Assembly (NCBI RefSeq): GCF_016863315.1 | Contig: NZ_BOOQ01000015.1 | Location: 62,001-126,000 of the forward strand | DNA length: 64,000 nt | Origin: Planotetraspora silvatica | GTDB lineage: Bacteria > Actinomycetota > Actinomycetes > Streptosporangiales > Streptosporangiaceae | Direction: 5' to 3' | Shown here: positions 1-64,000 of the stretch, piece by piece | Numbering within the stretch: position 1 is the stretch's first letter | Layout: each line of letters begins with the position of its first letter | Made by a program: the position numbers and the translations under genes | Notes under the pieces: model-generated | The model's database searches: none | What the model was told of the DNA's origin: nothing | Seen by the model: the letters and a program-made list of their open reading frames with translations, nothing else

Positions 1-137
1 CCGCGGAACCGATCCATCAGCCGCTGGAGCCGCTGCTTGTTCCGCGGATCACGGGCCATCGTCTTCGCCTTCTCCGTCATACGCCGGCCCTGCGGACCGC
101 TGAGATATTCCTTGATCCGGTCGAGGAGCTTCGCCAT
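1..137 (-). CDS. Small basic protein, 3' end cut by the window edge
   Basis: An open frame runs leftwards from an ATG at 137 and is still open at base 1, giving 45 visible residues. It begins MAKLLDRIKEYLSG and then becomes strongly basic, ending in Arg/Lys/Gln-rich helix-like sequence. I do not recognise the family. The protein is divergent from the ESX-like gene at 313, with about 175 bases between them. High-GC codon use and the clean start support a real gene, but no function can be given. Confidence 0.6.
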   Translation of the reverse strand, partial: MAKLLDRIKEYLSGPQGRRMTEKAKTMARDPRNKQRLQRLMDRFR

Positions 138-312
138 CTGTCCGTTCACCACCCTTGTATCGTTTTGTCATGAGTCGGCTACCCAGGGGTGTCGCCTCAA
201 ATCACAAGATCACACCTGACTGCCGCCATACGGTTCACGGCGAATGCCTCGGCGCACCCATCCGTGAGGCGTTACGTTGGTGCGCCTGGGGCGTCGGAGG
301 GGCGATCGGAAC

Positions 313-2283
313 ATGGGAAACGTGCCACCGGGGACGGGTCCGCTCTCTCCCGGCTTCAGCGGGATCGATCCCGCGCTGCTGGGTGGCTTCGTCACCGAAC
401 TCGAGCACGCGCGTGGCGTGATCGGTGAGCGGGCCGAGATGATCCGGCGCATCTTCGCCGCCAACGGCGTGTCGGCGGCGTCTCTCGACCCCATCGGCGA
501 GGCGGAGCGGTGGATCGACGAGAACCTGCCGGAGCTGCGCAGACGCCACCAGATGGCGGAGAACATCGCGCGTCTGCCCGGCTGGAATCCCGGGGCGCCC
601 GGCGGGCTCCTGCCGTACGAGGAGAAGGCGATCCTCCCCGCCGCGGAGGCCCAGCGCCTCGGCCGCCAACTCGCCTCGGACTACCTCGGAATCTCGGACT
701 CGTTCTTCAACCCGGATCGAGACGAGGACTACCGGACGATCGTGTACCGCCTGGTCGAGCACCTTCACGATCCGGAATTCACGGCGGCCTTCTTCGCCGC
801 CCTCGGCCCGCAAGGCACACTGGATCTCCCCATGGTGCTGCGCGAGAACCTCTTCGCTCTTGCCGAGGACGCGACCCTGGGCCCGCCACGGCCTGATGAC
901 CTCTGGCTTCGAACGGTGAGCCTGGCATTCGGCACCGCGGTCACCGGGGGATCTCATGTGCCGGGATTCGCTCAAGTGAAGAACGCGATCCTTACTCCGC
1001 CCTCACAGGACTGGTTCGGCGCGAGTCTTCTCCTCAGCTCCGGGGCGTTCCCGCCCGAATGGCTGGCCGAGGCGGTCGTGGCGCGTGGTCTCGACGATCC
1101 CCGGCATGTCAACGCCGGTTATCTTTACGCACTGGGGAACAACCCCGCCGCCGCGCGCCTGGCCGTCGCGACGGTGACAGGAGGCGACCCGGCCAAGCTG
1201 CGCGACTTCCTCACGGCCTTGAACAAGAGCGCGGCCGGGATGTACCAAGAGGCGGGCCGCGGTGACGCGTTCGGACGGATGCTGGCGGCCGCATCAGGCG
1301 CGTACGACGAGAAAGACGGCGCACACAGCAGGGAAGCGGCCTTCTTCGCCTACACCGTGATGACAACCCTCGGCAGACTCGAGGTCGGCGAAGAGGTGCG
1401 CGTGCATCTGGCCGAGATCGCCGGGGCCTATGCCACAGAAATCACCGAGGGCGCCTACCTCGAAGACGGCAACCGGATGCTTCCCAGCTCCTTCCAACCA
1501 GTGGACTCCATGGTGCCCGGGCTGAGGCCCGCATTCCGGCTCAGCCCGGAGGACACCTATCGGTTCATCGCGACATTCGCCAACACGCCGGATAACCGCC
1601 GGCCGTTCGACGAGGCCATGGGCGCCCTCACTCAACGTCTTGTCGATGAAGGCGTTCCGGTGATGTTGAAAAGCCGCGACGGAGCCGAATTGGAAGCGGC
1701 ATTCGCGGCGTTGGGCAACGTCAGCGGTCTCGAGTTGGCCGCTGAGGAGAAATTCGCTCAGGCGGCCGACCAAGCGGCAGAAGAACTCCATGACGACCTC
1801 AGCTTCGGGGTCGGCACCACGCTGGGAATCGCGGGAATCGTCATTCCAGGTGGAATGACAGGCGCCGTTCTCTGGACGGCGTTGTCCACCGGTTGGTCGG
1901 CTTACGACACCTACGAGCCCAATCAAGAAAGGCAGAGGGATCAAACTCGCGCGGCGTCCACCACACAGATACTCGGACGCCGGCACGCTGTGGCGCAATC
2001 CTTGATGGATGCGGGGTTTCCCCCTGACATCTCGCCTGAGGCCTATCAGGCGACCTGCCCACCTGGTGTCGCCATCGCCGACGGCAACGGCCGTCTCCGG
2101 CCTTTTCCCGACATTCTCGCATCCGGCGACACAGGTCTTCGCGCATTTGAAGAATGGACCCGACAGAACGGCCTCACGCGCGCGAGTGACATGACCCTGG
2201 CAAAGCTGTCCAGCAGATTCGCCGACCGCTTCAACGGTCAGTTGAGTATGACCGCACCACGTGCCCGATTCTTCGAGGAGTAG
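313..2283 (+). CDS. Large ESX/WXG100-like protein, DUF6571-type, 656 aa
   Basis: The start was set at ATG 313 because GGAGGGG lies 8-12 bases upstream; an in-frame TTG at 277 has no such site. The first 120 residues are helical and resemble the N-terminus of ESX-type cargo. The middle is a long alpha-helical region, and a Gly/Ala-rich hydrophobic stretch lies at about residues 500-525. Length and composition fit the actinobacterial DUF6571 family, whose function is unknown. No toxin motif is visible in the C-terminal 130 residues. The next genes encode a lipoprotein and a WXG100-like protein, suggesting an ESX-secreted set. The family assignment rests on recollection of similar proteins and is moderate. 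Confidence 0.6.
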   Translation: MGNVPPGTGPLSPGFSGIDPALLGGFVTELEHARGVIGERAEMIRRIFAANGVSAASLDPIGEAERWIDENLPELRRRHQMAENIARLPGWNPGAPGGLLPYEEKAILPAAEAQRLGRQLASDYLGISDSFFNPDRDEDYRTIVYRLVEHLHDPEFTAAFFAALGPQGTLDLPMVLRENLFALAEDATLGPPRPDDLWLRTVSLAFGTAVTGGSHVPGFAQVKNAILTPPSQDWFGASLLLSSGAFPPEWLAEAVVARGLDDPRHVNAGYLYALGNNPAAARLAVATVTGGDPAKLRDFLTALNKSAAGMYQEAGRGDAFGRMLAAASGAYDEKDGAHSREAAFFAYTVMTTLGRLEVGEEVRVHLAEIAGAYATEITEGAYLEDGNRMLPSSFQPVDSMVPGLRPAFRLSPEDTYRFIATFANTPDNRRPFDEAMGALTQRLVDEGVPVMLKSRDGAELEAAFAALGNVSGLELAAEEKFAQAADQAAEELHDDLSFGVGTTLGIAGIVIPGGMTGAVLWTALSTGWSAYDTYEPNQERQRDQTRAASTTQILGRRHAVAQSLMDAGFPPDISPEAYQATCPPGVAIADGNGRLRPFPDILASGDTGLRAFEEWTRQNGLTRASDMTLAKLSSRFADRFNGQLSMTAPRARFFEE

Positions 2284-2284
2284 T

Positions 2285-2752
2285 TCAGGACACGGGCAGG
2301 CAGTCGGTTTCCCCGGCGACGGCGTACAAGCCGTTTCCCGGGGATTGGAAAACCAGAGTCGTCCTCGTGTCGGCGTTCACGGCACGGACCGGCTTTCCAG
2401 GAGAATCGGCTGAGACGATTCGATAGTCCGCCACGCGCCCGAGTGCCCCAATCATCAAGGCATTCAGCCCCTCAGGACTGGGGTCGCCAGCGGAATCCCG
2501 GCCGGTGGCCGCGAAAGTCTGTTTCGCCATACCGTCACCACACGACACGTTCTTGCCACCCGCGTCCGTGATCGTCACATCCAAGGCGGTTCGCTCATGC
2601 AGCACTCCGAGAATGTGATTTTTCAGGGTTTGGCCGGCTTGGGCTGCGGTGGGGCCATCGTCTGAGTCGCAGCCGGTGAGAGCCAGCGGGATCACAACCG
2701 CCACGACCACGACCAGACCGCGAAGCCGTACGAGAGCTGAAAGGCCGAGCAT
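2285..2752 (-). CDS. Secreted lipoprotein, unknown function, 155 aa
   Basis: The start at ATG 2752 is chosen because GGAGG lies 8 bases upstream; a longer frame to 2794 lacks a site. Residues 1-27 form a lipoprotein signal peptide: a basic start, a Val/Ile/Leu-rich core and the lipobox LTGC. The mature part is about 130 residues with two internal Cys and resembles small extracytoplasmic beta-rich lipoproteins. It converges tail to tail with the ESX-like gene (1 base apart) and diverges from the WXG100-like gene. It may be a partner of those proteins, but that is only context. Confidence 0.75.
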   Translation of the reverse strand: MLGLSALVRLRGLVVVVAVVIPLALTGCDSDDGPTAAQAGQTLKNHILGVLHERTALDVTITDAGGKNVSCGDGMAKQTFAATGRDSAGDPSPEGLNALMIGALGRVADYRIVSADSPGKPVRAVNADTRTTLVFQSPGNGLYAVAGETDCLPVS

Positions 2753-2861
2753 TCTCTTCGCCTCCGCGAGTGGCAGTGATCGGGTCCAGCCCACATAATC
2801 TCAAGCAGAACCGCTGCGCCACCCCGAATATCCCTACGTCATTCGCAGCAGGAGTCAGGCG

Positions 2862-3164
2862 TTGCCCCTCGACGACGATCTGGTCCCCAACCCGAGATAT
2901 CGGGACCTGGAGACGGCGCTCGCGGCCGCACGAGAGCACATTCACGTGCTGGAGACGGCCCTCGACAACGCCTGCGCGACATTCGGCGGCCGGGCGGTGT
3001 GGGTGGGACCCACGGCCCGGGCGTTCGGCGACGAGCTCAACGGACGCAGGGCCCGCGTCAGGGCGGCCGCCCGGCACGTCCTCGCCGAACTCGAAGGAGA
3101 GCTTCGGGCCACCCCTCGCATGGTCTCCCGGGCGGCCGCTTCGAGCCTGACCGGCTGGTCCTGA
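2862..3164 (+). CDS. WXG100-like (ESX family) small protein, 100 aa
   Basis: This short protein starts at TTG 2862, with GGAG centred 9 bases upstream. It is predicted to be two helices joined by a turn that holds W47-V-G49, the WxG motif of ESX secreted proteins, followed by FGDEL. At 100 residues it has the normal family length. It lies divergently next to a lipoprotein and near a large ESX-like protein. No EccC or other secretion machinery is in the window, so the secretion system must be elsewhere if this protein is exported. Confidence 0.65.
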   Translation: MPLDDDLVPNPRYRDLETALAAAREHIHVLETALDNACATFGGRAVWVGPTARAFGDELNGRRARVRAAARHVLAELEGELRATPRMVSRAAASSLTGWS

Positions 3165-3169
3165 CCGGT

Positions 3170-4993
3170 TCAGACGATGTCGACCTCGGCATGCGCCCGT
3201 CCGCCGGACAGCCGCGGATAACCGGGCCCGCGGTCGAAGAAGGCGTCCTGCCGCGTCCGCTTGGCCGCCCGCAGCCGCTCCGTCGCCTCGTCATCGATCC
3301 GCAGATCGTCGCGTGAGCCGTGCAGGACGACGCCGTAGTCGTCCCGCGCGGCCTCCGGGGAGACCTTCCCGTCGCGGACGTCGGCGGCCACCCGCCCGGC
3401 CTCCCGTTCGTACGGCGAGCCCCAACCGCCGCCTCCTGTGGTCCTGACGCGCACGATCTCCCCCTCCTTCACGGGGAAGTCGTCCACCAGGCCCTCCATC
3501 TCCTCGCCGTTCACCGTGACGAGAAAGGGACGGCCCGCCCGGCCGCCGTTCACGCCCCAGCACGCGAGGATCGACCGGTCCGCGATCGACATGAACGACG
3601 CGTCCCGCAACATGCGGATGTGCTTGTCGTAGCCGAGACCGCCGCGGAACTCCCCCGGGCCGCCGCTGTCGACGGCCAGCCCGAGCCGTTCGACCAGGAA
3701 CGGCCACCGCGCCTCGGCGAACTCCACGGGGATGTTGCGCGAGTCGGGGACGACGTGGATGGTGTCCTCCCCGTCGGCGTACCAGCGCCCGCCCGAGCCT
3801 CCGCCGAGGACCTCGCGCATCAGGTACGGGCCGTCGCCGGACTCGCCGTAGACCCCGGTGTAGCGGATGGTCTCCTGGTCGGCCGGCATGCGCCCGCCGG
3901 TCGCCTTGGCGAGCACGCCCGCCAGCACGCCGAGGAGCCGGAGGATCACGAACGTCCTGGCGTTGGTCGGCGCCGGGAAGATCGGGGTCAGCAGCGTGCC
4001 CTTCTCCGGGAACACCATCTTGATCAGCGGGACGACGCCCTCGTTGACGTCGAGTTCCGCCATCCGCTCCGGCGTGTCCGCGAGGTTGCGCAGGACCGGG
4101 GCGAGCCACTTCTTCAGGAAGACCCCGTCGGCGTAGTCGCCGGCGTGGTTGATCGGCCCCTTGGCCTGGGCGGAGGTCCCGGTGAAGTCGATCGTCAGGG
4201 GAACGTCCGCCGCGTGGTCGACGGTCAGGGTGATCCGCTGGGTGTGCAGTCTGGGCTCGTCGACGCCGTCGTGCTCGGCGTAGTCCTCCCAGACGTGCAC
4301 CCCCTCGGGGATCTTCGACAACAACTCCCTGCGGAAGGTCTCCGTCGTCTTCGCGATGATCGCGTCGAAGCAGGCCTCGACGGCCTCCCGCCCGTAGCGG
4401 TCGAAGATCTCCCCCAGCCTCCGGGCGCCCATCAGGCACGCGGAGCACTCGGCGTCCAGGTCGCCCGCGAGCGAGTCGGGCATGCGCGAGTTGCGCGTCA
4501 TGATCGTGAGTGCCGCACGGTTGGGCACGCCCTGGTCCCAGAGCTTGATCGGGGGGACCATCAGGCCCTCCTCGAACGCGCTGCGCGCGTGGGACGGCAT
4601 CGAGCCCGGCACCGCCCCGCCGATGTCGTCGTGGTGCCCGAACGCCTGGACGAAGGCCACCACCTCTCCCTGGTGGAACACCGGCACGGTCACGCACAGA
4701 TCAGGCAGGTGGCCGATCCCGCCTTCCGACAGGTAGACGTCGTTGTGGAAGTAGACGTCGCCCGGCCTCATCGTCCCGATCGGGAAGTCCCGGACGACGG
4801 GCTGGACCAGCGCCGAGTAGGACCTGCCGGTCAGCTTGCGCAGCCGTACGTCGTGGATGCCGGCGCGGAAGTCGTGCGCGTCGCGGATCATGGGCGAGCG
4901 GGCGGTCCGCGCGATCGAGGTCTCGACCTCCATCTCGACCGACGCGAGCGTCCCCTCCACGATCTCCACCAGAATCGGGTCGACGTCGGTCAT
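3170..4993 (-). CDS. hyuB: Hydantoinase B / oxoprolinase family subunit, 607 aa
   Basis: This is the partner subunit of ATP-dependent amidohydrolases and carboxylases (N-methylhydantoinase, 5-oxoprolinase, caprolactamase, acetone carboxylase). The N-terminal half has the family pattern with FGHHDDIGG near residue 140, and the C-terminal half is Gly-rich with TTGGGGWGSP. The length is normal. The start ATG overlaps the hyuA stop as ATGA (4990-4993), so the two subunits are translationally coupled. Substrate cannot be told from sequence; the neighbouring molybdenum hydroxylase, NCS2 permease and PucR point to a cyclic amide or nucleobase-like compound. Confidence 0.9.
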   Translation of the reverse strand: MTDVDPILVEIVEGTLASVEMEVETSIARTARSPMIRDAHDFRAGIHDVRLRKLTGRSYSALVQPVVRDFPIGTMRPGDVYFHNDVYLSEGGIGHLPDLCVTVPVFHQGEVVAFVQAFGHHDDIGGAVPGSMPSHARSAFEEGLMVPPIKLWDQGVPNRAALTIMTRNSRMPDSLAGDLDAECSACLMGARRLGEIFDRYGREAVEACFDAIIAKTTETFRRELLSKIPEGVHVWEDYAEHDGVDEPRLHTQRITLTVDHAADVPLTIDFTGTSAQAKGPINHAGDYADGVFLKKWLAPVLRNLADTPERMAELDVNEGVVPLIKMVFPEKGTLLTPIFPAPTNARTFVILRLLGVLAGVLAKATGGRMPADQETIRYTGVYGESGDGPYLMREVLGGGSGGRWYADGEDTIHVVPDSRNIPVEFAEARWPFLVERLGLAVDSGGPGEFRGGLGYDKHIRMLRDASFMSIADRSILACWGVNGGRAGRPFLVTVNGEEMEGLVDDFPVKEGEIVRVRTTGGGGWGSPYEREAGRVAADVRDGKVSPEAARDDYGVVLHGSRDDLRIDDEATERLRAAKRTRQDAFFDRGPGYPRLSGGRAHAEVDIV

Positions 4994-7032
4994 CGGTCGC
5001 TCACCACCACGAGGTTGCCGTAGTCGTCCATGGTCGCCGTGAAGCCGGGGTGCACCGGCAGGGTCGAGCCGTATTCCTCGATGACCGCGGGGCCGGTCAC
5101 CACGGCGCCCGCGCGGAGGTCGCCCCGGCGGTAGATCACCGTGCGGCCCCACCGTTCGTAGAACACGTCCCGCGTCGCCACCGGGCTCGGCTCGTCCGGC
5201 TGGTACGGCAGGCGCGCGATCTTGGGGCGGGTGATCGGGCCGATGCCGGAGACCCGCAGGTTCACCCATTCGACGGCGTGGCGGGAGTCGTCGCGGTAGC
5301 CGTACCCGTAGAGCCGCTGGTGCGCCTCGTGGAACCGGTCCACGACGGCGGCCCGCCAGCCCTCGTCCGGCGGCCCGTCCGGGGCGGGCACCCTGACCTC
5401 GTAGGCCTGGCCGTAGTAGCGGAGGTCGGCGCTGCGCGCGTACACGTGACTCGCGAAGCCCTCGCGGTCGAGCGCGGCGGCGGCCTGGCCCTCCAGTTCG
5501 GCGAACACGGCCCGCAGCGTCTCCTGCGAGGGGTCGCGGGAGACGTGGGTGCGGACGTAGTCGTTCTTCACGTCCACTGTGAGCAGGCCGAACGCCGACA
5601 CGTTGCCCGGGTTCGGCGGGACGATCGCCGCGCGGAGGCCGAGGACGTCGATCAGCCGGCAGGCGAGCAGCGGTCCCGAGCCGCCGAACGCGACCATCGG
5701 GAAGTCCCGCACGTCGAGGCCGCGTTTGACGGTGATCTGGCGGATCGCGTTCGACTGGTTGAACGCGCTGATCTCGAGGATGCCGGTCGCGCATCGCTCG
5801 GGCGACAGTCCGAGCTTGCCCGCCAGCGCCTCGATGCCCGCCCTGGCCGCGGAGACGTCGAGCGGGATCTCGCCGCCGAGGAGGTGGGGAGGCACCCGGC
5901 CGAGGAAGACGTGGGCGTCGGTGACGGTGACCTCCGTGCCGCCTCTGCCGTAGCAGAGCGGTCCCGGGTCGGCGCCCGCCGACTTGGGCCCGACCTTCAA
6001 CGTGCCCTCACGGGAGATCCAGGCGATCGACCCGCCGCCCGCGCCCACGGTCACAATGTCGATCATCGGGATCTTGCAGGGGTACCTGCCGACGTTGCCC
6101 TCGGTCGTCAGGGAGGGTTCGCCGTCGACGACCACCGCCACGTCGGTGGACGTGCCGCCGCCGTCGAGCGTGATCACGCCGGGGTGGCCGGCCGTGCCGG
6201 CGATCAGGGCGGCGCCGAGGGCGCCCGCCGCGGGCCCGGACAGGACCGTCGTGATCGGCTGGTGGACCACCTCGGACGCCGACAGCACGCCGCCGTTGCT
6301 CTTCATCACCGAGAAGGGGCGGCCGAGCCGGTCCGACAGGTTGCCGATGTACCGCCGCATGATCGGTTTGACCGCCGCGTCGACGAGCGTGGTGACCGAC
6401 CGCTCGTACTCCCGGTACTCCCGCAGGACGTCGCTCGACAACGAGACGACCGCGTCCGGATGCTCACGCTCGATGACCTCGCGCATGCGCCGTTCGTGGT
6501 CGGGGTTCGCGTAGGAGTGCAGGAAGCACACGCCGATCGCGGTGACACCGTTGCCGGCGAACCAGCGTGCGGCCTGTACGGCTCCCGCCTCGTCGAACGG
6601 CCTGATCTCCCGCCCGAGATGGTCGAGCCGCCCGCCGACGGTGCGCACCCGGTGCACGGGGACGATCCGGGGCGGCTTGACCCAGAAGTAGGAATTGCCG
6701 TAACCGTCCGGGACGCTCTGCCGGGCGATCTCCAGGATGAACTCGAAACCCTCGGTCGTGACGAAGCCCAGGTGCGCGGTGCCGTCGGGACGGTCCTCGA
6801 GCAACTGGTTGGTGGCCACCGTCGTTCCGTGGACGATCGCGGACACGTCGCCGAGATCGCCCGAGCCGGTATGGAGCTCCAGGACCTTGTGGACACCTGC
6901 CATGAACCCATCGGCCGGATTGGCAGGTGTCGAAGGAGTCTTGGTCGTGACGATCTCACCGGTCTCCTCGTCGACCAGGACGACGTCCGTGAACGTGCCC
7001 CCGGTGTCGACCCCGATGCGGACGCTACCCAT
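4990..7032 (-). CDS. hyuA: Hydantoinase A / oxoprolinase family ATPase subunit, 680 aa
   Basis: This is the ATP-using subunit of the HyuAB amidohydrolase. An ASKHA-type phosphate-binding loop, VDTGGTFTDV, lies at residues 7-16, and a second Gly-rich nucleotide site, LDGGGTSTDV, follows in the middle of the protein. The start ATG 7032 is chosen because homologues begin just before this loop. A GGAG is only one base upstream, so the exact initiation is uncertain. It forms an operon with hyuB (4-base overlap) and probably with the CoxG-like gene, which ends 160 bases upstream. Known family reactions couple ATP hydrolysis to opening or carboxylating stable amide or ketone substrates. Confidence 0.9.
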   Translation of the reverse strand: MGSVRIGVDTGGTFTDVVLVDEETGEIVTTKTPSTPANPADGFMAGVHKVLELHTGSGDLGDVSAIVHGTTVATNQLLEDRPDGTAHLGFVTTEGFEFILEIARQSVPDGYGNSYFWVKPPRIVPVHRVRTVGGRLDHLGREIRPFDEAGAVQAARWFAGNGVTAIGVCFLHSYANPDHERRMREVIEREHPDAVVSLSSDVLREYREYERSVTTLVDAAVKPIMRRYIGNLSDRLGRPFSVMKSNGGVLSASEVVHQPITTVLSGPAAGALGAALIAGTAGHPGVITLDGGGTSTDVAVVVDGEPSLTTEGNVGRYPCKIPMIDIVTVGAGGGSIAWISREGTLKVGPKSAGADPGPLCYGRGGTEVTVTDAHVFLGRVPPHLLGGEIPLDVSAARAGIEALAGKLGLSPERCATGILEISAFNQSNAIRQITVKRGLDVRDFPMVAFGGSGPLLACRLIDVLGLRAAIVPPNPGNVSAFGLLTVDVKNDYVRTHVSRDPSQETLRAVFAELEGQAAAALDREGFASHVYARSADLRYYGQAYEVRVPAPDGPPDEGWRAAVVDRFHEAHQRLYGYGYRDDSRHAVEWVNLRVSGIGPITRPKIARLPYQPDEPSPVATRDVFYERWGRTVIYRRGDLRAGAVVTGPAVIEEYGSTLPVHPGFTATMDDYGNLVVVSDR

Positions 7033-7141
7033 GCTCCAGTGTTTACCGATCGCGACCGGCACCGGGAACCGGCGCACTCTGCCGAAGAAAACTCATCCCG
7101 TCGTCAGACCCTGCCACCAGGGACCGGAGAGGCCGGGTCGT

Positions 7142-7151
7142 GTCTGACAAA
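7142..7151 (-). promoter_or_regulatory. Possible regulator box upstream of hyuA
   Basis: The minus strand reads TTTGTCAGAC about 110 bases before the hyuA start. It differs by one base from TTTGGCRGAY boxes found upstream of the NCS2 permease and of the DUF2877 operon. A shared PucR-type site is a guess; chance matches are possible at this length. Confidence 0.2.
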
Positions 7152-7192
7152 TCAAGCCCTGCCGCGCGCGGCCGGCATTTGTCGGGCGCTCC

Positions 7193-7882
7193 TCAGCGGC
7201 GCCGGCCCGACCGCCCGAGCAGCCAGCCGATCACCGCGCTTCCCAGCGCGATCCCGGCGCCCATGCCGAACGCGGTCAGCACCGGCCAGACGGGCGTGCC
7301 CTTCTGGGCCGCCGGCTCGGGGGAACGGGTGAAGACCTGGGCTCCGGGCGCCGCCGCGGCCGCCTCCCCGGAAACGACCCCGGCACCGGAAACGACCCCG
7401 GCACCGGCGGCGGACACGACCTCGGCGCCGGGCACCGCGACGGGTACGGACACCAGATGCCGCTCGACGGCGGTGAAGAACTCGCCGGCCGTCCTCTTCG
7501 CCACCGAACCGAGCATGCGCTGGCCGACTCCCCCGATCATGCCGCCCACGACGGCCTCGGCGTCGTAGTCGACGCGGGTCCCGCCCTCCGCGTCGCTGAG
7601 CCGTACCTGCACGGTGGCCTCGACCGTTCCGGGAGCCCCCTGGCCGCGTGCCCTGAGCACGAAGCGCTCGGGCTCGTGCTGGTCGGCGAGGGAGACCTCA
7701 CCCTGATAGACGCCCTTGATCGACGCGACCCCCGCCGCGACCGTCATCTTGTAGGCGTCGCCGCCGATCTCCTCCAGGCGCTCGCAGCCGGGGATCGTCC
7801 GCACCAGGACGGCGGGGTCCTGAAGCGCGTCCCAGACCCGCTTGCGCTCGACTGCGAGCAGTGCACTGCCAACGACCTTCAT
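7193..7882 (-). CDS. coxG: CoxG-like SRPBCC protein with C-terminal membrane anchor, 229 aa
   Basis: Residues 1-145 match the CoxG / SRPBCC fold: an N-terminal MKVVGSALL strand, RVWDALQDP, IPGCERLEE and the Gly-rich segment VVGGMIGGVGQRM. A low-complexity Ala/Val/Gly linker follows, containing the tandem segment GAGVVSGAGVVSG. The end is one hydrophobic helix, then RSGRRR. Start ATG 7882 has CGGAGGT upstream. CoxG proteins accompany molybdenum hydroxylases of the CODH family and help attach them to the membrane or quinone pool. Here the gene lies on the hyuAB side, separated from the hydroxylase genes by cydAB on the other strand. Confidence 0.85.
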   Translation of the reverse strand: MKVVGSALLAVERKRVWDALQDPAVLVRTIPGCERLEEIGGDAYKMTVAAGVASIKGVYQGEVSLADQHEPERFVLRARGQGAPGTVEATVQVRLSDAEGGTRVDYDAEAVVGGMIGGVGQRMLGSVAKRTAGEFFTAVERHLVSVPVAVPGAEVVSAAGAGVVSGAGVVSGEAAAAAPGAQVFTRSPEPAAQKGTPVWPVLTAFGMGAGIALGSAVIGWLLGRSGRRR

Positions 7883-8097
7883 GGGCACCTCCGATGCCGA
7901 GCACACTAGACAATCTCCGGGACCGGCGAGTACGGCAAGATCTGCCTCCCCCTCGCGGCGGAGTTACTCAGAAGTTCACACGTCACCCGGTCGTCGCAGC
8001 GGTACTCATGCCCAATCGGTCGGTCGGCGTACAGACGGATCACCCGTGTGGCGGATGTCCGTCCCGCCGGGCGAGCCGACCATTGATGGCGTATCTC

Positions 8098-8139
8098 CGG
8101 GATTCACAACATCTGTTCTTCGGGATTCACAACACCTGT
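8098..8139. repeat. Tandem 19-bp direct repeat upstream of cydA
   Basis: CGGGATTCACAACATCTGT (8098-8116) is repeated as CGGGATTCACAACACCTGT (8121-8139), one mismatch, 23 bases apart, which is about two helical turns. Each copy has TTCACAA, the half-site of the redox sensor Rex that represses cyd genes in Streptomyces, but not the full inverted Rex site. It lies 112-153 bases before cydA. Confidence 0.6.
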
Positions 8140-8180
8140 GACGTAGATCGCATCGACTCCCGGCACCGCACGCCCTCATT

Positions 8181-8229
8181 GCTCTACGGCTTGTAGTACT
8201 ACTAGGAGTAGAACTACAAGCTGTAGAGC
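8181..8229 (+). promoter_or_regulatory. 23-bp hairpin / operator directly before the cydA ribosome binding site
   Basis: Arms 8181-8203 and 8207-8229 pair with one mismatch and one G-T wobble around a 3-base loop. Within the arms are two related 13-mers, CTACGGCTTGTAG (8184-8196) and CTACAAGCTGTAG (8214-8226), which look like TACA-N3-TGTA dyads. The structure ends 21 bases before the ATG and just before the GAGGGGG ribosome site. It could be a double repressor site (BlaI/MecI-like) or an RNA hairpin controlling stability or translation. Confidence 0.7.
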
Positions 8230-8250
8230 TCCGGCACCCGCGAGGGGGAC

Positions 8251-9639
8251 ATGGACGCGCTGGACCTGGCACGGTGGCAGTTCGGGGTCACCACCGTCTA
8301 CCACTTTCTCTTCGTACCCCTGACGATCGGCCTCGGCGTCTTCGTCGCAGGACTGCAGACGGCGTGGTACCGCCGCACACGCAAGGGCGGGGACGGCGAG
8401 CACCTGCTGAGGCTCACCAAGTTCTTCGGCAAGCTCTTTCTGATCAACTTCGCGATGGGGGTCGTCACCGGGATCGTGCAGGAGTTCCAGTTCGGGATGA
8501 ACTGGAGCCAGTACTCGATCTTCGTGGGCGACGTCTTCGGAGCGCCGCTGGCGATGGAGGCGCTGCTCGCGTTCTTCCTGGAGTCGACCTTCCTCGGCCT
8601 GTGGATCTTCGGCTGGGAGCGGCTGCCACGCAGGGTGCACCTCGCCTGCCTGTGGGCCGCCGTCATCGGCTCCAACCTGTCCGCGTACTTCATCCTCGCC
8701 GCGAACGCGTGGATGAAGCACCCCGTCGGCTACGAGGTGGTCGGCGGCCGGGCCCGGATGACCGACCTGTGGGCCGTGCTGACCAACTCGACGGCGCTCG
8801 CCCAGGTGCCCCACGTGGTCGCGGGCGCGTTCGTCGTGGCCGGCGGTTTCGTGATCGCGGTCAGCGGCTACCGGATCCTGCGCGAGGGATCGGGCGGGAC
8901 GGCCGGCATGTGGCGGACCAGCCTGCGCGGCGCCCTCGTCATGACCGCGATCGCCGGGATCGTGGTGGCCGGCACCGGCGACCAGTCCGCGCGCATGCTC
9001 CGTGAGCAGCAGCCGATGAAGCTCGCCGCGGCCGAGGGCCTGCGCCACGACACGGCCGGCGCGCCCTTCAGCGTGGTGCCGGGCCTCGAGGTGCCCGATC
9101 TGCTGAGCCTTCTGGCCGCCCACGACCCGCAGGCCGTGGTCCAGGGCATGGACGACGTCCAGCGGCGGTACGCGGCCGCCTTCGGGCCCGCCGACTACAC
9201 GCCGAACCTGCCGGTGGTCTTCTGGTCGTTCCGCGTGATGATCGTGTTCGGCATGACGACCGTCGGGCTGTCCGTGCTCGGCCTGTGGCTCACCCGCCGG
9301 AGACGGCGCACGACGGCGCTCCCGCGCTGGTTCGCCCGCCTCTGCGTGCTCGCGCTGCCCCTGCCCACGGTGGCGATCGTCGCGGGCTGGCTGCTCAGCG
9401 AGATCGGCCGCCAGCCCTGGACGGTGCAGGGCGAGCTCATGACCGCGGCCAGCGTGTCGCCCGGCGTCGCCCTGACCGAGGTGGCCGCCACCCTGGCGGG
9501 ATTCACCCTCCTGTACGGCGTGCTCGCCGTCGCGGAGGGCGTCCTGCTGATGCGCCACGTCAAGGCCGGTCCCGAACCGATGCCGGTCGAACCGGTCCCC
9601 TCCGACGAGGCGCGGCTGACGCCGACCCTCATGTACTGA
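8251..9639 (+). CDS. cydA: Cytochrome bd quinol oxidase subunit I, 462 aa
   Basis: Subunit I oxidises quinol and carries haems b558, b595 and d in the membrane. It begins MDALDLARWQFGVTTVYHF, with the conserved early His region, and contains GMNWSQYS and the Glu-rich helix LAMEALLAFFLEST typical of CydA. Length and about nine membrane helices fit the short Q-loop class common in actinobacteria. Start ATG 8251 follows GAGGGGG. cydB follows after 10 bases. cydCD are not in the window. Expression is probably controlled by the hairpin and direct repeats upstream. Confidence 0.97.
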   Translation: MDALDLARWQFGVTTVYHFLFVPLTIGLGVFVAGLQTAWYRRTRKGGDGEHLLRLTKFFGKLFLINFAMGVVTGIVQEFQFGMNWSQYSIFVGDVFGAPLAMEALLAFFLESTFLGLWIFGWERLPRRVHLACLWAAVIGSNLSAYFILAANAWMKHPVGYEVVGGRARMTDLWAVLTNSTALAQVPHVVAGAFVVAGGFVIAVSGYRILREGSGGTAGMWRTSLRGALVMTAIAGIVVAGTGDQSARMLREQQPMKLAAAEGLRHDTAGAPFSVVPGLEVPDLLSLLAAHDPQAVVQGMDDVQRRYAAAFGPADYTPNLPVVFWSFRVMIVFGMTTVGLSVLGLWLTRRRRRTTALPRWFARLCVLALPLPTVAIVAGWLLSEIGRQPWTVQGELMTAASVSPGVALTEVAATLAGFTLLYGVLAVAEGVLLMRHVKAGPEPMPVEPVPSDEARLTPTLMY

Positions 9640-9649
9640 GGAGCATCCC

Positions 9650-10594
9650 ATGACGCTGACGACGTTCTGGTTCATCGTGATCGCGTTCCTCTGGACGGGC
9701 TACTTCGTCCTGGAGGGGTTCGACTTCGGCGTGGGCGCGCTGCTTCCGCTGCTGTCCCGGTCCGAGGCGGACCGCCGGCAGGTCCTCACGACGATCGGGC
9801 CGGTCTGGGACGGCAACGAGGTCTGGCTGATCACGGCCGTCGGCGCGATGTTCGCCGCCTTCCCCGCGTGGTACGCCCACATGCTCAGCGGCTTCTACCT
9901 CCCCCTCTTCCTCGTCATCATCGGGCTCATCGTGCGCGGCGTCGGCCTGGAGTGGCGCGGCAAGGTGACCTCCCGGCGGGAACTGGCGCTCTGCGACGCC
10001 GGGATCGTGGCGGGCAGCGTGCTCCCCGCGTTCCTGTGGGGCGCGATCTTCGGGCACATGCTGTACGGCACGGCCGCGGCGGCCGCGGTCGGCGGCGCGC
10101 TGTCGCTGGCGATGGCGACGCTCCACGGCGCGGTGTTCGTCGCGCTGCGGACGACGGGGCCCGTCCGGGCCCGCGCCAGAAGGGCCGCGCTCCTGGTGTC
10201 GGCGGGTGCGGTCCCCCTCGCGGCGGTCGCGCTGCCGTCCGTGCCCGGGTCGTCCGCCCTGACCGTTCCCGACTGGTCCGCGTCGCCGTTCCTGTGGGCC
10301 TCGGCGCTGGCCGCCATGGCCGCCCTGGCGTCGGGCGCCGCACTGATCTGGCGGCGCAGGGAGGGCTGGGCGTTCGCCGCCACCGCGGGCGCGATCGTGT
10401 TCACGACGGCCACCCTGTTCGGGGCGCTCTGGCCGGCCCCGATGCCCGGGATCACGGTCACGGAGGCGGCGTCCGCGCCCTACACCCTCACCGTGCTCAC
10501 CTGGCTCGGCGTGATCGCCCTTCCCGGGGTGATCGCCTACCAGGCGTGGACCTACTGGATCTTCCGCAGGCGCGTCTCCGCCCGCAGCGAGTAG
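9650..10594 (+). CDS. cydB: Cytochrome bd quinol oxidase subunit II, 314 aa
   Basis: It begins MTLTTFWFIVIAFLWTGYF and has the CydB signature LEGFDFGVGALLPLL at about residues 23-37, then WDGNEVWLIT. Several membrane helices follow. It is the structural partner of CydA and forms an operon with it, with GAGGAG upstream of ATG 9650. Its last 43 bases overlap, on the opposite strand, the 3' end of the molybdenum hydroxylase large subunit gene, which is unusual for two full-length conserved genes. Confidence 0.97.
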   Translation: MTLTTFWFIVIAFLWTGYFVLEGFDFGVGALLPLLSRSEADRRQVLTTIGPVWDGNEVWLITAVGAMFAAFPAWYAHMLSGFYLPLFLVIIGLIVRGVGLEWRGKVTSRRELALCDAGIVAGSVLPAFLWGAIFGHMLYGTAAAAAVGGALSLAMATLHGAVFVALRTTGPVRARARRAALLVSAGAVPLAAVALPSVPGSSALTVPDWSASPFLWASALAAMAALASGAALIWRRREGWAFAATAGAIVFTTATLFGALWPAPMPGITVTEAASAPYTLTVLTWLGVIALPGVIAYQAWTYWIFRRRVSARSE

Positions 10595-12954
10595 AGGTCG
10601 GAGGGGGAGATCGGCATCCTGTCGATCGTGATGCCCTCGGCGTCCTCGATCGCGGCGGCGATGACGGCGGAGACGGGGATCACCCCGGCCTCCCCCGCCC
10701 CCTTGACCCCCAGCGGGTTCAGCGGCGAGGGCGTCTCCAGATGCGCGGTCTCGATCCGCGGCACCTCGGTGGCGTAGGGCATCAGGAAGTCCATGAACGA
10801 GGCGTTCAGCAGTTGCCCGTGCTCGTCGTAGACCATCTTCTCGTAGAGTGCGCCGCCCACGCCCTGGCCCACTCCCCCGTGGATCTGCCCTTCGACGATC
10901 ATCGGGTTGATCAGCTTGCCGCAGTCGTGGACGACCACGTACCGGAGGATCTTGATCTCGGCCGTCAGCGGGTCGGTCTCCACGATGGCGGCGTGCATGC
11001 CGGACGCGAACGTCGACCGGATCGGCGAGTAGTAGTCCTTGCCCTCCATCCCGGGCTCCTCGCCGTCCGCCACCGGGGGCCGGTCGTCGTCCTGCGCCCC
11101 GGCGAACTGCGTGGCCCGCTGGGTCTCCTTGTCGAAGGCGTACCTCAGCGGGTTGGACAGCACCGCGACCGTCGCCAGGGGGATCGACGCCGACGGCGTG
11201 CCGGCCACGTGGACGACGCCGTCGGTGATCTCCAGGTCGCGGGGATCGGCCTCGAGGGCGTCCGCGGCGACCTTCAGGGCCTTGTCCCGCACCTTCCTGC
11301 AGGCGAGGGCGATGGCGTTGCCGCTCATGACCGCCGCCCGCGAGGCGAACGTCCCCACGGCGTAGCCGAACCGCCGGGTGTCGCCGGTGACGACGGACAC
11401 CTTCTCGATGGGCACGCCGAGTTCGGTCGCCGCGATCTGCGCGAACACGGTCTCGTGGCCCTGCCCCTGCGAGGTGAGGCCGGTCGAGACGTGCACCCGC
11501 CCGTCGGAGGTGATCTGCACGTGGCCGCCTTCGTACGGCCCGACCCCGGTGCCCTCGACGTAGCAGCCGACGCCGATGCCGATGGCCCGCCCCTCGGCGG
11601 CGGCCTCGGCCTTCATCGCCGGGAAGGAGTCCCAGCCGATGAGCTCCTTGAGCATCCGCAGTGACTCGGGGTAGTCGCCGCTGTCGTAGATGAGCGGGCG
11701 GCCGTCCTGGAAGGTCATGCCCTGGTCGTAGGGGAACTCGCCGGGCTGGATGAAGTTGGCCGTCCGCACCTCGGTCCGGTCCAGGCCGAGGTGGGCCGCG
11801 ATCCGGTCCATCGTGCGCTCCATGCAGAACACGCCCTGGGGCCTGCCCGCGCCGCGGTACGGCGTGACCTGCACGGTGTTGGTGTAGATCGAGGAGAACT
11901 CGACCCGGTAGGCGCCGATCTTGTACGGCCCGACCAGCTGGGTCGAGGTGATGATGGGCACGATGATGCCGTACGGCGTGTAGGCGCCGTGGTCGTGCAG
12001 GATGTTGACGTCGAGGCCGAGGACGCGCCCGTCGTCGTCGAAGCCGACCCGCACGTGGTGCACCTGGGCGCGCTCGTGCGCCGAGGAGATGAAATGCTCG
12101 CGCCGGTCCTCGGTCCACTTGACCTCGCGGTCGAGCAGGCGGGCCGCCCACGGCACGAGGATCTCCTCCGGCCACGGGTGGACGATCTTGACGCCGAAGC
12201 CGCCGCCCACGTCCGGCGCGACGACCTCCACCTTGGGCAGCGGCAGCCCGAGCTTGGCCGCGACGGCCATCCGCACGCTGGTGGAGGTCTGCGTGGAGGA
12301 GTAGACGCGCAGCGACTGGTCGTCGGCGTCCCAGCGGGCGTAGACGCCCTTGCCCTCCAGGGGCATGGACGCGCTCCGCTCGATGTCGAGCCGGAACGCG
12401 AGCGTGTGGGGGGCGGCCTCGATGGCCTCCCGCGCGGACAGCCCGTCCGGCGACGGCACCTCCTGGACGAGGTGCGCGCCGACGTTGCCGGGCACGTCGG
12501 CGTGGACGAGGTTGACCGCCTCCGCGGCCTCCTCGACCCCCACGACCGGCTTGAGGATCTCGTAGTCGACCTCGATGAGCGAGCACGCGTCCTCGGCCAC
12601 GTAACGGTCGGCGGCCACGACCATGACGACGGGCTCGCCGACGTGCCGCACGATGTCGCGCGCGAGGGCGTGGCCCGTGCGGCCGTGGGTGAGCGCGGGA
12701 TGCGGGATCAGCAGCGGCAGCGGCTCGGCGAGCAGCCCGGGCAGGTCCTCCCACGTGTAGATCGCGACCAGGCCCTCCACGTCCAGCGCGGCGGAGACGT
12801 CGACGTCCCTGATCCTGGCGTGGGCGTGCGGCGACCTGACGAAGGCCGCGGCCAGCGCGTTCGCGCCGAGGTCGTCCAGGAACCGCCCCTGGCCGGTGAT
12901 CAGCCGGGCGTCCTCGCGCCGCTGGACCCGCTCCCCGAACAGCTTCGTCGTCAC
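10552..12954 (-). CDS. Molybdenum hydroxylase large subunit, form II CoxL / xanthine dehydrogenase family, 800 aa
   Basis: This is the molybdopterin cytosine dinucleotide-binding subunit, xanthine oxidase family. It starts at GTG 12954, overlapping the small-subunit stop as GTGA. Motifs include GGGFGVKI near residue 255 and PYRGAGR near residue 365. The latter is the form II active-site loop. True aerobic CO dehydrogenase (form I) has AYxCSFR, so CO oxidation is not supported. Family members hydroxylate purines, nicotinate, quinolines and similar N-heterocycles next to the ring nitrogen. It ends inside cydB on the other strand. It forms an operon with the permease, medium and small subunit genes. 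Confidence 0.92.
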   Translation of the reverse strand: MTTKLFGERVQRREDARLITGQGRFLDDLGANALAAAFVRSPHAHARIRDVDVSAALDVEGLVAIYTWEDLPGLLAEPLPLLIPHPALTHGRTGHALARDIVRHVGEPVVMVVAADRYVAEDACSLIEVDYEILKPVVGVEEAAEAVNLVHADVPGNVGAHLVQEVPSPDGLSAREAIEAAPHTLAFRLDIERSASMPLEGKGVYARWDADDQSLRVYSSTQTSTSVRMAVAAKLGLPLPKVEVVAPDVGGGFGVKIVHPWPEEILVPWAARLLDREVKWTEDRREHFISSAHERAQVHHVRVGFDDDGRVLGLDVNILHDHGAYTPYGIIVPIITSTQLVGPYKIGAYRVEFSSIYTNTVQVTPYRGAGRPQGVFCMERTMDRIAAHLGLDRTEVRTANFIQPGEFPYDQGMTFQDGRPLIYDSGDYPESLRMLKELIGWDSFPAMKAEAAAEGRAIGIGVGCYVEGTGVGPYEGGHVQITSDGRVHVSTGLTSQGQGHETVFAQIAATELGVPIEKVSVVTGDTRRFGYAVGTFASRAAVMSGNAIALACRKVRDKALKVAADALEADPRDLEITDGVVHVAGTPSASIPLATVAVLSNPLRYAFDKETQRATQFAGAQDDDRPPVADGEEPGMEGKDYYSPIRSTFASGMHAAIVETDPLTAEIKILRYVVVHDCGKLINPMIVEGQIHGGVGQGVGGALYEKMVYDEHGQLLNASFMDFLMPYATEVPRIETAHLETPSPLNPLGVKGAGEAGVIPVSAVIAAAIEDAEGITIDRMPISPSDLYSLRAETRLRKIQ

Positions 12955-13451
12955 CCGGACTCCTCCGCCTGGATCTCCGCGGCGCGATGGACCGCCTTGA
13001 TGATGTTCTGGTAGCCGGTGCACCGGCACAGGTTGCCGGAGACGGCCTCCAGGACCTCCTCGTCGGTCGGCGTCCGGTTGTCCCGCAGGAAGGCGGTGAC
13101 CGTGCAGAGGAAGCCGGGAGTGCAGAAGCCGCACTGCAGCCCGTGGCACTCCGAGAAGGCCCGCTGCACCGGGGACAGTTCGCCGCGCTCCGCCAGTCCC
13201 TCGACCGTGGTGATCTCGTGGCCGTCGACCGTCACCGCGAACGTCAGGCACGACCGGACCGGCTCGCCGTCCAGCAGCACCGTGCACGCGCCGCACACTC
13301 CGTGCTCGCATCCGACGTGCGTGCCGGTGAGACCGAGGTCGTGGCGCAGGCAGTCGGACAACAACCGCCGGGCGGGCACCGCCGCCTCGCGCAGCACGCC
13401 GTTGACGGTCAGCGTGATGGCGTGCCGGTGCTCGCCGGTTCGCTCGCTCAT
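12951..13451 (-). CDS. Molybdenum hydroxylase iron-sulfur subunit, CoxS type, 166 aa
   Basis: It carries two [2Fe-2S] clusters. The plant ferredoxin-type cluster is bound by CEHGVCGACTVLLDG (about residues 48-62), and the second by CGFCTPG and NLCRCTG in the C-terminal domain. It passes electrons from the Mo site to the FAD subunit. Start ATG 13451 overlaps the medium subunit stop (ATGA), and its own stop overlaps the large subunit start (GTGA). The tight coupling shows a single three-subunit complex. Length is normal. Confidence 0.95.
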   Translation of the reverse strand: MSERTGEHRHAITLTVNGVLREAAVPARRLLSDCLRHDLGLTGTHVGCEHGVCGACTVLLDGEPVRSCLTFAVTVDGHEITTVEGLAERGELSPVQRAFSECHGLQCGFCTPGFLCTVTAFLRDNRTPTDEEVLEAVSGNLCRCTGYQNIIKAVHRAAEIQAEESG

Positions 13452-14347
13452 GCCCGTCCCTCCCCCGCGTCGTTTGCCCCGCTCCGGGCCGCGTCCTGGG
13501 CCGCGCCGCGCAGGGCCCGCGTGACGAGCACCCCGGTGAGGTGCCGCCGGTAGCCGGCCGTCGCGTGGATGTCGCCCTCGGGCTCGATCCGGTCCTGTAC
13601 GGCTCTCGCGACCTCGTCCCAGTCGACGGACGCCGGGGGGCGCTGGCCGCAGACGCCGGTCACGTCGACCACCACGGGGACCGGGCCGACGCTGACGCAC
13701 GCCACCCGGGCCGCGATGATCCGGAAGTCCTCGTCCAGCGTGACGGCGGCGGCCACTCCGGCCACGGCGTAGTCGCCGTGGCGCCGGGCCACCTCGCAGA
13801 ACGCGGTGCCCGACCGCTCGGGCAGCGCGGGGAAGAACGCCGACACCGCCATCTCTCCCGGCAGGCAGGCCGACTCCAGCGGCCCGACGAAGAAGTCCCG
13901 GGCGTGCACGTCGCGCTCGCCCCCGAGGCGCGCCAGCCGTACGGAGCCTCCGAGGAGGGCGAGGACGGCGGGCATCTCCGCGGACGGATCGGCGTGGACG
14001 AGGCTGCCGACGACGGTCCCGCGATTGCGGATGACGGGATGGGCGACCAGCGCGAGTGCCTGGGCCAGCAGCGGCTGGACGGCGCGCGCGGAGCCGTCGC
14101 GTTCCACGGCCGCGTGCCGGGCCAGGGCGCCCACCCGCACACCGGACGCGTCCGCGGATATCGTGGCGAGCTCCGTCAGGCCGTTGATGTCGACGAGGTG
14201 CCCGGGCGCGGCCAGCCGCATGTTGAGCAGCGGGATCAGGCTCTGGCCCCCCGCCAGCACCTTGCCGTGCGAGCCGGCCTCGGCGAGGGCCTGGAGCGCC
14301 TCGCCGAGACCGGCGGGCCGGTGATAGTCGAAGGGGGGTGGCTTCAC
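13448..14347 (-). CDS. Molybdenum hydroxylase FAD subunit, CoxM type, 299 aa
   Basis: The protein begins MKPPPFDYHRPAGLGEAL and has AGGQSLIPLLNMR, the first FAD-binding motif, at about residue 37, then NRGTVVGSLVHADPSAE, the second. This is the flavin subunit that transfers electrons from the Fe-S subunit to the external acceptor. It starts at GTG 14347, 18 bases after the permease stop, and overlaps the small-subunit start. Gene order permease-M-S-L makes one operon. Confidence 0.94.
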   Translation of the reverse strand: MKPPPFDYHRPAGLGEALQALAEAGSHGKVLAGGQSLIPLLNMRLAAPGHLVDINGLTELATISADASGVRVGALARHAAVERDGSARAVQPLLAQALALVAHPVIRNRGTVVGSLVHADPSAEMPAVLALLGGSVRLARLGGERDVHARDFFVGPLESACLPGEMAVSAFFPALPERSGTAFCEVARRHGDYAVAGVAAAVTLDEDFRIIAARVACVSVGPVPVVVDVTGVCGQRPPASVDWDEVARAVQDRIEPEGDIHATAGYRRHLTGVLVTRALRGAAQDAARSGANDAGEGRA

Positions 14348-14365
14348 GACCGGGGGATCCGCCCG

Positions 14366-15736
14366 TCAGCCTGCCGTCGCGTCTCGCTCGAATCCGATCT
14401 CCCCACCGGAGACCTCCTTGTCCGGACGGCGCGCCATCGCGCGCAGCAGGTGATATCCACCAAGTACCACTATGGTGCCGAGCGTGATGCCGGCTAGCGA
14501 GAAATCGTCGGTGATCTGGTGCGTCACGGGGCCCACCGCGAGGATGATCCCCGCTCCGATCGGGACCATGTTGACCGGATCGGAGAAGTCCACCCGGTTC
14601 TCGATCCAGATCTTCGCGCCCAGCAGGCCGATCATGCCGTACAGGATGACCGTGATGCCGCCCAGCACGCCTCCGGGCGTGGCGGCGACCAGGGCGCCGA
14701 ACTTCGGGATGAAGCCGAACAGGATCGCCACGACGGCGGCGATGTAGTAGGCGGCCGTCGAATAGACGCGGGTGGCCGCCATGACGCCGATGTTCTCCGC
14801 GTAGGTGGTCGTCGGTGAGCCGCCGACCGCGCTCGCGAGTGCGGTGCCCACACCGTCGCCGATGATGGCCCGGCCGACGAGCGGGTCGACGTCCGTGCCG
14901 GTCATCTCGCCGACGGCCTTGACGTGGCCGACGTTCTCCGCGATGAGCGCGATGACGGCGGGCAGGACGAGGACGACCGCCGAGGCCTGGAAGGTCGGCG
15001 CGTGGAAGCTGGGCAGGCCGAACCAGTCCGCCGCCGTCACGTTGCCGAAGTTGACGCGGGGATGCGTGTCGATCTGGCCGGTCCCGGCGTTGAGGGCGGT
15101 GATGTTCCCCCAGATCTTGTCGACGAGCCAGGACACGGCGAATCCGAAGACCAGGCCGAGCAGGATGCCGATCCGGCCGAGGAAGCCCTTGAACACCACG
15201 AGGAACACGCCGGTCGCGCACATCGTGACGAGCGCGATCCACGGATCCTGGGGCCAGTAGATGTCGGCCACCACGTACGCGAGGCCGAGCCCGATCAGCA
15301 TGACCACCGCGCCGGTCACCACCGGAGGGAAGATCTTGTGGATGATCTGCACGCCGAGGTAGTGGATGGCCACGCCGACCGCGGCCAGGACCAGGCCGGC
15401 CACCAGGATCGCGCCGGTGACCGTCGCGCTGTCGCCCTGGGCCGCGCGGATGGCCGCGACGGCGCCGACGAACGACGCCGACGTCCCGAGATAACTGGGG
15501 ATCCTGCCCTGCACGATGAGCAGGAAGATGATCGTGGCGACGCCCGACATCATGATCGCGAGGTTCGGGTCCAGACCCATGACGAGCGGGAAGACGAATG
15601 TCGCGCCGAACATCGCGATCACGTGCTGGGCGCCGAAGCCCGCCATCCGCGGCCAGCTGAGCCGCTCGTCGGGCTTGACCACCTCGCCCGGCGCGAGGCC
15701 TCGTCCCTCACCGTGGACAGTCCATCGAAATGCCAT
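14366..15736 (-). CDS. NCS2 family nucleobase permease (uracil/xanthine type), 456 aa
   Basis: An integral membrane protein with about 12-14 helices. The motif GSPTTTYAENIGVMA is the NCS2 signature and looks most like UraA-type uracil permeases; AENVGHVKAVGEMTG marks the substrate-site helix. ATG 15736 is preceded by AAGGGG. It is the first gene of the operon with the molybdenum hydroxylase subunits, so it probably imports the substrate of that enzyme. A nucleobase or analogue is likely; uracil versus xanthine or urate cannot be settled by reading. Confidence 0.92.
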   Translation of the reverse strand: MAFRWTVHGEGRGLAPGEVVKPDERLSWPRMAGFGAQHVIAMFGATFVFPLVMGLDPNLAIMMSGVATIIFLLIVQGRIPSYLGTSASFVGAVAAIRAAQGDSATVTGAILVAGLVLAAVGVAIHYLGVQIIHKIFPPVVTGAVVMLIGLGLAYVVADIYWPQDPWIALVTMCATGVFLVVFKGFLGRIGILLGLVFGFAVSWLVDKIWGNITALNAGTGQIDTHPRVNFGNVTAADWFGLPSFHAPTFQASAVVLVLPAVIALIAENVGHVKAVGEMTGTDVDPLVGRAIIGDGVGTALASAVGGSPTTTYAENIGVMAATRVYSTAAYYIAAVVAILFGFIPKFGALVAATPGGVLGGITVILYGMIGLLGAKIWIENRVDFSDPVNMVPIGAGIILAVGPVTHQITDDFSLAGITLGTIVVLGGYHLLRAMARRPDKEVSGGEIGFERDATAG

Positions 15737-15869
15737 GTGAGCCCCTTCAGCTAAACGGGCCGTGGGCCGGTGGCCACCCCGCAGGCGTCCCGCCGCGGCG
15801 TTTCGTGCCGGTCGATCTCGACCGTTTGCCGGGACTGTAAGACCGCTGCGGCCGTTAGACATGGGCATG

Positions 15870-15879
15870 ATCTGCCAAA
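15870..15879 (-). promoter_or_regulatory. Possible regulator box upstream of the permease operon
   Basis: The minus strand reads TTTGGCAGAT 134-143 bases before the permease ATG. The same word with one change (TTTGGCGGAC) occurs in the pucR-DUF2877 promoter region. It may be a PucR site; the rest of the 210-base gap between permease and S4 gene shows nothing else clear. Confidence 0.25.
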
Positions 15880-15947
15880 GCGGGACCCGGTTGACGCCGA
15901 AACCTCGCGCACCGTCCGGGAACCGTCTCCGTGCGCTCGGTCGCCGA

Positions 15948-16166
15948 TCAGGGGGAGGCGATCACCCGGATCTCGAAGCCGTCGCCGCTGACGACCTGAC
16001 CTGCGCGGATCTTGCACGCCTTGCGCAACTCCACGTCGCCGTCCACCAGGACGTTCCCCTCGGCGATGAGATGTTTGGCCGCGCCGCCGCTCTCGGTGAC
16101 GAAGCAGAATTTCAGCAGGTCGCAGAGGGGGATGTAGTCGCCTCTGAGCTCGAAGGTCTCTCTCAC
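15948..16166 (-). CDS. Small S4-domain RNA-binding protein, 72 aa
   Basis: The whole protein is one S4 fold: it has LCDLLKFCFVTESGGAAKHL followed by the strand pair GNVLVDGDVELRKACKI. It resembles YbcJ / RlbA-type single S4 proteins that bind structured RNA, often the ribosome. It starts at GTG 16166. It lies 15 bases downstream of pucR on the same strand, so it may be co-transcribed with pucR. Its presence in a catabolic cluster is unexplained. Confidence 0.85.
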   Translation of the reverse strand: MRETFELRGDYIPLCDLLKFCFVTESGGAAKHLIAEGNVLVDGDVELRKACKIRAGQVVSGDGFEIRVIASP

Positions 16167-16181
16167 GGCGTCAATATAGGG

Positions 16182-17795
16182 TCAGATGCCACGCATGCGG
16201 AGCACGTGGAGCGCCAGGGTCAGGTTCAGCCTCAGGTGGGCGTCCTCGGTGAAGTTGCCGAGCAGCCGCTCCAGCTTGCCGATCCGGTAGCGGAGCGTGT
16301 TGTAGTGGAAGTGCAGCCTGCGTGCCGTCTCGGCGACGTTGAGGTTGGTGTCCAGCAGCACCTGCAGGGTTCTGCGCAGGTCGGCGTTCTCCACGTCGTC
16401 GTCCCCCGCGAGCGACCCGAGCGTCTCCCGGACGAACGCGTGGAGTTCGTCGGTGTCGTTCACCAACGACAGCAGCCGGTAGACGCCGAGCTCGTCGAAG
16501 TGGGCGACGGCCCCCGACCCGTGGAGCTGACGCCCCACCCTGGCGGCCTTGAGCGCCTGGCCGTAGGCCGCGGGAAGGGAGTCGGTCCCGCCCGAGACCC
16601 GGCTGAGCCCGGTCGAGAACGTGCCGTCGGTGATGGCGGCCAGCGCGTCCCTGGCGAGCCGGGGGGCGTCCACGTCGGCTCCGACGATGGCGACGACCTC
16701 ATGGGAGAAGCCGGCGACCGCGCCCTTCGGGTCGTACTTGCGCACCGCCGCCTGCCAGGCCGCGAGCATGCGGTCCTGCGCCGAGCGCTCGTCGGCGTCC
16801 GGGTCGATCTCCGCCACCAGCACGCTCACGGGGCGTTCCAGATTCCAGCCGAAGGCCTGGGCGCGTTCCGCGACCCGCGTCCCGCCCCGGCCGGTGAGCA
16901 CGTCCCGCAGGAAGTCGGCGCGGTACTTGCTCTCGACGGCGGTGATCGCCTCCTGCCGGGTGATGACGAGGGCCACGACTGTCGCCGCCCGCTCGAGGAT
17001 CCCGATGTCGCTCGGGGTGAGCGTGCCGGCCGCGCTGAACGCGGCGATCCTGCCGTGGTGGTGGCCTCCGGCCACGACCGGGACCGCCACGTAGTGCCCG
17101 TCGGCTCCCGTCACGGGTTCCACCGTCGGCGCGGGCGTCCCCGCTCCCGCGCCGTGCGCCTCCCGCAACATCGTGACCTGTTCGGCGTCGCCCGCGGTGG
17201 CCAGGAGCCGGCCGGAGGCGTCGACGGCCGCCACGGCCGCGTGCAGCAGCCCGGCGACCTCGGCCGTCACCTCGCGCATCCCCCCGCCCGCGAGCACGAT
17301 CTGCACGAGGGCCCGGTGCGCCTCCTCCGTCCGCGCGAGTATCGCCGCGTGCCGGTTGAGGATGTCGGTGAGCACCTGGTTGAGGATGTCGTCGAAGCCG
17401 ACGTCGTTCGGCAGCAGGATCAGCGGGAAGCCCAGCCTGTCGGCCTGCTCGACCATCTCTCCTGGCAGTTCGTCCAGATAGCGACCGAGTTTGATCGCGA
17501 GGGCGGCGAGCCCCCGCTCGTCGAGGTCGGCCACAAGGCGGTCGAGCGACTGCGGCGTGTTCCGAAGCGGATATCCCGTCGTGAGCAGCAACTCGTGCGG
17601 CTTCACCCACGCGAGGATGTCGGGGACCTCCATGACGTTCAGCCGCTGGACGATGCGGTCGAGCCCGCTCTTGCCGGCGATCAGCCGGGCGTCCGCCAGG
17701 GTCGACACCCCGAGCACCTCGCCCACCGAGACACCGTGGAGGATCGTTCCCGTGCTGGCCAGGCGCATTGCCGGGGGGGCCGGGTCCATCGTCAT
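16182..17795 (-). CDS. pucR: PucR family transcriptional regulator, 537 aa
   Basis: The N-terminal PucR domain (about residues 20-145) contains VSVGEVLGV and LNVMEVPDILAWVKPHELLLTTGYPL. A GAF/GGDEF-like sensory middle follows, and the C-terminal HTH (about 480-530) has LLDTNLNVAETARRLHFHYN and YRIGKLERLLG. PucR regulators control purine degradation in Bacillus and other nitrogen-ring catabolism in actinobacteria. Three in-frame ATGs are close together; the one at 17795 has the best spacing from GGAG. It is divergent from the DUF2877-fdrA-DUF1116 operon and next to the hydroxylase operon, so it is the likely local regulator. Confidence 0.92.
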   Translation of the reverse strand: MTMDPAPPAMRLASTGTILHGVSVGEVLGVSTLADARLIAGKSGLDRIVQRLNVMEVPDILAWVKPHELLLTTGYPLRNTPQSLDRLVADLDERGLAALAIKLGRYLDELPGEMVEQADRLGFPLILLPNDVGFDDILNQVLTDILNRHAAILARTEEAHRALVQIVLAGGGMREVTAEVAGLLHAAVAAVDASGRLLATAGDAEQVTMLREAHGAGAGTPAPTVEPVTGADGHYVAVPVVAGGHHHGRIAAFSAAGTLTPSDIGILERAATVVALVITRQEAITAVESKYRADFLRDVLTGRGGTRVAERAQAFGWNLERPVSVLVAEIDPDADERSAQDRMLAAWQAAVRKYDPKGAVAGFSHEVVAIVGADVDAPRLARDALAAITDGTFSTGLSRVSGGTDSLPAAYGQALKAARVGRQLHGSGAVAHFDELGVYRLLSLVNDTDELHAFVRETLGSLAGDDDVENADLRRTLQVLLDTNLNVAETARRLHFHYNTLRYRIGKLERLLGNFTEDAHLRLNLTLALHVLRMRGI

Positions 17796-17867
17796 CATGC
17801 GCTCCGGGGTGTCAAGGGCTCACGCCGATTGTGCATGATCGACCCGACTGTCAGGAAGAGCCAAGCA

Positions 17868-17877
17868 TTTGGCGGAC
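17868..17877 (+). promoter_or_regulatory. Possible PucR box in the pucR / DUF2877 divergent region
   Basis: TTTGGCGGAC, followed 3 bases later by TTGGCAGC. The word matches the box upstream of the permease operon with one change. It overlaps the small dyad CCAAGCATTTGG (17861-17872). TTGG-containing sites are known for Bacillus PucR, which makes this plausible but unproven. Confidence 0.3.
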
Positions 17878-17879
17878 TG

Positions 17880-17910
17880 TTGGCAGCTTTCTCCGTACGG
17901 AGCGTGCCAA
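17880..17910. promoter_or_regulatory. Nested palindromes between pucR and the DUF2877 operon
   Basis: TTGGCA (17880-17885) and TGCCAA (17905-17910) form an outer inverted repeat around the perfect 12-bp palindrome CTCCGTACGGAG (17891-17902). The arrangement lies in the only intergenic space that could drive both divergent transcripts. A dimeric regulator site is likely, PucR being the obvious candidate. Confidence 0.4.
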
Positions 17911-17953
17911 CGTCGTTCTAGCGTCGGCAGGAACTGGCTTGTCGGGAGGTTCG

Positions 17954-18874
17954 GTGACTGTTGGGACGCGCCCGAAAGCCCGGCGGGCGGCGTCGCCCGC
18001 CTTCCGGGGCGTGGGGAGCCACACGTATGTGAGCGGGGCGGCGAGCGCCTCGCTGCGCCCGGCCCTCGAGTCGCCGCGCCGCCCGGCACGCGTGCTCGCG
18101 GCCTTCCCGCTCGCCGTCTACCTCGAGGTCAGGAGCGAGACCGAGCCCCACGTCATCACGCTCGTGACCGGGGGGGCCATCCGCCTGCCCAACGCCGTCG
18201 TGGTCGGCGACCTGCTGGACGGCATCGCGGCGGGAGACGACGGCTGGGTCGGGGACGGGGTCATCGAGATCGGCGGGCTCGCCATCCGGGTGCGCCGCTG
18301 GTGGGACCCCGCGCCGCCGCTCGGCTCCGCCGCCCTCGTACGGCTGTCGCGATCGGCCGGCCTGCTCGGCGAGGTCAGACGGCGGTCGCCGAGGCAGCCG
18401 GGGCTGGACCCGGCCGGGGCTCCGAGCCTTCTCGACACCGGCTGCAGGACGGGATCGCTGACCGACGCCATCACGGCGGCCGAGCGCCTGATCGGGCTGG
18501 GCCCGGGGCTGACGCCCAGCGGCGACGACATGCTCTCGGGCCTCCTGGTCGCGCTGCGGCATCTCGGCGGGGCGACCGGCACGCCGAGGGCCGTCTGGCT
18601 GGCCGACTGGCTGGCGGCGGCCGTCACCTACGACGCCCGCACCCGCACGACTCCGATCTCGGCGACGCTGCTCCACTGCGCCGCGAAAGGCGAGACGAGC
18701 CCCGAGGTGACCGGGGTCCTGCGGGCCGTGGCGGGGCGCCAGCCCCTGGAACCGGCGACGCACCGCCTGCTCCACCTGGGTCACACCTCAGGCGCCGACA
18801 TCGCCTGGGGAATCCAGATCGGCCTGTCCGCCGTCCTGTCCCACGCCGTCCATTCCAACGGGGAGCCTTCTTGA
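17954..18874 (+). CDS. DUF2877 protein, AllH (YlbF)-like oxamate carbamoyltransferase component, 306 aa
   Basis: The signature GLGPGLTPSGDDMLSGLL of DUF2877 lies at about residue 180. In E. coli, the three genes fdrA, ylbE and ylbF (renamed allF, allG, allH) together encode oxamate carbamoyltransferase, which makes carbamoyl phosphate at the end of allantoin breakdown. Here the same three families occur in one coupled operon. Start GTG 17954 follows GGGAGG by 4 bases. The stop overlaps the fdrA TTG start (TTGA). The substrate here may differ from oxamate because no allantoin genes are in view. Confidence 0.85.
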   Translation: MTVGTRPKARRAASPAFRGVGSHTYVSGAASASLRPALESPRRPARVLAAFPLAVYLEVRSETEPHVITLVTGGAIRLPNAVVVGDLLDGIAAGDDGWVGDGVIEIGGLAIRVRRWWDPAPPLGSAALVRLSRSAGLLGEVRRRSPRQPGLDPAGAPSLLDTGCRTGSLTDAITAAERLIGLGPGLTPSGDDMLSGLLVALRHLGGATGTPRAVWLADWLAAAVTYDARTRTTPISATLLHCAAKGETSPEVTGVLRAVAGRQPLEPATHRLLHLGHTSGADIAWGIQIGLSAVLSHAVHSNGEPS

Positions 18875-20235
18875 GCGATCTGGTCGAAGTGCGTGCCGGG
18901 GTCTACCACGACTCGGTGAGCCTCATGCGGGTGAGTCAGGCCCTCGCGGCCCGTGCCGGCGTCGAGGTGGCCGTCGTGGCGATGGCCACGGAGCTCAACG
19001 TGGATCTGGCCCGCGACCTCGGCTTCGCCGTACCGGCCGCGACGGGCGGCGACCTGCTCGTCGCGATCAGAGCCTCGGGGGACGCGCGACTCGAGGAGGC
19101 GTCGGCCGAGCTCGACCGGCAGCTCACGGCCAGGGCGCCGGCCGGCGGGACGGACGCCCGGGACGCACCGCCGCGCACCACCCGTTCGGCGAGCAGGGCG
19201 TGGGACGCGACGGTGGCCCTCGTGAGCGTTCCCGGCGAGCACGCGTTCGTGGAGGCGGCCGACGCCGTCGAGGCGGGCCTGTCCGTCATGATCTTCAGCG
19301 ACAACGTCCCGGTGGAGCAGGAGATCCTCCTCAAGGACCGCGCCAGGGACAAGGGCGTGCTCGTGATGGGCCCCGACTGCGGCACCGCCGTGATCGGCGG
19401 TGCCGGTCTGGGCTTCGCCAACGTCCTGCGGCCCGGCCGGGTGGGCGTCGTGGCCGCCTCGGGCACCGGCGCGCAGCAGGTGACGAGCCTGCTCGACCAG
19501 GCCGGGGTCGGTGTCAGCCACCTCCTCGGGGTCGGCGGCAGGGACCTGTCCGCCCAGGTCGGCGGCCGCTCGACGACGCAGGCGCTGCTGGCCCTCGACG
19601 AGGACCCGGCGACCGAGCTGATCGTGCTGGTCTCCAAACCCCCCGCCCCCGAGGTCGCGACTGCCGTACAGGAGCTGAGCCTGTCCAAGCCCGTCGTCCG
19701 CGCGCTCCTCGGGCCGGGGCAGGACGACCTGACGACGGCCGTGGAGAAGGTGCTGGGCGCCCTCGGCGTCCCGGTGCCCGAGTGGCCGTCGTGGCCGGCC
19801 GGGCCTCCGCCGGTCCCGGGAGGGCCGCTGCGCGGCCTGTATTCCGGGGGCACGCTCTGCACCGAGGCCGCCCTCATCGCGGGCACCGGCGAGTTCACCG
19901 ACTTCGGCGACGACGAGTACACGCGGGGCCGGGCGCATCCCATGATCGACCCCGCTCTCCGCCTGGAGGCGCTCGCCGCGGTGGAGACGGGCGTCGTCCT
20001 GCTCGACGTGGTCCTCGGTCACGGGTCCGATCCCGATCCGTCGGCGTCGCTGGCGCCGGCCGTCGAGAAGGCGTGCGAGCGCGGCGTGGCCGTCGTGGTC
20101 GCGCTCGTCGGGACGGAGGGCGACCCCCAGGGCCTGCGCGCCCAGGCCGCCCGCCTGAACGAGGCGGGAGCCGCCGTCTTCACGTCCAACGCCGCCGCGG
20201 CCCGCCACGCCCGCCTCCTGATCGGAGCCTCATGA
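18871..20235 (+). CDS. fdrA: FdrA (AllF)-like protein, 454 aa
   Basis: FdrA belongs to the acyl-CoA synthetase-like Rossmann family. Visible features are GVYHDSVSLM at the start, DNVPVEQEILLKDRARDKG, MGPDCGTAVIGG and VVAASGTGAQQVTSLLDQAG, followed by LLGVGGRDLS. These are the nucleotide- or phosphate-binding loops of the family. Start TTG 18871 overlaps the DUF2877 stop, with GGGAG 5 bases upstream. It ends ATGA-coupled to the DUF1116 gene. It should be one subunit of a carbamoyltransferase complex like E. coli AllFGH. No carbamate kinase gene follows. Confidence 0.9.
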   Translation: MSDLVEVRAGVYHDSVSLMRVSQALAARAGVEVAVVAMATELNVDLARDLGFAVPAATGGDLLVAIRASGDARLEEASAELDRQLTARAPAGGTDARDAPPRTTRSASRAWDATVALVSVPGEHAFVEAADAVEAGLSVMIFSDNVPVEQEILLKDRARDKGVLVMGPDCGTAVIGGAGLGFANVLRPGRVGVVAASGTGAQQVTSLLDQAGVGVSHLLGVGGRDLSAQVGGRSTTQALLALDEDPATELIVLVSKPPAPEVATAVQELSLSKPVVRALLGPGQDDLTTAVEKVLGALGVPVPEWPSWPAGPPPVPGGPLRGLYSGGTLCTEAALIAGTGEFTDFGDDEYTRGRAHPMIDPALRLEALAAVETGVVLLDVVLGHGSDPDPSASLAPAVEKACERGVAVVVALVGTEGDPQGLRAQAARLNEAGAAVFTSNAAAARHARLLIGAS

Positions 20236-21617
20236 CCCTCTCGATGTTGCTCGGCGAGCCGCGCGTGATCTCCGTGGGCGCGGCGGTGCTCGGCGAGGCT
20301 CTCGACCAGCAGGCCGTGCCGTGGACGCCGGTCGACTGGCGCCCGCCGCTGCCCGGCACGTCGGACGCCCTGGCCCGCGTGCTGGCCGATCCGCGCCGCG
20401 AGCGCGCCAACGCACTCGCCGTGGGGCGGCTGCTGTCGGCCCGCCCCCAACTGGTCGGTGTACGGCGGGCCCGCGACGTCCTCGGGCTGGAGCCCGGCAC
20501 GTTCTTCCACGCCGGGCCGCCGATCACCTGGGAGCGCGCCTCCGGCCCGATGCGCGGGGCGCTGATCGGGGCGATGTTGTTCGAGGGGCTGGCCTCCTCC
20601 CCCGAGGACGCGGAGCGCAGGCTCGCCTCCGGTGAGGGGATCACGCTCGACCCCTGTCACCACCACCGCACGGTCGGCCCGATGGCGGGGGTCGTCAGCC
20701 CGTCGATGTGGATGTTCGAGGTCACCGACGCCGAGCACGGGGGCACCGCCTACTGCTCGCTCAACGAGGGCCTGGGCAAGGTGCTGCGGTACGGCGCCTA
20801 CGGGACCGAGGTGGTCGAGCGGCTGCGCTGGATGGGCGAGGTGCTGGGGCCGGTCCTCCAGGCGACCCTCAGCCGCACCGGCCCACTCGACCTGCGGTCG
20901 CTCATCGCCCAGGCTCTGCAGATGGGCGACGAACTCCACAACCGGAACCGGGCGGCCACCTCGCTCCTGGTCCGCGAACTCGCCCCGGCGATCGTCGACG
21001 CCGCGCCGGATCGGGCCGCGGAGGTCCTGCGTTTCGTCAATGGAAATGATCATTTCTTCTTGAACGCGGGAATGGCCGCCGCGAAAGTGAGCGCCGACGC
21101 GGCACGGAACGTTCCGGGTTCCAGTCTCGTCGTCGCCATGGCACGAAATGGAACGGAATTCGGTATCCAGGTGTCCGGGCTCGGCGATCGCTGGTTCACC
21201 GGCCCCGCGGGCGTTCCCGACGGTCTGTACCTCGGCGCGTACGGCCCCGAGGACGCCAACCCGGACATCGGCGACTCGACCATCACCGAGACGTCGGGCC
21301 TGGGAGGCTTCGCGATGGCGGCCGCGCCGGCCATCGTGAGGTTCGTCGGCGGCGACGTGTCGGACGCCGTCGCGGCCACGACCTCGATGTACGAGATCAC
21401 GCTGGCCGAGCATCCGGCCTACCAGATCCCCGGGCTGGGCTTCCGCGGGACACCCGTGGGGATCGACGTCACGCTTGTCGCGAGGACCGGGATTCTGCCC
21501 GTGGTGAACACCGGCATAGCGGGCCGCGTGGCCGGAACCGGGCAGGTCGGGGCCGGTCTGGTGAGCCCTCCCGTGGAGGCCTTCACCGCGGCCCTGGAGG
21601 CCTTGGTTCTAGCATGA
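20232..21617 (+). CDS. DUF1116 protein, AllG (YlbE)-like carbamoyltransferase component, 461 aa
   Basis: The protein matches the YlbE/DUF1116 family in length and in order of conserved segments: LARVLADPRRERANALAVGR, GMAAAKVSADAARN and an Asn/His-rich middle with FVNGNDHFFLN. It follows fdrA with ATGA overlap and closes the operon. In E. coli the homologue is an essential part of oxamate carbamoyltransferase. I infer the same chemistry, transfer of a carbamoyl group to phosphate, with the true substrate unknown. Confidence 0.88.
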   Translation: MTLSMLLGEPRVISVGAAVLGEALDQQAVPWTPVDWRPPLPGTSDALARVLADPRRERANALAVGRLLSARPQLVGVRRARDVLGLEPGTFFHAGPPITWERASGPMRGALIGAMLFEGLASSPEDAERRLASGEGITLDPCHHHRTVGPMAGVVSPSMWMFEVTDAEHGGTAYCSLNEGLGKVLRYGAYGTEVVERLRWMGEVLGPVLQATLSRTGPLDLRSLIAQALQMGDELHNRNRAATSLLVRELAPAIVDAAPDRAAEVLRFVNGNDHFFLNAGMAAAKVSADAARNVPGSSLVVAMARNGTEFGIQVSGLGDRWFTGPAGVPDGLYLGAYGPEDANPDIGDSTITETSGLGGFAMAAAPAIVRFVGGDVSDAVAATTSMYEITLAEHPAYQIPGLGFRGTPVGIDVTLVARTGILPVVNTGIAGRVAGTGQVGAGLVSPPVEAFTAALEALVLA

Positions 21618-21734
21618 ATTCCCATTGAGGCGGCTTTGACCCTAATATCGGTGCCCAACCTCACATATCCAGTGGAATTCGCATGATCCAGTCGGGGGAT
21701 CTCGCGGATCGATTGATGAATTGGGGACCGTCCT

Positions 21735-23762
21735 ATGTCGACCGATGGCCTGCTCGGTATGGTCCCCCCTATGCCAGAGGGTCAGGGACCCGCGGGAAAC
21801 GTCCATTCTGAGGCGACCCCGGAAGGGCAGGGACGACTCGTCGGGCGGCGGTACCGCCTGCTGTCCCCGGTCGGCCGCGGCGGCATGGGCATGGTCTGGC
21901 ACGCCCACGACGTGCTGCTCGATCGCGACGTGGCGGTCAAGGAGCTGATCCTTCCTTACGGGCTCGACCAGTCGGCCACCCAGGTGGCCAACCGCCGCGT
22001 GCTCCGGGAGGCGCGTTCGGCCGCCCGGCTGAGTCACCCCGGCATCGTGACCGTTCACGACGTGGTCGAGGAGGACGGCCGGCCCTGGATCGTGATGGAA
22101 CTCGTCCGCGCGTGGTCCCTGGAGCAGGCCGTACGGCAGAGCGGCCCGCTCCCCGTGATCCAGGCCGCCGAGATCGGCATCCGCGTGCTCGACGCCATCC
22201 GGCACGCCCACGCCGCCGGAATCCTCCACCGGGACGTCAAGCCGGGCAACGTGCTGCTCACCGCCGACCGCGTCGTGCTGACCGACTTCGGGATCGCCGC
22301 CATCGAGGGCGACGTCACCATCACCCAGACCGGGCTGCTGATGGGCTCCCCCGCCTACATCCCGCCGGAGCGCCTGCAGGGCCGTCCGATCACGCACGCA
22401 GCCGACCTGTGGTCGTTCGGCGCCACCCTGTACGCCGCCGTCGAGGGCCGGCCGCCCTACGAGGGAGCCGACGCGGTCGCCGTCCTCGGCGCCGTGCTCA
22501 CCCAGGAGCCGAACCGGCCGCAGCGGGCGGGCGCGCTGCTCCCCGTGATCGAAGGACTGCTGCGCAAGAACCCGGCCGACCGCATCGCCGCCGCGCAGGT
22601 GGCCGAGATGCTGGAGCGGGTGCTGCACAGCAGCGGGGCGGGGCTGCCGGGCCGCGGCGTCTCCTCCCTGTCCATGCCGACCCCCCAGAACCCCACGCCC
22701 GCCGGGCTGCTGCCGCCCTTCGACCTCCCGTCGGGACCGCTTCCCTCGCGCATCATCGAGACGCCGTCGGGGCCGGTCCGGGTGCCGTTCGCGCCGGAGG
22801 ACCTGCCCGGCTCCATGACCGGCCCGCAGCCGGGCGGCGCCACGGGTCCCCACGCGATGCCGGCCTACGACCCCCTGGCCTCCCCCTCGGGGTCGAGCCA
22901 CGCGCCGGAGCGGTCGCGTGAGGTGATGTGGCCGACGCCGTCGCCCGGCGACCTTCCCGGCGACCTGGCCGCCCGGCCGGGCCGCAACGGCACCGGCGAG
23001 CATCGGACCGGCGAGCATCGCACGACCGGGCCCATCCCGCGGGTGTCCTCCACAGGGGCGCACTCCACTGGCGGGCACTCCACCGGTGGGCATTCCGTCA
23101 CGGGCCCGCAGGGCGCCGGCCGCAGGCGCAGGGACGAGGACGAACCGCGCGAGGAGCGCGACTCCCGTTCGATGGTCCTGATCGCCGTGACGGCCGTGGC
23201 GGTCATCGGCCTGGTGGTCACCCTCCTGTTCGTCCTGCTGCCGAGCGGATCGGACGACTCCACGCCGGAGGTCGCCCAGGGCGTGCCGTCCGTGAGCGGG
23301 CAGAAGGACCCGTCCGCCCAGGCCGGCGGCCAGGCGCCCAAGGGCTTCACCGAGCACAGCGAGGACGGCGTGTCGGTCGCGGTGCCCAAGGAGTGGACGG
23401 TGACCGATCAGGGCGGCTCCGTGACGTACTCGGGCCCGAAGGACAGCGCCCAGCGGATCAAGATCCAGAAGATCAAGGACGGCAGCCTCGCCGCGCTCCA
23501 GGCCGCCGAGCAGAACCTGAACGTGAAGGACTATCCCGACTACACCCAGGTCCAGCTCGGCAAGGTCACCTACCGCTATCCGGCGGCCGACTGGGAGTAC
23601 ACCTACACCAACACCAGCCAGGTGACCGTCCACGCCGTCACCCGCTACGTGGAGGCCGAGGGCCAGGGCTACTCCATCACCTTCTCCTCCCCCGACTACG
23701 ACTGGGGCGAGTCGGCCGCGCCCGTCCGCCAGGCGCTCTGGAACACCTTCACGCCGGCCTGA
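21735..23762 (+). CDS. Transmembrane Ser/Thr protein kinase, 675 aa
   Basis: The kinase domain spans about residues 38-300. It has the Gly loop GRGGMGMVW, the lysine AVKEL (K69), HRDVKPGN, DFG and SPAYIPPERL, so it should be active. A Pro/Gly/Thr-rich linker follows with short repeats such as TGEHRTGEHR and STGGHSTGGHS. A single membrane helix lies at about 480-503, and an extracellular domain of about 170 residues follows with no PASTA repeats. It is a Hanks-type sensor kinase as common in actinomycetes. ATG 21735 follows GGGGA by 8 bases. The ligand and targets are unknown. Confidence 0.95.
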   Translation: MSTDGLLGMVPPMPEGQGPAGNVHSEATPEGQGRLVGRRYRLLSPVGRGGMGMVWHAHDVLLDRDVAVKELILPYGLDQSATQVANRRVLREARSAARLSHPGIVTVHDVVEEDGRPWIVMELVRAWSLEQAVRQSGPLPVIQAAEIGIRVLDAIRHAHAAGILHRDVKPGNVLLTADRVVLTDFGIAAIEGDVTITQTGLLMGSPAYIPPERLQGRPITHAADLWSFGATLYAAVEGRPPYEGADAVAVLGAVLTQEPNRPQRAGALLPVIEGLLRKNPADRIAAAQVAEMLERVLHSSGAGLPGRGVSSLSMPTPQNPTPAGLLPPFDLPSGPLPSRIIETPSGPVRVPFAPEDLPGSMTGPQPGGATGPHAMPAYDPLASPSGSSHAPERSREVMWPTPSPGDLPGDLAARPGRNGTGEHRTGEHRTTGPIPRVSSTGAHSTGGHSTGGHSVTGPQGAGRRRRDEDEPREERDSRSMVLIAVTAVAVIGLVVTLLFVLLPSGSDDSTPEVAQGVPSVSGQKDPSAQAGGQAPKGFTEHSEDGVSVAVPKEWTVTDQGGSVTYSGPKDSAQRIKIQKIKDGSLAALQAAEQNLNVKDYPDYTQVQLGKVTYRYPAADWEYTYTNTSQVTVHAVTRYVEAEGQGYSITFSSPDYDWGESAAPVRQALWNTFTPA

Positions 23763-23790
23763 CACGGCTGATCCCCCTGCGCGCCGGCGG

Positions 23791-25398
23791 TCATTTCGCG
23801 TCGGCGTAGCAGGCGACGGCGACCGCCTCCATCGGGAAGCGCACCGGAGTCCGCCCGAACACGAGCCGGGTCGCCTCCTCGGCCGCCTGCCCGACCGCGG
23901 CGCGCACCTCGGACGCGAGATCCTCCGGGCAGTGCACCATGACCTCGTCGTGCTGGAAGAACACGAGCCTGGCCGGCTCGGGCAGCAGGCCCCGGAGCAC
24001 GGCCATGAGCGTGAGCGCCCACTCCGCGGCCGTGGCCTGGACGACGAAGTTCCGGGTGAACCGGCCGCGGTCGCGGGCCGCCCTCACGCCCTCGGGACCG
24101 GAGACCAGTTCGCGCCACCGGGCGGAGGGCGGCGGGCTCGTACGGCCGAGCCACGACCTGACCAGCCGTCCGTCCTCCCCCGCCCGGGCCGCGTCCTCCA
24201 CGAACGCGTACGCCTGGGGGAAGCGCTGCCGCATGACGGCCAGGAGCTTGGGCGCGTCGCCGCTGGTGCCGCCGTACATCGCGGACAGCATGGCGATCTT
24301 CGCGGAGTCGCGGACGCCGCCGAACGCCTGGGCCAGGGCGGCGTACAGGTCGATCTCGCCGGCCGCCCGGGCGAGCCCGCCGTCGCCGGCCATCGCCGCG
24401 AGCACCCGCGGCTCCAGCTGGGCCGCGTCGGCCACGACCAGCGTCCAGCCCTCGTCGGCCACCACGACCCTGCGCATGACCTTGGGGATCTGCAGCGCCC
24501 CGCCGCCGCTCGTGGCCCATCGGCCGCTGACGACGCCGCCCACGACGTACTCCGGGTGGAACCGGTCGTCCCTCACCCACTGGTCGGCCCAGACCCAGCC
24601 GTGGAAGCTGTAGAGCCTGGCCAGCTCCTTGTAGGCGAGCAGCGGTCGCGTCCCCGGATGCTCGACCTGCTTGATCACGTGTGATCGCGTGGACGGGATC
24701 GTGATGCCCGCGCTCTTGTACGCCTTGACGATCTGCTGCGGGGAGTCGGGGTTCACCGGGTGGCCGAAGGCGGCCGAGACCTCGTCGGCGAGCGCCTGCA
24801 GCTTGGCCGGCCGCATCCCGTGGGCCGGCCGCGGGCCGAGCAGTTCCGTCAGCAGGGCGTCGTGGACGTCCTGCCGCCACGGCATGCCGTCGTGGGCCAT
24901 CTCGGCCGCGATGAGCGCCCCCGCCGACTCGGCCGCCACGAGCAGGCGGAAGCGCCCCGGGTCGGAGGTCAGGGCGATCCGGCGCAACTGGTCGTCGAGC
25001 ACCTCGGTGACGAGGTCGGCCTCCGCCACGTCGGGACCGTCCTTCGCCGGCTCGAAGAGCGCGACCTGGGCCGCCTCTGCGAGCTCGTGGGCGTCCTCGG
25101 GCACCGGAAGGCCGTGGAGCCGCGCATAGGCCGCCGCGGGCTGCCTGGGCTCGCCGTAGCGGCCTTCGGCGGCCAGCAGGAGGCCCTCGGTCAGCGTCAC
25201 GTCGTGGCAGCGCGACAGCCGTACGCCTCCGGCCAGCAGCGCCGGGTAGACGCGCCGCGCGTCGGCCCACGCCCAGCGCGGACGCCCGGCCTCCAGCTCC
25301 CGGACGGCCGACCTCAGGTCGGCGACCCGGGCGGCCTCCCGCCCGGCCGGACGGATCGACCCGCCGCCGTCAGGGTCGGCCGCCACCACTACGTGCAC
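23791..25398 (-). CDS. Bifunctional 3'-5' exonuclease / family A DNA polymerase, 535 aa
   Basis: This is the short PolA-like enzyme widespread in actinobacteria. The C-terminal half has family A polymerase motif A (VVADAAQLEPRVLAAMAG), motif B (KIAMLSAMYGGTSGD) and motif C (VFFQHDEVMVHCP). The N-terminal half is a divergent 3'-5' exonuclease-like domain, and there is no 5' nuclease domain. Start GTG 25398. It probably acts in gap filling or repair synthesis. Downstream of it, after 33 bases on the same strand, comes the end of a metallophosphoesterase gene. Confidence 0.9.
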   Translation of the reverse strand: MHVVVAADPDGGGSIRPAGREAARVADLRSAVRELEAGRPRWAWADARRVYPALLAGGVRLSRCHDVTLTEGLLLAAEGRYGEPRQPAAAYARLHGLPVPEDAHELAEAAQVALFEPAKDGPDVAEADLVTEVLDDQLRRIALTSDPGRFRLLVAAESAGALIAAEMAHDGMPWRQDVHDALLTELLGPRPAHGMRPAKLQALADEVSAAFGHPVNPDSPQQIVKAYKSAGITIPSTRSHVIKQVEHPGTRPLLAYKELARLYSFHGWVWADQWVRDDRFHPEYVVGGVVSGRWATSGGGALQIPKVMRRVVVADEGWTLVVADAAQLEPRVLAAMAGDGGLARAAGEIDLYAALAQAFGGVRDSAKIAMLSAMYGGTSGDAPKLLAVMRQRFPQAYAFVEDAARAGEDGRLVRSWLGRTSPPPSARWRELVSGPEGVRAARDRGRFTRNFVVQATAAEWALTLMAVLRGLLPEPARLVFFQHDEVMVHCPEDLASEVRAAVGQAAEEATRLVFGRTPVRFPMEAVAVACYADAK

Positions 25399-25431
25399 GC
25401 CCCAAGAGTGCCAGGCGGCACCGACAACGTC

Positions 25432-26937
25432 TCAGATCGGGATCTCGACCTCGTCCTCCATCGGCGGATCGATCTCCTGTGGCAGGCAGCCCGTGGCGGC
25501 GAAGCACCTGATCTTCAGCCGGTCGGCCGTGACCGACACGTGCAGGAAGCTCTTGAAGAACGGCGGCGTGTCCCAGTCGGACAACTCCGAGATCCACCGG
25601 TGGAAGACCCGCCCGACGGGCAGGTGGAAGGGCATCGGCCAGGCGCCGAGCAGGCGCGCGGCCCACCGCATCCGCAGTGTGATCCGCGCGCCGGGAGTGG
25701 GCCGGGGCGGAGTGTTGCCCACCTGCCGCGACATGAGCTCGAGTCCCTGCTCGGGCGTGATGTAGAGCCAGCGCATCCGCAGGCGTCTGCTGTAGAGCAG
25801 GCTGTAGAACGACAACGAGTCGCCGCGCAGCGGATAGCACTTGAACTCGTCCTCGTGCACGCCGCCGACGTCGACCCGCGGGATCGTGTGCGTGGCGTGC
25901 ATGAACGCGCCCCCGCCCCCGGAGACGATGTACTGGATGGTCCGGCCGTCCACCCGCACGGGGAAACGCTCGTAGTTGTGGATGTCCCCGCCGATCGCGG
26001 CCACGTAGTTGTTCGCCGGGTCGCGGACGACGTCGTCGACCGTGCCCCCGCCCTCGATCGCGCAGGGGTGGTACTCGTTGCGGACGTAGATGGGTTTGCC
26101 GGTGACGAGGATCTTGGGCCTGGGGTCGGCGGAGACGCGGCGCAGCCACTCCCCCTGCTCGCGGTCGATGTCGCCCTTGATGCCCGTGTCGATCCCGACG
26201 ATGACGAGCCTGCCCAGGTCCAGCACCCAGTACGGCGCGGGCAGCGTGGCCCGCTGCCCGGGCAGCGACCGCATCTTCCGCGCCTGCTCCAAGGCGGCCT
26301 CGTCGACGGCCTCCGGCTTCTTCCAGAGCAGTCCGCGCACGCCCGCGGGCGACAGCCGGAAACCCTGCCGCTGGACCTCGAGCGGTTTCGCCTCGCAGAA
26401 GACCCGCATGAAGCCGCCGATCCCGTCGTACCAGTCGTGGTTGCCGGGGACCGCGTAGATCGGGGCCGGGTAGTCCTGGTAGGGCCGGAAGAACTTGTCC
26501 CCGTACTCGTTGCCCGAACCCGTGGGGTAGATCACGTCGCTGGCGATCACCGCGAACGACGTGCCCTCCCCCAGCTTCAGCATCCCGGGGATCACCGCGT
26601 ACTGCGAGGCGTCGCCCTCGCCGGTGTCACCCATGACCAGGAACGAGAACTCCTCCCCCACCTCGTGCTCGATCCGAAGATCCGGGTCGGCCCCGCTCTC
26701 CCGCTGGGCGGCCACCCACCGCCGCCTGACCTCGGGAGAGGGGTCGCCGAAGAGCTGGGCGAGGATCTCGTTGCGCGACCGCCAGAGGGTCGCGGGGTTC
26801 AGCCAGGTGAAGGTCTTCCTGCTCGGCCGCAACTTCTCGAACGTGCCGATCTGCTGGCAGTTCCACCCGGCTCCCTCCTCCGAGACCCGTGACGAGACCT
26901 GCTTTCCGCGCGCCGCGGCCGCACCGACATCCACCAT
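25432..26937 (-). CDS. Calcineurin-like metallophosphoesterase, 501 aa
   Basis: Metal-binding motifs are visible in order: VMGDTGEGD near residue 95, YAVPGNHDWYDG, and GGDIHNYERF. These are the GD, GNHD and GDxHxxE/H elements of calcineurin-like phosphoesterases. There is no signal peptide, so it is cytosolic or peripheral. ATG 26937 is chosen; an in-frame TTG at 26964 would add nine residues and no good ribosome site is seen for either. Substrate unknown. It may be co-transcribed with the FAD oxidase gene that ends 33 bases upstream. Confidence 0.85.
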   Translation of the reverse strand: MVDVGAAAARGKQVSSRVSEEGAGWNCQQIGTFEKLRPSRKTFTWLNPATLWRSRNEILAQLFGDPSPEVRRRWVAAQRESGADPDLRIEHEVGEEFSFLVMGDTGEGDASQYAVIPGMLKLGEGTSFAVIASDVIYPTGSGNEYGDKFFRPYQDYPAPIYAVPGNHDWYDGIGGFMRVFCEAKPLEVQRQGFRLSPAGVRGLLWKKPEAVDEAALEQARKMRSLPGQRATLPAPYWVLDLGRLVIVGIDTGIKGDIDREQGEWLRRVSADPRPKILVTGKPIYVRNEYHPCAIEGGGTVDDVVRDPANNYVAAIGGDIHNYERFPVRVDGRTIQYIVSGGGGAFMHATHTIPRVDVGGVHEDEFKCYPLRGDSLSFYSLLYSRRLRMRWLYITPEQGLELMSRQVGNTPPRPTPGARITLRMRWAARLLGAWPMPFHLPVGRVFHRWISELSDWDTPPFFKSFLHVSVTADRLKIRCFAATGCLPQEIDPPMEDEVEIPI

Positions 26938-26970
26938 GGGACAATCTTGACGCTTCCGCGGCAAATGGAT

Positions 26971-28569
26971 CTACGGAATCAGCACACCCGGATTGAGGAC
27001 GCCCACCGGATCGAGCCTTTCCTTGATCGCGCGCAGGATCTCCACGCCCACCTCTCCGATCTCCGCCCCGTACGGCTCCCGGTGGTCACGCCCGACCCCG
27101 TGGTGGTGGGTGATCGTCCCTCCGGCGCGCAGGATGGCCTCGCTCGCCGCGTGCTTGGCCGCCGCCCACTGGCCGATCGGATCCCCGGTCTGGGCGGTGA
27201 CCACGGTGAAGTACAGCGAGGCGCCGGTGCCGTACACGTGCGAGACGTGGCACATCACCAGCGGCGAGCCGAGGGCGCCCGTGAGGGCCTGCCGTACGGA
27301 CTCCTGGAGGCGCGGCACCGCGGACCAGAAGCAGGCCGTCTCCAGCGTCTCCACGGTCGCGCCGGCGGCGAGCAGCGAGTCCCGCAGGTACGGCGCGGAG
27401 AACCGGCCGTGCGCCCACTTCTCCCCGGGCTCGGGGCCGAGGTGGACGCCGCCCATGCCGGTCAGGACCGCCGCCGCGCGCTCCCCGCGGTACGACACGT
27501 CCTCGGGGGCGCCCTCGTAGCCGGCGACGACGAGGCAGCCGGAGCCGGACGGCGAGGTGCCGAGCTCACCCGGCTGGGCCAGGCCCACCATGGTCTCGGT
27601 CTCGTCGGACAGCCGCAGGACCGTCGGCGACGGCCCGTCCTGCGTGAGCCGCCGGATCGCCGCGAGCCCGTCCGCGAACGTGGCGAACCGCCAGCCCTCG
27701 TAGACCCGCCGTCCGGGAGCCCTGTGGACGCGGAGCCTGAGCGAGGTGATCACTCCGAAGGCGCCCTCGGACCCGAGGATCACCTGCCGCAGGTCCGGGC
27801 CCGCCGCGGACTTGGGGGCGCGTCCGGTCTCCAGGGTGCCTCGCGGGGTCGCGACGGTCATCCCGACGACCATGTCGTCGAACCGGCCGTATCCGGCCGA
27901 CGCCTGCCCGCTCGACCTGGCCGCGGCGAACCCGCCGAGGGTCGCGTACTCGTAGGACTGGGGAAAGTGGCCCAGCGTCAGCCCGTGGGCGGCGAGCAGT
28001 TCCTCCGCCTGGGGCGCCCGCAGGCCGGGCTCCATCTCGGCGACCATCGACTCGGCGTCCACCGAGACGAGCCTGTTCAGCCGGGACAGATCCAGGGCCG
28101 CCACCCCGGCGAACCCCTCACGCGTGGCGACCAGGCCGCCGACCACCGACGTCCCGCCGCCGTACGGCACGACCGCCACCCGGTGCTCCGCGCACACGCG
28201 GAGCACCTCGGCCACCTCGTCATGCGAGCCGGGCAGGACGACGGCGTCCGGCGCGTCCGAGCCGTCCCCCGCCCGCATCAGCAGCAGGTCGGGCGTGGAC
28301 CTGCCGCGCGTGTGACGGATGCGGGCGTCGTCGTCGGTGCGCACGTGCTCCGGGCCGGTGATCGCCGCGAGCGCGGCCAGGGCGGGGGGCGGCAGGACCG
28401 GGGCGGGCAGCCGCACCTCGCCGAAGGTGGCGGCGGGACCGGCGGGCCCGCGGACGCCGAGGAAGTCGGCGAGCAGCCTGCGCACGGGTTCCGGCAGTTC
28501 GGCGGCCTTGGCGGGGTCACCCCAGCCGGACCAGAGCATCGGTTCCGCGGGGGTCGAAGGGGTCTCCAC
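26971..28569 (-). CDS. FAD-binding oxidase of the alkyl-DHAP synthase / glycolate oxidase type, 532 aa
   Basis: A PCMH-type FAD domain has VVPYGGGTSVVGG at about residue 150 and YEYATLGGFAAARSSGQAS. The C-terminal cap ends with THHHGVGRDHREPY, the His-rich motif of alkyldihydroxyacetonephosphate synthase and related enzymes. It might act in ether lipid synthesis or as a 2-hydroxyacid oxidase; the sequence does not decide. The start GTG 28569 has GGAGG 10 bases upstream; TTG 28599 is an alternative. It is divergent from glpD, whose product interconverts DHAP and glycerol-3-phosphate, which agrees with a DHAP-linked substrate. Confidence 0.82.
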   Translation of the reverse strand: METPSTPAEPMLWSGWGDPAKAAELPEPVRRLLADFLGVRGPAGPAATFGEVRLPAPVLPPPALAALAAITGPEHVRTDDDARIRHTRGRSTPDLLLMRAGDGSDAPDAVVLPGSHDEVAEVLRVCAEHRVAVVPYGGGTSVVGGLVATREGFAGVAALDLSRLNRLVSVDAESMVAEMEPGLRAPQAEELLAAHGLTLGHFPQSYEYATLGGFAAARSSGQASAGYGRFDDMVVGMTVATPRGTLETGRAPKSAAGPDLRQVILGSEGAFGVITSLRLRVHRAPGRRVYEGWRFATFADGLAAIRRLTQDGPSPTVLRLSDETETMVGLAQPGELGTSPSGSGCLVVAGYEGAPEDVSYRGERAAAVLTGMGGVHLGPEPGEKWAHGRFSAPYLRDSLLAAGATVETLETACFWSAVPRLQESVRQALTGALGSPLVMCHVSHVYGTGASLYFTVVTAQTGDPIGQWAAAKHAASEAILRAGGTITHHHGVGRDHREPYGAEIGEVGVEILRAIKERLDPVGVLNPGVLIP

Positions 28570-28625
28570 GTCGTGCACGCCTCCAGATAGGTTACTCAAG
28601 GGTAATGCGCGGCCCTAGGAGCGGT

Positions 28626-30152
28626 ATGGACACTTCGCTGAACGCCACCCGGCGGGCTCGCGAGCTCGCCGAAGTCCGGGACGCCGTCGTGGACGTCCTC
28701 GTCGTCGGCCTCGGCGCCACAGGAGCGGGAGCGGCCCTCGACGCCGCGTCGCGCGGCCTGTCGGTCGCCGCGATCGACGCGCACGACATCGCCTTCGGCA
28801 CGTCCCGATGGAGCTCGAAGCTCATACACGGAGGGCTGCGCTACCTCGCGAAGGGGCAGGTCGGCGTCGCGCACGAGAGCGCCGCCGAGCGCGGCATCCT
28901 GATGCGTCACACGGCCCCCCACCTGGTCCGCGCCCAGCCGTACCTGCTGCCGCTCACGCCGGCGGTGCCGCCCGGGCAGGCGGCCATGGTCATGGCCGGC
29001 TACCGGCTGGGCGACGCCCTGCGTGCCGCCGCCCGCACGCCGCGCGGCGTGCTGCCCGGCCCGTCCCGGCTGCCCGCCGAGCGGGCGCTCGCGCTCGCAC
29101 CGCCGCTGAGCCCGCGCGGCCTGCGCGGCGCGCTGCTGTCGTGGGACGGGCGGGTCGTGGACGACGCGCGACTGGTCGTCGCCGTCGCCCGTACGGCCGC
29201 GGGTCACGGGGCGCGGATCCTCACCAGGTGCCGCGCGCTCTCCCTCGCCGGAGACGGAGCCCAGGTCCGCGACGAGCTGACCGGCGCCGAGTTCGGCGTC
29301 AGGGCCCGCGCGGTGATCAACGCCGCCGGAGTCTGGGCCGGGCAGCTCGTGCCGTCGGTACGGCTGCGCCCCTCCCGCGGCACCCACCTCGTGCTCGCGC
29401 CCGAGGTCCTCGGCGGGCTGCGCGCCGGGATGCACGTGCCCATCCCCGGAGAGCGGAACCGCTTCGCGCTCGTCCTCCCCCAGGCCGACGGGCGGGTCTA
29501 CGTGGGCCTCACGGACGAGCCCGTCGAGGGACCCGTCCCCGACGTCCCCGAGGCCCCGGAGGGCGACGTGGCCTTCCTCCTGGACGTCCTGGGCTCCGTC
29601 CTGGCCGAGCCGGTCCGGCGCGAGCAGGTAGCGGGCGCCTACGCCGGTCTGCGCCCACTGGTCGACGCCGGAGGCGGCAGGACGGCCGACGTGTCCCGCA
29701 AGCACGCCGTGCTCCGGTCGCCCGACGGCGTGGTCACCGTCGTGGGCGGCAAGCTCACCACCTACCGCCGCATGGCCGAGGACGCCGTCGACGCGGCCTG
29801 CCCCGGCGCACCCGCGAGCCGTACGGCACGGCTGCCGCTGATCGGCGCTCCGGGGCCGCGTCCCCCCGAAGACGGGGCACCCGCACGGCTCGTCGAGAGG
29901 TACGGCACGGAGGCCTCCGCCGTACAGGCACTGGGCCGGGAGAACCCCGCGCTCGCCGAATCCGTGGCCCTGGAAGTGACCCGGGCGGAACTGGTGTGGG
30001 CGGTGAGGCATGAGGGCGCGCTCGACGCGGGCGACCTCCTCGACAGGCGCACGCGGATCGGGCTGGTGGCCGCCGACCGGGAGGCGGCGCTCCCCGCGGC
30101 CGAGGAGGCGCTCTCGGATTCATGGGACCCACCCGTCACACCGCTTGACTAG
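28626..30152 (+). CDS. glpD: FAD-dependent glycerol-3-phosphate dehydrogenase/oxidase, 508 aa
   Basis: The N-terminus has the Rossmann FAD loop VVGLGATGAGAALDAASRG, then TSRWSSKLIHGGLRYL, the GlpD signature, and later GGKLTTYRRMAEDA. It oxidises glycerol-3-phosphate to DHAP, passing electrons to the quinone pool. ATG 28626 follows AGGAGCGGT. The divergent FAD oxidase starts 56 bases away, so the two share a promoter region. An iron box begins right after its stop codon. Confidence 0.92.
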   Translation: MDTSLNATRRARELAEVRDAVVDVLVVGLGATGAGAALDAASRGLSVAAIDAHDIAFGTSRWSSKLIHGGLRYLAKGQVGVAHESAAERGILMRHTAPHLVRAQPYLLPLTPAVPPGQAAMVMAGYRLGDALRAAARTPRGVLPGPSRLPAERALALAPPLSPRGLRGALLSWDGRVVDDARLVVAVARTAAGHGARILTRCRALSLAGDGAQVRDELTGAEFGVRARAVINAAGVWAGQLVPSVRLRPSRGTHLVLAPEVLGGLRAGMHVPIPGERNRFALVLPQADGRVYVGLTDEPVEGPVPDVPEAPEGDVAFLLDVLGSVLAEPVRREQVAGAYAGLRPLVDAGGGRTADVSRKHAVLRSPDGVVTVVGGKLTTYRRMAEDAVDAACPGAPASRTARLPLIGAPGPRPPEDGAPARLVERYGTEASAVQALGRENPALAESVALEVTRAELVWAVRHEGALDAGDLLDRRTRIGLVAADREAALPAAEEALSDSWDPPVTPLD

Positions 30153-30158
30153 ATTAGC

Positions 30159-30177
30159 TAAGGTAAGACTTACCTAA
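30159..30177 (+). promoter_or_regulatory. IdeR/DtxR-type iron box
   Basis: TAAGGTAAGACTTACCTAA contains the perfect palindrome AGGTAAG-A-CTTACCT (30161-30175). Read on the minus strand it matches the iron-box consensus TTAGGTTAGSCTAACCTAA at 15 of 19 positions. It lies 28-46 bases before ATG 30205, where a repressor would block transcription. Iron-replete repression of the next gene is the natural prediction. Confidence 0.85.
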
Positions 30178-30204
30178 TCGAGCGTGAGGGAGGCGGGACA
30201 CCCG

Positions 30205-31110
30205 ATGGCCAACGGCTGCGAGCATCCCGCCGGGTGCCACACCGGCGCCGCCCCCGTCCTCGCGAGCGCGACCGTCGGCGCGCGGTTCTGGCTGCTGATC
30301 GAGCACTCCGGGCCGTGGGCGGCCTATCTCGACGAGATGACGCTGCCCGACCCGGTGCGCGCGCTGATCGACCGGGCCACGTCGCTGGGCGTCCGGCCGC
30401 AGCTGATCCGGCGCCCCGGCCGCCGCACCGCCAGCACCGGCCCACTCCACGTCTTCGTGGCCTCCTCCGCCGGCTCCGAGCCGTGGCTGGCGGAGGGCTT
30501 CTTCGAGAACCCCGACGATCTTGACCTGGGCTCGCTCGTGCACGGAGTGGTTCCGGAGTCCTGCATACTGGTGAACGAGCCGATGTTCCTGGTCTGCACG
30601 CACGGCAAACGCAATGCCTGTTGCGCCCGACTCGGCCTTCCGCTGGCCCGGTTCCTGGATGGGAACCTGCCCGGAGGGGCCTGGGAGACCAGTCATGTTG
30701 GCGGCGATCGATACGCCGCTAACCTCGTATGCTTGCCACACGGGCTTTACTACGGCAGCATGTCTCAAGCTGCTGCGATCGCGGCGGCAAACGCGTACCG
30801 GTCCGGCGAGGTCGTCCTCGACCGTTACCGGGGGCGCGCGGGTATCCCTGAGCCATTGCAAGCCGCCGAGCATTTCGTCCGGTCCCACACCGGTGAGTTC
30901 TCGGTCGGCGGAGTGGCCGTGGAATCCTCCCGGTCGGAAAGCGACACCACGGTGTGCGTCGTGCGAAGCACGTCACAGCGGGGACTGTCGCGATTTCGGG
31001 TAGTGGTCGAACGCGCGGTGTTCACGGCACCGTGCGGGATGACCTGTGCCGACGAGATCTCGACCTACAGGTTGGCCGATTTGAGGCAGCTCACTCCGGC
31101 TCTGACCTGA
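30205..31110 (+). CDS. Sucrase/ferredoxin-like (thioredoxin-fold Fe-S) protein, 301 aa
   Basis: The protein has an N-terminal Cys pair (CEHPAGC) and the family motif CTHGKRNACCARLG at about residue 132, then WETSHVGGDRYAANLVCLP. These are the likely [2Fe-2S] ligands of the Suc_Fer-like family, distantly related to thioredoxin-like ferredoxins. Despite the name, no sucrase activity is expected. ATG 30205 has GGGAGGCGGG 10-15 bases upstream. The iron box in its promoter suggests a role in iron starvation, for example electron supply for siderophore iron release. Confidence 0.88.
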   Translation: MANGCEHPAGCHTGAAPVLASATVGARFWLLIEHSGPWAAYLDEMTLPDPVRALIDRATSLGVRPQLIRRPGRRTASTGPLHVFVASSAGSEPWLAEGFFENPDDLDLGSLVHGVVPESCILVNEPMFLVCTHGKRNACCARLGLPLARFLDGNLPGGAWETSHVGGDRYAANLVCLPHGLYYGSMSQAAAIAAANAYRSGEVVLDRYRGRAGIPEPLQAAEHFVRSHTGEFSVGGVAVESSRSESDTTVCVVRSTSQRGLSRFRVVVERAVFTAPCGMTCADEISTYRLADLRQLTPALT

Positions 31111-31127
31111 GGCGTCCGCCCGGAGTC

Positions 31128-31154
31128 GGGAACATCACGGCCGGTCCTCGCGTT
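31128..31154 (+). promoter_or_regulatory. SigR/SigH-type ECF promoter for whiB
   Basis: GGGAAC (31128-31133) is followed after exactly 18 bases by GTT (31152-31154). This matches the thiol-stress sigma factor SigR/SigH consensus GGAAY-N18-GTT. It would start transcription around 31163, giving a leader of about 60 bases before ATG 31225. This was found by reading only. Confidence 0.5.
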
Positions 31155-31224
31155 GGAAACAGGGACGCCACAAGCGTCCAATGCGGCACACCCTTGAAAT
31201 ACCTCTCACCAAAGGTGGTTTCTC

Positions 31225-31539
31225 ATGTCTCAGGTACGTCGGCAGCTCGCCCGCCCCCGCCCCAGCTGGGGATGGCAGGATGATGCCGCGTGCCGGGGAG
31301 AGGACCTTGTGCTGTTCTTCGGTCCTGACGGTGAGCGTCAGCCGGAGCGCGACATCCGTGAGCGCAAGGCCAAGGCCATCTGCGCTCAGTGTCCCGTGCG
31401 CGCCGAGTGCCTCGACTACGCCCTGTCCCGTCCCGAGAAGTACGGGACCTGGGGCGGGCTGAACGAGGACGAGCGCGCCTCCGAGCGTCGTCGCCGCATG
31501 CGCCGCGCGGCGAGCGCCGGCATCAGCGCTGTCGCCTGA
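31225..31539 (+). CDS. WhiB family iron-sulfur transcription factor, 104 aa
   Basis: The four cluster cysteines are present: CRGED, then CAQCPVRAEC (CxxC and CxxxxxC). The GTWGGLNEDER turn follows, and the C-terminus is very basic (RASERRRRMRRA), as in Wbl DNA-binding tails. The subtype (WhiB1-7) is not obvious to me; it is not a WhiB1/WblE-like short form. WhiB proteins bind [4Fe-4S] and partner the principal sigma factor. AAAGGTGG precedes ATG 31225. The SigR-like promoter suggests redox induction. Confidence 0.95.
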   Translation: MSQVRRQLARPRPSWGWQDDAACRGEDLVLFFGPDGERQPERDIRERKAKAICAQCPVRAECLDYALSRPEKYGTWGGLNEDERASERRRRMRRAASAGISAVA

Positions 31540-31581
31540 ACGCCGTCTTCCCCCTCCCCCGACACGCGTCAGCAGGCCTCC

Positions 31582-31618
31582 GGGTGTTCCGCCAACCGTC
31601 AAGGAACGCGGGACACCC
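31582..31618. terminator. Hairpin between convergent whiB and phosphoribosyltransferase genes
   Basis: GGGTGTTCCGC (31582-31592) pairs with GCGGGACACCC (31608-31618), 11 bp with one G-T, loop 15. It lies between two stop codons facing each other and has no T-run, as is common in actinomycetes. A bidirectional terminator is likely. Confidence 0.65.
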
Positions 31619-31623
31619 TCAGG

Positions 31624-32283
31624 TCACGGCCGTTCCCTGAGCAGGTCGAGAACATCGTCGTCGGTCAGCTGGTCGAAGGATTCGTACCACTGCCCGACCG
31701 CTCGGAAACCCCACGGAACCGCTAGAACCACGACATTGTCGGCTTCTTTTCGCATTCGCTCCACGGTATCCCCTGCCGCGACCGGAACCGCCAGCGTCGA
31801 GGTCCCCCGCCCCGCCTGCCGCACCCGTACGGCCCGCAGCGCCGCCGTCGCGGTTCCCCCCGTCGCCATGCCGTCGTCGACGACGATCACGTCCTTGCCC
31901 CGGAGCTCGGGTGCGGGACGCTCACCCCGGTAGACCTTCACCCGCCTGGCCAGCTCGAGCCTCTCCCGGTCCACGACCGGCACGACGTCCTCCGGCTCGA
32001 GTCCCAGCTTCTCCAGCAGATCCTGGTGGAACACCGGCTCTCCTCCCTCGGCGATCGCACCGACGCCGAGCTCCGGCTGGCCGGGGCACCCGATCTTCCG
32101 CGTCACCAGCACGTCCAGGGGCGCGTCGAGCATGTCCGACACGGGTGCGGCCACCGCCACCCCGCCGCGCGGCAGGGCGAGCACCAAGGGATCCCCCCGG
32201 CGCATGCCGTACAGGGCGTGGGCGAGAAGGGCTCCCGCCTGCGCCCTGTCCGCGAACGGGAGCCGGACCCGCATCGGCTTCAT
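31624..32283 (-). CDS. Phosphoribosyltransferase-family protein, 219 aa
   Basis: The PRPP-binding signature VIVVDDGMATGGTATAAL lies at about residues 132-149. The N-terminus has VLALPRGGVAVAAPVSDML, the pattern of the predicted phosphoribosyltransferases often found beside hydrolases or stress genes. It is not a standard purine or pyrimidine salvage enzyme by sequence. ATG 32283 follows GAGGATTTT. It lies 36 bases downstream of rsgA on the same strand and may be co-transcribed. Substrate unknown. Confidence 0.88.
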   Translation of the reverse strand: MKPMRVRLPFADRAQAGALLAHALYGMRRGDPLVLALPRGGVAVAAPVSDMLDAPLDVLVTRKIGCPGQPELGVGAIAEGGEPVFHQDLLEKLGLEPEDVVPVVDRERLELARRVKVYRGERPAPELRGKDVIVVDDGMATGGTATAALRAVRVRQAGRGTSTLAVPVAAGDTVERMRKEADNVVVLAVPWGFRAVGQWYESFDQLTDDDVLDLLRERP

Positions 32284-32319
32284 AAAATCCTCATACCCGG
32301 CAAATCGCGCCAGGCACCT

Positions 32320-33417
32320 CTATGGGCGGGCCCGGCCCGACCGGCGCATCTCCTTGTGGATGACCTTCCACTTGCGGGTCTCCTCACTCTGGAGACGCGC
32401 GTCGGTCCTGCGGGCCATCCAGGCGGCCTCACGCTGGAGCTTGTGCCAGCTCTCCAGCCGCCGCACGGGCAGTTCCCCCGACTCGACCGCCGCCTGTACG
32501 GCACAGCCGGGCTCCTCCCCATGGGCGCAGTCGGAGAACCGGCACCGCCCGGCCAACTCCTCGATGTCGGAGAAGACGAGGTCGACGCCGTCGCTCATCT
32601 CGTACAGGCCGACCCGGCGGATGCCGGGGGTGTCGATGACGAGCCCGCCCCCGGGCAGCGGGATCAGCTCCCGATGGACGGTCGTGTGCCTGCCCCGGCC
32701 GTCGGCCGCCCGGACCTGCTGGGTGTCCATCACCTCGCCCTGGGCGAGGGCGTTGACCAGAGTGGACTTGCCCGCCCCCGAGGGACCGAGCACCACCGCG
32801 GTCCTGGAGCCGGCGAGATGAGCGCGGACGAGGTCCACGCCGTCGCCGGTCAGCGAGCTGATCGCATGGACGTCCACCCCCGGCACCGAGGACGCGACGT
32901 CGGCGAGCAGGTCGTCGAGCCCCATCTCGAACAGGTCGGTCTTGGTGATCAGGACGACGGGCATGCCGCCGCTCTCCCAGGCCAGCGCGACAAGGCGCTC
33001 GATCCTGCCGAGATCGGCGAAATCGGTGGAGTGCATCGACGGCTCGGCGACGAACACGACGTCGACGTTGGCGGCCAGTACCTGGCCCTGCCCGTCTCCG
33101 GACAGGCCGCCCCTGGACATGCGGCTGACGCCGCCTCGGACGAAGGCCGTGGTGCGGGGAAGTACCTCGTCGAGCTCGTAGCGGCCCTCAGGGAGCCGAT
33201 GGAGGGCCACCCAGTCACCCACGCAGGGAAGGGCGATCGGGTCGGCCGCGGAGGCCCTGCGGACGTGTGAGCCGTACCGGGCCTGGTGTGTGCCGTCGGC
33301 GGCGATGACTTCGGCGGCGCCGCGGTCGACCCGTGCCACCCGGGCGGGAACGGTGCCCGCGGGAAGCTCGGAATAGCGGTCGTCCTGCCAGCCGAGAAGC
33401 GAGAGATCGAACAACAT
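32320..33417 (-). CDS. rsgA: Ribosome small subunit-dependent GTPase A, 365 aa
   Basis: The protein has an N-terminal OB fold, then a circularly permuted GTPase: TKTD (G4), GPSGAGKSTLVNAL (G1) and DTPGIRR (G3). A C-terminal zinc site follows, CRFSDCAHGEEPGC. RsgA helps mature the 30S subunit. ATG 33417 is used here; GTG 33429 in frame would add four residues and lies closer to GAAGGG. A 17-codon leader ORF and a hairpin that covers the GTG and its ribosome site lie directly upstream, so translation of rsgA may be regulated. Confidence 0.93.
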   Translation of the reverse strand: MLFDLSLLGWQDDRYSELPAGTVPARVARVDRGAAEVIAADGTHQARYGSHVRRASAADPIALPCVGDWVALHRLPEGRYELDEVLPRTTAFVRGGVSRMSRGGLSGDGQGQVLAANVDVVFVAEPSMHSTDFADLGRIERLVALAWESGGMPVVLITKTDLFEMGLDDLLADVASSVPGVDVHAISSLTGDGVDLVRAHLAGSRTAVVLGPSGAGKSTLVNALAQGEVMDTQQVRAADGRGRHTTVHRELIPLPGGGLVIDTPGIRRVGLYEMSDGVDLVFSDIEELAGRCRFSDCAHGEEPGCAVQAAVESGELPVRRLESWHKLQREAAWMARRTDARLQSEETRKWKVIHKEMRRSGRARP

Positions 33418-33421
33418 TCGG

Positions 33422-33450
33422 TGAGACACCCTTCGGAAACGGGTGCCTCA
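33422..33450 (-). promoter_or_regulatory. Hairpin that masks the rsgA ribosome site
   Basis: On the transcript, TGAGGCACCC (33450-33441) pairs with GGGTGTCTCA (33431-33422), 10 bp with one G-U, loop of 9. The 3' arm holds most of the GAAGGG site and the GTG start of rsgA. The 5' arm begins 9 bases after the stop of the leader ORF, so a ribosome finishing the leader would open it. Confidence 0.6.
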
Positions 33451-33459
33451 GCGAGAAGA

Positions 33460-33513
33460 CTAGGCGGGCACCCGGAGGTTGATGGACGGCATGCTCGTCA
33501 GAAAGACCCGCAT
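33460..33513 (-). CDS. 17-codon leader ORF upstream of rsgA
   Basis: The ORF encodes MRVFLTSMPSINLRVPA. It has an exceptionally strong ribosome site, GGGAGGTGAGG, 4-7 bases before its ATG, matching the anti-Shine-Dalgarno sequence over seven bases. A TAGGGT box, which may be a -10 element, lies about 50 bases upstream on the same strand. The stop is 42 bases before rsgA ATG. I know no family for this peptide. It could be a regulatory leader whose translation or stalling controls the hairpin before rsgA, or a small functional peptide. Confidence 0.65.
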   Translation of the reverse strand: MRVFLTSMPSINLRVPA

Positions 33514-33617
33514 GATCCTCACCTCCCGAATCTCCGCGGCCGCATGGGAAAGCGGCATTGCCAGAACCCTAACGGAGCTCCCCCACCCCTCCGCAACCCA
33601 TTTCCCCACCCCTCCGC

Positions 33618-34075
33618 CGTGATCATGCACAGGTTCGGGAAGAGTGCCTCCCACCTGCACAAACCCCGAGCGTGATCATGCACAGGTTCGGAGATCCGGC
33701 GCCGACCTGCGACGACCCCCGCCGTGATCATGCACTGATTCGGTGACACACGCACCGACCAGGCAACTCTCCGAGCGTGATCATGCACAGGTTCAGGGAA
33801 AGGGCGCCCGACCTGGGCACTCCAAGCACGTGATCATGCAGGGGCCGAGGGCACACTTGCCGCTTTCATCGGTCACTGCATGATCACGTACGGCAAAGCG
33901 CCAGCTCAGCACGGCCTTCCCCGAAGCCGCGCATGATCACGATCGGCCTTCACCCAGGTCAGGACCACTTCTCCCGAAGCCGTGCATGATCACGGCGGGA
34001 GTCGCGGCAGCGCGGAGGGCCTTTCTCCGAACCTGTGCATGATCACGCCCCAGGGGTGGCCTGTGCATGATCACG
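33618..34075. repeat. Repeat cluster 1: ten copies of CGTGATCATGCAC, five facing five
   Basis: Forward cores start at 33618, 33671, 33723, 33776 and 33829; inverted cores start at 33876, 33929, 33982, 34035 and 34063. Spacing is 52-53 bases, except 47 at the centre and 28 for the last. Most forward units continue as CAGGTTCGG, then about 12 variable bases, then GACCTG, giving each unit its own small dyad. The last two inverted copies are a 28-base tandem duplication. The cluster fills the gap between the rsgA leader region and the glyA stop and holds no gene. Confidence 0.92.
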
Positions 34076-34095
34076 CCCCAGGGCGCGGGGGTGGG

Positions 34096-35355
34096 TCAGG
34101 AGAGGCCGGGGGCGGGGAACTGGGCGGTGAGGTCGCTGACCTCCCGGTGGACCCGCCCGATCACGTCCTCGGCGTCGCCCTTGGCCACGGCCGTGACGAC
34201 CTCGTCGATCCAGGCGCCGATCTGCCGCATCTCCGCCTCGCCCATGCCCCGCGACGTCACCGACGGCGTGCCGATCCGGATGCCGGAGGGGTCGAACGGC
34301 TTGCGCGGGTCGAACGGCACCGTGTTGTAGTTCGTCTCCAGGCCGGCCCGGTCGAGGGCCTTGGCCGCGGGCTTGCCCCCGATCCCCTTGGGCGTGAGGT
34401 CCATCAGGATCAGGTGGTTGTCGGTGCCGCCCGAGACGAGGTCGAACCCTCTGCCCGCGAGTTCGTCGGCGAGCGCCTGGGCGTTCTTCACGACCTGCGC
34501 GGCGTACGCCTTGAAGTCCGGCTGGGCGGCCTCGTGCAGGGCCACGGCGATGGCGGCCGTCGTGTGGTTGTGCGGTCCGCCCTGCAGACCCGGGAAGACG
34601 GCCTTGTTGAGGGCGGTCGCGTGCTCGTCCGAGGTCGCCATCAGCATGGCGCCGCGCGGTCCGCGCAGGGTCTTGTGCGTGGTCGTGGAGATCACGTCGG
34701 CGTGGCCGACCGGCGACGGGTGAGCCCCACCGGCGACGAGGCCGGCGATGTGCGCGATGTCGGCCGCGAGGACCGCGCCGACCTCACGGGCGATCTCGGC
34801 GAACGCCGGGAAGTCGATCGTGCGCGGGATCGCGGTGCCGCCGCAGAAGATCAGCTTGGGCCGGTGCTCCAGCGCCAGCGCGCGGACCTCGTCCATGTCG
34901 ATGCGGCCGGTCTCCTTGCGCACGCCGTACCGGACCGAGTTGAACCACTTGCCGGTGGCCGAGACCGACCAGCCGTGGGTGAGGTGGCCGCCGAACGGGA
35001 GACCCATGCCGAGCACGGTGTCACCGGGGTTCAGGAACGCCAGGTAGATCGCCAGGTTCGCGGGCGAGCCCGAGTACGGCTGGACGTTGGCGTGGTTCAC
35101 CCCGAACAGCGACTTGGCCCGTTCCACCGCGATGGTCTCGATCTGGTCGATGACCTGCTGACCCTCGTAGTACCGCTTGCCCGCGTAGCCCTCGGAGTAC
35201 TTGTTCGTGAGGACCGTTCCCGTGGCCTCGAGAACGGCCCTGGAGACGTAGTTCTCCGACGCGATGAGCTTGACCGTGTCGGCCTGCCGCCGTTCCTCGG
35301 CCGTGATGAGCCCGGCGATCTCGGGATCGACGGAGTTCAGCGAGTTCCCAGCCAT
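34096..35355 (-). CDS. glyA: Serine hydroxymethyltransferase, 419 aa
   Basis: This PLP enzyme makes glycine and 5,10-methylene-THF from serine. Visible family motifs are LIASENYVSRAVLEA near residue 32, NKYSEGYAGKRYYEG, and the PLP lysine region STTTHKTLRGPRG at about residue 230. Length is normal. ATG 35355 follows AAGGAAGCGCC. A ZTP riboswitch in the 5' leader connects expression to folate-linked one-carbon supply. Repeat cluster 1 begins about 20 bases after the stop. Confidence 0.97.
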   Translation of the reverse strand: MAGNSLNSVDPEIAGLITAEERRQADTVKLIASENYVSRAVLEATGTVLTNKYSEGYAGKRYYEGQQVIDQIETIAVERAKSLFGVNHANVQPYSGSPANLAIYLAFLNPGDTVLGMGLPFGGHLTHGWSVSATGKWFNSVRYGVRKETGRIDMDEVRALALEHRPKLIFCGGTAIPRTIDFPAFAEIAREVGAVLAADIAHIAGLVAGGAHPSPVGHADVISTTTHKTLRGPRGAMLMATSDEHATALNKAVFPGLQGGPHNHTTAAIAVALHEAAQPDFKAYAAQVVKNAQALADELAGRGFDLVSGGTDNHLILMDLTPKGIGGKPAAKALDRAGLETNYNTVPFDPRKPFDPSGIRIGTPSVTSRGMGEAEMRQIGAWIDEVVTAVAKGDAEDVIGRVHREVSDLTAQFPAPGLS

Positions 35356-35387
35356 GGCGCTTCCTTGTCCGTATCGGCGATGACGGC

Positions 35388-35487
35388 GGCCCAGGCGCAC
35401 GGCCTCCGCGAGAATGCTCCCCGGTGGTGCCCCACCTTGCGACGCGGCCCCATGGGGACACGCCAGCGCCAGTCGCGACTTCCCTAC
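35388..35487 (-). ncRNA. ZTP (pfl) riboswitch in the glyA leader
   Basis: The transcript contains, in order, GTCGCGACTGGCG (35475-35463 region), a returning GTCGC, GGTGGGGCACCACCGGGGAGC and, 30 bases on, GTGCGCCTGGGCC. These are the conserved segments of the pfl/ZTP motif: P1 with ACUGGCG, the CCACCGGGGAGC strand and the P3 loop CGCCUGGG. It ends about 32 bases before the glyA ATG and no T-run follows, so control of translation is more likely than termination. ZTP rises when 10-formyl-THF is short. Confidence 0.88.
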
Positions 35488-35512
35488 TTTATCGGGAGTG
35501 GTCCGGTACGGC

Positions 35513-35713
35513 TCACCCTTCCGAAATGGGGATGTCGGGGACGAGCCCGAATCCGGGGATGTCCACGCCGGCCTTCTCCACGTCCTCGGGCACACCGGAG
35601 TAGCTCGCGTACACGCGGAGGGAGTCGCCGGACTTCAGCCACTGGTTGGTCCCGGTGACCTTGACTTGTTTCGCGACAAATCCGGCTATGTCCGGGAGTT
35701 GGCCGAGCCTCAC
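35513..35713 (-). CDS. Small protein coupled to the YihY gene, 66 aa
   Basis: A GTG at 35713 overlaps the YihY-like stop codon (GTGA) and opens a frame of 66 residues with normal high-GC codon use. The sequence has a Pro/Gly/Ile-rich end (VDIPGFGLVPDIPISEG) and no membrane helix. I do not recognise it. Translational coupling is the main support. It could be a small partner of the membrane protein or a chance frame. Confidence 0.45.
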   Translation of the reverse strand: MRLGQLPDIAGFVAKQVKVTGTNQWLKSGDSLRVYASYSGVPEDVEKAGVDIPGFGLVPDIPISEG

Positions 35714-36660
35714 TCGCACCGCTCGTGCCGGGCGGTGCCGTTGAGGGGCCACAGCCGGTCGACTTCGGCGTTCAGCGTGGCGCCGATCAGCACGGCCAGA
35801 GCGGTGATGTACAGCCACAACAGCACGGCGATCGGGGCGGCCAGCGACCCGTAGATGGACAACGGCGTGAACCAGGCGGCCAGCACCTCGCGGAGGACGG
35901 TGGCGCAGAGGATCCAGATGATCAGAGCGAGCACGGCTCCCGGCGTCTCCCGCCACCAGCGGGTCCGCCTCGGGATGCTCACGTGGTAGAGCAGCGTGAG
36001 CATCAGCACCGACCCGAGGATCACCACCGGCCAGTAGAAGACCGAGACCAGCACGCCGTACCGGCTCAGGGTGTTGGACAGCAGCGTGGGGCCGATCACC
36101 AGGGTGGGCATGATGACCAGGCCGATCAGGAGCGCGGCCACGTACAGACCGAACGACAGGACCCGGGTGCGGATGATCCCCCGGGTCTCCCCCAGGCCGT
36201 ACGCGATGGAGATCAGGTCGACGTAGACGAACAGCGCGCGGGACCCCGACCACAGCGAGAGCAAAAAGCCGACGGAGATGAGCGACACCTGGCCGCCGGT
36301 CAGCACGTCGTTGAGCAGGGGCGTGACGACCCGGTCGACGGTGTTGCTGGTGAACAGCAACTCGGCCTGGTCCACGACCCACTGTTTGATCTCCAGGACG
36401 GTGGCCTCGCCGAGCATTCCGCTCAGGTGGCCCATGACGCCGAGCAGTCCCAGGACGAAGGGCGGCAGCGACAGCAGGGCGAAGAAGGCCGCCTCACCCG
36501 CGAGGCCCGTCACGCGGTAGTTGACGCCCGCCATCGTGGTCGCCTTCAACAGCGCCCAGCCGCTGGTGTCGCGGACCCAGCTCATGCGGGCACGGGCCCG
36601 CGCCATCGCGAGGCGTGAGACATGCCTCGGCCTGCGCGTCGAAGCGTCCGTGGACGTCAT
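35710..36660 (-). CDS. YihY/BrkB family inner membrane protein, 316 aa
   Basis: It has about six membrane helices with the family pattern AAFFALLSLPPFVLGLLG at about residue 60, and LWSGSRALFVYVDLISIAYG. The C-terminal helix contains PIAVLLWLYITALAVLIGA. The family was once called RNase BN but is a membrane protein of unknown role. ATG 36660 begins the protein; a TATACG box lies close upstream and the ribosome site is weak. It ends overlapping a small ORF. Confidence 0.9.
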   Translation of the reverse strand: MTSTDASTRRPRHVSRLAMARARARMSWVRDTSGWALLKATTMAGVNYRVTGLAGEAAFFALLSLPPFVLGLLGVMGHLSGMLGEATVLEIKQWVVDQAELLFTSNTVDRVVTPLLNDVLTGGQVSLISVGFLLSLWSGSRALFVYVDLISIAYGLGETRGIIRTRVLSFGLYVAALLIGLVIMPTLVIGPTLLSNTLSRYGVLVSVFYWPVVILGSVLMLTLLYHVSIPRRTRWWRETPGAVLALIIWILCATVLREVLAAWFTPLSIYGSLAAPIAVLLWLYITALAVLIGATLNAEVDRLWPLNGTARHERCE

Positions 36661-36822
36661 GGCACCCAACCGTATACACACAGTGAAGATGTCCGCGGCT
36701 CAGCGTGATCTTTGAATGCGAACACCGGCTGTTAGAACTGAGGACTACCCGCATCCGGCGTGAATACCGCCACCCGGCTCGCCCCGGGCCCTCTACGCCG
36801 TCGTCAGGCCAAGGATAGGGGG

Positions 36823-37650
36823 TTATTCCGAGCGCCTCGCCAGCGCCGGGGAATAACCGGGGCGCCGCCCCTTGCCCGGCGGCCCGGCGAACGCCTGCGC
36901 GATCTTCAGCCATGACGTCGCCGTCGCGCCCGCGGCCTCCAGACGGGTGTCGTCGAGGTGGCAGCGCTGGGTGACCAGCAGGCAGAAGTCGAGGGCAGGA
37001 CCCCGTACGACGTCCTGGGCGCCCGGCGGCCCGGCGGCCCACGGGGCGCCGTCGGGCAGGGTCAGTTCCACCCGCACGGGATCCGCGGGGAGCGCGAGGC
37101 CGCGCACCGCGAAGCCGTACGGCAGGGCACGAACGCCCAGGCTCGCCACGTGCCGCAGCCGGGCGGTCGGCACACGGACGATCCCGAGCGCGTCGGCCAC
37201 GTCCTGCCCGTGCGCCCATGTCTCCATCAGGCGTGCCGTGGCGGACGACGCCGCCGACATGTCGGGGCCGTACCAGGGAACCCGCAGCCGGGCGTCGGTC
37301 CCCGCCAGTTCCCCGATCATGCGGGTGCGGGCCGTGCCGAACCAGCCGAGGAGTTCACGCGGGCTGAGGCCGCGCGCTCCGGCGGCCAGGTCGTCGATCA
37401 CGCCCGCGCCCCGGGAGAACAGGGCGTCGCGGGCCACGCGGAACCCCTCGGGATCGGTCAGCGAGCGGGTCGCCGCGTCGTCGAACCACGCGAGATGGCT
37501 GATCTGGTCCCGTACGGCCCAGCCGGCGGCCGGGGTCGGCAGGTCCCAGGCGGCGGCGTCGAGGTCCTCCACCATGCCGGCGAGGTCGGCCGTCTCGGCT
37601 CGGAGGTCGGCGACGAGTTCGGCCATGAGCCCGGATCCTGTGATTCCCAT
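36823..37650 (-). CDS. TIGR03084-type mycothiol maleylpyruvate isomerase-like protein, 275 aa
   Basis: The N-terminal half is a DinB/MDMPI metal-binding helical bundle: WAVRDQISHLAWFDDAA supplies the first His, and ETWAHGQDVADALG the later ligands. Actinobacterial proteins of this family use or resemble mycothiol-dependent isomerases; most are of unknown substrate. ATG 37650 follows GGGAG by 5 bases. It is a single gene, divergent from the small Cys-rich ORF at 37721. Confidence 0.85.
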   Translation of the reverse strand: MGITGSGLMAELVADLRAETADLAGMVEDLDAAAWDLPTPAAGWAVRDQISHLAWFDDAATRSLTDPEGFRVARDALFSRGAGVIDDLAAGARGLSPRELLGWFGTARTRMIGELAGTDARLRVPWYGPDMSAASSATARLMETWAHGQDVADALGIVRVPTARLRHVASLGVRALPYGFAVRGLALPADPVRVELTLPDGAPWAAGPPGAQDVVRGPALDFCLLVTQRCHLDDTRLEAAGATATSWLKIAQAFAGPPGKGRRPGYSPALARRSE

Positions 37651-37720
37651 CACATCTCCCGTGACATCCGCGGGTGACACTCGGCTCACGCCAGCGTAAC
37701 CGGGGGAGAACAATGAAGAC

Positions 37721-37852
37721 ATGATCTGCGACGCGTGCAAGGACCGCAGGCACGACGACTGCCGGGGCGGGTCATGGTGCGACTGCCAGCATCAGGAGTC
37801 GCCGGACGGCCGGCGGACCGAGCCAGCCGAGAACTGGGTCAGCCAGGGGTGA
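37721..37852 (+). CDS. Cys-rich small protein, 43 aa
   Basis: It begins MICDACKDRRHDDCRGGSWC and has five Cys and two His in the first 24 residues, arranged as CxxC, C, CxC with His near by. This is a zinc-binding pattern. GGGGGAG lies about 13 bases upstream, a little far. Its place, about 100 bases before the sulfite reductase leader, may be chance. No function can be assigned. Confidence 0.6.
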   Translation: MICDACKDRRHDDCRGGSWCDCQHQESPDGRRTEPAENWVSQG

Positions 37853-37912
37853 CGACCCGTCTCGCCTGGAAAAATGAAGCAGAGGTTACAGTCCCGCATC
37901 GTGGACACGAAC

Positions 37913-37941
37913 TTGGACATCCGGGATCTCCGAGGTATCGT
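37913..37941 (+). promoter_or_regulatory. Promoter of the sulfite reductase operon
   Basis: TTGGAC (37913-37918), 17-base spacer, TATCGT (37936-37941). The expected transcription start is within a base or two of the leader ATG at 37949, so the leader peptide may be read from a leaderless transcript, as is common in actinobacteria. Confidence 0.6.
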
Positions 37942-37948
37942 CTAGGAC

Positions 37949-38032
37949 ATGCCAGCGGACCCATTGCTCGTCGTGCGACGTCACGTCGATCTTCTGCGCG
38001 TCCGTAGTGCCATCTGTATCGACGCCGGCTGA
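37949..38032 (+). CDS. 27-codon putative cysteine/sulfur leader peptide
   Basis: The peptide contains RRHVDLLRVRSAIC, close to the HVDLxRVxSAxC core of the actinobacterial leader peptides found before sulfur assimilation and cysteine genes. It has one Cys codon near the end. Its TGA lies inside the left arm of an attenuator-like hairpin. Cysteine-dependent ribosome progress through the Cys codon could decide whether that hairpin forms. The family link is from memory; the mechanism is inference. Confidence 0.75.
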   Translation: MPADPLLVVRRHVDLLRVRSAICIDAG

Positions 38033-38075
38033 CCGCTCCCTCTGTTGACCCGGGGCGCATAGCAGGCGTCTTTTT
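38021..38075 (+). terminator. Attenuator-like terminator after the leader peptide
   Basis: GACGCC plus GCT (38021-38030) pairs with AGC plus GGCGTC (38061-38070) with one mismatch, and is followed by TTTTT (38071-38075). The left arm overlaps the leader stop codon. A hairpin with a U-run here would end transcription about 100 bases before sirA. Confidence 0.6.
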
Positions 38076-38172
38076 CATGCCCTCACACTCGATGACGAGG
38101 TGGGAGGCGGCCTGCCCAGCGCGTCCCGGACCGTAGTCCGATCAGACCGATCACTCGGAAAAGGACGTGCCC

Positions 38173-39855
38173 ATGAGCACCCCGGCCCGCCCGGCGAACC
38201 GCCACCACAAGCGCCCGCGCGGCGAAGGTCAGTGGGCTCTCGGTTACCGTGAGCCGCTGAACAAGAACGAGGAGAACAAGAAGAACGACGACGGGCTCAA
38301 CGTCCGTCAGCGGATCATCGACGTCTACTCGAAGCGTGGTTTCGACTCGATCGACCCGGCCGACCTCCGGGGGCGGTTCCGCTGGTTCGGCCTGTACACG
38401 CAGCGCCGGCCCGGGATCGACGGCGGCAAGACCGCCATCCTCGAGCCCGAGGAGCTCGACGACCGCTACTTCATGCTCCGCGTCCGGATCGACGGCGGCC
38501 AGCTCAGCCTGGAGCAGCTCCGGGTGATCGCCGACATCTCCAACGAGTACGGCAGGGGCACGGCCGACATCACCGACCGGCAGAACATCCAGCTCCACTG
38601 GATCGAGGTCGAGGCGGTCCCCGACATCTGGGAGCGGCTTGAGGCCGTCGGCCTGTCCACGATGGAGGCCTGCGGCGACACTCCCCGTGTCATCCTGGGC
38701 TGCCCTCTCGCGGGCATCGACGCCGACGAGGTGATCGACGGCACCGCCCAGATCCACGAGATCGACGAGCGGTACATCGGGAGCCCGGAGTTCTCCAACC
38801 TCCCCCGGAAGTTCAAGACGGCGATCAGCGGGTGCCAGGCGCACTGCACCGTCCATGAGATCAACGACATCGCCTTCGTCGGCGTCGTGAACGAGCGGGG
38901 CGAGCAGGGCTTCGACGTCTGGGTGGGCGGCGGCCTGTCGACCAACCCGATGTTCGCCAAGCGTCTCGGCGCGTTCGTCCGGCCCGAGCAGGTCCACGAG
39001 GTCTGGGCGGGGGTCTGCGGGATCTTCCGCGACTACGGCTACCGGCGCCTGCGCCACAGGGCCCGGATCAAGTTCCTCATCAACGACTGGGGCGCGGAGA
39101 AGTTCCGCGAGGTCCTCGAGACCGAGTACCTCAAGTACGAACTGCCCGACGGTCCCGCCCCCGCGGTGCCGCGCGACGTCCGCCGCGACCATGTCGGCGT
39201 CCGCCCCCAGAAGGACGGCAACTTCTACGTGGGGTTCGCCCCCAAGGTCGGCCGGGTCAACGGCGACAAGCTGCACGAGATCGCCGACATCGCCGAGCGC
39301 CACGGGGCCACCCGGGTGCGCACGACGGTCGAGCAGAAGATGGTGATCCTCGACGTCGCGCCCGACCAGGTGGACTCGATCGTCACAGACCTCGAGGCGG
39401 CCGACCTCCAGGTCAACCCGTCGACCTTCCGCCGGCAGACCATGGCGTGCACGGGGATCGAGTTCTGCAAGCTGGCGATCGTCGAGACCAAGGCCACGGC
39501 CGCCGACCTGATCGACGAGCTGGAAAAGCGCCTTCCGGACTTCACCGAGCCGCTGACCATCAACGTCAACGGCTGCCCGAACTCCTGCGCCCGCATCCAG
39601 GTCGCCGACATCGGGCTCAAGGGCCAGTTGGTGACCAACGACAAGGGCGAGCAGGTCGAGGGCTTCCAGGTGCATCTGGGCGGCTCCGTGGGCCTCAACC
39701 CCAACTTCGGCCGCAAGGTCCGCGGGCTGAAGGCCACCACCGAGGAACTGCCCGACTACGTGGAGCGCGTGGTCCGGAACTTCGAGAAGCAGAAGAACGA
39801 GGGCGAGACCTTCAGCGAGTGGGTCCAGCGCGCGGACGAGGCCGACCTCAAGTGA
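38173..39855 (+). CDS. sirA: Ferredoxin-dependent assimilatory sulfite (or nitrite) reductase, 560 aa
   Basis: This is a siroheme-[4Fe-4S] reductase. The cluster ligands are CTGIEFC (CX5C) and CPNSC (CX3C) near residues 433 and 475. The duplicated ferrite reductase domains are visible, with TDRQNIQLHWIE and GVGVRPQKDG-like segments. Next to cysH and a sirohydrochlorin chelatase it most likely reduces sulfite to sulfide. ATG 38173 follows AAGGACG. The stop overlaps the next small gene (GTGA). A leader peptide and hairpin upstream suggest control by cysteine. Confidence 0.93.
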   Translation: MSTPARPANRHHKRPRGEGQWALGYREPLNKNEENKKNDDGLNVRQRIIDVYSKRGFDSIDPADLRGRFRWFGLYTQRRPGIDGGKTAILEPEELDDRYFMLRVRIDGGQLSLEQLRVIADISNEYGRGTADITDRQNIQLHWIEVEAVPDIWERLEAVGLSTMEACGDTPRVILGCPLAGIDADEVIDGTAQIHEIDERYIGSPEFSNLPRKFKTAISGCQAHCTVHEINDIAFVGVVNERGEQGFDVWVGGGLSTNPMFAKRLGAFVRPEQVHEVWAGVCGIFRDYGYRRLRHRARIKFLINDWGAEKFREVLETEYLKYELPDGPAPAVPRDVRRDHVGVRPQKDGNFYVGFAPKVGRVNGDKLHEIADIAERHGATRVRTTVEQKMVILDVAPDQVDSIVTDLEAADLQVNPSTFRRQTMACTGIEFCKLAIVETKATAADLIDELEKRLPDFTEPLTINVNGCPNSCARIQVADIGLKGQLVTNDKGEQVEGFQVHLGGSVGLNPNFGRKVRGLKATTEELPDYVERVVRNFEKQKNEGETFSEWVQRADEADLK

Positions 39856-40004
39856 GCGAGAGAGCGGCGCCGTTCTACTGCCCCTACTGCGGCGAGGAAG
39901 ACCTGGAGCCCTATGTCACCGAGGAGGAGAGCTACGGGTGGTACTGCCGCTCCTGCGCTCGCGCCTTCCGGGTGAAGTTCCTCGGGCTCGGCGTGCGTTC
40001 GTGA
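39852..40004 (+). CDS. Zinc-ribbon protein in the sulfur operon, 50 aa
   Basis: GTG 39852 overlaps the sirA stop. The protein has two zinc knuckles, CPYC and CRSC, 29 residues apart, and ends with a short basic strand RVKFLGLG. It sits between sirA and cysH in the operon, so it is probably a partner in sulfite or APS reduction, perhaps a redox or assembly factor. No known function. Confidence 0.8.
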   Translation: MSERAAPFYCPYCGEEDLEPYVTEEESYGWYCRSCARAFRVKFLGLGVRS

Positions 40005-40049
40005 CGAGTCGACCAGTGATCTTAGAGAAATGACGTGTGAGGAGTGGCA

Positions 40050-40778
40050 ATGACCGTCGTGGACATCGAGGCCGGTCTTGAACGGCAGCGGGTGACGCTC
40101 GACCTACAGAGCATCGTGGCGTCCGCCGCCGAGTTCCTTGAGGACGCACCCGCCCGGGAGATCATCCGCTGGGCGGCGGCCACGTTCGGCGACCGTCTCT
40201 GTCTCACGTCCTCGATGAGCGACGCGCTGCTGATCGACCTGGTCAGCCGCGTCAAGCCCGGCGTGGACGTGTTGTTCATCGACACTGGCTACCACTTCGC
40301 CGAGACCATCGGCACGCGCGACGCCGTGCAGCAGGTCTACGACGTCAACGTGATCAACATTCAGCCTTCGCGGACCGTGGCCGAGCAGGATCGCGACCTC
40401 GGGCCCCGGTTGTTCGGGCGCAACCCGGATCTGTGCTGCTACCTGCGCAAGGTGGAGCCGCTCAACCGGGCGCTCGAGCCGTACCTGGCCTGGATCTCGG
40501 GCATCCGCCGCGACGAGTCCCCCACCCGGGCGGACACCAAGGTCGTCGAGTGGGACGCCAAGCGGCAGATGGTCAAGATCAACCCGATCGCGCGGTGGAC
40601 GCAGGACGAGGTGGACAACTACATCTCGGACAACGGCGTGCTGATCAACCCGCTTCACTACGACAACTACCCCTCGATCGGCTGCGGCCCGTGCACCCGG
40701 CAGGTCGCGCCCGGCGAGGACCCGAGGAGCGGCCGCTGGTCGGGCCTCGGCAAGATCGAGTGCGGCATCCACCTCTGA
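40050..40778 (+). CDS. cysH: Adenylylsulfate (APS) reductase, CysH family, 242 aa
   Basis: The protein has the CysH fold with SSMSDALLIDLVSRVKPGV and the PAPS-reductase core. The two cysteine pairs DLCC and GCGPC bind a [4Fe-4S] cluster, which marks enzymes that use APS rather than PAPS. The C-terminal ECGIHL holds the catalytic Cys. It makes sulfite for SirA. GAGGAG lies 5 bases before ATG 40050. Repeat cluster 2 begins 7 bases after its stop. Confidence 0.94.
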   Translation: MTVVDIEAGLERQRVTLDLQSIVASAAEFLEDAPAREIIRWAAATFGDRLCLTSSMSDALLIDLVSRVKPGVDVLFIDTGYHFAETIGTRDAVQQVYDVNVINIQPSRTVAEQDRDLGPRLFGRNPDLCCYLRKVEPLNRALEPYLAWISGIRRDESPTRADTKVVEWDAKRQMVKINPIARWTQDEVDNYISDNGVLINPLHYDNYPSIGCGPCTRQVAPGEDPRSGRWSGLGKIECGIHL

Positions 40779-40784
40779 CCCGGG

Positions 40785-40903
40785 CGTGATCATGCACAGG
40801 TTCGGGGAAACGGCGGCCGACCTGCTCCTTCACCGACCGTGATCATGCACGAATTCGTGAAAACACCCGACGACCAGGCGGAACTCCTTTCGTGATCATG
40901 CAC
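40785..40903 (+). repeat. Repeat cluster 2: three forward copies of CGTGATCATGCAC
   Basis: Cores at 40785-40797, 40838-40850 and 40891-40903 are exactly 53 bases apart. The first unit has the full form with CAGGTTCGG and GACCTG. The third core contains the start of the chelatase gene. The cluster lies between two genes of one operon. Confidence 0.9.
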
Positions 40904-41650
40904 AGCCGTCCAGCCGACCGAGCACCGCTGATCGCGGTGGCGCACGGGTCCCGCGACCCGCGCGCCGCCGTGACGGTGGAGGCGCTCCTGCATGCCGTAC
41001 GGCAGCGGGAGCCCGGTCTCGAGGTCAGGACGGCGTATCTGGATCACGCCCCGCCGACGCTGACCGCGGCGCTGTCGGGTCTGGACGAGGCCGTCGTCCT
41101 CCCCCTGCTTCTCACCGCGGCCTACCACAGCCGCGTGGACATCCCTGCGGCGCTCCGCGAGGCGTCCGCCCGCCGGCCGAGGCTCCAGGTCGCGTGCGGG
41201 GATACCCTCGGACCCCATCCGCTCCTCATCGGGGCGCTCGAGCGCCGGCTTGCCGAGGCCGGAGTGACGCCGGGCGACCCCGGCACCGCCGTGGTCCTCG
41301 TGTCCGCCGGTTCCAGCGACCCCCGGGCCAACCTCGTGATCACGCGGATGGCCCGCGAGTGGGCGCGGGCACGTCCGTGGTGGGCGGTCACCGCGGCCTT
41401 CGCCTCCGCCGCCGCCCCCTCCCCCGAGCAGGAGGTCGCACGGCTCAGGCGGGCCGGGGCGCCCAGGATCGTGGTGGCCCCCTACCTGCTGGCGCCGGGC
41501 CACTTCGCCGACAAGGTCGAGCGGGACACCATGCGTGCCGGAGCCGATGTAGTGGCCGGCGTCCTCGGGCCCGCGCCCGAACTCGTCACCATCGTCCTCG
41601 AAAGGTACGGCCAGGCCGTACGGGGCCTGAAGGCCGTCGCGACGGCCTGA
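40892..41650 (+). CDS. sirB: Sirohydrochlorin ferrochelatase-like (CbiX/SirB) protein, 252 aa
   Basis: Two CbiX halves are visible: IAVAHGSRDPRAAVTVEALL with the metal-site His at residue 18, and LVSAGSSDPRANLVIT; the first half also has LPLLLTAAYHSRVDIP. It would insert iron into sirohydrochlorin to make siroheme for SirA, which fits the operon. Both possible starts, GTG 40892 and ATG 40898, lie inside a copy of the CGTGATCATGCAC repeat, and the ribosome site is weak (GGCGGAAC). The repeat therefore seems to have replaced the native start region. Confidence 0.9.
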   Translation: MIMHSRPADRAPLIAVAHGSRDPRAAVTVEALLHAVRQREPGLEVRTAYLDHAPPTLTAALSGLDEAVVLPLLLTAAYHSRVDIPAALREASARRPRLQVACGDTLGPHPLLIGALERRLAEAGVTPGDPGTAVVLVSAGSSDPRANLVITRMAREWARARPWWAVTAAFASAAAPSPEQEVARLRRAGAPRIVVAPYLLAPGHFADKVERDTMRAGADVVAGVLGPAPELVTIVLERYGQAVRGLKAVATA

Positions 41651-41684
41651 AAAGGGCTAGGAGACGGCCTGAAAGGGTCTAGGA
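41641..41684. repeat. 22-bp tandem duplication across two stop codons
   Basis: GACGGCCTGAAAAGGGCTAG and two more bases (41641-41662) are repeated directly at 41663-41684 with two changes. The first copy holds the chelatase stop (TGA 41648-41650), the second the DUF1707 gene stop on the other strand (41679-41681). A recent slip duplication is likely. Confidence 0.8.
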
Positions 41685-42554
41685 GGAGGGGTCGTCGCCA
41701 CGGCGGAGGTCACGCCAGGCGTCACGATCCTCACGGCGGGACTCCCGCCGGGCCTCACGATCGTCGCGCATGAACTGCCGGCGGAACTCCTGCTCCCCCT
41801 GCCTGGCCTCACGCTGCATATGCCGGAACTCCCTGGTGGCGTCCCGGTGGGCCTGCATAATCTCGCGGTGGGCCTGACGGCCGCCGTCGATCGTCTGGCG
41901 CAGGTCCGCGCGGAGCTGCTGGCGAACCTCCTTGCGGCGGTCCCACCACCACTCACTCCAGGCGAACCATCCCCGCTTGATCGGATCGGCCAGGGAATCG
42001 CCGATGATCTTCACGTCGCCCATGAGGACGAAGGCCTTGACCCTGACGACGGGGGCGTTCTGGCCCGCCGGAGCCTCGGCCACCTGGACCTTCTTGTCGC
42101 CCATGATGGTCACGCCGGACAGCTCGACATCGACGCCGTCCGGGACGATGATCTTCACGTCGCCCATGACGCAGGTGGCCGTGATCTCCACCTCACGTGT
42201 GCGCACCTCGGCCTGGCGGAGGTCGAGCGTCACGTCGCCCATGACGCTGACGGCGGCGATCTCCTGGTCGATGCGCCAGGTGCCGGTGCGCTTGGCGTCG
42301 CCCATGACCGCGACGACCCAGGTCTTCACCTTGCCCGGCGTCTTCATCGGCTGAGGCCGGGGTGCCGGGGCGCCGCCGGGAAGGTCGGCGGTGATCTGTG
42401 CCAGCTCCGCGTGCGTCCGGGCCAGGTAGGCGGCCTCCGTCCGCTCGGTCAACTCGGCGAGGGTCAGCCGTCCCTCGACGGAGGCCTCACGGAGTCTCTC
42501 GACCGCCTGCTCCCGTTCCGTGTCGGAAGCGCGCATCTCTCCTAGATCGCTCAC
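41679..42554 (-). CDS. DUF1707 protein with LiaF-like beta domain and charged tail, 291 aa
   Basis: The first 60 residues are DUF1707 (MRASDTEREQAVERLREA). A beta-helical LiaF/YvqF-like domain follows with the repeated element VMGDxK/xD: VAVMGDAKRTG, VSVMGDVTLDL, TCVMGDVKIIV, VTIMGDKKVQV, VLMGDVKIIG. The last 90 residues are an Arg/Asp/Glu-rich helix, a likely coiled coil. Such proteins are thought to sense the cell envelope in actinomycetes. GTG 42554 is taken; ATG 42536 is possible. It converges with sirB and diverges from the aidB-like gene. Confidence 0.85.
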   Translation of the reverse strand: MSDLGEMRASDTEREQAVERLREASVEGRLTLAELTERTEAAYLARTHAELAQITADLPGGAPAPRPQPMKTPGKVKTWVVAVMGDAKRTGTWRIDQEIAAVSVMGDVTLDLRQAEVRTREVEITATCVMGDVKIIVPDGVDVELSGVTIMGDKKVQVAEAPAGQNAPVVRVKAFVLMGDVKIIGDSLADPIKRGWFAWSEWWWDRRKEVRQQLRADLRQTIDGGRQAHREIMQAHRDATREFRHMQREARQGEQEFRRQFMRDDREARRESRREDRDAWRDLRRGDDPSS

Positions 42555-42785
42555 GCCTCCACGCTATCCCGCACGACGCGATCGACCTATCCTCCCTGGG
42601 AAGGAATCACCTCTCCCAGAGGACGAACTTCAGGCACTCTCCGGGCGTTCTCCGGATCCGGCGACGCCGACGGCTCTCTGGACGGCCGCCCCGTGTGATT
42701 GTGGAGTTATCCCCCTCGACCCCCGTATTTCATCATCCACTTGAAATGTTGAGATGGTTGATGACGACCCGGACAGGAGGCCCAA

Positions 42786-44390
42786 GTGACCCACGACGTG
42801 ATCAACCAGGCACCACCGCTGATCGGGCACGACGTGTCAAGCGACCGCGCGCTGCTCGACGGGCTGGACCGGGAGGGCGCGGACTGGGCGATCGGGGAGC
42901 TCCGCCAGATCGGCCTGCTGGCCGGCTCCGCGAAGGCACAGGAGTGGGCGCGGCTGGCCAACGACAACCCGCCGGTGTTGCGGACGCATGACCGGTACGG
43001 CCACCGCATCGACGAGGTGGAGTTCCATCCCGCGTGGCACGACCTGATGGCCGTCGCGGTCGAGAACGGCATGCACGCCTCGCCCTGGACCTCCGCCAGG
43101 CCGGGCGCCCACGTGGCCAGGGCGGCGAAGTTCTTCACCTGGTCGCAGGTCGAGGCGGGGCACGGCTGCCCGATCTCCATGACGTACGCCGCCGTCGCCG
43201 CGCTCCGGCACTCCCCCGACCTCAGAGCCGAGTGGGAGCCCCAGCTTGCCTCGCGGACCTACGACTTCGGGCTCAGGCCCGCGCACGACAAACGCGGCGT
43301 GCTGGCCGGCATGGCCATGACCGAGAAGCAGGGCGGCTCCGACGTCCGCGCGAACACCACCAGGGCCGAACGGCTGGGCGACGGCACGTTCGCCCTGACC
43401 GGCCACAAGTGGTTCAACTCCGCCCCGATGTGCGACGTCTTCCTCGTCCTGGCCCAGGCCCCCGGCGGCTTGTCGTGCTTCCTGCTGCCCCGGGTGCTCC
43501 CGGACGGGTCCCGCAACGCGATGCGCCTGTTGCGGCTGAAGGACAAGCTGGGCAACAGGTCGAACGCCTCAGCCGAGGTGGAGTACGACGGCGCGGTCGC
43601 CCACCTCGTGGGCGAGGAAGGCCGGGGCATCCGCACGATCATCGAGATGGTCAACATGACCCGACTCGACTGCGTGATCGGCTCGGCGGCCGGCATGCGG
43701 TACGGCCTGACCCAGGCGATCCATCACACCACTCACCGAAAGGCCTTCGGCAAGGCGCTCATCGACCAGCCGCTGATGCGCAACGTGCTCGCGGACCTGG
43801 CCCTGGAGTCCGAGGCGGCCACCACGCTGATGATGCGCCTGGCCGGGGCCACCGATCGCGCGGTGCGCGGCGACGCCGCCGAGGGGCTGTTCCGCCGTAC
43901 GGCTCTGGCCGCGTCGAAGTACTGGATCTGCAAGCGGGCTCCCGTCCACGCCGCCGAGGCGCTCGAGTGCCTGGGCGGCAACGGGTACGTCGAGGAGTCG
44001 CAGATGCCGCGGTTGTTCCGCGACTCGCCGCTGAACGGCATCTGGGAGGGCTCGGGCAACGTAGCCGCGCTCGATCTCGTGCGGGCGCTCGCCAAGGAGC
44101 CCGAGGGGCTGGAGGCGTTCTTCGCCGAGGTCGCGCTGGCCGGCGACCGCCGGGTGGGCGACGCCGCCGAGCGGGCCCGCAAGACGCTCGCGTCGGCCGG
44201 GGAGGGCGACGCCCGGCGCCTCGCCGAGGAGCTCACCCTGGTGCTCCAGGCGTCCCTGCTCGTGCGGCACGCGCCCGCGGCGGTGGCGGACGCGTTCTGC
44301 GCCTCCCGCCTGGCGGGTGAGTGGGGGCGGGCCTTCGGCACACTTCCGACGGGCCTCGACCTCGAGGCGATCGTCGAACAGGCATCCTGA
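42786..44390 (+). CDS. aidB: Acyl-CoA dehydrogenase of the AidB type, 534 aa
   Basis: This is longer than ordinary acyl-CoA dehydrogenases and has the AidB layout: an extra N-terminal segment, AMTEKQGGSDVRANTT, KWFNSAPMCDVFLVLAQ, and ECLGGNGYVEE followed by IWEGSGNVAALDLVRAL. AidB binds FAD and DNA and is part of the alkylation response in E. coli; its actinobacterial role is less clear. Start GTG 42786 follows GGAGG by 5 bases. The 230 bases upstream are a divergent promoter region with no other feature I can name. Confidence 0.88.
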   Translation: MTHDVINQAPPLIGHDVSSDRALLDGLDREGADWAIGELRQIGLLAGSAKAQEWARLANDNPPVLRTHDRYGHRIDEVEFHPAWHDLMAVAVENGMHASPWTSARPGAHVARAAKFFTWSQVEAGHGCPISMTYAAVAALRHSPDLRAEWEPQLASRTYDFGLRPAHDKRGVLAGMAMTEKQGGSDVRANTTRAERLGDGTFALTGHKWFNSAPMCDVFLVLAQAPGGLSCFLLPRVLPDGSRNAMRLLRLKDKLGNRSNASAEVEYDGAVAHLVGEEGRGIRTIIEMVNMTRLDCVIGSAAGMRYGLTQAIHHTTHRKAFGKALIDQPLMRNVLADLALESEAATTLMMRLAGATDRAVRGDAAEGLFRRTALAASKYWICKRAPVHAAEALECLGGNGYVEESQMPRLFRDSPLNGIWEGSGNVAALDLVRALAKEPEGLEAFFAEVALAGDRRVGDAAERARKTLASAGEGDARRLAEELTLVLQASLLVRHAPAAVADAFCASRLAGEWGRAFGTLPTGLDLEAIVEQAS

Positions 44391-44402
44391 ACGGCATTTC
44401 GC

Positions 44403-44831
44403 CGTGATCATGCACACTTTCGTGGATCGGCCCCTTGACCTGCGGCTTCGCCGTACGTGATCATGCGCAAATTCGCGATCACGCGGGATGAACAGGCGTT
44501 TCGCCGTACATGATCATGCAATGGGCGGGACGCGTGATCGGGTGTCGCATGGGCATGAACCGGCTCCGCATGATCACGTACGGCGAAGCCGCAGGTCCGT
44601 ATGGCATTGCGCGAATGTGTGCATGATCACGAGCCATATCGCCGCAGGTCACAGGCCACATTCACGAGGATGTGCATGATCACGACTCGGGAATGGCCAG
44701 GTCGGTCGGCCTGTCGCCGAACCTGTGCATGATCACGCCCCGGGTTTTGGCTGCTCAGACAACACATCTACGAATCTGTGCATGATCACGGCCGAGAGGG
44801 GGGTGGTTGGGTGAGCCTGAGCATGATCACT
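44403..44831. repeat. Repeat cluster 3: nine copies of the CGTGATCATGCAC core, three facing six
   Basis: Forward cores start at 44403, 44456 and 44509; inverted cores at 44566, 44619, 44672, 44725, 44778 and 44819. All steps are 53 bases except the centre (57) and the last (41). The 31-base segment 44438-44468 has an exact inverted copy at 44566-44596, so the cluster can form a long hairpin. It holds no gene; it fills the gap between the aidB-like gene and osmC. Confidence 0.92.
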
Positions 44832-44891
44832 GCCTGGGGAGGCTCTAAGCTCGCTCATGGATGTGACTTAACCGATGAAGGGACAATCGCC

Positions 44892-45320
44892 ATGGCGACC
44901 ACTCGTACCGCGACCACGCAGTGGAAGGGCGCTCTCCTCGACGGCTCGGGCGTCGTCTCGCTGGACACCTCCGGCGTCGGCACCTTCGACGTCACCTGGG
45001 CTTCGCGGGCCGAGACGGCCAACGGCAAGACCAGCCCCGAAGAGCTGATCGCGGCCGCCCACTCCTCCTGCTTCTCGATGGCCCTGTCCCACGCCCTCGC
45101 CGGCGCGGGCACCCCGCCGCAGTCGCTGGAGACCAAGGCGGACGTCACCTTCCAGCCGGGTGAGGGCATCACCGGCATCGTCCTGTCGGTCCGCGGCCAG
45201 GTCCCCGGCCTGTCCGCCGAGGACTTCCAGCAGGCCGCCGAGACGGCCAAGGCCAACTGCCCGGTGAGCAAGGCCCTCGCCGGCACGACGATCACGCTGA
45301 ACGCCGAACTCGTCGGCTGA
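44892..45320 (+). CDS. osmC: OsmC family peroxiredoxin, 142 aa
   Basis: The family cysteines are present: SSCFSMALSHAL (about residue 57) and ANCPVSKAL (about residue 122). OsmC reduces organic hydroperoxides. The N-terminal RTATTQWKG and TSPEELIAAAHSSC fit well. ATG 44892 follows AAGGGA; upstream is repeat cluster 3. A strong hairpin follows the gene. Confidence 0.95.
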   Translation: MATTRTATTQWKGALLDGSGVVSLDTSGVGTFDVTWASRAETANGKTSPEELIAAAHSSCFSMALSHALAGAGTPPQSLETKADVTFQPGEGITGIVLSVRGQVPGLSAEDFQQAAETAKANCPVSKALAGTTITLNAELVG

Positions 45321-45340
45321 ACATGCCCTGATGGCCGGGC

Positions 45341-45375
45341 AGAGCCCCCGCCGGACGCGATCCGGTGGGGGCTCT
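45341..45375 (+). terminator. Terminator after osmC
   Basis: AGAGCCCCC-G-CCGGA (45341-45355) pairs with TCCGG-T-GGGGGCTCT (45361-45375): 14 bp with one G-T, loop of 5. There is no T-run, typical for actinomycetes. Confidence 0.85.
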
Positions 45376-45563
45376 CGCATATCCCCAGACGGACGACACA
45401 CCCGAACGACGTTCCAACGGCCGTTTCCCGGAAACCTTTTCCGGTGACGATCTACCGAAGACGTCCCCGGCGATGTGCCTGGTGAGGTTTCCTGACGGGG
45501 TTCCTGACCACCTCGAGCCTCTCCAGGTGCGCGATCGACCGCGGGAGTGGAGAATGAGGTTAC

Positions 45564-47687
<2,124 letters not shown>

Positions 47688-47696
47688 CGCCCGGCG

Positions 47697-48560
47697 ATGA
47701 GTGCGCGGGAGAGGGCGCGGCACTGGCGGCACCCCGGCCTGCCGGGCGTCGACCTGCTCGACGCCCGCTACGTGAGCAAGACCTTCGCCCGGCACACGCA
47801 CGAGTCGTTCGTCATCGCCGCGATCACCTCGGGCGTCGAGGAGTTCCACCATCGCGACTCGATCGAGCGCGCGGGGCCGGGCCACCTCGCGCTGGTCAAT
47901 CCCGACACGGTGCACACGGGCCAGGCGGGCGTGCCCGAGGGCTGGACCTACAGCGTGATCTACCCGTCGGCGGCCGTCGTGGGCGAGATCGCCGCGGAGA
48001 CGACCTCGATCCGCGGGAATCCCGGTTTCGCCGTCGCCGTGGCCCACGACCCGCAGGCCGTCCGCCTGATCACCCAGGTGCTCCGGGCCGCGGACGGCCG
48101 GAACGCGCTCGCCGCCGACACGATGCTCCGCCTGGTGGTGGCCCGGCTGCTGCGCTCCAGCGGGACGGCGCTGCCCGCACGCTCTCCGCGTCCGGCGCCC
48201 CCGCGCGACGTGTCGCGGGCCCGGGAGATCCTCGAGTCCCGGATGGCCGAGCCTCCGTCCCTGCGGGAACTCGCGGCCCAACTCGGCATCGGCCCGTTCG
48301 CGTTGTTGCGGGCCTTCCGCGACGCGTACGGCATGCCGCCCCACGTGTGGCTCACCGACGCGAGAGTGCGGCGTGCCCGGCACCTCCTCGACACCGGGAT
48401 CGCGCCGGCGGACGTCGCCGCGGCCGTGGGCTTCACGGATCAGCCGCACCTGAACCGGCACTTCACCCGGATCGTCGGCGTGCCGCCCGGCGCCTACAGC
48501 CGAGAGCGCAAGAACGTACAAGACTCGCGAAAGGGGCCGCGCCTAGCCTCGGCCGAGTGA
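47697..48560 (+). CDS. AraC family regulator, 287 aa
   Basis: The N-terminal cupin sensory domain (about 1-160) contains HTHESFVIAAITSG. The C-terminal AraC HTH pair (about 185-280) has LRELAAQLGIGPFALLRAF and AAVGFTDQPHLNRHFTRI. Its stop overlaps the azlC start (GTGA), so it is co-transcribed with azlCD and probably controls it. Confidence 0.95.
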   Translation: MSARERARHWRHPGLPGVDLLDARYVSKTFARHTHESFVIAAITSGVEEFHHRDSIERAGPGHLALVNPDTVHTGQAGVPEGWTYSVIYPSAAVVGEIAAETTSIRGNPGFAVAVAHDPQAVRLITQVLRAADGRNALAADTMLRLVVARLLRSSGTALPARSPRPAPPRDVSRAREILESRMAEPPSLRELAAQLGIGPFALLRAFRDAYGMPPHVWLTDARVRRARHLLDTGIAPADVAAAVGFTDQPHLNRHFTRIVGVPPGAYSRERKNVQDSRKGPRLASAE

Positions 48561-49303
48561 CCGCATCATCCACGCAGACCGGCCCTCCACCCCCCAAACC
48601 GCGAGCCGCGGTCGTCCGGGACGCCCTCGGCGTCGGGATCACCGTCGGCCTGTCCGGCTTCGTCTTCGGCGTCACCTCGTCGGGAGCCGGCCTGAGCGTG
48701 GCGCAGACCTGCGCCCTTTCTCTCCTGGTGTTCACCGGGGCGTCGCAGTTCGCCCTCGTCGGGGCCATCGGCGCGGGCGGCGCCCCGTTCGCCGCGGCGG
48801 CGGGCGCCCTCTTCCTCGGGGCGCGCAACGCCTTCTACGGGCTGCGGTTGTCGCAGTTGCTCGCCCTGCCCGCCGCCGTCCGCCCGCTGGCGGCCCAGTG
48901 GGTGATCGACGAGACCTCGGCCGTGGCCCTCGCCCAGCCGGACCGGGCCGCCGCCCGCCTGGGTTTCACGGTCACCGGTGTGAGCCTCTACCTCGGATGG
49001 AACATCACGACGTTGCTGGGCGCGCTGGGTGCGTCGGCGCTCGGCGATCCGTCGGCATGGGGACTGGACGCGGCAGGTCCTGCGGTCTTCCTGGCACTTC
49101 TCGTGTCGATGGTGCGGGGCGGGGACTCGCGCGGGTCGTGGCGACGGATCCGCGAGCGTCCAGAGCCCGTGACGGCCTTCGTCGCCGCCGTCCTCGCGCT
49201 GGCGAGCCTGCCGTTCCTGCCTGCCGGAGTGCCCATCCTGGTGGCGGCGCTCGCGGCGCCCGCCGTCCTCGTCGTGAACCGCCGCCGGAGGGACCTGTCA
49301 TGA
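48557..49303 (+). CDS. azlC: AzlC family branched-chain amino acid exporter subunit, 248 aa
   Basis: A membrane protein with about eight helices and the AzlC pattern: GVGITVGLSGFVFGV, LVFTGASQFALVGAIGAGG and GARNAFYGLRLSQLL. It forms the large subunit of AzlCD exporters for branched-chain amino acids and analogues. Start GTG 48557 overlaps the araC stop. Its stop overlaps azlD (ATGA). Confidence 0.95.
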   Translation: MTASSTQTGPPPPKPRAAVVRDALGVGITVGLSGFVFGVTSSGAGLSVAQTCALSLLVFTGASQFALVGAIGAGGAPFAAAAGALFLGARNAFYGLRLSQLLALPAAVRPLAAQWVIDETSAVALAQPDRAAARLGFTVTGVSLYLGWNITTLLGALGASALGDPSAWGLDAAGPAVFLALLVSMVRGGDSRGSWRRIRERPEPVTAFVAAVLALASLPFLPAGVPILVAALAAPAVLVVNRRRRDLS

Positions 49304-49605
49304 TCTGGGCCGCCATCGCCCTCGTCGCCGCGGGCTGCTACGCCGTGAAACTCCTCGGGCTGTCCGTGCCCGCAGCCGTCCTGGAACGGCCGATGGTGCG
49401 CCGGCTCGCGGCCCTCGTGCCCATCGCGACGCTCGCCGGCCTCATCGCCCTGCAGACGTTCGGTGAGGGACGCACGCTGGTCGTGGACGCCCGCGCGGCC
49501 GGGCTCGCCGCCGCGGCGGCGGCTCTGCTCCTGCGGGCGCCGTTCCTCGTGGTCGTGGCGGCCGCCGTGCTCGTCACCGCCGCCGTCAGGGCCCTCACGG
49601 GCTGA
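49300..49605 (+). CDS. azlD: AzlD family exporter small subunit, 101 aa
   Basis: A short hydrophobic protein with about four helices, begins MIWAAIALVAAGCYAVKLLG and has LVPIATLAGLIALQT, as in AzlD. ATGA overlap with azlC. It ends 5 bases from the convergent ligC stop. Confidence 0.93.
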   Translation: MIWAAIALVAAGCYAVKLLGLSVPAAVLERPMVRRLAALVPIATLAGLIALQTFGEGRTLVVDARAAGLAAAAAALLLRAPFLVVVAAAVLVTAAVRALTG

Positions 49606-49610
49606 CGCGG

Positions 49611-50687
49611 CTATCGGGCCAGGATCTCGCCGAGGTCGTACCGGACCGGCCTGTCCAGCTGGTCATAGGTGCAGGAGGACGGGGTGCGGTCCGGGCGCCA
49701 GCGGCGGAACTGGGCCGTGTGCCGGAACCGGTCCCCCTCCATGTGGTCGTAGGCCACCTCGATCACCAGGTCGGGCCGCAGCGGGATGAACGACAGGTCC
49801 TTCTTCGCGTTCCACCGCGAGACGGCCCCCGGCAGGCGCTGGCCCTCGGAGCCGCCCTGCGCGAACTCGGCCCACGCCCCCCAGGGATGTTCGCTCAGAT
49901 CGTCCAGCCGGTACGGCGCCAGCTCCGCCACGAGCTCCTCCCGCCGCTTCATGGGGAACGACGCCGCCACGCCCACATGGTGCAGGCGCCCGTCAGGCGA
50001 ATACAGCCCCAGCAGCAGGGAGCCGACGATCGGGCCGGACTTGTGCTCCCGGTAGCCGGCGACGACGCAGTCGGCCGTGCGCTCGTGCTTCACCTTGAAC
50101 ATGACCCGCTTGTCCGGCGAGTACGGCAGGTCTCCCGGCTTGACCACGATGCCGTCGAGCCCGGCGCCCTCGAACATGTCGAACCACTCGCCGGCCACCC
50201 GGTCGTCCTGCGTGACGGGCGTGAGCCGCACCGAGTCGCCGGCCTTGGCGAGGGCTTCCTCGAGCCGGGCTCTGCGCACCGAGAACGGCTCGTCCATCAG
50301 GCTCTCGGACCCGAGGGCGAGCAGGTCGAAGGCCACGAACGACGCGGGCGTCTGCTCCGACAGCAGCTTCACCCGCGAGGCCGCCGGATGGATGCGCTGC
50401 TGGAGGGTGTCGAAGTCGAGCGACTCGCCGCGGACGATGATGATCTCGCCGTCCACGACGCACCGCGGCGGCAGCTCGTTCTTCACCGCCTCCACCAGCT
50501 CGGGGAAGTAGCGCGTGAACGGCCGCTCGTTGCGGCTGCCCAGATAGACCTCGTCGCCGTCGCGGAAGACGATGCAGCGGAAGCCGTCCCACTTCGGCTC
50601 GTAGTAGAGCGAGCCGTCCTGGGGCGGCATGCCTTTGACCGCCTTCGCGAGCATCGGCGAGACCGGTGGTTCAACCGGCAGGGCCAT
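49611..50687 (-). CDS. ligC: ATP-dependent DNA ligase, LigC type, 358 aa
   Basis: Motif I is EPKWDG (K32 is the AMP-binding lysine), followed by DGEIII (motif III), SFVAFDLLA, EGAGLDGIVVK (motif IV) and MFKVKHERTADCVV (motif V). An OB domain completes the protein. Small ligases of this kind (LigC) work in base excision or end-joining repair in mycobacteria. It starts at ATG 50687 and overlaps by 17 bases the upstream RibD-like gene. A Prim-Pol gene lies 4 kb to the right. Confidence 0.92.
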   Translation of the reverse strand: MALPVEPPVSPMLAKAVKGMPPQDGSLYYEPKWDGFRCIVFRDGDEVYLGSRNERPFTRYFPELVEAVKNELPPRCVVDGEIIIVRGESLDFDTLQQRIHPAASRVKLLSEQTPASFVAFDLLALGSESLMDEPFSVRRARLEEALAKAGDSVRLTPVTQDDRVAGEWFDMFEGAGLDGIVVKPGDLPYSPDKRVMFKVKHERTADCVVAGYREHKSGPIVGSLLLGLYSPDGRLHHVGVAASFPMKRREELVAELAPYRLDDLSEHPWGAWAEFAQGGSEGQRLPGAVSRWNAKKDLSFIPLRPDLVIEVAYDHMEGDRFRHTAQFRRWRPDRTPSSCTYDQLDRPVRYDLGEILAR

Positions 50688-51429
50688 CCTGGACCTCCCT
50701 GACGTATCTGCAGAAGAGGAAGCCGTCCTCTTCCAGGACCTGGGCGAGCACGAGGGGGATCTGCGACGCCACGCCGTTAAGGATGCGGGCGGCGTCCCCG
50801 CCGAGGAGCACGGGGCTGACCGACAGTGACAGCTCGTCGACCAGCCCGGCGGCCGCGAGCTGGGCGTTGAGGCGGGGGCCGCCCTCGCACAGGATCCTGC
50901 CGAGCCCTCTGGCGCGCAGCTCGCGCACGGCGAGCGGCATGTCGACCCGGTCGTCTCCGGCGATGACGACGTCGGCGTTCTTGGCCGCCTCCTCACGGCG
51001 GTCCTGCGCGGCGGCCTCCGTCGTTATGACGATGGGCCGCGCGTACGGCTCGGCCTCGGTGAACAGCGGACCGCCGAGGTCGAGGTCGAGCCGCCGCGTG
51101 ACGACGGCGATCGGCGGGGCGGGCGGGCGTCCCTCCCGGAGGGCGGACCACGACTCGCGGGGCCTTGCCGGGCCGTACCCCTCGCTGCGGACGGTCGCCG
51201 CTCCCGCGAGGACCACGTCGGACAGACCGCGCATGATGCCGAAGATCCTGCGGTCGCCCTCGCCGGACAGCCCGGCGGACAGGCCCTTCATCCATGCCGC
51301 GCCGTCGGCGCTGGCCACCATGTTGAGCCTCAGCCATTCGTCGCGCGGGTAGGCGTAGGAGGCGACGAGATCGGGATCGTCCTCGACATCGGGATGGATA
51401 CGGCGCACGGTCTCTACATTGGCACACAC
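50671..51429 (-). CDS. RibD C-terminal (pyrimidine reductase) family protein, 252 aa
   Basis: The RibD/DHFR-like core shows LRLNMVASADGAAWMKGLS near residue 33, LAGAATVRSEGYGP and LCEGGPRLNAQLAAAGLVDE. It lacks the deaminase half of RibD, so it is a stand-alone reductase-like protein and not necessarily in riboflavin synthesis. GTG 51429 is the furthest start; GTG 51408 is possible. No clear ribosome site is seen. It is transcribed with ligC. Confidence 0.88.
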   Translation of the reverse strand: MCANVETVRRIHPDVEDDPDLVASYAYPRDEWLRLNMVASADGAAWMKGLSAGLSGEGDRRIFGIMRGLSDVVLAGAATVRSEGYGPARPRESWSALREGRPPAPPIAVVTRRLDLDLGGPLFTEAEPYARPIVITTEAAAQDRREEAAKNADVVIAGDDRVDMPLAVRELRARGLGRILCEGGPRLNAQLAAAGLVDELSLSVSPVLLGGDAARILNGVASQIPLVLAQVLEEDGFLFCRYVREVQDGPAG

Positions 51430-51547
51430 GGGCGACAGACCGGCAGAGCGGAGACGAGCCGATAACGGTTCGATGTCACGGCGTGTGAGACGTCGCGGAG
51501 TTGACGAAAGACCTCACAGAACTGTTCGGAAACCTGTCGGAGGGCCC

Positions 51548-51949
51548 GTGCAACTCGCCGCGCTCACAGTTTGGCTGGTCTCGACCCTGGCCGGGCTCTA
51601 CCTCATGATCCGGTGGCTGGCCGACGGCGGTCTGCGGCCCCAGGCCACCAAGGTCACCCGCTATCCCCGCACTCTGATCGTCGGCCACCCGGCCCTCGCC
51701 GTCGCCGGGCTCGCCCTCTGGGTGGCCTTCCTCCTCACTCACGACGAGGGCTACGCGTGGGCCGCCCTGGTCGTGATCACAGCGGTCGCGCTGCTCGGTT
51801 TCACGATGCTGACGCGCTGGCTGGGCGGCGGGCGTCACGCGCGGGACTCGGGAAGACGCCGCCCGATGGCCGCCATCCTGCTCCACGGGCTCACAGGGCT
51901 GTCCACCTTCGTGCTCGTCATGCTGATCACGACGACCATCCGCTGGTAG
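51548..51949 (+). CDS. Small membrane protein, four helices, 133 aa
   Basis: The protein is built from four hydrophobic helices: LAALTVWLVSTLAGLYLMI, ALAVAGLALWVAFLL, AWAALVVITAVALLGF and LSTFVLVMLITTTI, with the loop VTRYPRTLIVGHPAL. GTG 51548 follows GGAGGG. I know no function. It lies 32 bases before the fused acyl-CoA dehydrogenase gene on the same strand. Confidence 0.75.
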   Translation: MQLAALTVWLVSTLAGLYLMIRWLADGGLRPQATKVTRYPRTLIVGHPALAVAGLALWVAFLLTHDEGYAWAALVVITAVALLGFTMLTRWLGGGRHARDSGRRRPMAAILLHGLTGLSTFVLVMLITTTIRW

Positions 51950-51981
51950 CGCCGGGCGGGAAGGCGATCTACAGTGCGCGC

Positions 51982-54042
51982 ATGGGCATCGGGCTGACCA
52001 CCGACCATCGGGATCTCGAGGCCGCCGTACGGCGGTTCGCGGAGCGGCGGGTCTCCGCCAGAGCCGCCGATCACCGGGAGTTCTGGGACGACCTGGCCAC
52101 GCAGGGGCTGCTCGGCCTGCACCTGCCCGAGGAGCACGGCGGCCAGGGGTTCGGGCCGCCCGAGCTCGCCGTCGTCCTGGAGGTGCTGGGCGAACGCTGC
52201 GCCCCAGGCCCCTTCCTGCCCACGATGATCGCGTCCGCGGTCATCGCCGAGTGGGGGACGGAGAAGCTCCGGGCCGAACTGCTCCCCCTGCTCGCCGACG
52301 GCTCACTCACCGCCGCCGTGGCGCTTCCGGAGACCTCCCAGGAGGGCCTCGCGCTCGGCGAGCCGGACGCCGGCGTCCTCCTCGTGCCCGTGGACGGCCG
52401 CTGGGCGGTCCTCCGCTCGGCTGACGTCACGGTGCGGGCCGTCACCGGCCTCGATCTCACCCGTGGGCTCGTCCACGTGTCCGCGGACGCCGTGAGCGAG
52501 GACCGCGTGCTGCCGGGCGTGACCTCCGCGACGGTCCGGGACGTGATCGCCGTGCTCGCCGGCGCCGAGGCCTGCGGAGTGGCGGCGTGGGCCGTCACGA
52601 CGGCGGCCGAGTACGCCAGGACCCGTGTCCAGTTCGGGCGGCCCATCGGGCAGTTCCAGGGCGTCAAGCACAAATGCGCCGCGATGCTGGTCGCGCTGGA
52701 GCAGGCCAGGGCCGCGGTGTGGGACGCGGCCCGTGCCGTCGAGGACGGCCACGGGGCGCGGATCGCGGCGGCGGGGGCGGCCGTCCTCGCTCCGGACGCG
52801 GCGGTGCGCTGCGCGGCCGACGCGATCCAGGTGCTCGGCGGCATCGGCTACACCTTCGAGCACGACGCCCACCTCTACTACCGGCGGGCCCTGTCCCTCC
52901 GCGCGCTGGTCGGCGATCCCGGGGTGTGGGCCGGGCAGGTGACGCGGCTCGCGATGGCGGGCGACCGCCGGGAGCTCGAACCCGACCTGCCCGACGAGGC
53001 CGTGCCGCTGCGGCAGCGGATCCACGCGGAGGCGGCACGGCTCGGCGCGCTGGATCCCGCGGAGCGGCGTACCGGGTTCGCGAGCGGAGGCTGGATGATG
53101 CCTCACCTGCCCGAGCCGTGGGGCAGGGCCGCCGCACCGCTGGAGCAGGTGATCATCCAGCAGGAGTTCCGGCATCTCGGCCGCCCCAACCTCGGAATCG
53201 CCGCGTGGGCCGTCCCCTCCATCGCCCGGTACGGCACGCGTGAGCAGCAGGACCGGTTCATCCCCGGGACGCTCAGAGGCGAGTTCGTCTGGTGCCAGCT
53301 GTTCAGCGAACCGGGAGCCGGCTCCGACCTGGCGTCGTTGTCGACGAAGGCGGTGCGGGCGGAGGGCGGCTGGCTCATCAGCGGCCAGAAGATCTGGACG
53401 TCCCTCGCCCAGTACGCCCATTGGGCGATCTGCCTGGCCAGGACCGACCCGGACGCGCCCAAGCACGAGGGGATCACGTACTTCCTGGTGGACATGTCGT
53501 CCCCGGGGGTGGAGGTCCGCCCGCTCAAGGAGATCAACGGCGACGAGATCTTCAACCAGGTCTTCCTCGACGACGTCTTCGTGCCGGACTCGCTGGTGGT
53601 CGGAGAGCCCGGCCAGGGGTGGCGGGTCGCGCGGGACACCCTGTCGCACGAGCGCGTGTCCCTCGGCGACTCCTGGGGCCCCGGCTCTCAGCACGGCGAC
53701 ATCGTCCGCCATCTCGGCAAGGTCGGAGCGCTGCGGGAATCACAACTCGAGGAGGCGGGCCGCCTCTACGCCGAGGGCCACGCCATCTCCGCCCTCGGCC
53801 TGCGGGTCACCCTGGCCCGGCTCGAGGGGACGGACTCCGGCGCCGGCTCCAGCGTCCGCAAATTGCTCGGCATGGGGCAGGCGCAGCGGGTCTCGGAGTT
53901 CTGCTGGTCGCTGGATCCCTCGGACCCCCACTGGAGCAGGATGATCCTCACCACGAGGGCCTTCACGATCGGCGGCGGCACGACGGAGGTGCAGCTCAAC
54001 ATCATCGGAGAGCGCGCCCTCGGCCTCCCCCGCGACCCCTGA
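51982..54042 (+). CDS. Fused two-domain acyl-CoA dehydrogenase, 686 aa
   Basis: Two complete acyl-CoA dehydrogenase units are joined. The first (about 1-330) has RTRVQFGRPIGQFQGVKHKCA and VLGGIGYTFEHDAHLYYR; the second (about 350-686) has WCQLFSEPGAGSDLASLST and TIGGGTTEVQLNIIGERALG. Such fused proteins resemble mycobacterial FadE34/FadE6 enzymes, in which a pair of unlike domains makes one active site for bulky acyl-CoA such as steroid side chains. The first domain has not been checked for its catalytic Glu. ATG 51982. The substrate is open. Confidence 0.88.
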   Translation: MGIGLTTDHRDLEAAVRRFAERRVSARAADHREFWDDLATQGLLGLHLPEEHGGQGFGPPELAVVLEVLGERCAPGPFLPTMIASAVIAEWGTEKLRAELLPLLADGSLTAAVALPETSQEGLALGEPDAGVLLVPVDGRWAVLRSADVTVRAVTGLDLTRGLVHVSADAVSEDRVLPGVTSATVRDVIAVLAGAEACGVAAWAVTTAAEYARTRVQFGRPIGQFQGVKHKCAAMLVALEQARAAVWDAARAVEDGHGARIAAAGAAVLAPDAAVRCAADAIQVLGGIGYTFEHDAHLYYRRALSLRALVGDPGVWAGQVTRLAMAGDRRELEPDLPDEAVPLRQRIHAEAARLGALDPAERRTGFASGGWMMPHLPEPWGRAAAPLEQVIIQQEFRHLGRPNLGIAAWAVPSIARYGTREQQDRFIPGTLRGEFVWCQLFSEPGAGSDLASLSTKAVRAEGGWLISGQKIWTSLAQYAHWAICLARTDPDAPKHEGITYFLVDMSSPGVEVRPLKEINGDEIFNQVFLDDVFVPDSLVVGEPGQGWRVARDTLSHERVSLGDSWGPGSQHGDIVRHLGKVGALRESQLEEAGRLYAEGHAISALGLRVTLARLEGTDSGAGSSVRKLLGMGQAQRVSEFCWSLDPSDPHWSRMILTTRAFTIGGGTTEVQLNIIGERALGLPRDP

Positions 54043-54224
54043 CCTCCTCCCCCGTCACCCCTGACCTCCGGCCCCGGGGGCCCTGGCCGAAACGGCCGGC
54101 AGACCAGGTCCGGCTCACCCGCGGGACGCGTCGGCGGCGTCTCGACTCGGAATACCCGATGGCCACGTGAGCTGCCGAGGCGTACGGTGAGTGAGTAATT
54201 GATCGCCCCCCGTAAGGAGCGCCG

Positions 54225-54461
54225 ATGGAGGCTTCGTCGGACGGCCGAATCCTGCTCTTCGTCGCCATCGGCATCGCTCTGTTCGTCGCCGGACGCAAGT
54301 TCCAGCTCATGCTCAACGCCTGGCGGGACTGGCGGAAGGCGGTCGAGGGCCTCCCCAAGCTCCGTTCCACGGCCTGGGGCGGTGTCGGGACGATGTTCCG
54401 GGTCGGCGTCGTCGCGGCCCTGGTGTTCGTGGTCGCGACGATGGTGAACCGCCACATCTGA
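54225..54461 (+). CDS. Small membrane protein, two helices, 78 aa
   Basis: It begins MEASSDGRILLFVAIGIALF, an N-terminal helix, has a basic loop with KFQLMLNAWRDWRKAV and ends with a second helix VGVVAALVFVVATMV. AAGGAGCGCCG precedes ATG 54225. Function unknown. It ends 18 bases before the convergent Prim-Pol gene. Confidence 0.7.
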   Translation: MEASSDGRILLFVAIGIALFVAGRKFQLMLNAWRDWRKAVEGLPKLRSTAWGGVGTMFRVGVVAALVFVVATMVNRHI

Positions 54462-54479
54462 CCGGATCCCGGCCGACGT

Positions 54480-55481
54480 TCAGCCGGTGGACGGCCTCGC
54501 CTTCGACGGCTGGACCCGCTTGGGCTCCCCGGGCATCTTGGGATAGTTCGGCGGGTAGGGCATGTCGCCCCGCTCGTCCGCGGCGTACCACTCCAGCAGC
54601 GTGTCGATGCCGAACGCCTGGTCGTCGATCGCGCGGTGGACGTCGCCCAGCTTCGCGAACCGCTCCGGCATGGTCGTGATGTCGAAGTCGCGGGGGTCGC
54701 AGCCCTCCAGCTCGTCCCAGGTCACCGGGGCGGAGACCAGGCCGTCGGGGCGGGCGCGGACCGAGTAGGCGCCGACCACCGTGCGGTCCAGGGCGTTCTG
54801 GTTGAAGTCGATGAAGATCTTCTCGCCACGCTCCTCCTTCCACCAGGCGGTCGTCGCGAGTTCCGGCAGGCGGCGTTCCACCTCACGGGCGAGGGCGATG
54901 CCGGCGTGCCGTACGTCGACGAACGACCAGCGGGGCTCGAGGCGGATGTTGATGTGGATGCCGCGGTTGCCCGACGTCTTCGGGAAACCTTCGACGCCCA
55001 GTTCGCCGAGGACCTCCCTGGCGGTGAACGCGACCTTCCTCGCCTCGTCGAACCCCGTCCCCGGCTGCGGGTCGATGTCGATGCGCAGCTCGTCGGGATG
55101 CTCCAGGTCGGGCCTGCGCGCGGCCCAAGGATGGAAGTCGATCGTGCCGAGGTTGGCGCACCACGCGAACCCGGCCACCTCGGTCGGGCAGAACGCGTCG
55201 GCCGTACGGCCACTGGGGAACCGCACGGAGACGGTCTCGATCCAGTCGGGATGCTTGGGCATCCGCTTCTGGTAGATCGCCTCCGCCTCGACCCCGTCCG
55301 GATGCCGTTTCAGATACGTCGGCCGGTCCCGGAGCGCGCGGAGCACGCCGTCGCCGACGCTGATGTAGTACTCCACCAGGTCGCGCTTGGTGGCGCCGGC
55401 TGCGGGAAAGTAGATCTTGTCCGGGTTCGTGACCTTGACGGTCCGTCCACCGGCGTCGATTTCGATGTACGGCGATGCCAT
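54480..55481 (-). CDS. Prim-Pol / LigD-polymerase family protein, 333 aa
   Basis: The protein is the archaeo-eukaryotic primase-like polymerase domain found in LigD, here free-standing. It shows PTYLKRHPDGVEAEAIYQKR, ELRIDIDPQPG (catalytic Asp pair), SGNRGIHINIRL and FIDFNQNALDRTVV. Free-standing forms (Prim-PolC) work with LigC in gap repair in mycobacteria, and ligC is 4 kb away. ATG 55481 is the first ATG; ribosome site is weak. Confidence 0.9.
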   Translation of the reverse strand: MASPYIEIDAGGRTVKVTNPDKIYFPAAGATKRDLVEYYISVGDGVLRALRDRPTYLKRHPDGVEAEAIYQKRMPKHPDWIETVSVRFPSGRTADAFCPTEVAGFAWCANLGTIDFHPWAARRPDLEHPDELRIDIDPQPGTGFDEARKVAFTAREVLGELGVEGFPKTSGNRGIHINIRLEPRWSFVDVRHAGIALAREVERRLPELATTAWWKEERGEKIFIDFNQNALDRTVVGAYSVRARPDGLVSAPVTWDELEGCDPRDFDITTMPERFAKLGDVHRAIDDQAFGIDTLLEWYAADERGDMPYPPNYPKMPGEPKRVQPSKARPSTG

Positions 55482-55910
55482 GGCTCGGACACTACCCCGG
55501 AAGAGCCGGGGAGGAGGGTCCGTCCCGGGCTGCCAACGGCGGCCGGACCGGGAGCACCCACGAGCCACCGCGCCCACCCGGCGCGGAGCCCGTGGTCGCG
55601 GCGAGCGGACGCTCACGTGGCGAGCGCCGTCGCCGCGACGGGACGGACACGACGGGCCACCCCTGCGGGCGGCATCCTCTTGCCGCCCTGCGGCGCCCAG
55701 CACGGGTAGGGCGCTTCGCCGCCAGGACGGCGGGACAGGCCGACCCCCTCCCGGAACGGGTGGACGATCAGCCCCCTCATCAGTGAAGACGCCAAAAGAG
55801 CGGCGAAAGGATGCTTCGCCGGAAAGAACTCTTGCGGGAAGATCTCCCGGCTCCGTGTGGTTCTTAGTACGTAATCCCCACAGGGGGCGGCCGCGCTTAG
55901 GCTGGTGAAC
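55482..55910. other. Non-coding gap between Prim-Pol and msrB
   Basis: About 430 bases without a convincing gene on either strand. Open frames here are shadows with poor codon use. The right end (55858-55910) must hold the msrB promoter (TTCTTAGTACGTAAT). I see no repeat or hairpin of note. Confidence 0.5.
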
Positions 55911-56312
55911 ATGGACAAGGTGGTCAAGAGCGACGCCGAGTGGCGGGTGCAGTTGTCTCCCGAGGAGTTCCGCGTCCTCCGGCAGGCGGGGACGGAGCGT
56001 CCGTTCACAGGTGAGTACGTCGACACCAAGACGACGGGCGTCTACTCGTGTCGCGCGTGCGGCGCCGAGTTGTTCCGGTCGGACACGAAGTTCGAGTCCC
56101 ACTGCGGATGGCCGTCGTTCTTCGAGCCGTCGAAGTCGGAGGCCGTGACCCTCATCGAGGACGACTCCCTCGGCATGAGGAGGGTGGAGGTCCGCTGCGC
56201 CCGCTGCGACTCCCACCTCGGTCACGTCTTCCACGGCGAGGGCTACGCGACTCCCACGGACGACCGCTACTGCATCAACTCGGTGTCACTGACCCTGCTG
56301 CCAGAGAAGTGA
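55911..56312 (+). CDS. msrB: Peptide-methionine (R)-S-oxide reductase MsrB, 133 aa
   Basis: Two zinc CxxC pairs (CRAC, CARC), the family motif SHCGWPSFFEP and the catalytic Cys in DRYCINSVSLTL are all present. It repairs oxidised methionine. ATG 55911 is used; GTG 55905 is in frame. A strong hairpin follows the stop. Confidence 0.97.
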   Translation: MDKVVKSDAEWRVQLSPEEFRVLRQAGTERPFTGEYVDTKTTGVYSCRACGAELFRSDTKFESHCGWPSFFEPSKSEAVTLIEDDSLGMRRVEVRCARCDSHLGHVFHGEGYATPTDDRYCINSVSLTLLPEK

Positions 56313-56318
56313 TCCCTT

Positions 56319-56355
56319 CCGTACGGCGTGCCCGCCCAGGCGTCACGCCGTACGG
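56319..56355. terminator. Bidirectional terminator between msrB and a convergent gene
   Basis: CCGTACGGCGTG (56319-56330) pairs perfectly over 12 bp with CACGCCGTACGG (56344-56355), loop 13, between two facing stop codons. Confidence 0.85.
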
Positions 56356-56357
56356 CG

Positions 56358-56948
56358 TCATCGGGGTTCGGGGCTGGTGACGCGGCAGTCGGGATCGTCC
56401 GGGCCGAGGACGTTGGCGAGGACCGGGTTCCCGTTCTCCCCGAGATCGGCCTGGACGAAGACGACCCTCGAGGCGTCACCCTCCGCGGCCAGGTACTCCA
56501 GGCCCCGCTCGCACAAGGTGATCGCGGCGTCGGAGTCGTCGTCGGCCTCCGGGAGGTCGGTGTAGATCCGGAGATAGCCCCCGGTCGTCCGGATGTCACG
56601 GACCAGGGCGGACGTGCGGTCCCTCCACCGGGAGCGGAAATAGGCGACGGCCTTGTCGTCGGTGTAGTCCGACCGCGTCGGCGCCGCCATCTCCACTCCG
56701 GCCGCCGTCTCCGGCGCCCCGGATCGCGCGCGGACGCCGACGCGGGCGACCTCCGGCTCATCCGGCTCCGCGGAGGCGGGAGCCGTACGGGATCCGGACG
56801 GCCACAGGTGGACGGGACCGGTCGTCACGAGGACGGCCGTCGCGATGACCGCCGCGCCCACACCCCCCTCGACGACCCAGGCCCGGGTCCGGGTCTTACG
56901 GCGGCGCCCTCTGGAACGTGCCACGTGCCTCGACACGGCGGCCCTCAC
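56358..56948 (-). CDS. Single-pass membrane protein, unknown function, 196 aa
   Basis: It has a short basic N-terminus (RSRGRRRKTRTR), one membrane helix (GGVGAAVIATAVLVTTG), a variable linker and an extracytoplasmic domain of about 115 residues with YTDDKAVAYFRSRWRDRTSAL and ITLCERGLEYL. GTG 56948 is my choice, with GGAGGAAAT about 12-20 bases upstream; a longer frame to 56996 exists. Family not recognised. Confidence 0.6.
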   Translation of the reverse strand: MRAAVSRHVARSRGRRRKTRTRAWVVEGGVGAAVIATAVLVTTGPVHLWPSGSRTAPASAEPDEPEVARVGVRARSGAPETAAGVEMAAPTRSDYTDDKAVAYFRSRWRDRTSALVRDIRTTGGYLRIYTDLPEADDDSDAAITLCERGLEYLAAEGDASRVVFVQADLGENGNPVLANVLGPDDPDCRVTSPEPR

Positions 56949-57012
56949 CTGCGTAGGGGATTTCCTCCGAGTATGACAAAGATCACAATGTCGCACCGGC
57001 GGTTTCCCGGCA

Positions 57013-57714
57013 TCAGGGCAATGCGGCGACGAGTTCGCTCACCGGCTTGCGGGTGCCCGTGTAGAAGGGGATCTCGATCCGGGTGTGCAGCCTGGCCTCG
57101 GCCCCGCGCAGGTGGCGCATCAGGTCGACGATGCGGTGGAGTTCGTCGGCCTCGAAGGCGAGCATCCACTCGTAGTCGTTGAGCGCGAAGCAGGCGACGG
57201 TGTTGGCCCGGACGTCGGGGTAGTCGCGCGCCATCTTCCCGTGCTCGGCGAGCATCCGCCTGCGGTCGGCGTCGTCCAGCAGATACCACTCCAGGGACCT
57301 GACGAACGGGTAGACGCTGACGAAGCCCTTCGGCTCCTCATCGGCCAGGAAGGCCGGGATGTGCGACTTGTTGAACTCGGCGGGCCGGTGCAGGGCCATC
57401 GCCGACCAGACGGGCTCGCTGGCCCGGCCGAGCGCGGTACGGCGGAAACGCGTGTAGACCTCCTGGAGGTCCTCCGCGGAGGGCGCGTGCCACCAGAACA
57501 TGTAGTCGGCGTCGGCCCGGAAGCCGGAGACGTCGTAGCAGCCGCGGGTCACCACGTCCTTGCCCGCCGACTGCCCCAGGAGCTCGCCCACCTCGCCCGC
57601 GACGGCCTCGCGGCCGGGCGGGAGCAGGTCACGGAGCCGGAAGACCGACCACATCGTGTAGCGGATTACCTGGTTGAGATCGCGCGCCTTGGGCCGCGCG
57701 GTGCCGTCCGTCAT
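57013..57714 (-). CDS. hemQ: Coproheme decarboxylase HemQ (chlorite dismutase family), 233 aa
   Basis: It starts near [18 protein letters not shown] and has the HemQ features [32 protein letters not shown] and the haem-site region [19 protein letters not shown], with His in the middle. HemQ makes protohaem from coproheme in the coproporphyrin-dependent pathway. ATG 57714; ATG 57723 is possible. It lies 18 bases downstream of hemY and is co-transcribed with it. Confidence 0.95.
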
Positions 57715-57732
57715 GGGGCCCATTCTGCCGTC

Positions 57733-59172
57733 TCAGCCGTCCGGTTCCTCCTTCGCCCCGGCGGCGGGCCGGGCGTTCAGGTGCTCCAGGACGCGGGCGG
57801 CGGCCGTACGGCCCGTGGCGATGCAGGCGGGGATGCCCACTCCGTCGTAGGCGGCTCCGCACAAGGCCAGGCCGGGGTGGGCCGCCACGGCCGCGCGGGC
57901 GCGGGCCACACGGTCGAGATGGCCCACGTCGTACTGGGGAAGCGCGCCGCCCCACCGGGTGACCCGGGTGTCGATCGGCAACCCCCGGACTCCCATGACC
58001 TCGGTCATCTCGTTCATCGCGAAGGCCACCAGCTCGGCGTCGTCCCGCTGGAGCAGTGCCTCCTCCCCCAGCCGCCCGATCGAGCAGCGCACGAGGACCA
58101 GGTTCGGGTCGGCCTCGCCGAGGTGCGGCCACTTGGTGGTGCTGAACGTCACGGCCTTGACCGGCCTGCCCTCGACCGGCGGCACGAGGTAGCCGCTGCC
58201 GGAGGGCGGTTCGGGGAAGGCGGATCTCGGATAGGCGAGCGTGACGATCGCCATGCTGGCGTACTCGATCCCGGCCAGCTCCGCCGCCGCCCTCGGCGCC
58301 TCCCGCGCCAGCAGCCGCGCGGCGGCGGTGGCGGGCACGGCCAGGATGACGGCGTCGGCCTCGACGACCTCCTCGTCCCTGGTGGGCCCGGTGATCAGCC
58401 GCCAGCCGTCCGGAGTGCGCACGAGGTCGCGGACCATCACCCCGGTGCGGACCTCGGCCCCCGACGCCTCGGCCACGGCCGCGGGCAGGCCGCCCAGGCC
58501 GCCCTTGAGGGTGGTGAAGACCGGACCGGCGTCCTTGGGCGCCTTGGCCGTGAGATCCCGCGCGGCCTTCAGCAGGGACCGCTCCGTACGGGCCGCCGCC
58601 GCGACGCCGGGCATCGTGGCCTCGAGAGAGAGCGTCTCCGCGCGGCCCGCGTAGACCCCGCCGAGCAGCGGCTCGATCATCCGGTCCACGACCTCGCCTC
58701 CGACGCGGGCCCTGATGTACGCGGCGACCGAGACGTCGGTCGTGACCAGCGTCGGAGGAAGGATCTGATCCATCGGCACGCGGGCCAGGCCCCCGGGCGT
58801 CAGGATGCCCGAGCGGGCGAGCGCCGCCACGTCGGACGGCACGCCCATCACGTGCCCCTTCGGCAGGAGACGAAGGGCACCCCTGGACAGGATGGCCGAC
58901 GTGGTCGTGCCGGGGCTCACGAGCGCTTCACCAAGCCCGACGTGCCGCGCCAGCTCCTTGCCCTCGGGACGCCGCGCGAGCATGGCCTCGGCCCCGGCGT
59001 CGATCTCGACGCCGCCGACCTCCGAGGAGAACAGCTTGCCTCCCGTGCGCGGCGCGCCGTCGAGCACAGTGATCTTCAGCGTCGGATCGCCGCGGTGGAG
59101 ATGCCACGCGGCGGCGAGGCCGGCGATGCCCGCCCCCACGACGACCACACGCCGGCCAGAGGTCCCGTCCAT
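57733..59172 (-). CDS. hemY: Coproporphyrinogen III oxidase (HemY/CgoX type), 479 aa
   Basis: An N-terminal FAD Rossmann loop VVVVGAGIAGLAAAWHL begins at residue 8, followed by RTGGKLFSSEVGGVEIDAGA and the C-terminal FAD segment LALCGAAYDGVGIPACIATG. This is the oxygen-dependent flavin oxidase that, in the coproporphyrin-dependent pathway, yields coproporphyrin III. ATG 59172 lacks a clear ribosome site. hemQ follows at once. Confidence 0.95.
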   Translation of the reverse strand: MDGTSGRRVVVVGAGIAGLAAAWHLHRGDPTLKITVLDGAPRTGGKLFSSEVGGVEIDAGAEAMLARRPEGKELARHVGLGEALVSPGTTTSAILSRGALRLLPKGHVMGVPSDVAALARSGILTPGGLARVPMDQILPPTLVTTDVSVAAYIRARVGGEVVDRMIEPLLGGVYAGRAETLSLEATMPGVAAAARTERSLLKAARDLTAKAPKDAGPVFTTLKGGLGGLPAAVAEASGAEVRTGVMVRDLVRTPDGWRLITGPTRDEEVVEADAVILAVPATAAARLLAREAPRAAAELAGIEYASMAIVTLAYPRSAFPEPPSGSGYLVPPVEGRPVKAVTFSTTKWPHLGEADPNLVLVRCSIGRLGEEALLQRDDAELVAFAMNEMTEVMGVRGLPIDTRVTRWGGALPQYDVGHLDRVARARAAVAAHPGLALCGAAYDGVGIPACIATGRTAAARVLEHLNARPAAGAKEEPDG

Positions 59173-59325
59173 ATGGAGAGAAGTTACCGCTCCGTCCTGA
59201 TGGTCCCGGCACCGCCGTACAAGGTCACGAGCCGGCCTCCGGACGGTCACCCGGCGAGATCGACACGTGACGGCATCGTGACGCCGGTACCGAAACCGGC
59301 TCGTACGGGGGTCCGTCTCAAGAGC

Positions 59326-60411
59326 ATGAGACGAATCCGGTACGGCATCGCGCTCGTCGCGGCGACCGCCTTCCTGATCTCGGGGTGCGCCGCCGGCTCC
59401 GAGTCGGGCACGTCAAGCACGGCCGACGGTGTGGCCGCCCCGGCGGCCCCCGAGTCGGTGACCGGTGGAGGCACCGGCCAGGACGCCGCCGGGAATCCCG
59501 GCGCCCCCAAGGCCCCGACGGCGGACAACTCCAAGCTCGAGCCCTCGAACAGATCCGTCATCCGCAGGGCGGAATTGACCGTGCAGGCCAAGGACGTGTG
59601 GGGCGCCGCCGACAAGGGCCGGCAGATCGTCTCCACGGCCGGCGGCTACGCCTCCGACGAGCAGAGCAGCTCCCAGCCGGGAAACGACATCGCGGTCGTC
59701 ACCTTCAAGGTCCCCGCGGCCCAGTACCCGGACGTGCTCGCGCAACTCGGCCGTGACCTGGGCAAGCGGGCGTCGCAACGTCAGAGCACGGAGGACGTCA
59801 CCGGCGAGGTCGCCGACGTCGACAGCCGCGTGAAGTCCGCCAAGTCGTCGCTCGCCCAGTTCCGCCTGCTGCTGTCGAAGGCCACGCAGATCGGCGAGAT
59901 CATGGAGATCGAGCGGGAGATCTCCAGCAGGGAGTCCGACCTCGAGTCGCTGCAGGCCCGGCAGAGGGCGCTGTCGGCACAGACCGCGATGGCGACCATC
60001 ACGCTCACGGTGACCCTGCCGCCCACGCCGGCGCAGGCGGCGAAGGCCGCGGAGCCGGATGAGCCGAGCTTCCTCGCGGGGCTCAAGAAGGGCTGGGGGA
60101 CGCTGGCGGCGTCGACCGAGATCGCCCTCGCCGTGTTGGGGGCGCTGCTCCCGTGGCTGGTCGTGGCCGGCGTCGTCTGGCTGGCCGTGATCGCGGTGAT
60201 GCGCCGCGTCAGGCGCCGTACGCCGCCGAACCCGGGGCCGGGCACTCCGCCGAAGGGGCCGGGCGGCCCGCCGCCCGTGCCGGCGATGGTGGGCGGACCC
60301 ATGGGACCGCCTCCCGGCACTCCCGTCGGCCCGCCTCACGGTGGTCAGCCCGGCGGTCAGCCCGGCGGACAACCGGGCGGCCCGCACGTGGGGCCGCCGC
60401 CGGCGCGGTGA
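59326..60411 (+). CDS. DUF4349 lipoprotein, 361 aa
   Basis: A lipoprotein signal ends in the lipobox ISGCAA. After a Ser/Ala/Pro linker comes the DUF4349 domain (about 80-260) with RSVIRRAELTVQAKDV, VTGEVADVDSRVKSAKSSL and a coiled coil EIMEIEREISSRESDLESLQ. A membrane helix follows (LGALLPWLVVAGVVWLAVIA), then a cytosolic Pro/Gly tail with GGQPGGQPGGQPGG. The gene lies between hemE and hemY on the opposite strand. Function unknown; an envelope-stress role has been suggested for relatives. Confidence 0.85.
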   Translation: MRRIRYGIALVAATAFLISGCAAGSESGTSSTADGVAAPAAPESVTGGGTGQDAAGNPGAPKAPTADNSKLEPSNRSVIRRAELTVQAKDVWGAADKGRQIVSTAGGYASDEQSSSQPGNDIAVVTFKVPAAQYPDVLAQLGRDLGKRASQRQSTEDVTGEVADVDSRVKSAKSSLAQFRLLLSKATQIGEIMEIEREISSRESDLESLQARQRALSAQTAMATITLTVTLPPTPAQAAKAAEPDEPSFLAGLKKGWGTLAASTEIALAVLGALLPWLVVAGVVWLAVIAVMRRVRRRTPPNPGPGTPPKGPGGPPPVPAMVGGPMGPPPGTPVGPPHGGQPGGQPGGQPGGPHVGPPPAR

Positions 60412-60414
60412 GGA

Positions 60415-61452
60415 TCAGCGCGCGGACACCTCGTGCACGAGGTCGGTGAGACGCGCCAGCTGGCCGGGGTCGGTGGACGGGAGCACGCCGTGTCCGAGGT
60501 TGAACACGTGCCCCTCCGCCACCCGGCCCCGCTCCACCACGTCGCGTGCGCGCTCCTCCACCACCTTCCACGGGGCGAGCAGGATCGCGGGGTCGAGGTT
60601 GCCCTGGAGCGCCTTGCCCGCGCCGACCCGCAGGGCGGCCTCGTCGAGCGGCACCCGCCAGTCGACCCCGACCACGTCGGCCCCGGCCTCGCCCATGAGG
60701 CCCAGCAGCTCGCCCGTCCCGACGCCGAAGTGGATCCGCGGCACTTCGAGATCGGCCAGCTCGGTGAAGATCCGGCTGGTGTGAGGGAGCACATAGGTGC
60801 GGTAGTCCTCAGGGGCGACGGCGCCGACCCAGGAGTCGAACAGCTGCACCGCGGAGGCGCCCGCGGAGGCCTGGACGCGGAGGAACGCCAGGGTGATCGT
60901 GGTGAGCCGGTCCATCAGCTCGTGCCACAACTCCGGCTCGCCGTACATCATGGCCTTGGTCCGGTCGTGGTTCTTGGAGGGGCCGCCCTCGATCAGGTAG
61001 GACGCGAGCGTGAAGGGCCCTCCCGCGAAACCGATGAGCGGGGTCGCGTCGAGCTCCTTGACGAGCGCCTCCACCGCCTCGGTGATGTAGGGGACGTCGT
61101 CCGGCTCCAGGGCCCGCAGGCGCGCGACTCCCGCGTGGTCTCCGATCGGCGACTCCACGACCGGGCCGACGCCGGGCTTGATGTCCAGGTCCACCCCGAT
61201 GGCCTTCAGCGGCACCACGATGTCGCTGAAGAAGATCGCCGCGTCCACGCCGTACCGGCGGACGGGCTGCATGGTGACCTCCACCACGAGATCCGGCGTG
61301 GCGCACGCGGTGAGCATCGCGTGGCCCTCCCTGACGCGCCGGTATTCGGGCAGCGACCGGCCGGCCTGGCGCATGAACCAGACGGGCGTATGCGGGACGG
61401 GCTCGCGCCGGCAGGCGCGGAGAAAGGCGGACTCGGCCAGCTGGGGATTCAC
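60415..61452 (-). CDS. hemE: Uroporphyrinogen decarboxylase, 345 aa
   Basis: The N-terminal signature [17 protein letters not shown] (about residues 22-38) and [18 protein letters not shown] are diagnostic, as is [17 protein letters not shown]. It makes coproporphyrinogen III, the entry point of the haem branch completed by hemY and hemQ near by. GTG 61452 has GGAGG immediately upstream, with only one base between. It ends 3 bases from the convergent DUF4349 stop. Confidence 0.97.
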
Positions 61453-61781
61453 TCCTCCAGCGTCCCACGCCGGACGACCGCCCGGTGCGCCAACCTCTCA
61501 CCTGGGGACGGCAACGGGATGATCTTCATTGGACGATCTTCGTCGACCCCGGCATGGCGCGGCACACGGGGCACCAATGATCGGTATGGTGGGCCCACCC
61601 CGCCCTGCGAATCCCTTCACAGCTCGGCAAAATGTTCGTCAATCGACCATCCGGCATCGATTCCAATGCCACTTTCGAGACACGCCGAGCGCGTTGCGGG
61701 GAAATGTCGGCGGGACGTGCCAACGTCGGAGCAGTCCTGAGCGACCGACACGACCGCGGATCCGACGAGAGGCCCGGAGCG
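61453..61781. other. Divergent region between hemE and a zinc-ribbon ORF
   Basis: About 330 bases with no gene I can support. It contains a perfect 12-bp palindrome GGTGGGCCCACC (61589-61600) and the near repeats GATGATCTTCATT / GACGATCTTCGTC around 61520-61545. Promoters for hemE (leftwards) and the next small gene must lie here. Confidence 0.4.
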
Positions 61782-61913
61782 ATGACTTCGATGTGGAGTT
61801 CCCCCGAACGCCGCACTGAGCACTGTGCCGGCTGCGACGCCGGGCGCACGTTCGAGCACCCACCCTGCCCGGCCTGCGGGGGCGCGTTGCTGGTTGTGAC
61901 GGCGACGGCTTGA
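61782..61913 (+). CDS. Small zinc-ribbon protein, 43 aa
   Basis: It has two knuckles, CAGC and CPAC, 17 residues apart, in a 43-residue protein. CCCGGAGCG lies just before ATG 61782. Short zinc ribbons of this kind are common beside actinobacterial housekeeping genes. Function unknown. Confidence 0.55.
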   Translation: MTSMWSSPERRTEHCAGCDAGRTFEHPPCPACGGALLVVTATA

Positions 61914-61982
61914 CGACCATCCATGCCCCCCATCGCCACCCCCCTGCTTCGCGCCATCCCGAATCCGACCTACTCTTCGGTC

Positions 61983-62579
61983 ATGACCCTCGGTGAACCG
62001 CCAGCGCCTCCCGCCGCCTTCCGGCGCGCCCTGGAGACGCTGCGCCCCGCCGAGGTGAGGCCGGAGATCGAGCTGGAGGACATCCCCGCCCCCCAGCGCC
62101 TCGCGCCCTATTCGGGAGCGGTCGGAGCCTCCGTGTACCGCGAGGACGACGAGCTCGCCGTCGGCCGCCTGATCATGCTGTTCGACCCGGACGGCCAGCG
62201 GGGCTGGGAAGGCCCGTTCCGCCTGGTCGCCTACGTCCGCGCCGACATGGAACCGGAGATCACCTCCGATCCGCTGCTCGGGCCGGTAGCGTGGAGCTGG
62301 CTCACCGAGGCGCTCGACTCGCACGGCGCGAACTATGCCGCCGCCGGCGGCACGGTCACGCGCGCGGTGTCGGAGGGGTTCGGCAACAAGGCCGAGGATC
62401 CCGTCACCACCGAGCTGGAGCTGCGGGCGTCCTGGTCGCCGCTGGACGAGGACCTGTCCGCACACGTCGCCGCCTGGTGCGACCTGATGTGCCTCGCGGC
62501 GGGCATACCGCCGCTGCCCCCCGACGTCGCGGCGCTTCACCCGCGCCCGGCCCGCCGAGAAGATCCGAAAGTTCCTTAA
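61983..62579 (+). CDS. DUF3000 family protein, 198 aa
   Basis: The protein has the pattern FRRALETLRPAEVRPEIELEDIPAPQRLAPYSGA at the start, and later GPFRLVAYVRADMEPEI. It matches the actinobacterial DUF3000 family, nearly always placed before an RNase D gene. ATG 61983; no strong ribosome site. Role unknown, possibly in RNA metabolism by association. Confidence 0.85.
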   Translation: MTLGEPPAPPAAFRRALETLRPAEVRPEIELEDIPAPQRLAPYSGAVGASVYREDDELAVGRLIMLFDPDGQRGWEGPFRLVAYVRADMEPEITSDPLLGPVAWSWLTEALDSHGANYAAAGGTVTRAVSEGFGNKAEDPVTTELELRASWSPLDEDLSAHVAAWCDLMCLAAGIPPLPPDVAALHPRPARREDPKVP

Positions 62580-62596
62580 CCTGTGACCGAGAACCT

Positions 62597-63820
62597 GTGA
62601 CAGAACCCGAAGTCCAGCCCCTGTTGGAGCCGCGAGAAGGTATCCCGCCCGTCATCGAGGACCCGGCGGCGCTCGAGGCTGTCGTGCGCGCGTTCGCCGG
62701 GGGCACCGGCCCCGTGGCCGTCGACGCCGAGCGCGCGTCGGGCTACCGCTACAGCGGCCGGGCCTACCTCGTCCAGCTTCGCCGTACGGGCGCGGGCAGC
62801 GCACTCATCGACCCGATCGGCTGCCCCGACCTGAGCGGGCTCGACCACGTCCTCGAGGACGCCGAGATCGTGCTGCACGCGGCGACACAGGACCTGCCGT
62901 GCCTGTCCGAGCTCGGCTTCCGGCCGCGGCGGCTGTTCGACACCGAACTGGCGGGCAGGCTGCTGGGCTACGAGCGCGTCGGGCTCGGCACGATGGTGGA
63001 GGTCGTCCTCGGGTTGCGGCTGGAGAAGGGGCACTCGGCGGCCGACTGGTCGACCCGGCCCCTTCCGGAGGCCTGGCTTCGGTACGCCGCGCTCGACGTC
63101 GAGGTGCTGATCGAGCTCCGCGACGCCCTGCACGCGGAACTCGACTCCACCGGCAAGCTCGACTGGGCGCTGGAGGAGTTCGCCTCCATCGTGGCCGCTC
63201 CCGGGCACCCTCCGAGGAGTGATCCGTGGCGGCGGACCTCGGGGATACACCGTGTGCGCACGTTGCGCGGCCTCGCCGTCGTGCGCGAGTTGTGGGCGCT
63301 CAGGGACGAGATCGCGCGGACCTCCGACCTCGCGCCCGGCCGGGTGCTGCCGGACTCGGCGATCGTGCAGGCCGCGCTCGACCAGCCGCGCACCACCAAG
63401 GCGCTGACCGAGATCGCCCCGTTCACGGGCCGCAGCGCCCGGCGGCACCTGCGCGACTGGCTCGGCGCGGTGAACCGGGCACGCGGGCTGGCCGAGTCGG
63501 AGCTGCCCCAACCGGTCGGGCAGGGAGACGGCCCGCCTCCCGCCAACCGGTGGGCCGACCGCGACCCCGCGGCCGCGCGGCGGCTCGCGGCGGTTCGCAC
63601 GGTGGTCGCGGCGCTCGCCGACGCCCACCGCATGCCGATCGAGAACCTGCTCCAGCCGGACGCGGTGCGCCGGCTCGCGTGGGAGCCGCCCGCGGATCTG
63701 TCCGAGGAGGCCATCGCCGAGCGGCTGCGCGGGCTCGGAGCCCGGCAGTGGCAGATAACGCTGACCGCTCATCCGATGGCCAAGTCCCTCGAACGCCTGG
63801 AGATCAAGGGCGAGGTCTGA
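62597..63820 (+). CDS. rnd: Ribonuclease D, HRDC-domain, 407 aa
   Basis: An N-terminal DnaQ-like 3'-5' exonuclease domain (about 20-195) has VAVDAERASGYRYS, a Glu-for-Asp variant of motif I, then HAATQDLPCL and RYAALDVEVLIELR. An HRDC domain follows at about 225-300. RNase D trims the 3' ends of tRNA and other RNA. Start GTG 62597, 18 bases after the DUF3000 stop. Just upstream a second GTG (62583) opens a 5-codon ORF ending at the rnd start. Confidence 0.93.
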   Translation: MTEPEVQPLLEPREGIPPVIEDPAALEAVVRAFAGGTGPVAVDAERASGYRYSGRAYLVQLRRTGAGSALIDPIGCPDLSGLDHVLEDAEIVLHAATQDLPCLSELGFRPRRLFDTELAGRLLGYERVGLGTMVEVVLGLRLEKGHSAADWSTRPLPEAWLRYAALDVEVLIELRDALHAELDSTGKLDWALEEFASIVAAPGHPPRSDPWRRTSGIHRVRTLRGLAVVRELWALRDEIARTSDLAPGRVLPDSAIVQAALDQPRTTKALTEIAPFTGRSARRHLRDWLGAVNRARGLAESELPQPVGQGDGPPPANRWADRDPAAARRLAAVRTVVAALADAHRMPIENLLQPDAVRRLAWEPPADLSEEAIAERLRGLGARQWQITLTAHPMAKSLERLEIKGEV

Positions 63821-63908
63821 GCGGCTCCTCGATTCCTGGGGTGCCCGTGAGCTTTGTCCGGGTCTGACCCCTTGCGTGGTGCCTGTGCCCAGCGATGTTA
63901 TTCTCGCC

Positions 63909-63924
63909 GGGAAAGCGCTTTCCC
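63909..63924. promoter_or_regulatory. LacI-type operator before the last gene
   Basis: GGGAAAGCGCTTTCCC is a perfect 16-bp palindrome with the central GCGC of LacI-family sugar-regulator sites. It lies 24 bases before ATG 63948, just after TTATTC, a possible -10 element. Repression of the next gene, relieved by a sugar or derivative, is likely. Confidence 0.75.
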
Positions 63925-63947
63925 CTCGTCGATCAGGAGTGCCTCGG

Positions 63948-64000
63948 ATGAGCGACCGCGTTCTCGGCGTCGTGATGAGCGGTGTGACCGGGCGGATGGG
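63948..64000 (+). CDS. Gfo/Idh/MocA-type oxidoreductase, 5' end only
   Basis: Only 17 codons are in the window. They read MSDRVLGVVMSGVTGRM, a Rossmann nucleotide-binding start in which VTGRMG fits Gfo/Idh/MocA sugar oxidoreductases. AGGAG lies 8 bases upstream. The palindromic operator supports a sugar catabolic role. Confidence 0.6.
   Translation, partial: MSDRVLGVVMSGVTGRM

Follow-up and report, generated by a model that had tools for sequence, protein, structure and literature searches.

The genes between positions 3170 and 21617 of the Planotetraspora silvatica DNA analysed here (a stretch of 64,000 nucleotides, referred to as the window) are likely to form one arm of a cluster for oxidative pyrimidine degradation that continues to the left of the window. 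Gene calling together with Pfam/NCBIfam matches confirmed the gene set claimed in a preliminary description of this DNA, namely HyuB, HyuA, CoxG, a three-subunit Mo hydroxylase, an NCS2 permease, PucR and AllH-FdrA-AllG; the families had been named correctly, whereas the two genes for cytochrome bd (8251-10594) and one for a small S4-domain protein had been overlooked. The features are as follows, with those left of the window given in coordinates of the same contig (C15):

3170..4993, minus strand: HyuB, ATP-dependent hydantoinase/oxoprolinase B subunit (PF02538, 449 bits)
4990..7077, minus strand: HyuA, ATP-dependent hydantoinase/oxoprolinase A subunit (PF05378, PF01968, PF19278; N-methylhydantoinase, 477 bits)
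7193..7882, minus strand: CoxG, membrane-anchored (PF06240)
8251..9639, plus strand: cydA, cytochrome bd oxidase (PF01654, PF02322 for the cydA + cydB pair)
9650..10594, plus strand: cydB, cytochrome bd oxidase (PF01654, PF02322 for the pair)
10552..12954, minus strand: Mo hydroxylase large subunit, proposed catalytic subunit of a uracil/thymine dehydrogenase (NF040766)
12951..13451, minus strand: Mo hydroxylase 2Fe-2S subunit (PF01799, PF00111)
13448..14347, minus strand: Mo hydroxylase FAD subunit (PF00941, PF03450)
14366..15868, minus strand: NCS2 nucleobase permease (PF00860)
15948..16166, minus strand: small S4-domain protein, 72 aa (PF13275, 85 bits)
16182..17798, minus strand: PucR-family regulator (PF07905, PF17853, PF13556)
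17848..17902, no strand: conserved operator-like element in the intergenic region of the divergent pair PucR/AllH (conserved 12-mer)
about 18092..18874, plus strand: AllH-like transcarbamylase subunit, start uncertain (PF11392, 99 bits)
18871..20235, plus strand: FdrA (AllF)-like transcarbamylase subunit (PF00549)
20232..21617, plus strand: AllG-like transcarbamylase subunit (PF06545, 330 bits)
C15:49968-51077, left of the window: barbiturase
C15:51078-52019, left of the window: carbamate kinase, adjoining the barbiturase
C15:59138-60628, left of the window: AccD/AccA-like carboxyltransferase
C15:60625-61707, left of the window: family III CoA-transferase

Since cydA and cydB lie on the plus strand between the hydroxylase and CoxG, the minus-strand genes do not form one unbroken operon. 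Both were present in 62 of 80 named relatives, and in the loci of other families that were read neither was found between hydroxylase and CoxG; the pair is an insertion in this bacterial family and lies outside the core. The S4-domain gene was called in 58 of the 80 relatives. Further non-core neighbours conserved across these relatives were uninformative, one being DsbA-like in a Pfam check and others appearing, from by-eye reading of sequence starts, as 'polysaccharide deacetylase', 'thymidine kinase' and 'LivFGHM-like ABC'.

The carbamate kinase and barbiturase genes lie outside the window, 10-12 kb to the left of its first position, so that the earlier statement that carbamate kinase is missing is correct inside the window but not for the contig. 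As both genes belong to the locus, it does contain a carbamate kinase, and ring opening is not necessarily the task of HyuAB. The kinase matched PRK12352 with 302 bits (cut-off 266) and arcC with 336 bits (cut-off 358). The closest solved sequence to the barbiturase is 5hwe, named 'Barbiturase' (590 bits), whose source organism we take to be R. erythropolis; the next, a cyanuric acid hydrolase, scored 329 bits. All five specificity positions are of the barbiturase type (Asn194, His324, Lys328, Val348, Ala349), a signature that the available part of PMC3758960 gives for the characterised enzyme. The model NF052395 (cyanuric acid amidohydrolase) is also matched over its cut-off (475 bits, cut-off 360), as would suit a triazine locus with a cyanuric acid hydrolase as ring-opening enzyme, but Arg195, Thr321, Arg325, Gly345 and Gly346 of the latter (AtzD numbering) are here Asn, His, Lys, Val and Ala, which makes a triazine locus very improbable. 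Over all loci, 66 distinct barbiturase-family sequences were obtained (a recount, since the 60-locus set held some genomes twice), 59 with NHKV(A/S), one with NYKVS and six with RTRGG. The latter six all come from the genus of G071, where 6 of 59 genomes carry a barbiturase-family copy, each with cyanuric-acid-type residues.

Among 296 sampled genomes of the class, the hydroxylase was detected in 62, HyuB in 64 (E<=1e-100), the barbiturase family in 67 and AllG in 72, with all four in 59; one tally of 62 does not include G159, in which the copies are spread over different contigs. A 28.8-bit barbiturase fragment of G063 is contained in the co-occurrence count (59) and was left out of the order analysis (58). 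All 37 contigs with the complete set of four showed the same gene order (30 of these within 50 kb; 7 families). Judged from this order and from the co-occurrence in 296 genomes, for which the Fisher values ignore kinship, the grouping is more than chance. The preliminary description had named a hydroxylase regularly lacking HyuAB or FdrA nearby as an argument against its proposal. At the genome level this is not the rule, as 61 of the 62 hydroxylase genomes contain HyuB, 61 the barbiturase family and 59 AllG. Within 10 kb of the hydroxylase in the 80 named relatives, AllG (67), FdrA (71) and AllH (74) were frequent, whereas HyuA (27) and HyuB (15) were not, several loci being cut by contig ends; hydroxylase and HyuB were at most 50 kb apart in 47 of 61 genomes of the class set. 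Four genomes count against the proposed pathway: G302 has the hydroxylase and HyuAB and neither barbiturase nor AllG (at its locus, L225, gene calling missed the FeS gene), G245 has hydroxylase and barbiturase and neither HyuB nor AllG, and G059 and G148 have AllG and HyuB with no hydroxylase over cut-off.

In G460 the barbiturase agrees with 5hwe in 367 of 369 residues (2 differences), and no more than 35 kb from it lie the hydroxylase (62%), CoxG, the FAD and FeS subunits, NCS2, PucR, HyuAB, the CoA-transferase, the carboxyltransferase and a uracil phosphoribosyltransferase (262 bits, cut-off 114). In 2002, a gene for such a phosphoribosyltransferase was reportedly described next to bar, as was a narrow specificity of barbiturase. 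The family of G460 has a hydroxylase over cut-off in 18 of 19 barbiturase-bearing genomes searched, and the full cluster is present in Embleya sp. NBC_00888. In eight Rhodococcus-like loci that were read, no AllFGH genes were recognised and amidase-family genes were seen; the labels Rhodococcus-like and Nocardia-like are presumptive genus names. A nitrilase linked to the cluster has no close ortholog in Planotetraspora (best 33%).

The Mo hydroxylase is most likely a candidate uracil/thymine dehydrogenase, which would convert uracil (and thymine) to barbiturate; in the titles or abstract beginnings of the papers listed by literature searches, no assignment of a gene to this enzyme was found. 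Its large subunit matches NF040766 (CODH_aero_grp5) with 1515 bits at a cut-off of 950 and carries GAGE as well as PYRGAGR, the latter at residue 365, which bears out the previous assignment to form II. The NCBIfam label CO dehydrogenase speaks against a pyrimidine function, and together with CoxG, whose role in CO dehydrogenase is treated in the available part of PMC13240472, it would fit an aerobic CO dehydrogenase with no relation to its neighbouring genes. However, the form I motif (A/S)YRCS(F/L)R is absent, and PYRGAGR stands in its place at the aligned positions of 114/114 orthologs, counting distinct sequences only (a looser motif pattern gave 118/121). Moreover, the same part of PMC13240472 terms the activity of form II unresolved, and the linkage of the hydroxylase to barbiturase, HyuAB and AllG is fixed, so that a CO-oxidizing function is extremely improbable. 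For the candidate uracil/thymine dehydrogenase, CoxG, which has a C-terminal hydrophobic stretch (by eye, in the translation), probably passes electrons on to quinone.

PucR, NCS2 permeases and AllFGH are well known from the utilisation of purines and would also suit a purine locus, in which the hydroxylase would act on hypoxanthine/xanthine and AllFGH would cleave oxalurate in the manner of allantoin-fermenting E. coli. The genome contains a uricase (C2:236826-237620) and allantoinases over cut-off (C2:232620-233873 and C31:92045-93382), leaving room for oxalurate, on which the E. coli complex acts according to an excerpt of PMC11326118. The reported absence of uricase and allantoinase is thus true of 3170-21617 but not of the genome; since their contigs are different from that of the locus, the handling of purines appears to be encoded elsewhere. 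Furthermore, xanthine dehydrogenase models reach at most 410 bits with the large subunit against 1515 for CODH_aero_grp5, and the neighbours are barbiturase and, in G460, uracil phosphoribosyltransferase, all of which renders a purine locus improbable. An early idea, a conversion of hydantoin to parabanate with opening to oxalurate, was dropped when the barbiturase was found.

For AllF (FdrA), AllG and AllH, each gene has a Pfam match over cut-off; FdrA reached 365 bits with NF004760 (below the cut-off of 433), and AllH had no NCBIfam match. The kinase at C15:51078-52019 is available as partner, and in G401 an amidase gene follows directly 3′ of AllG. Within a pyrimidine pathway, the AllFGH-like complex may act on ureidomalonate to give malonamate.

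The best NCBIfam models for the NCS2 permease were RutG (361 bits), ncs2 (270), uracil permease (255) and pbuX (166), with the RutG, NCS2 superfamily and uracil permease models all below cut-off. The 12-mer CAGGAAGAGCCA lies between PucR and AllH in 68 of the 76 named relatives whose intergenic sequence could be read, and a longer 17-mer occurs once in the 96 kb of the own contig scanned with up to 4 mismatches. A single operator common to all units was not found. As none is shared upstream of CoxG/HyuAB or carbamate kinase/barbiturase, co-regulation is unsupported for those units. GCCAA-N4-TTGGC with one mismatch also occurs at C15:45313 and C15:125542, away from the locus genes.

As a set of genes, the route previously outlined (uptake, hydroxylation, ring opening, transfer of the carbamoyl group to phosphate) has good support, but HyuAB need not open the ring. 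Both HyuA and HyuB domains are present, and the nearest solved relatives of HyuB are N-methylhydantoinase and a 'Hydantoinase' chain. With barbiturase as ring opener, HyuAB would be redundant or act on another substrate; it probably opens a second ring product, e.g., 5-methylbarbiturate. Conversely, HyuAB could be the main ATP-dependent opener of barbiturate in the same pathway, with barbiturase auxiliary or acting on another ring, since in both G302 and G460 HyuAB is a neighbour of CoxG and the hydroxylase, and since no barbiturase accompanies HyuAB in G302. The characterised signature in 59 of the 66 distinct barbiturase-family sequences and the presence of barbiturase without HyuB in G245 make this rather unlikely.

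Gene families, specificity residues, co-occurrence and order were computed; all reactions, uracil as substrate, the malonamate step and the role of HyuAB are what we infer. Uracil and barbiturate were already among the candidate substrates of the preliminary description. The NCS2 permease would import uracil/thymine, and the CoxG-linked hydroxylase would oxidise the ring carbon next to N1, yielding barbiturate or 5-methylbarbiturate, with electrons passing to quinone. Ring opening of barbiturate by barbiturase would give ureidomalonate, a homologue of oxalurate with an additional CH2, from which the AllFGH-like complex would form malonamate and carbamoyl phosphate using phosphate, the latter product serving the adjacent carbamate kinase for ATP formation. 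Malonate may be freed from malonamate by a candidate nitrilase- or amidase-family enzyme (malonamidase E2 is a malonamate hydrolase), and would reach acetyl-CoA via malonyl-CoA through the family III CoA-transferase and the AccD/AccA-like protein. We consider this scheme, from uracil/thymine oxidation to the malonyl-CoA exit, the probable best explanation of the locus. That AllFGH splits ureidomalonate with a yield of ATP, not urea, that form II group 5 is the uracil/thymine dehydrogenase and that HyuAB is an ATP-dependent 5-methylbarbiturase for thymine use is, as a combined proposal, tentative. The analysis thus proposes genes for the enzyme oxidising uracil/thymine to barbiturates, a new substrate (ureidomalonate) for AllFGH-type transcarbamylases and an end of the pathway that yields ATP. 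It also suggests that one hydroxylase group annotated as CO dehydrogenase is a pyrimidine enzyme, in which case this group would leave the counts of CO oxidisers.

Several known systems resemble parts of the locus. The hydroxylase is similar to form II aerobic CO dehydrogenase-like enzymes (CODH_aero_grp5) in its large subunit, over cut-off, and its CoxG partner, but lacks the form I CO motif and is linked to pyrimidine genes. HyuAB shares both subunits and their Pfam domains with ATP-dependent N-methylhydantoinase/caprolactamase, yet stays below the caprolactamase cut-offs. With E. coli oxamate transcarbamylase AllFGH plus carbamate kinase (PMC11326118, available in part), the three families and a kinase in the wider cluster are shared, whereas allantoinase genes lie on other contigs here and the proposed substrate and product are ureidomalonate and malonamate. 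We know of no gene for ureidomalonase, which gives malonate and urea. An oxidative route for uracil/thymine, described in the 1950s and consisting of oxidation to barbiturate, barbiturase and ureidomalonase, is outlined in the accessible part of PMC3758960. The pathway of Rhodococcus erythropolis JCM 3132 is the closest parallel in that its barbiturase is of the same type and that hydroxylase, NCS2 and HyuAB genes lie near the barbiturase of G460, which is 367/369 identical to the solved one; it differs in that AllFGH-like genes and carbamate kinase are found here, whereas amidase-family genes were seen in the eight Rhodococcus-like loci that were read.

Since the NCS2 permease has RutG as its best match and ureidomalonate is the CH2-homologue of oxalurate, oxidative degradation of uracil was hypothesized for the locus. 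The three-subunit molybdenum hydroxylase would yield barbiturate, barbiturase would convert this to ureidomalonate, and FdrA, AllG and AllH (AllFGH) would form malonamate and carbamoyl phosphate; all these reactions are proposals, built on computed families, residues, co-occurrence and gene order. A barbiturase-family search, made after this hypothesis had been written down, found members in 67 of 296 genomes of the class (an even draw from a larger group), including Planotetraspora silvatica, whose copy shares its contig with HyuB and lies 14 kb away from it. Its surroundings, in positions of NZ_BOOQ01000015.1, of which the window spans 62001-126000, are as follows:

49968-51077, minus strand, barbiturase, outside the window
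51078-52019, minus strand, carbamate kinase, directly adjoining barbiturase
57468-58259, plus strand, nitrilase-family gene, 33% to the cluster nitrilase of other families
59138-60628, minus strand, fused AccD/AccA-like protein, left flank
60625-61707, minus strand, family III CoA-transferase, left flank

The four minus-strand genes share the strand of HyuAB. According to PMC3758960, five positions separate barbiturases from cyanuric acid hydrolases; with identical numbering, the P. silvatica enzyme carries the barbiturase residue at all five positions named there. Among 66 distinct barbiturase-family sequences from the loci compared, 59 read NHKV(A/S), one NYKVS and six RTRGG, the latter all from the genus of G071. 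Together, this indicates that the NCBIfam name of the P. silvatica enzyme, "cyanuric acid amidohydrolase", is probably wrong here.

In the same class set, the hydroxylase exceeded the cut-off of the large-subunit model NF040766 in 62 genomes (scores down to 1138 bits; an 881-bit contig-edge fragment in G159 comes next), HyuB was found in 64 (E<=1e-100) and AllG in 72. The hydroxylase co-occurred with barbiturase in 61, with HyuB in 61 and with AllG in 59 genomes, and all four were present in 59 (Fisher p values below 1e-43, kinship uncorrected). Exceptions were G302 (without barbiturase and AllG), G245 (without HyuB and AllG) and G054 (72% complete, without AllG). HyuB without an over-cut-off hydroxylase occurred in G059, G148 and G159, a barbiturase-family gene without the other three in G071, G133, G140 and G162, and AllG without HyuB in 10 genomes. 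The positions of all four genes were usable in 58 genomes; 37 of these carried them on one contig, always in the order AllG-hydroxylase-HyuB-barbiturase (37/37, seven families), within 50 kb on 30 contigs and across 90 kb to 1.7 Mb on the other seven.

Within the window, profile searches and gene calling recovered all families that the preliminary description had listed for the 18-kb stretch (permease, hydroxylase, CoxG, HyuAB, PucR, AllFGH-like). The minus strand carries, in order, PucR, a small S4-domain gene, NCS2, the FAD, FeS and large molybdenum subunits, CoxG, HyuA and HyuB, and AllH, FdrA and AllG form a divergent plus-strand unit. Further features are:

8251-10594, plus strand, cytochrome bd genes, inserted between the minus-strand hydroxylase and CoxG genes
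10552-12954, minus strand, hydroxylase large subunit, named aerobic CO dehydrogenase by NF040766
15948-16166, minus strand, S4-domain protein (PF13275, 72 aa), between PucR and permease
17848-17902, conserved element between PucR and AllH, with dyads GCCAA-N4-TTGGC and CTCCGTACGGAG
from 21735, protein kinase gene after AllG, left out of the locus

The gene context suggests that the NF040766 name misleads for this subunit. Two Planotetraspora species (Streptosporangiaceae) are the closest named relatives, with 96% in the large subunit. In tblastn searches of 80 named relatives, the best 80 of 225 confirmed large-subunit matches, the FAD, FeS and large subunits were found in 80, NCS2 and PucR in 78 each, AllH in 74, FdrA in 71, AllG in 67, CoxG in 44, all eight core genes in 65 and both cytochrome bd genes in 62 (inverted in L157 and L165); the S4-domain gene was called in 58. 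The previously proposed gene set holds at class level for HyuB (61/62) and AllG (59/62), but within 10 kb HyuA was seen in 27 and HyuB in 15 of the 80; all these neighbourhood counts are lower bounds, since no flank exceeds 10 kb and contig ends cut off several of the loci. Two NCS2 permease genes were called in 13 of the 80 loci (L129, L131, L133, L138 and other Nonomuraea loci), and some Nonomuraea loci show, by eye, a LivFGHM-like ABC transporter downstream.

AllG was present in 31 of 60 relatives searched (P. silvatica among the 60), and the hydroxylase was visible in 25 of 31 AllG neighbourhoods drawn (P. silvatica excluded, G028 twice). It was not seen in six: G028a, G043 and G059, as well as G045, G023 and G024, where the neighbourhood stops at a contig end. 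The G028a neighbourhood is of a different type and G043 is similar by eye. This second AllG-FdrA cluster type (L057:1-4114, L058:17679-18638; by eye L075:1-3269) adjoins carbamate kinase and a hydrolase of the isochorismatase family that resembles biuret amidohydrolase (275 bits against a cut-off of 370); it may represent a biuret- or ureide-specific transcarbamylase. Near the G037 cluster, an 8-oxoguanine deaminase-type gene (L070:7129-8478; 650 bits, cut-off 532) adjoins genes resembling, by eye, molybdenum cofactor maturation genes.

P. silvatica further encodes a uricase (C2:236826-237620; two halves, 136 and 79 bits) and, 3 kb away, an allantoinase (C2:232620-233873, 537 bits); a second allantoinase lies on C31 (516 bits), both over cut-off. 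The classical purine route is thus probably encoded elsewhere in the genome, which speaks against the hydroxylase/AllFGH locus as a purine locus. Because these genes also make oxalurate a possible substrate of AllFGH, the findings cut both ways, and a purine role is kept as a very improbable alternative to oxidative pyrimidine degradation.

Regarding regulation, the 12-mer CAGGAAGAGCCA is conserved between PucR and AllH in 68 of 76 loci. The element, at window position 17852, has in its 17-mer form a single site in 96 kb of the contig with up to 4 mismatches allowed. Joint regulation is thus plausible for the divergent PucR and AllH units, judging from sequence, but unsupported for the HyuAB and barbiturase units.

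Candidate genes for the malonamate step come after CoxG: one of the nitrilase family in G047, G054, G264, G222, G293, G088 and an Embleya record, and one with an amidase signature in G241, whose solved relatives include GatA, biuret hydrolase and, with a weak match of at most 80 bits, malonamidase E2. The whole cluster was seen in G293, G401 and Embleya sp. NBC_00888 (NZ_CP108785.1:2146549-2187640, AllH unmatched there). In the family of G302, barbiturase matched in 21 of 301 genomes (E<=1e-60). The hydroxylase, searched in 19 of these plus G302 (leaving out G633, a 41% copy, and G634, a fragment), was over cut-off in 19 of 20, G556 having a fragment at a contig end only. No AllFGH-like genes were recognised in the stretches read of G460, G603, G473, G564, G571, G539, G438 and G610, each with at least one amidase-family gene. 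In G401, also a member of this family, AllH-FdrA-AllG and carbamate kinase are present, and an amidase directly follows AllG. This suggests two endings of the pathway, hydrolytic (amidase, perhaps a ureidomalonase) and phosphorolytic (AllFGH and carbamate kinase).

HyuAB accompanies both endings, is a near-constant partner of the hydroxylase (61/62 genomes) and adjoins CoxG and hydroxylase in G302 even though barbiturase and AllG are absent. Its distribution would therefore fit a second ring product that barbiturase leaves closed, e.g., 5-methylbarbiturate. In L225 and L226 (G302), the hydroxylase-CoxG-HyuAB cluster is followed by PxpAB-like genes (5-oxoprolinase, by eye).

Judged by title or abstract start, no open-access paper among those listed assigns the dehydrogenase gene or the phosphorolytic branch. 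For CO dehydrogenase, PMC13240472 reports CoxG as electron carrier to quinone, and CoxG may act likewise at the hydroxylase locus. The G460 locus comprises barbiturase, amidase, aminotransferase, NCS2, FAD, FeS, hydroxylase, CoxG, HyuA and HyuB, as well as an NmrA-like gene (assigned from its likeness to that of L214), a divergent uracil phosphoribosyltransferase, PucR, CoA-transferase and carboxyltransferase, and its barbiturase differs from the solved structure "Barbiturase" (5hwe) at 2 of 369 residues.
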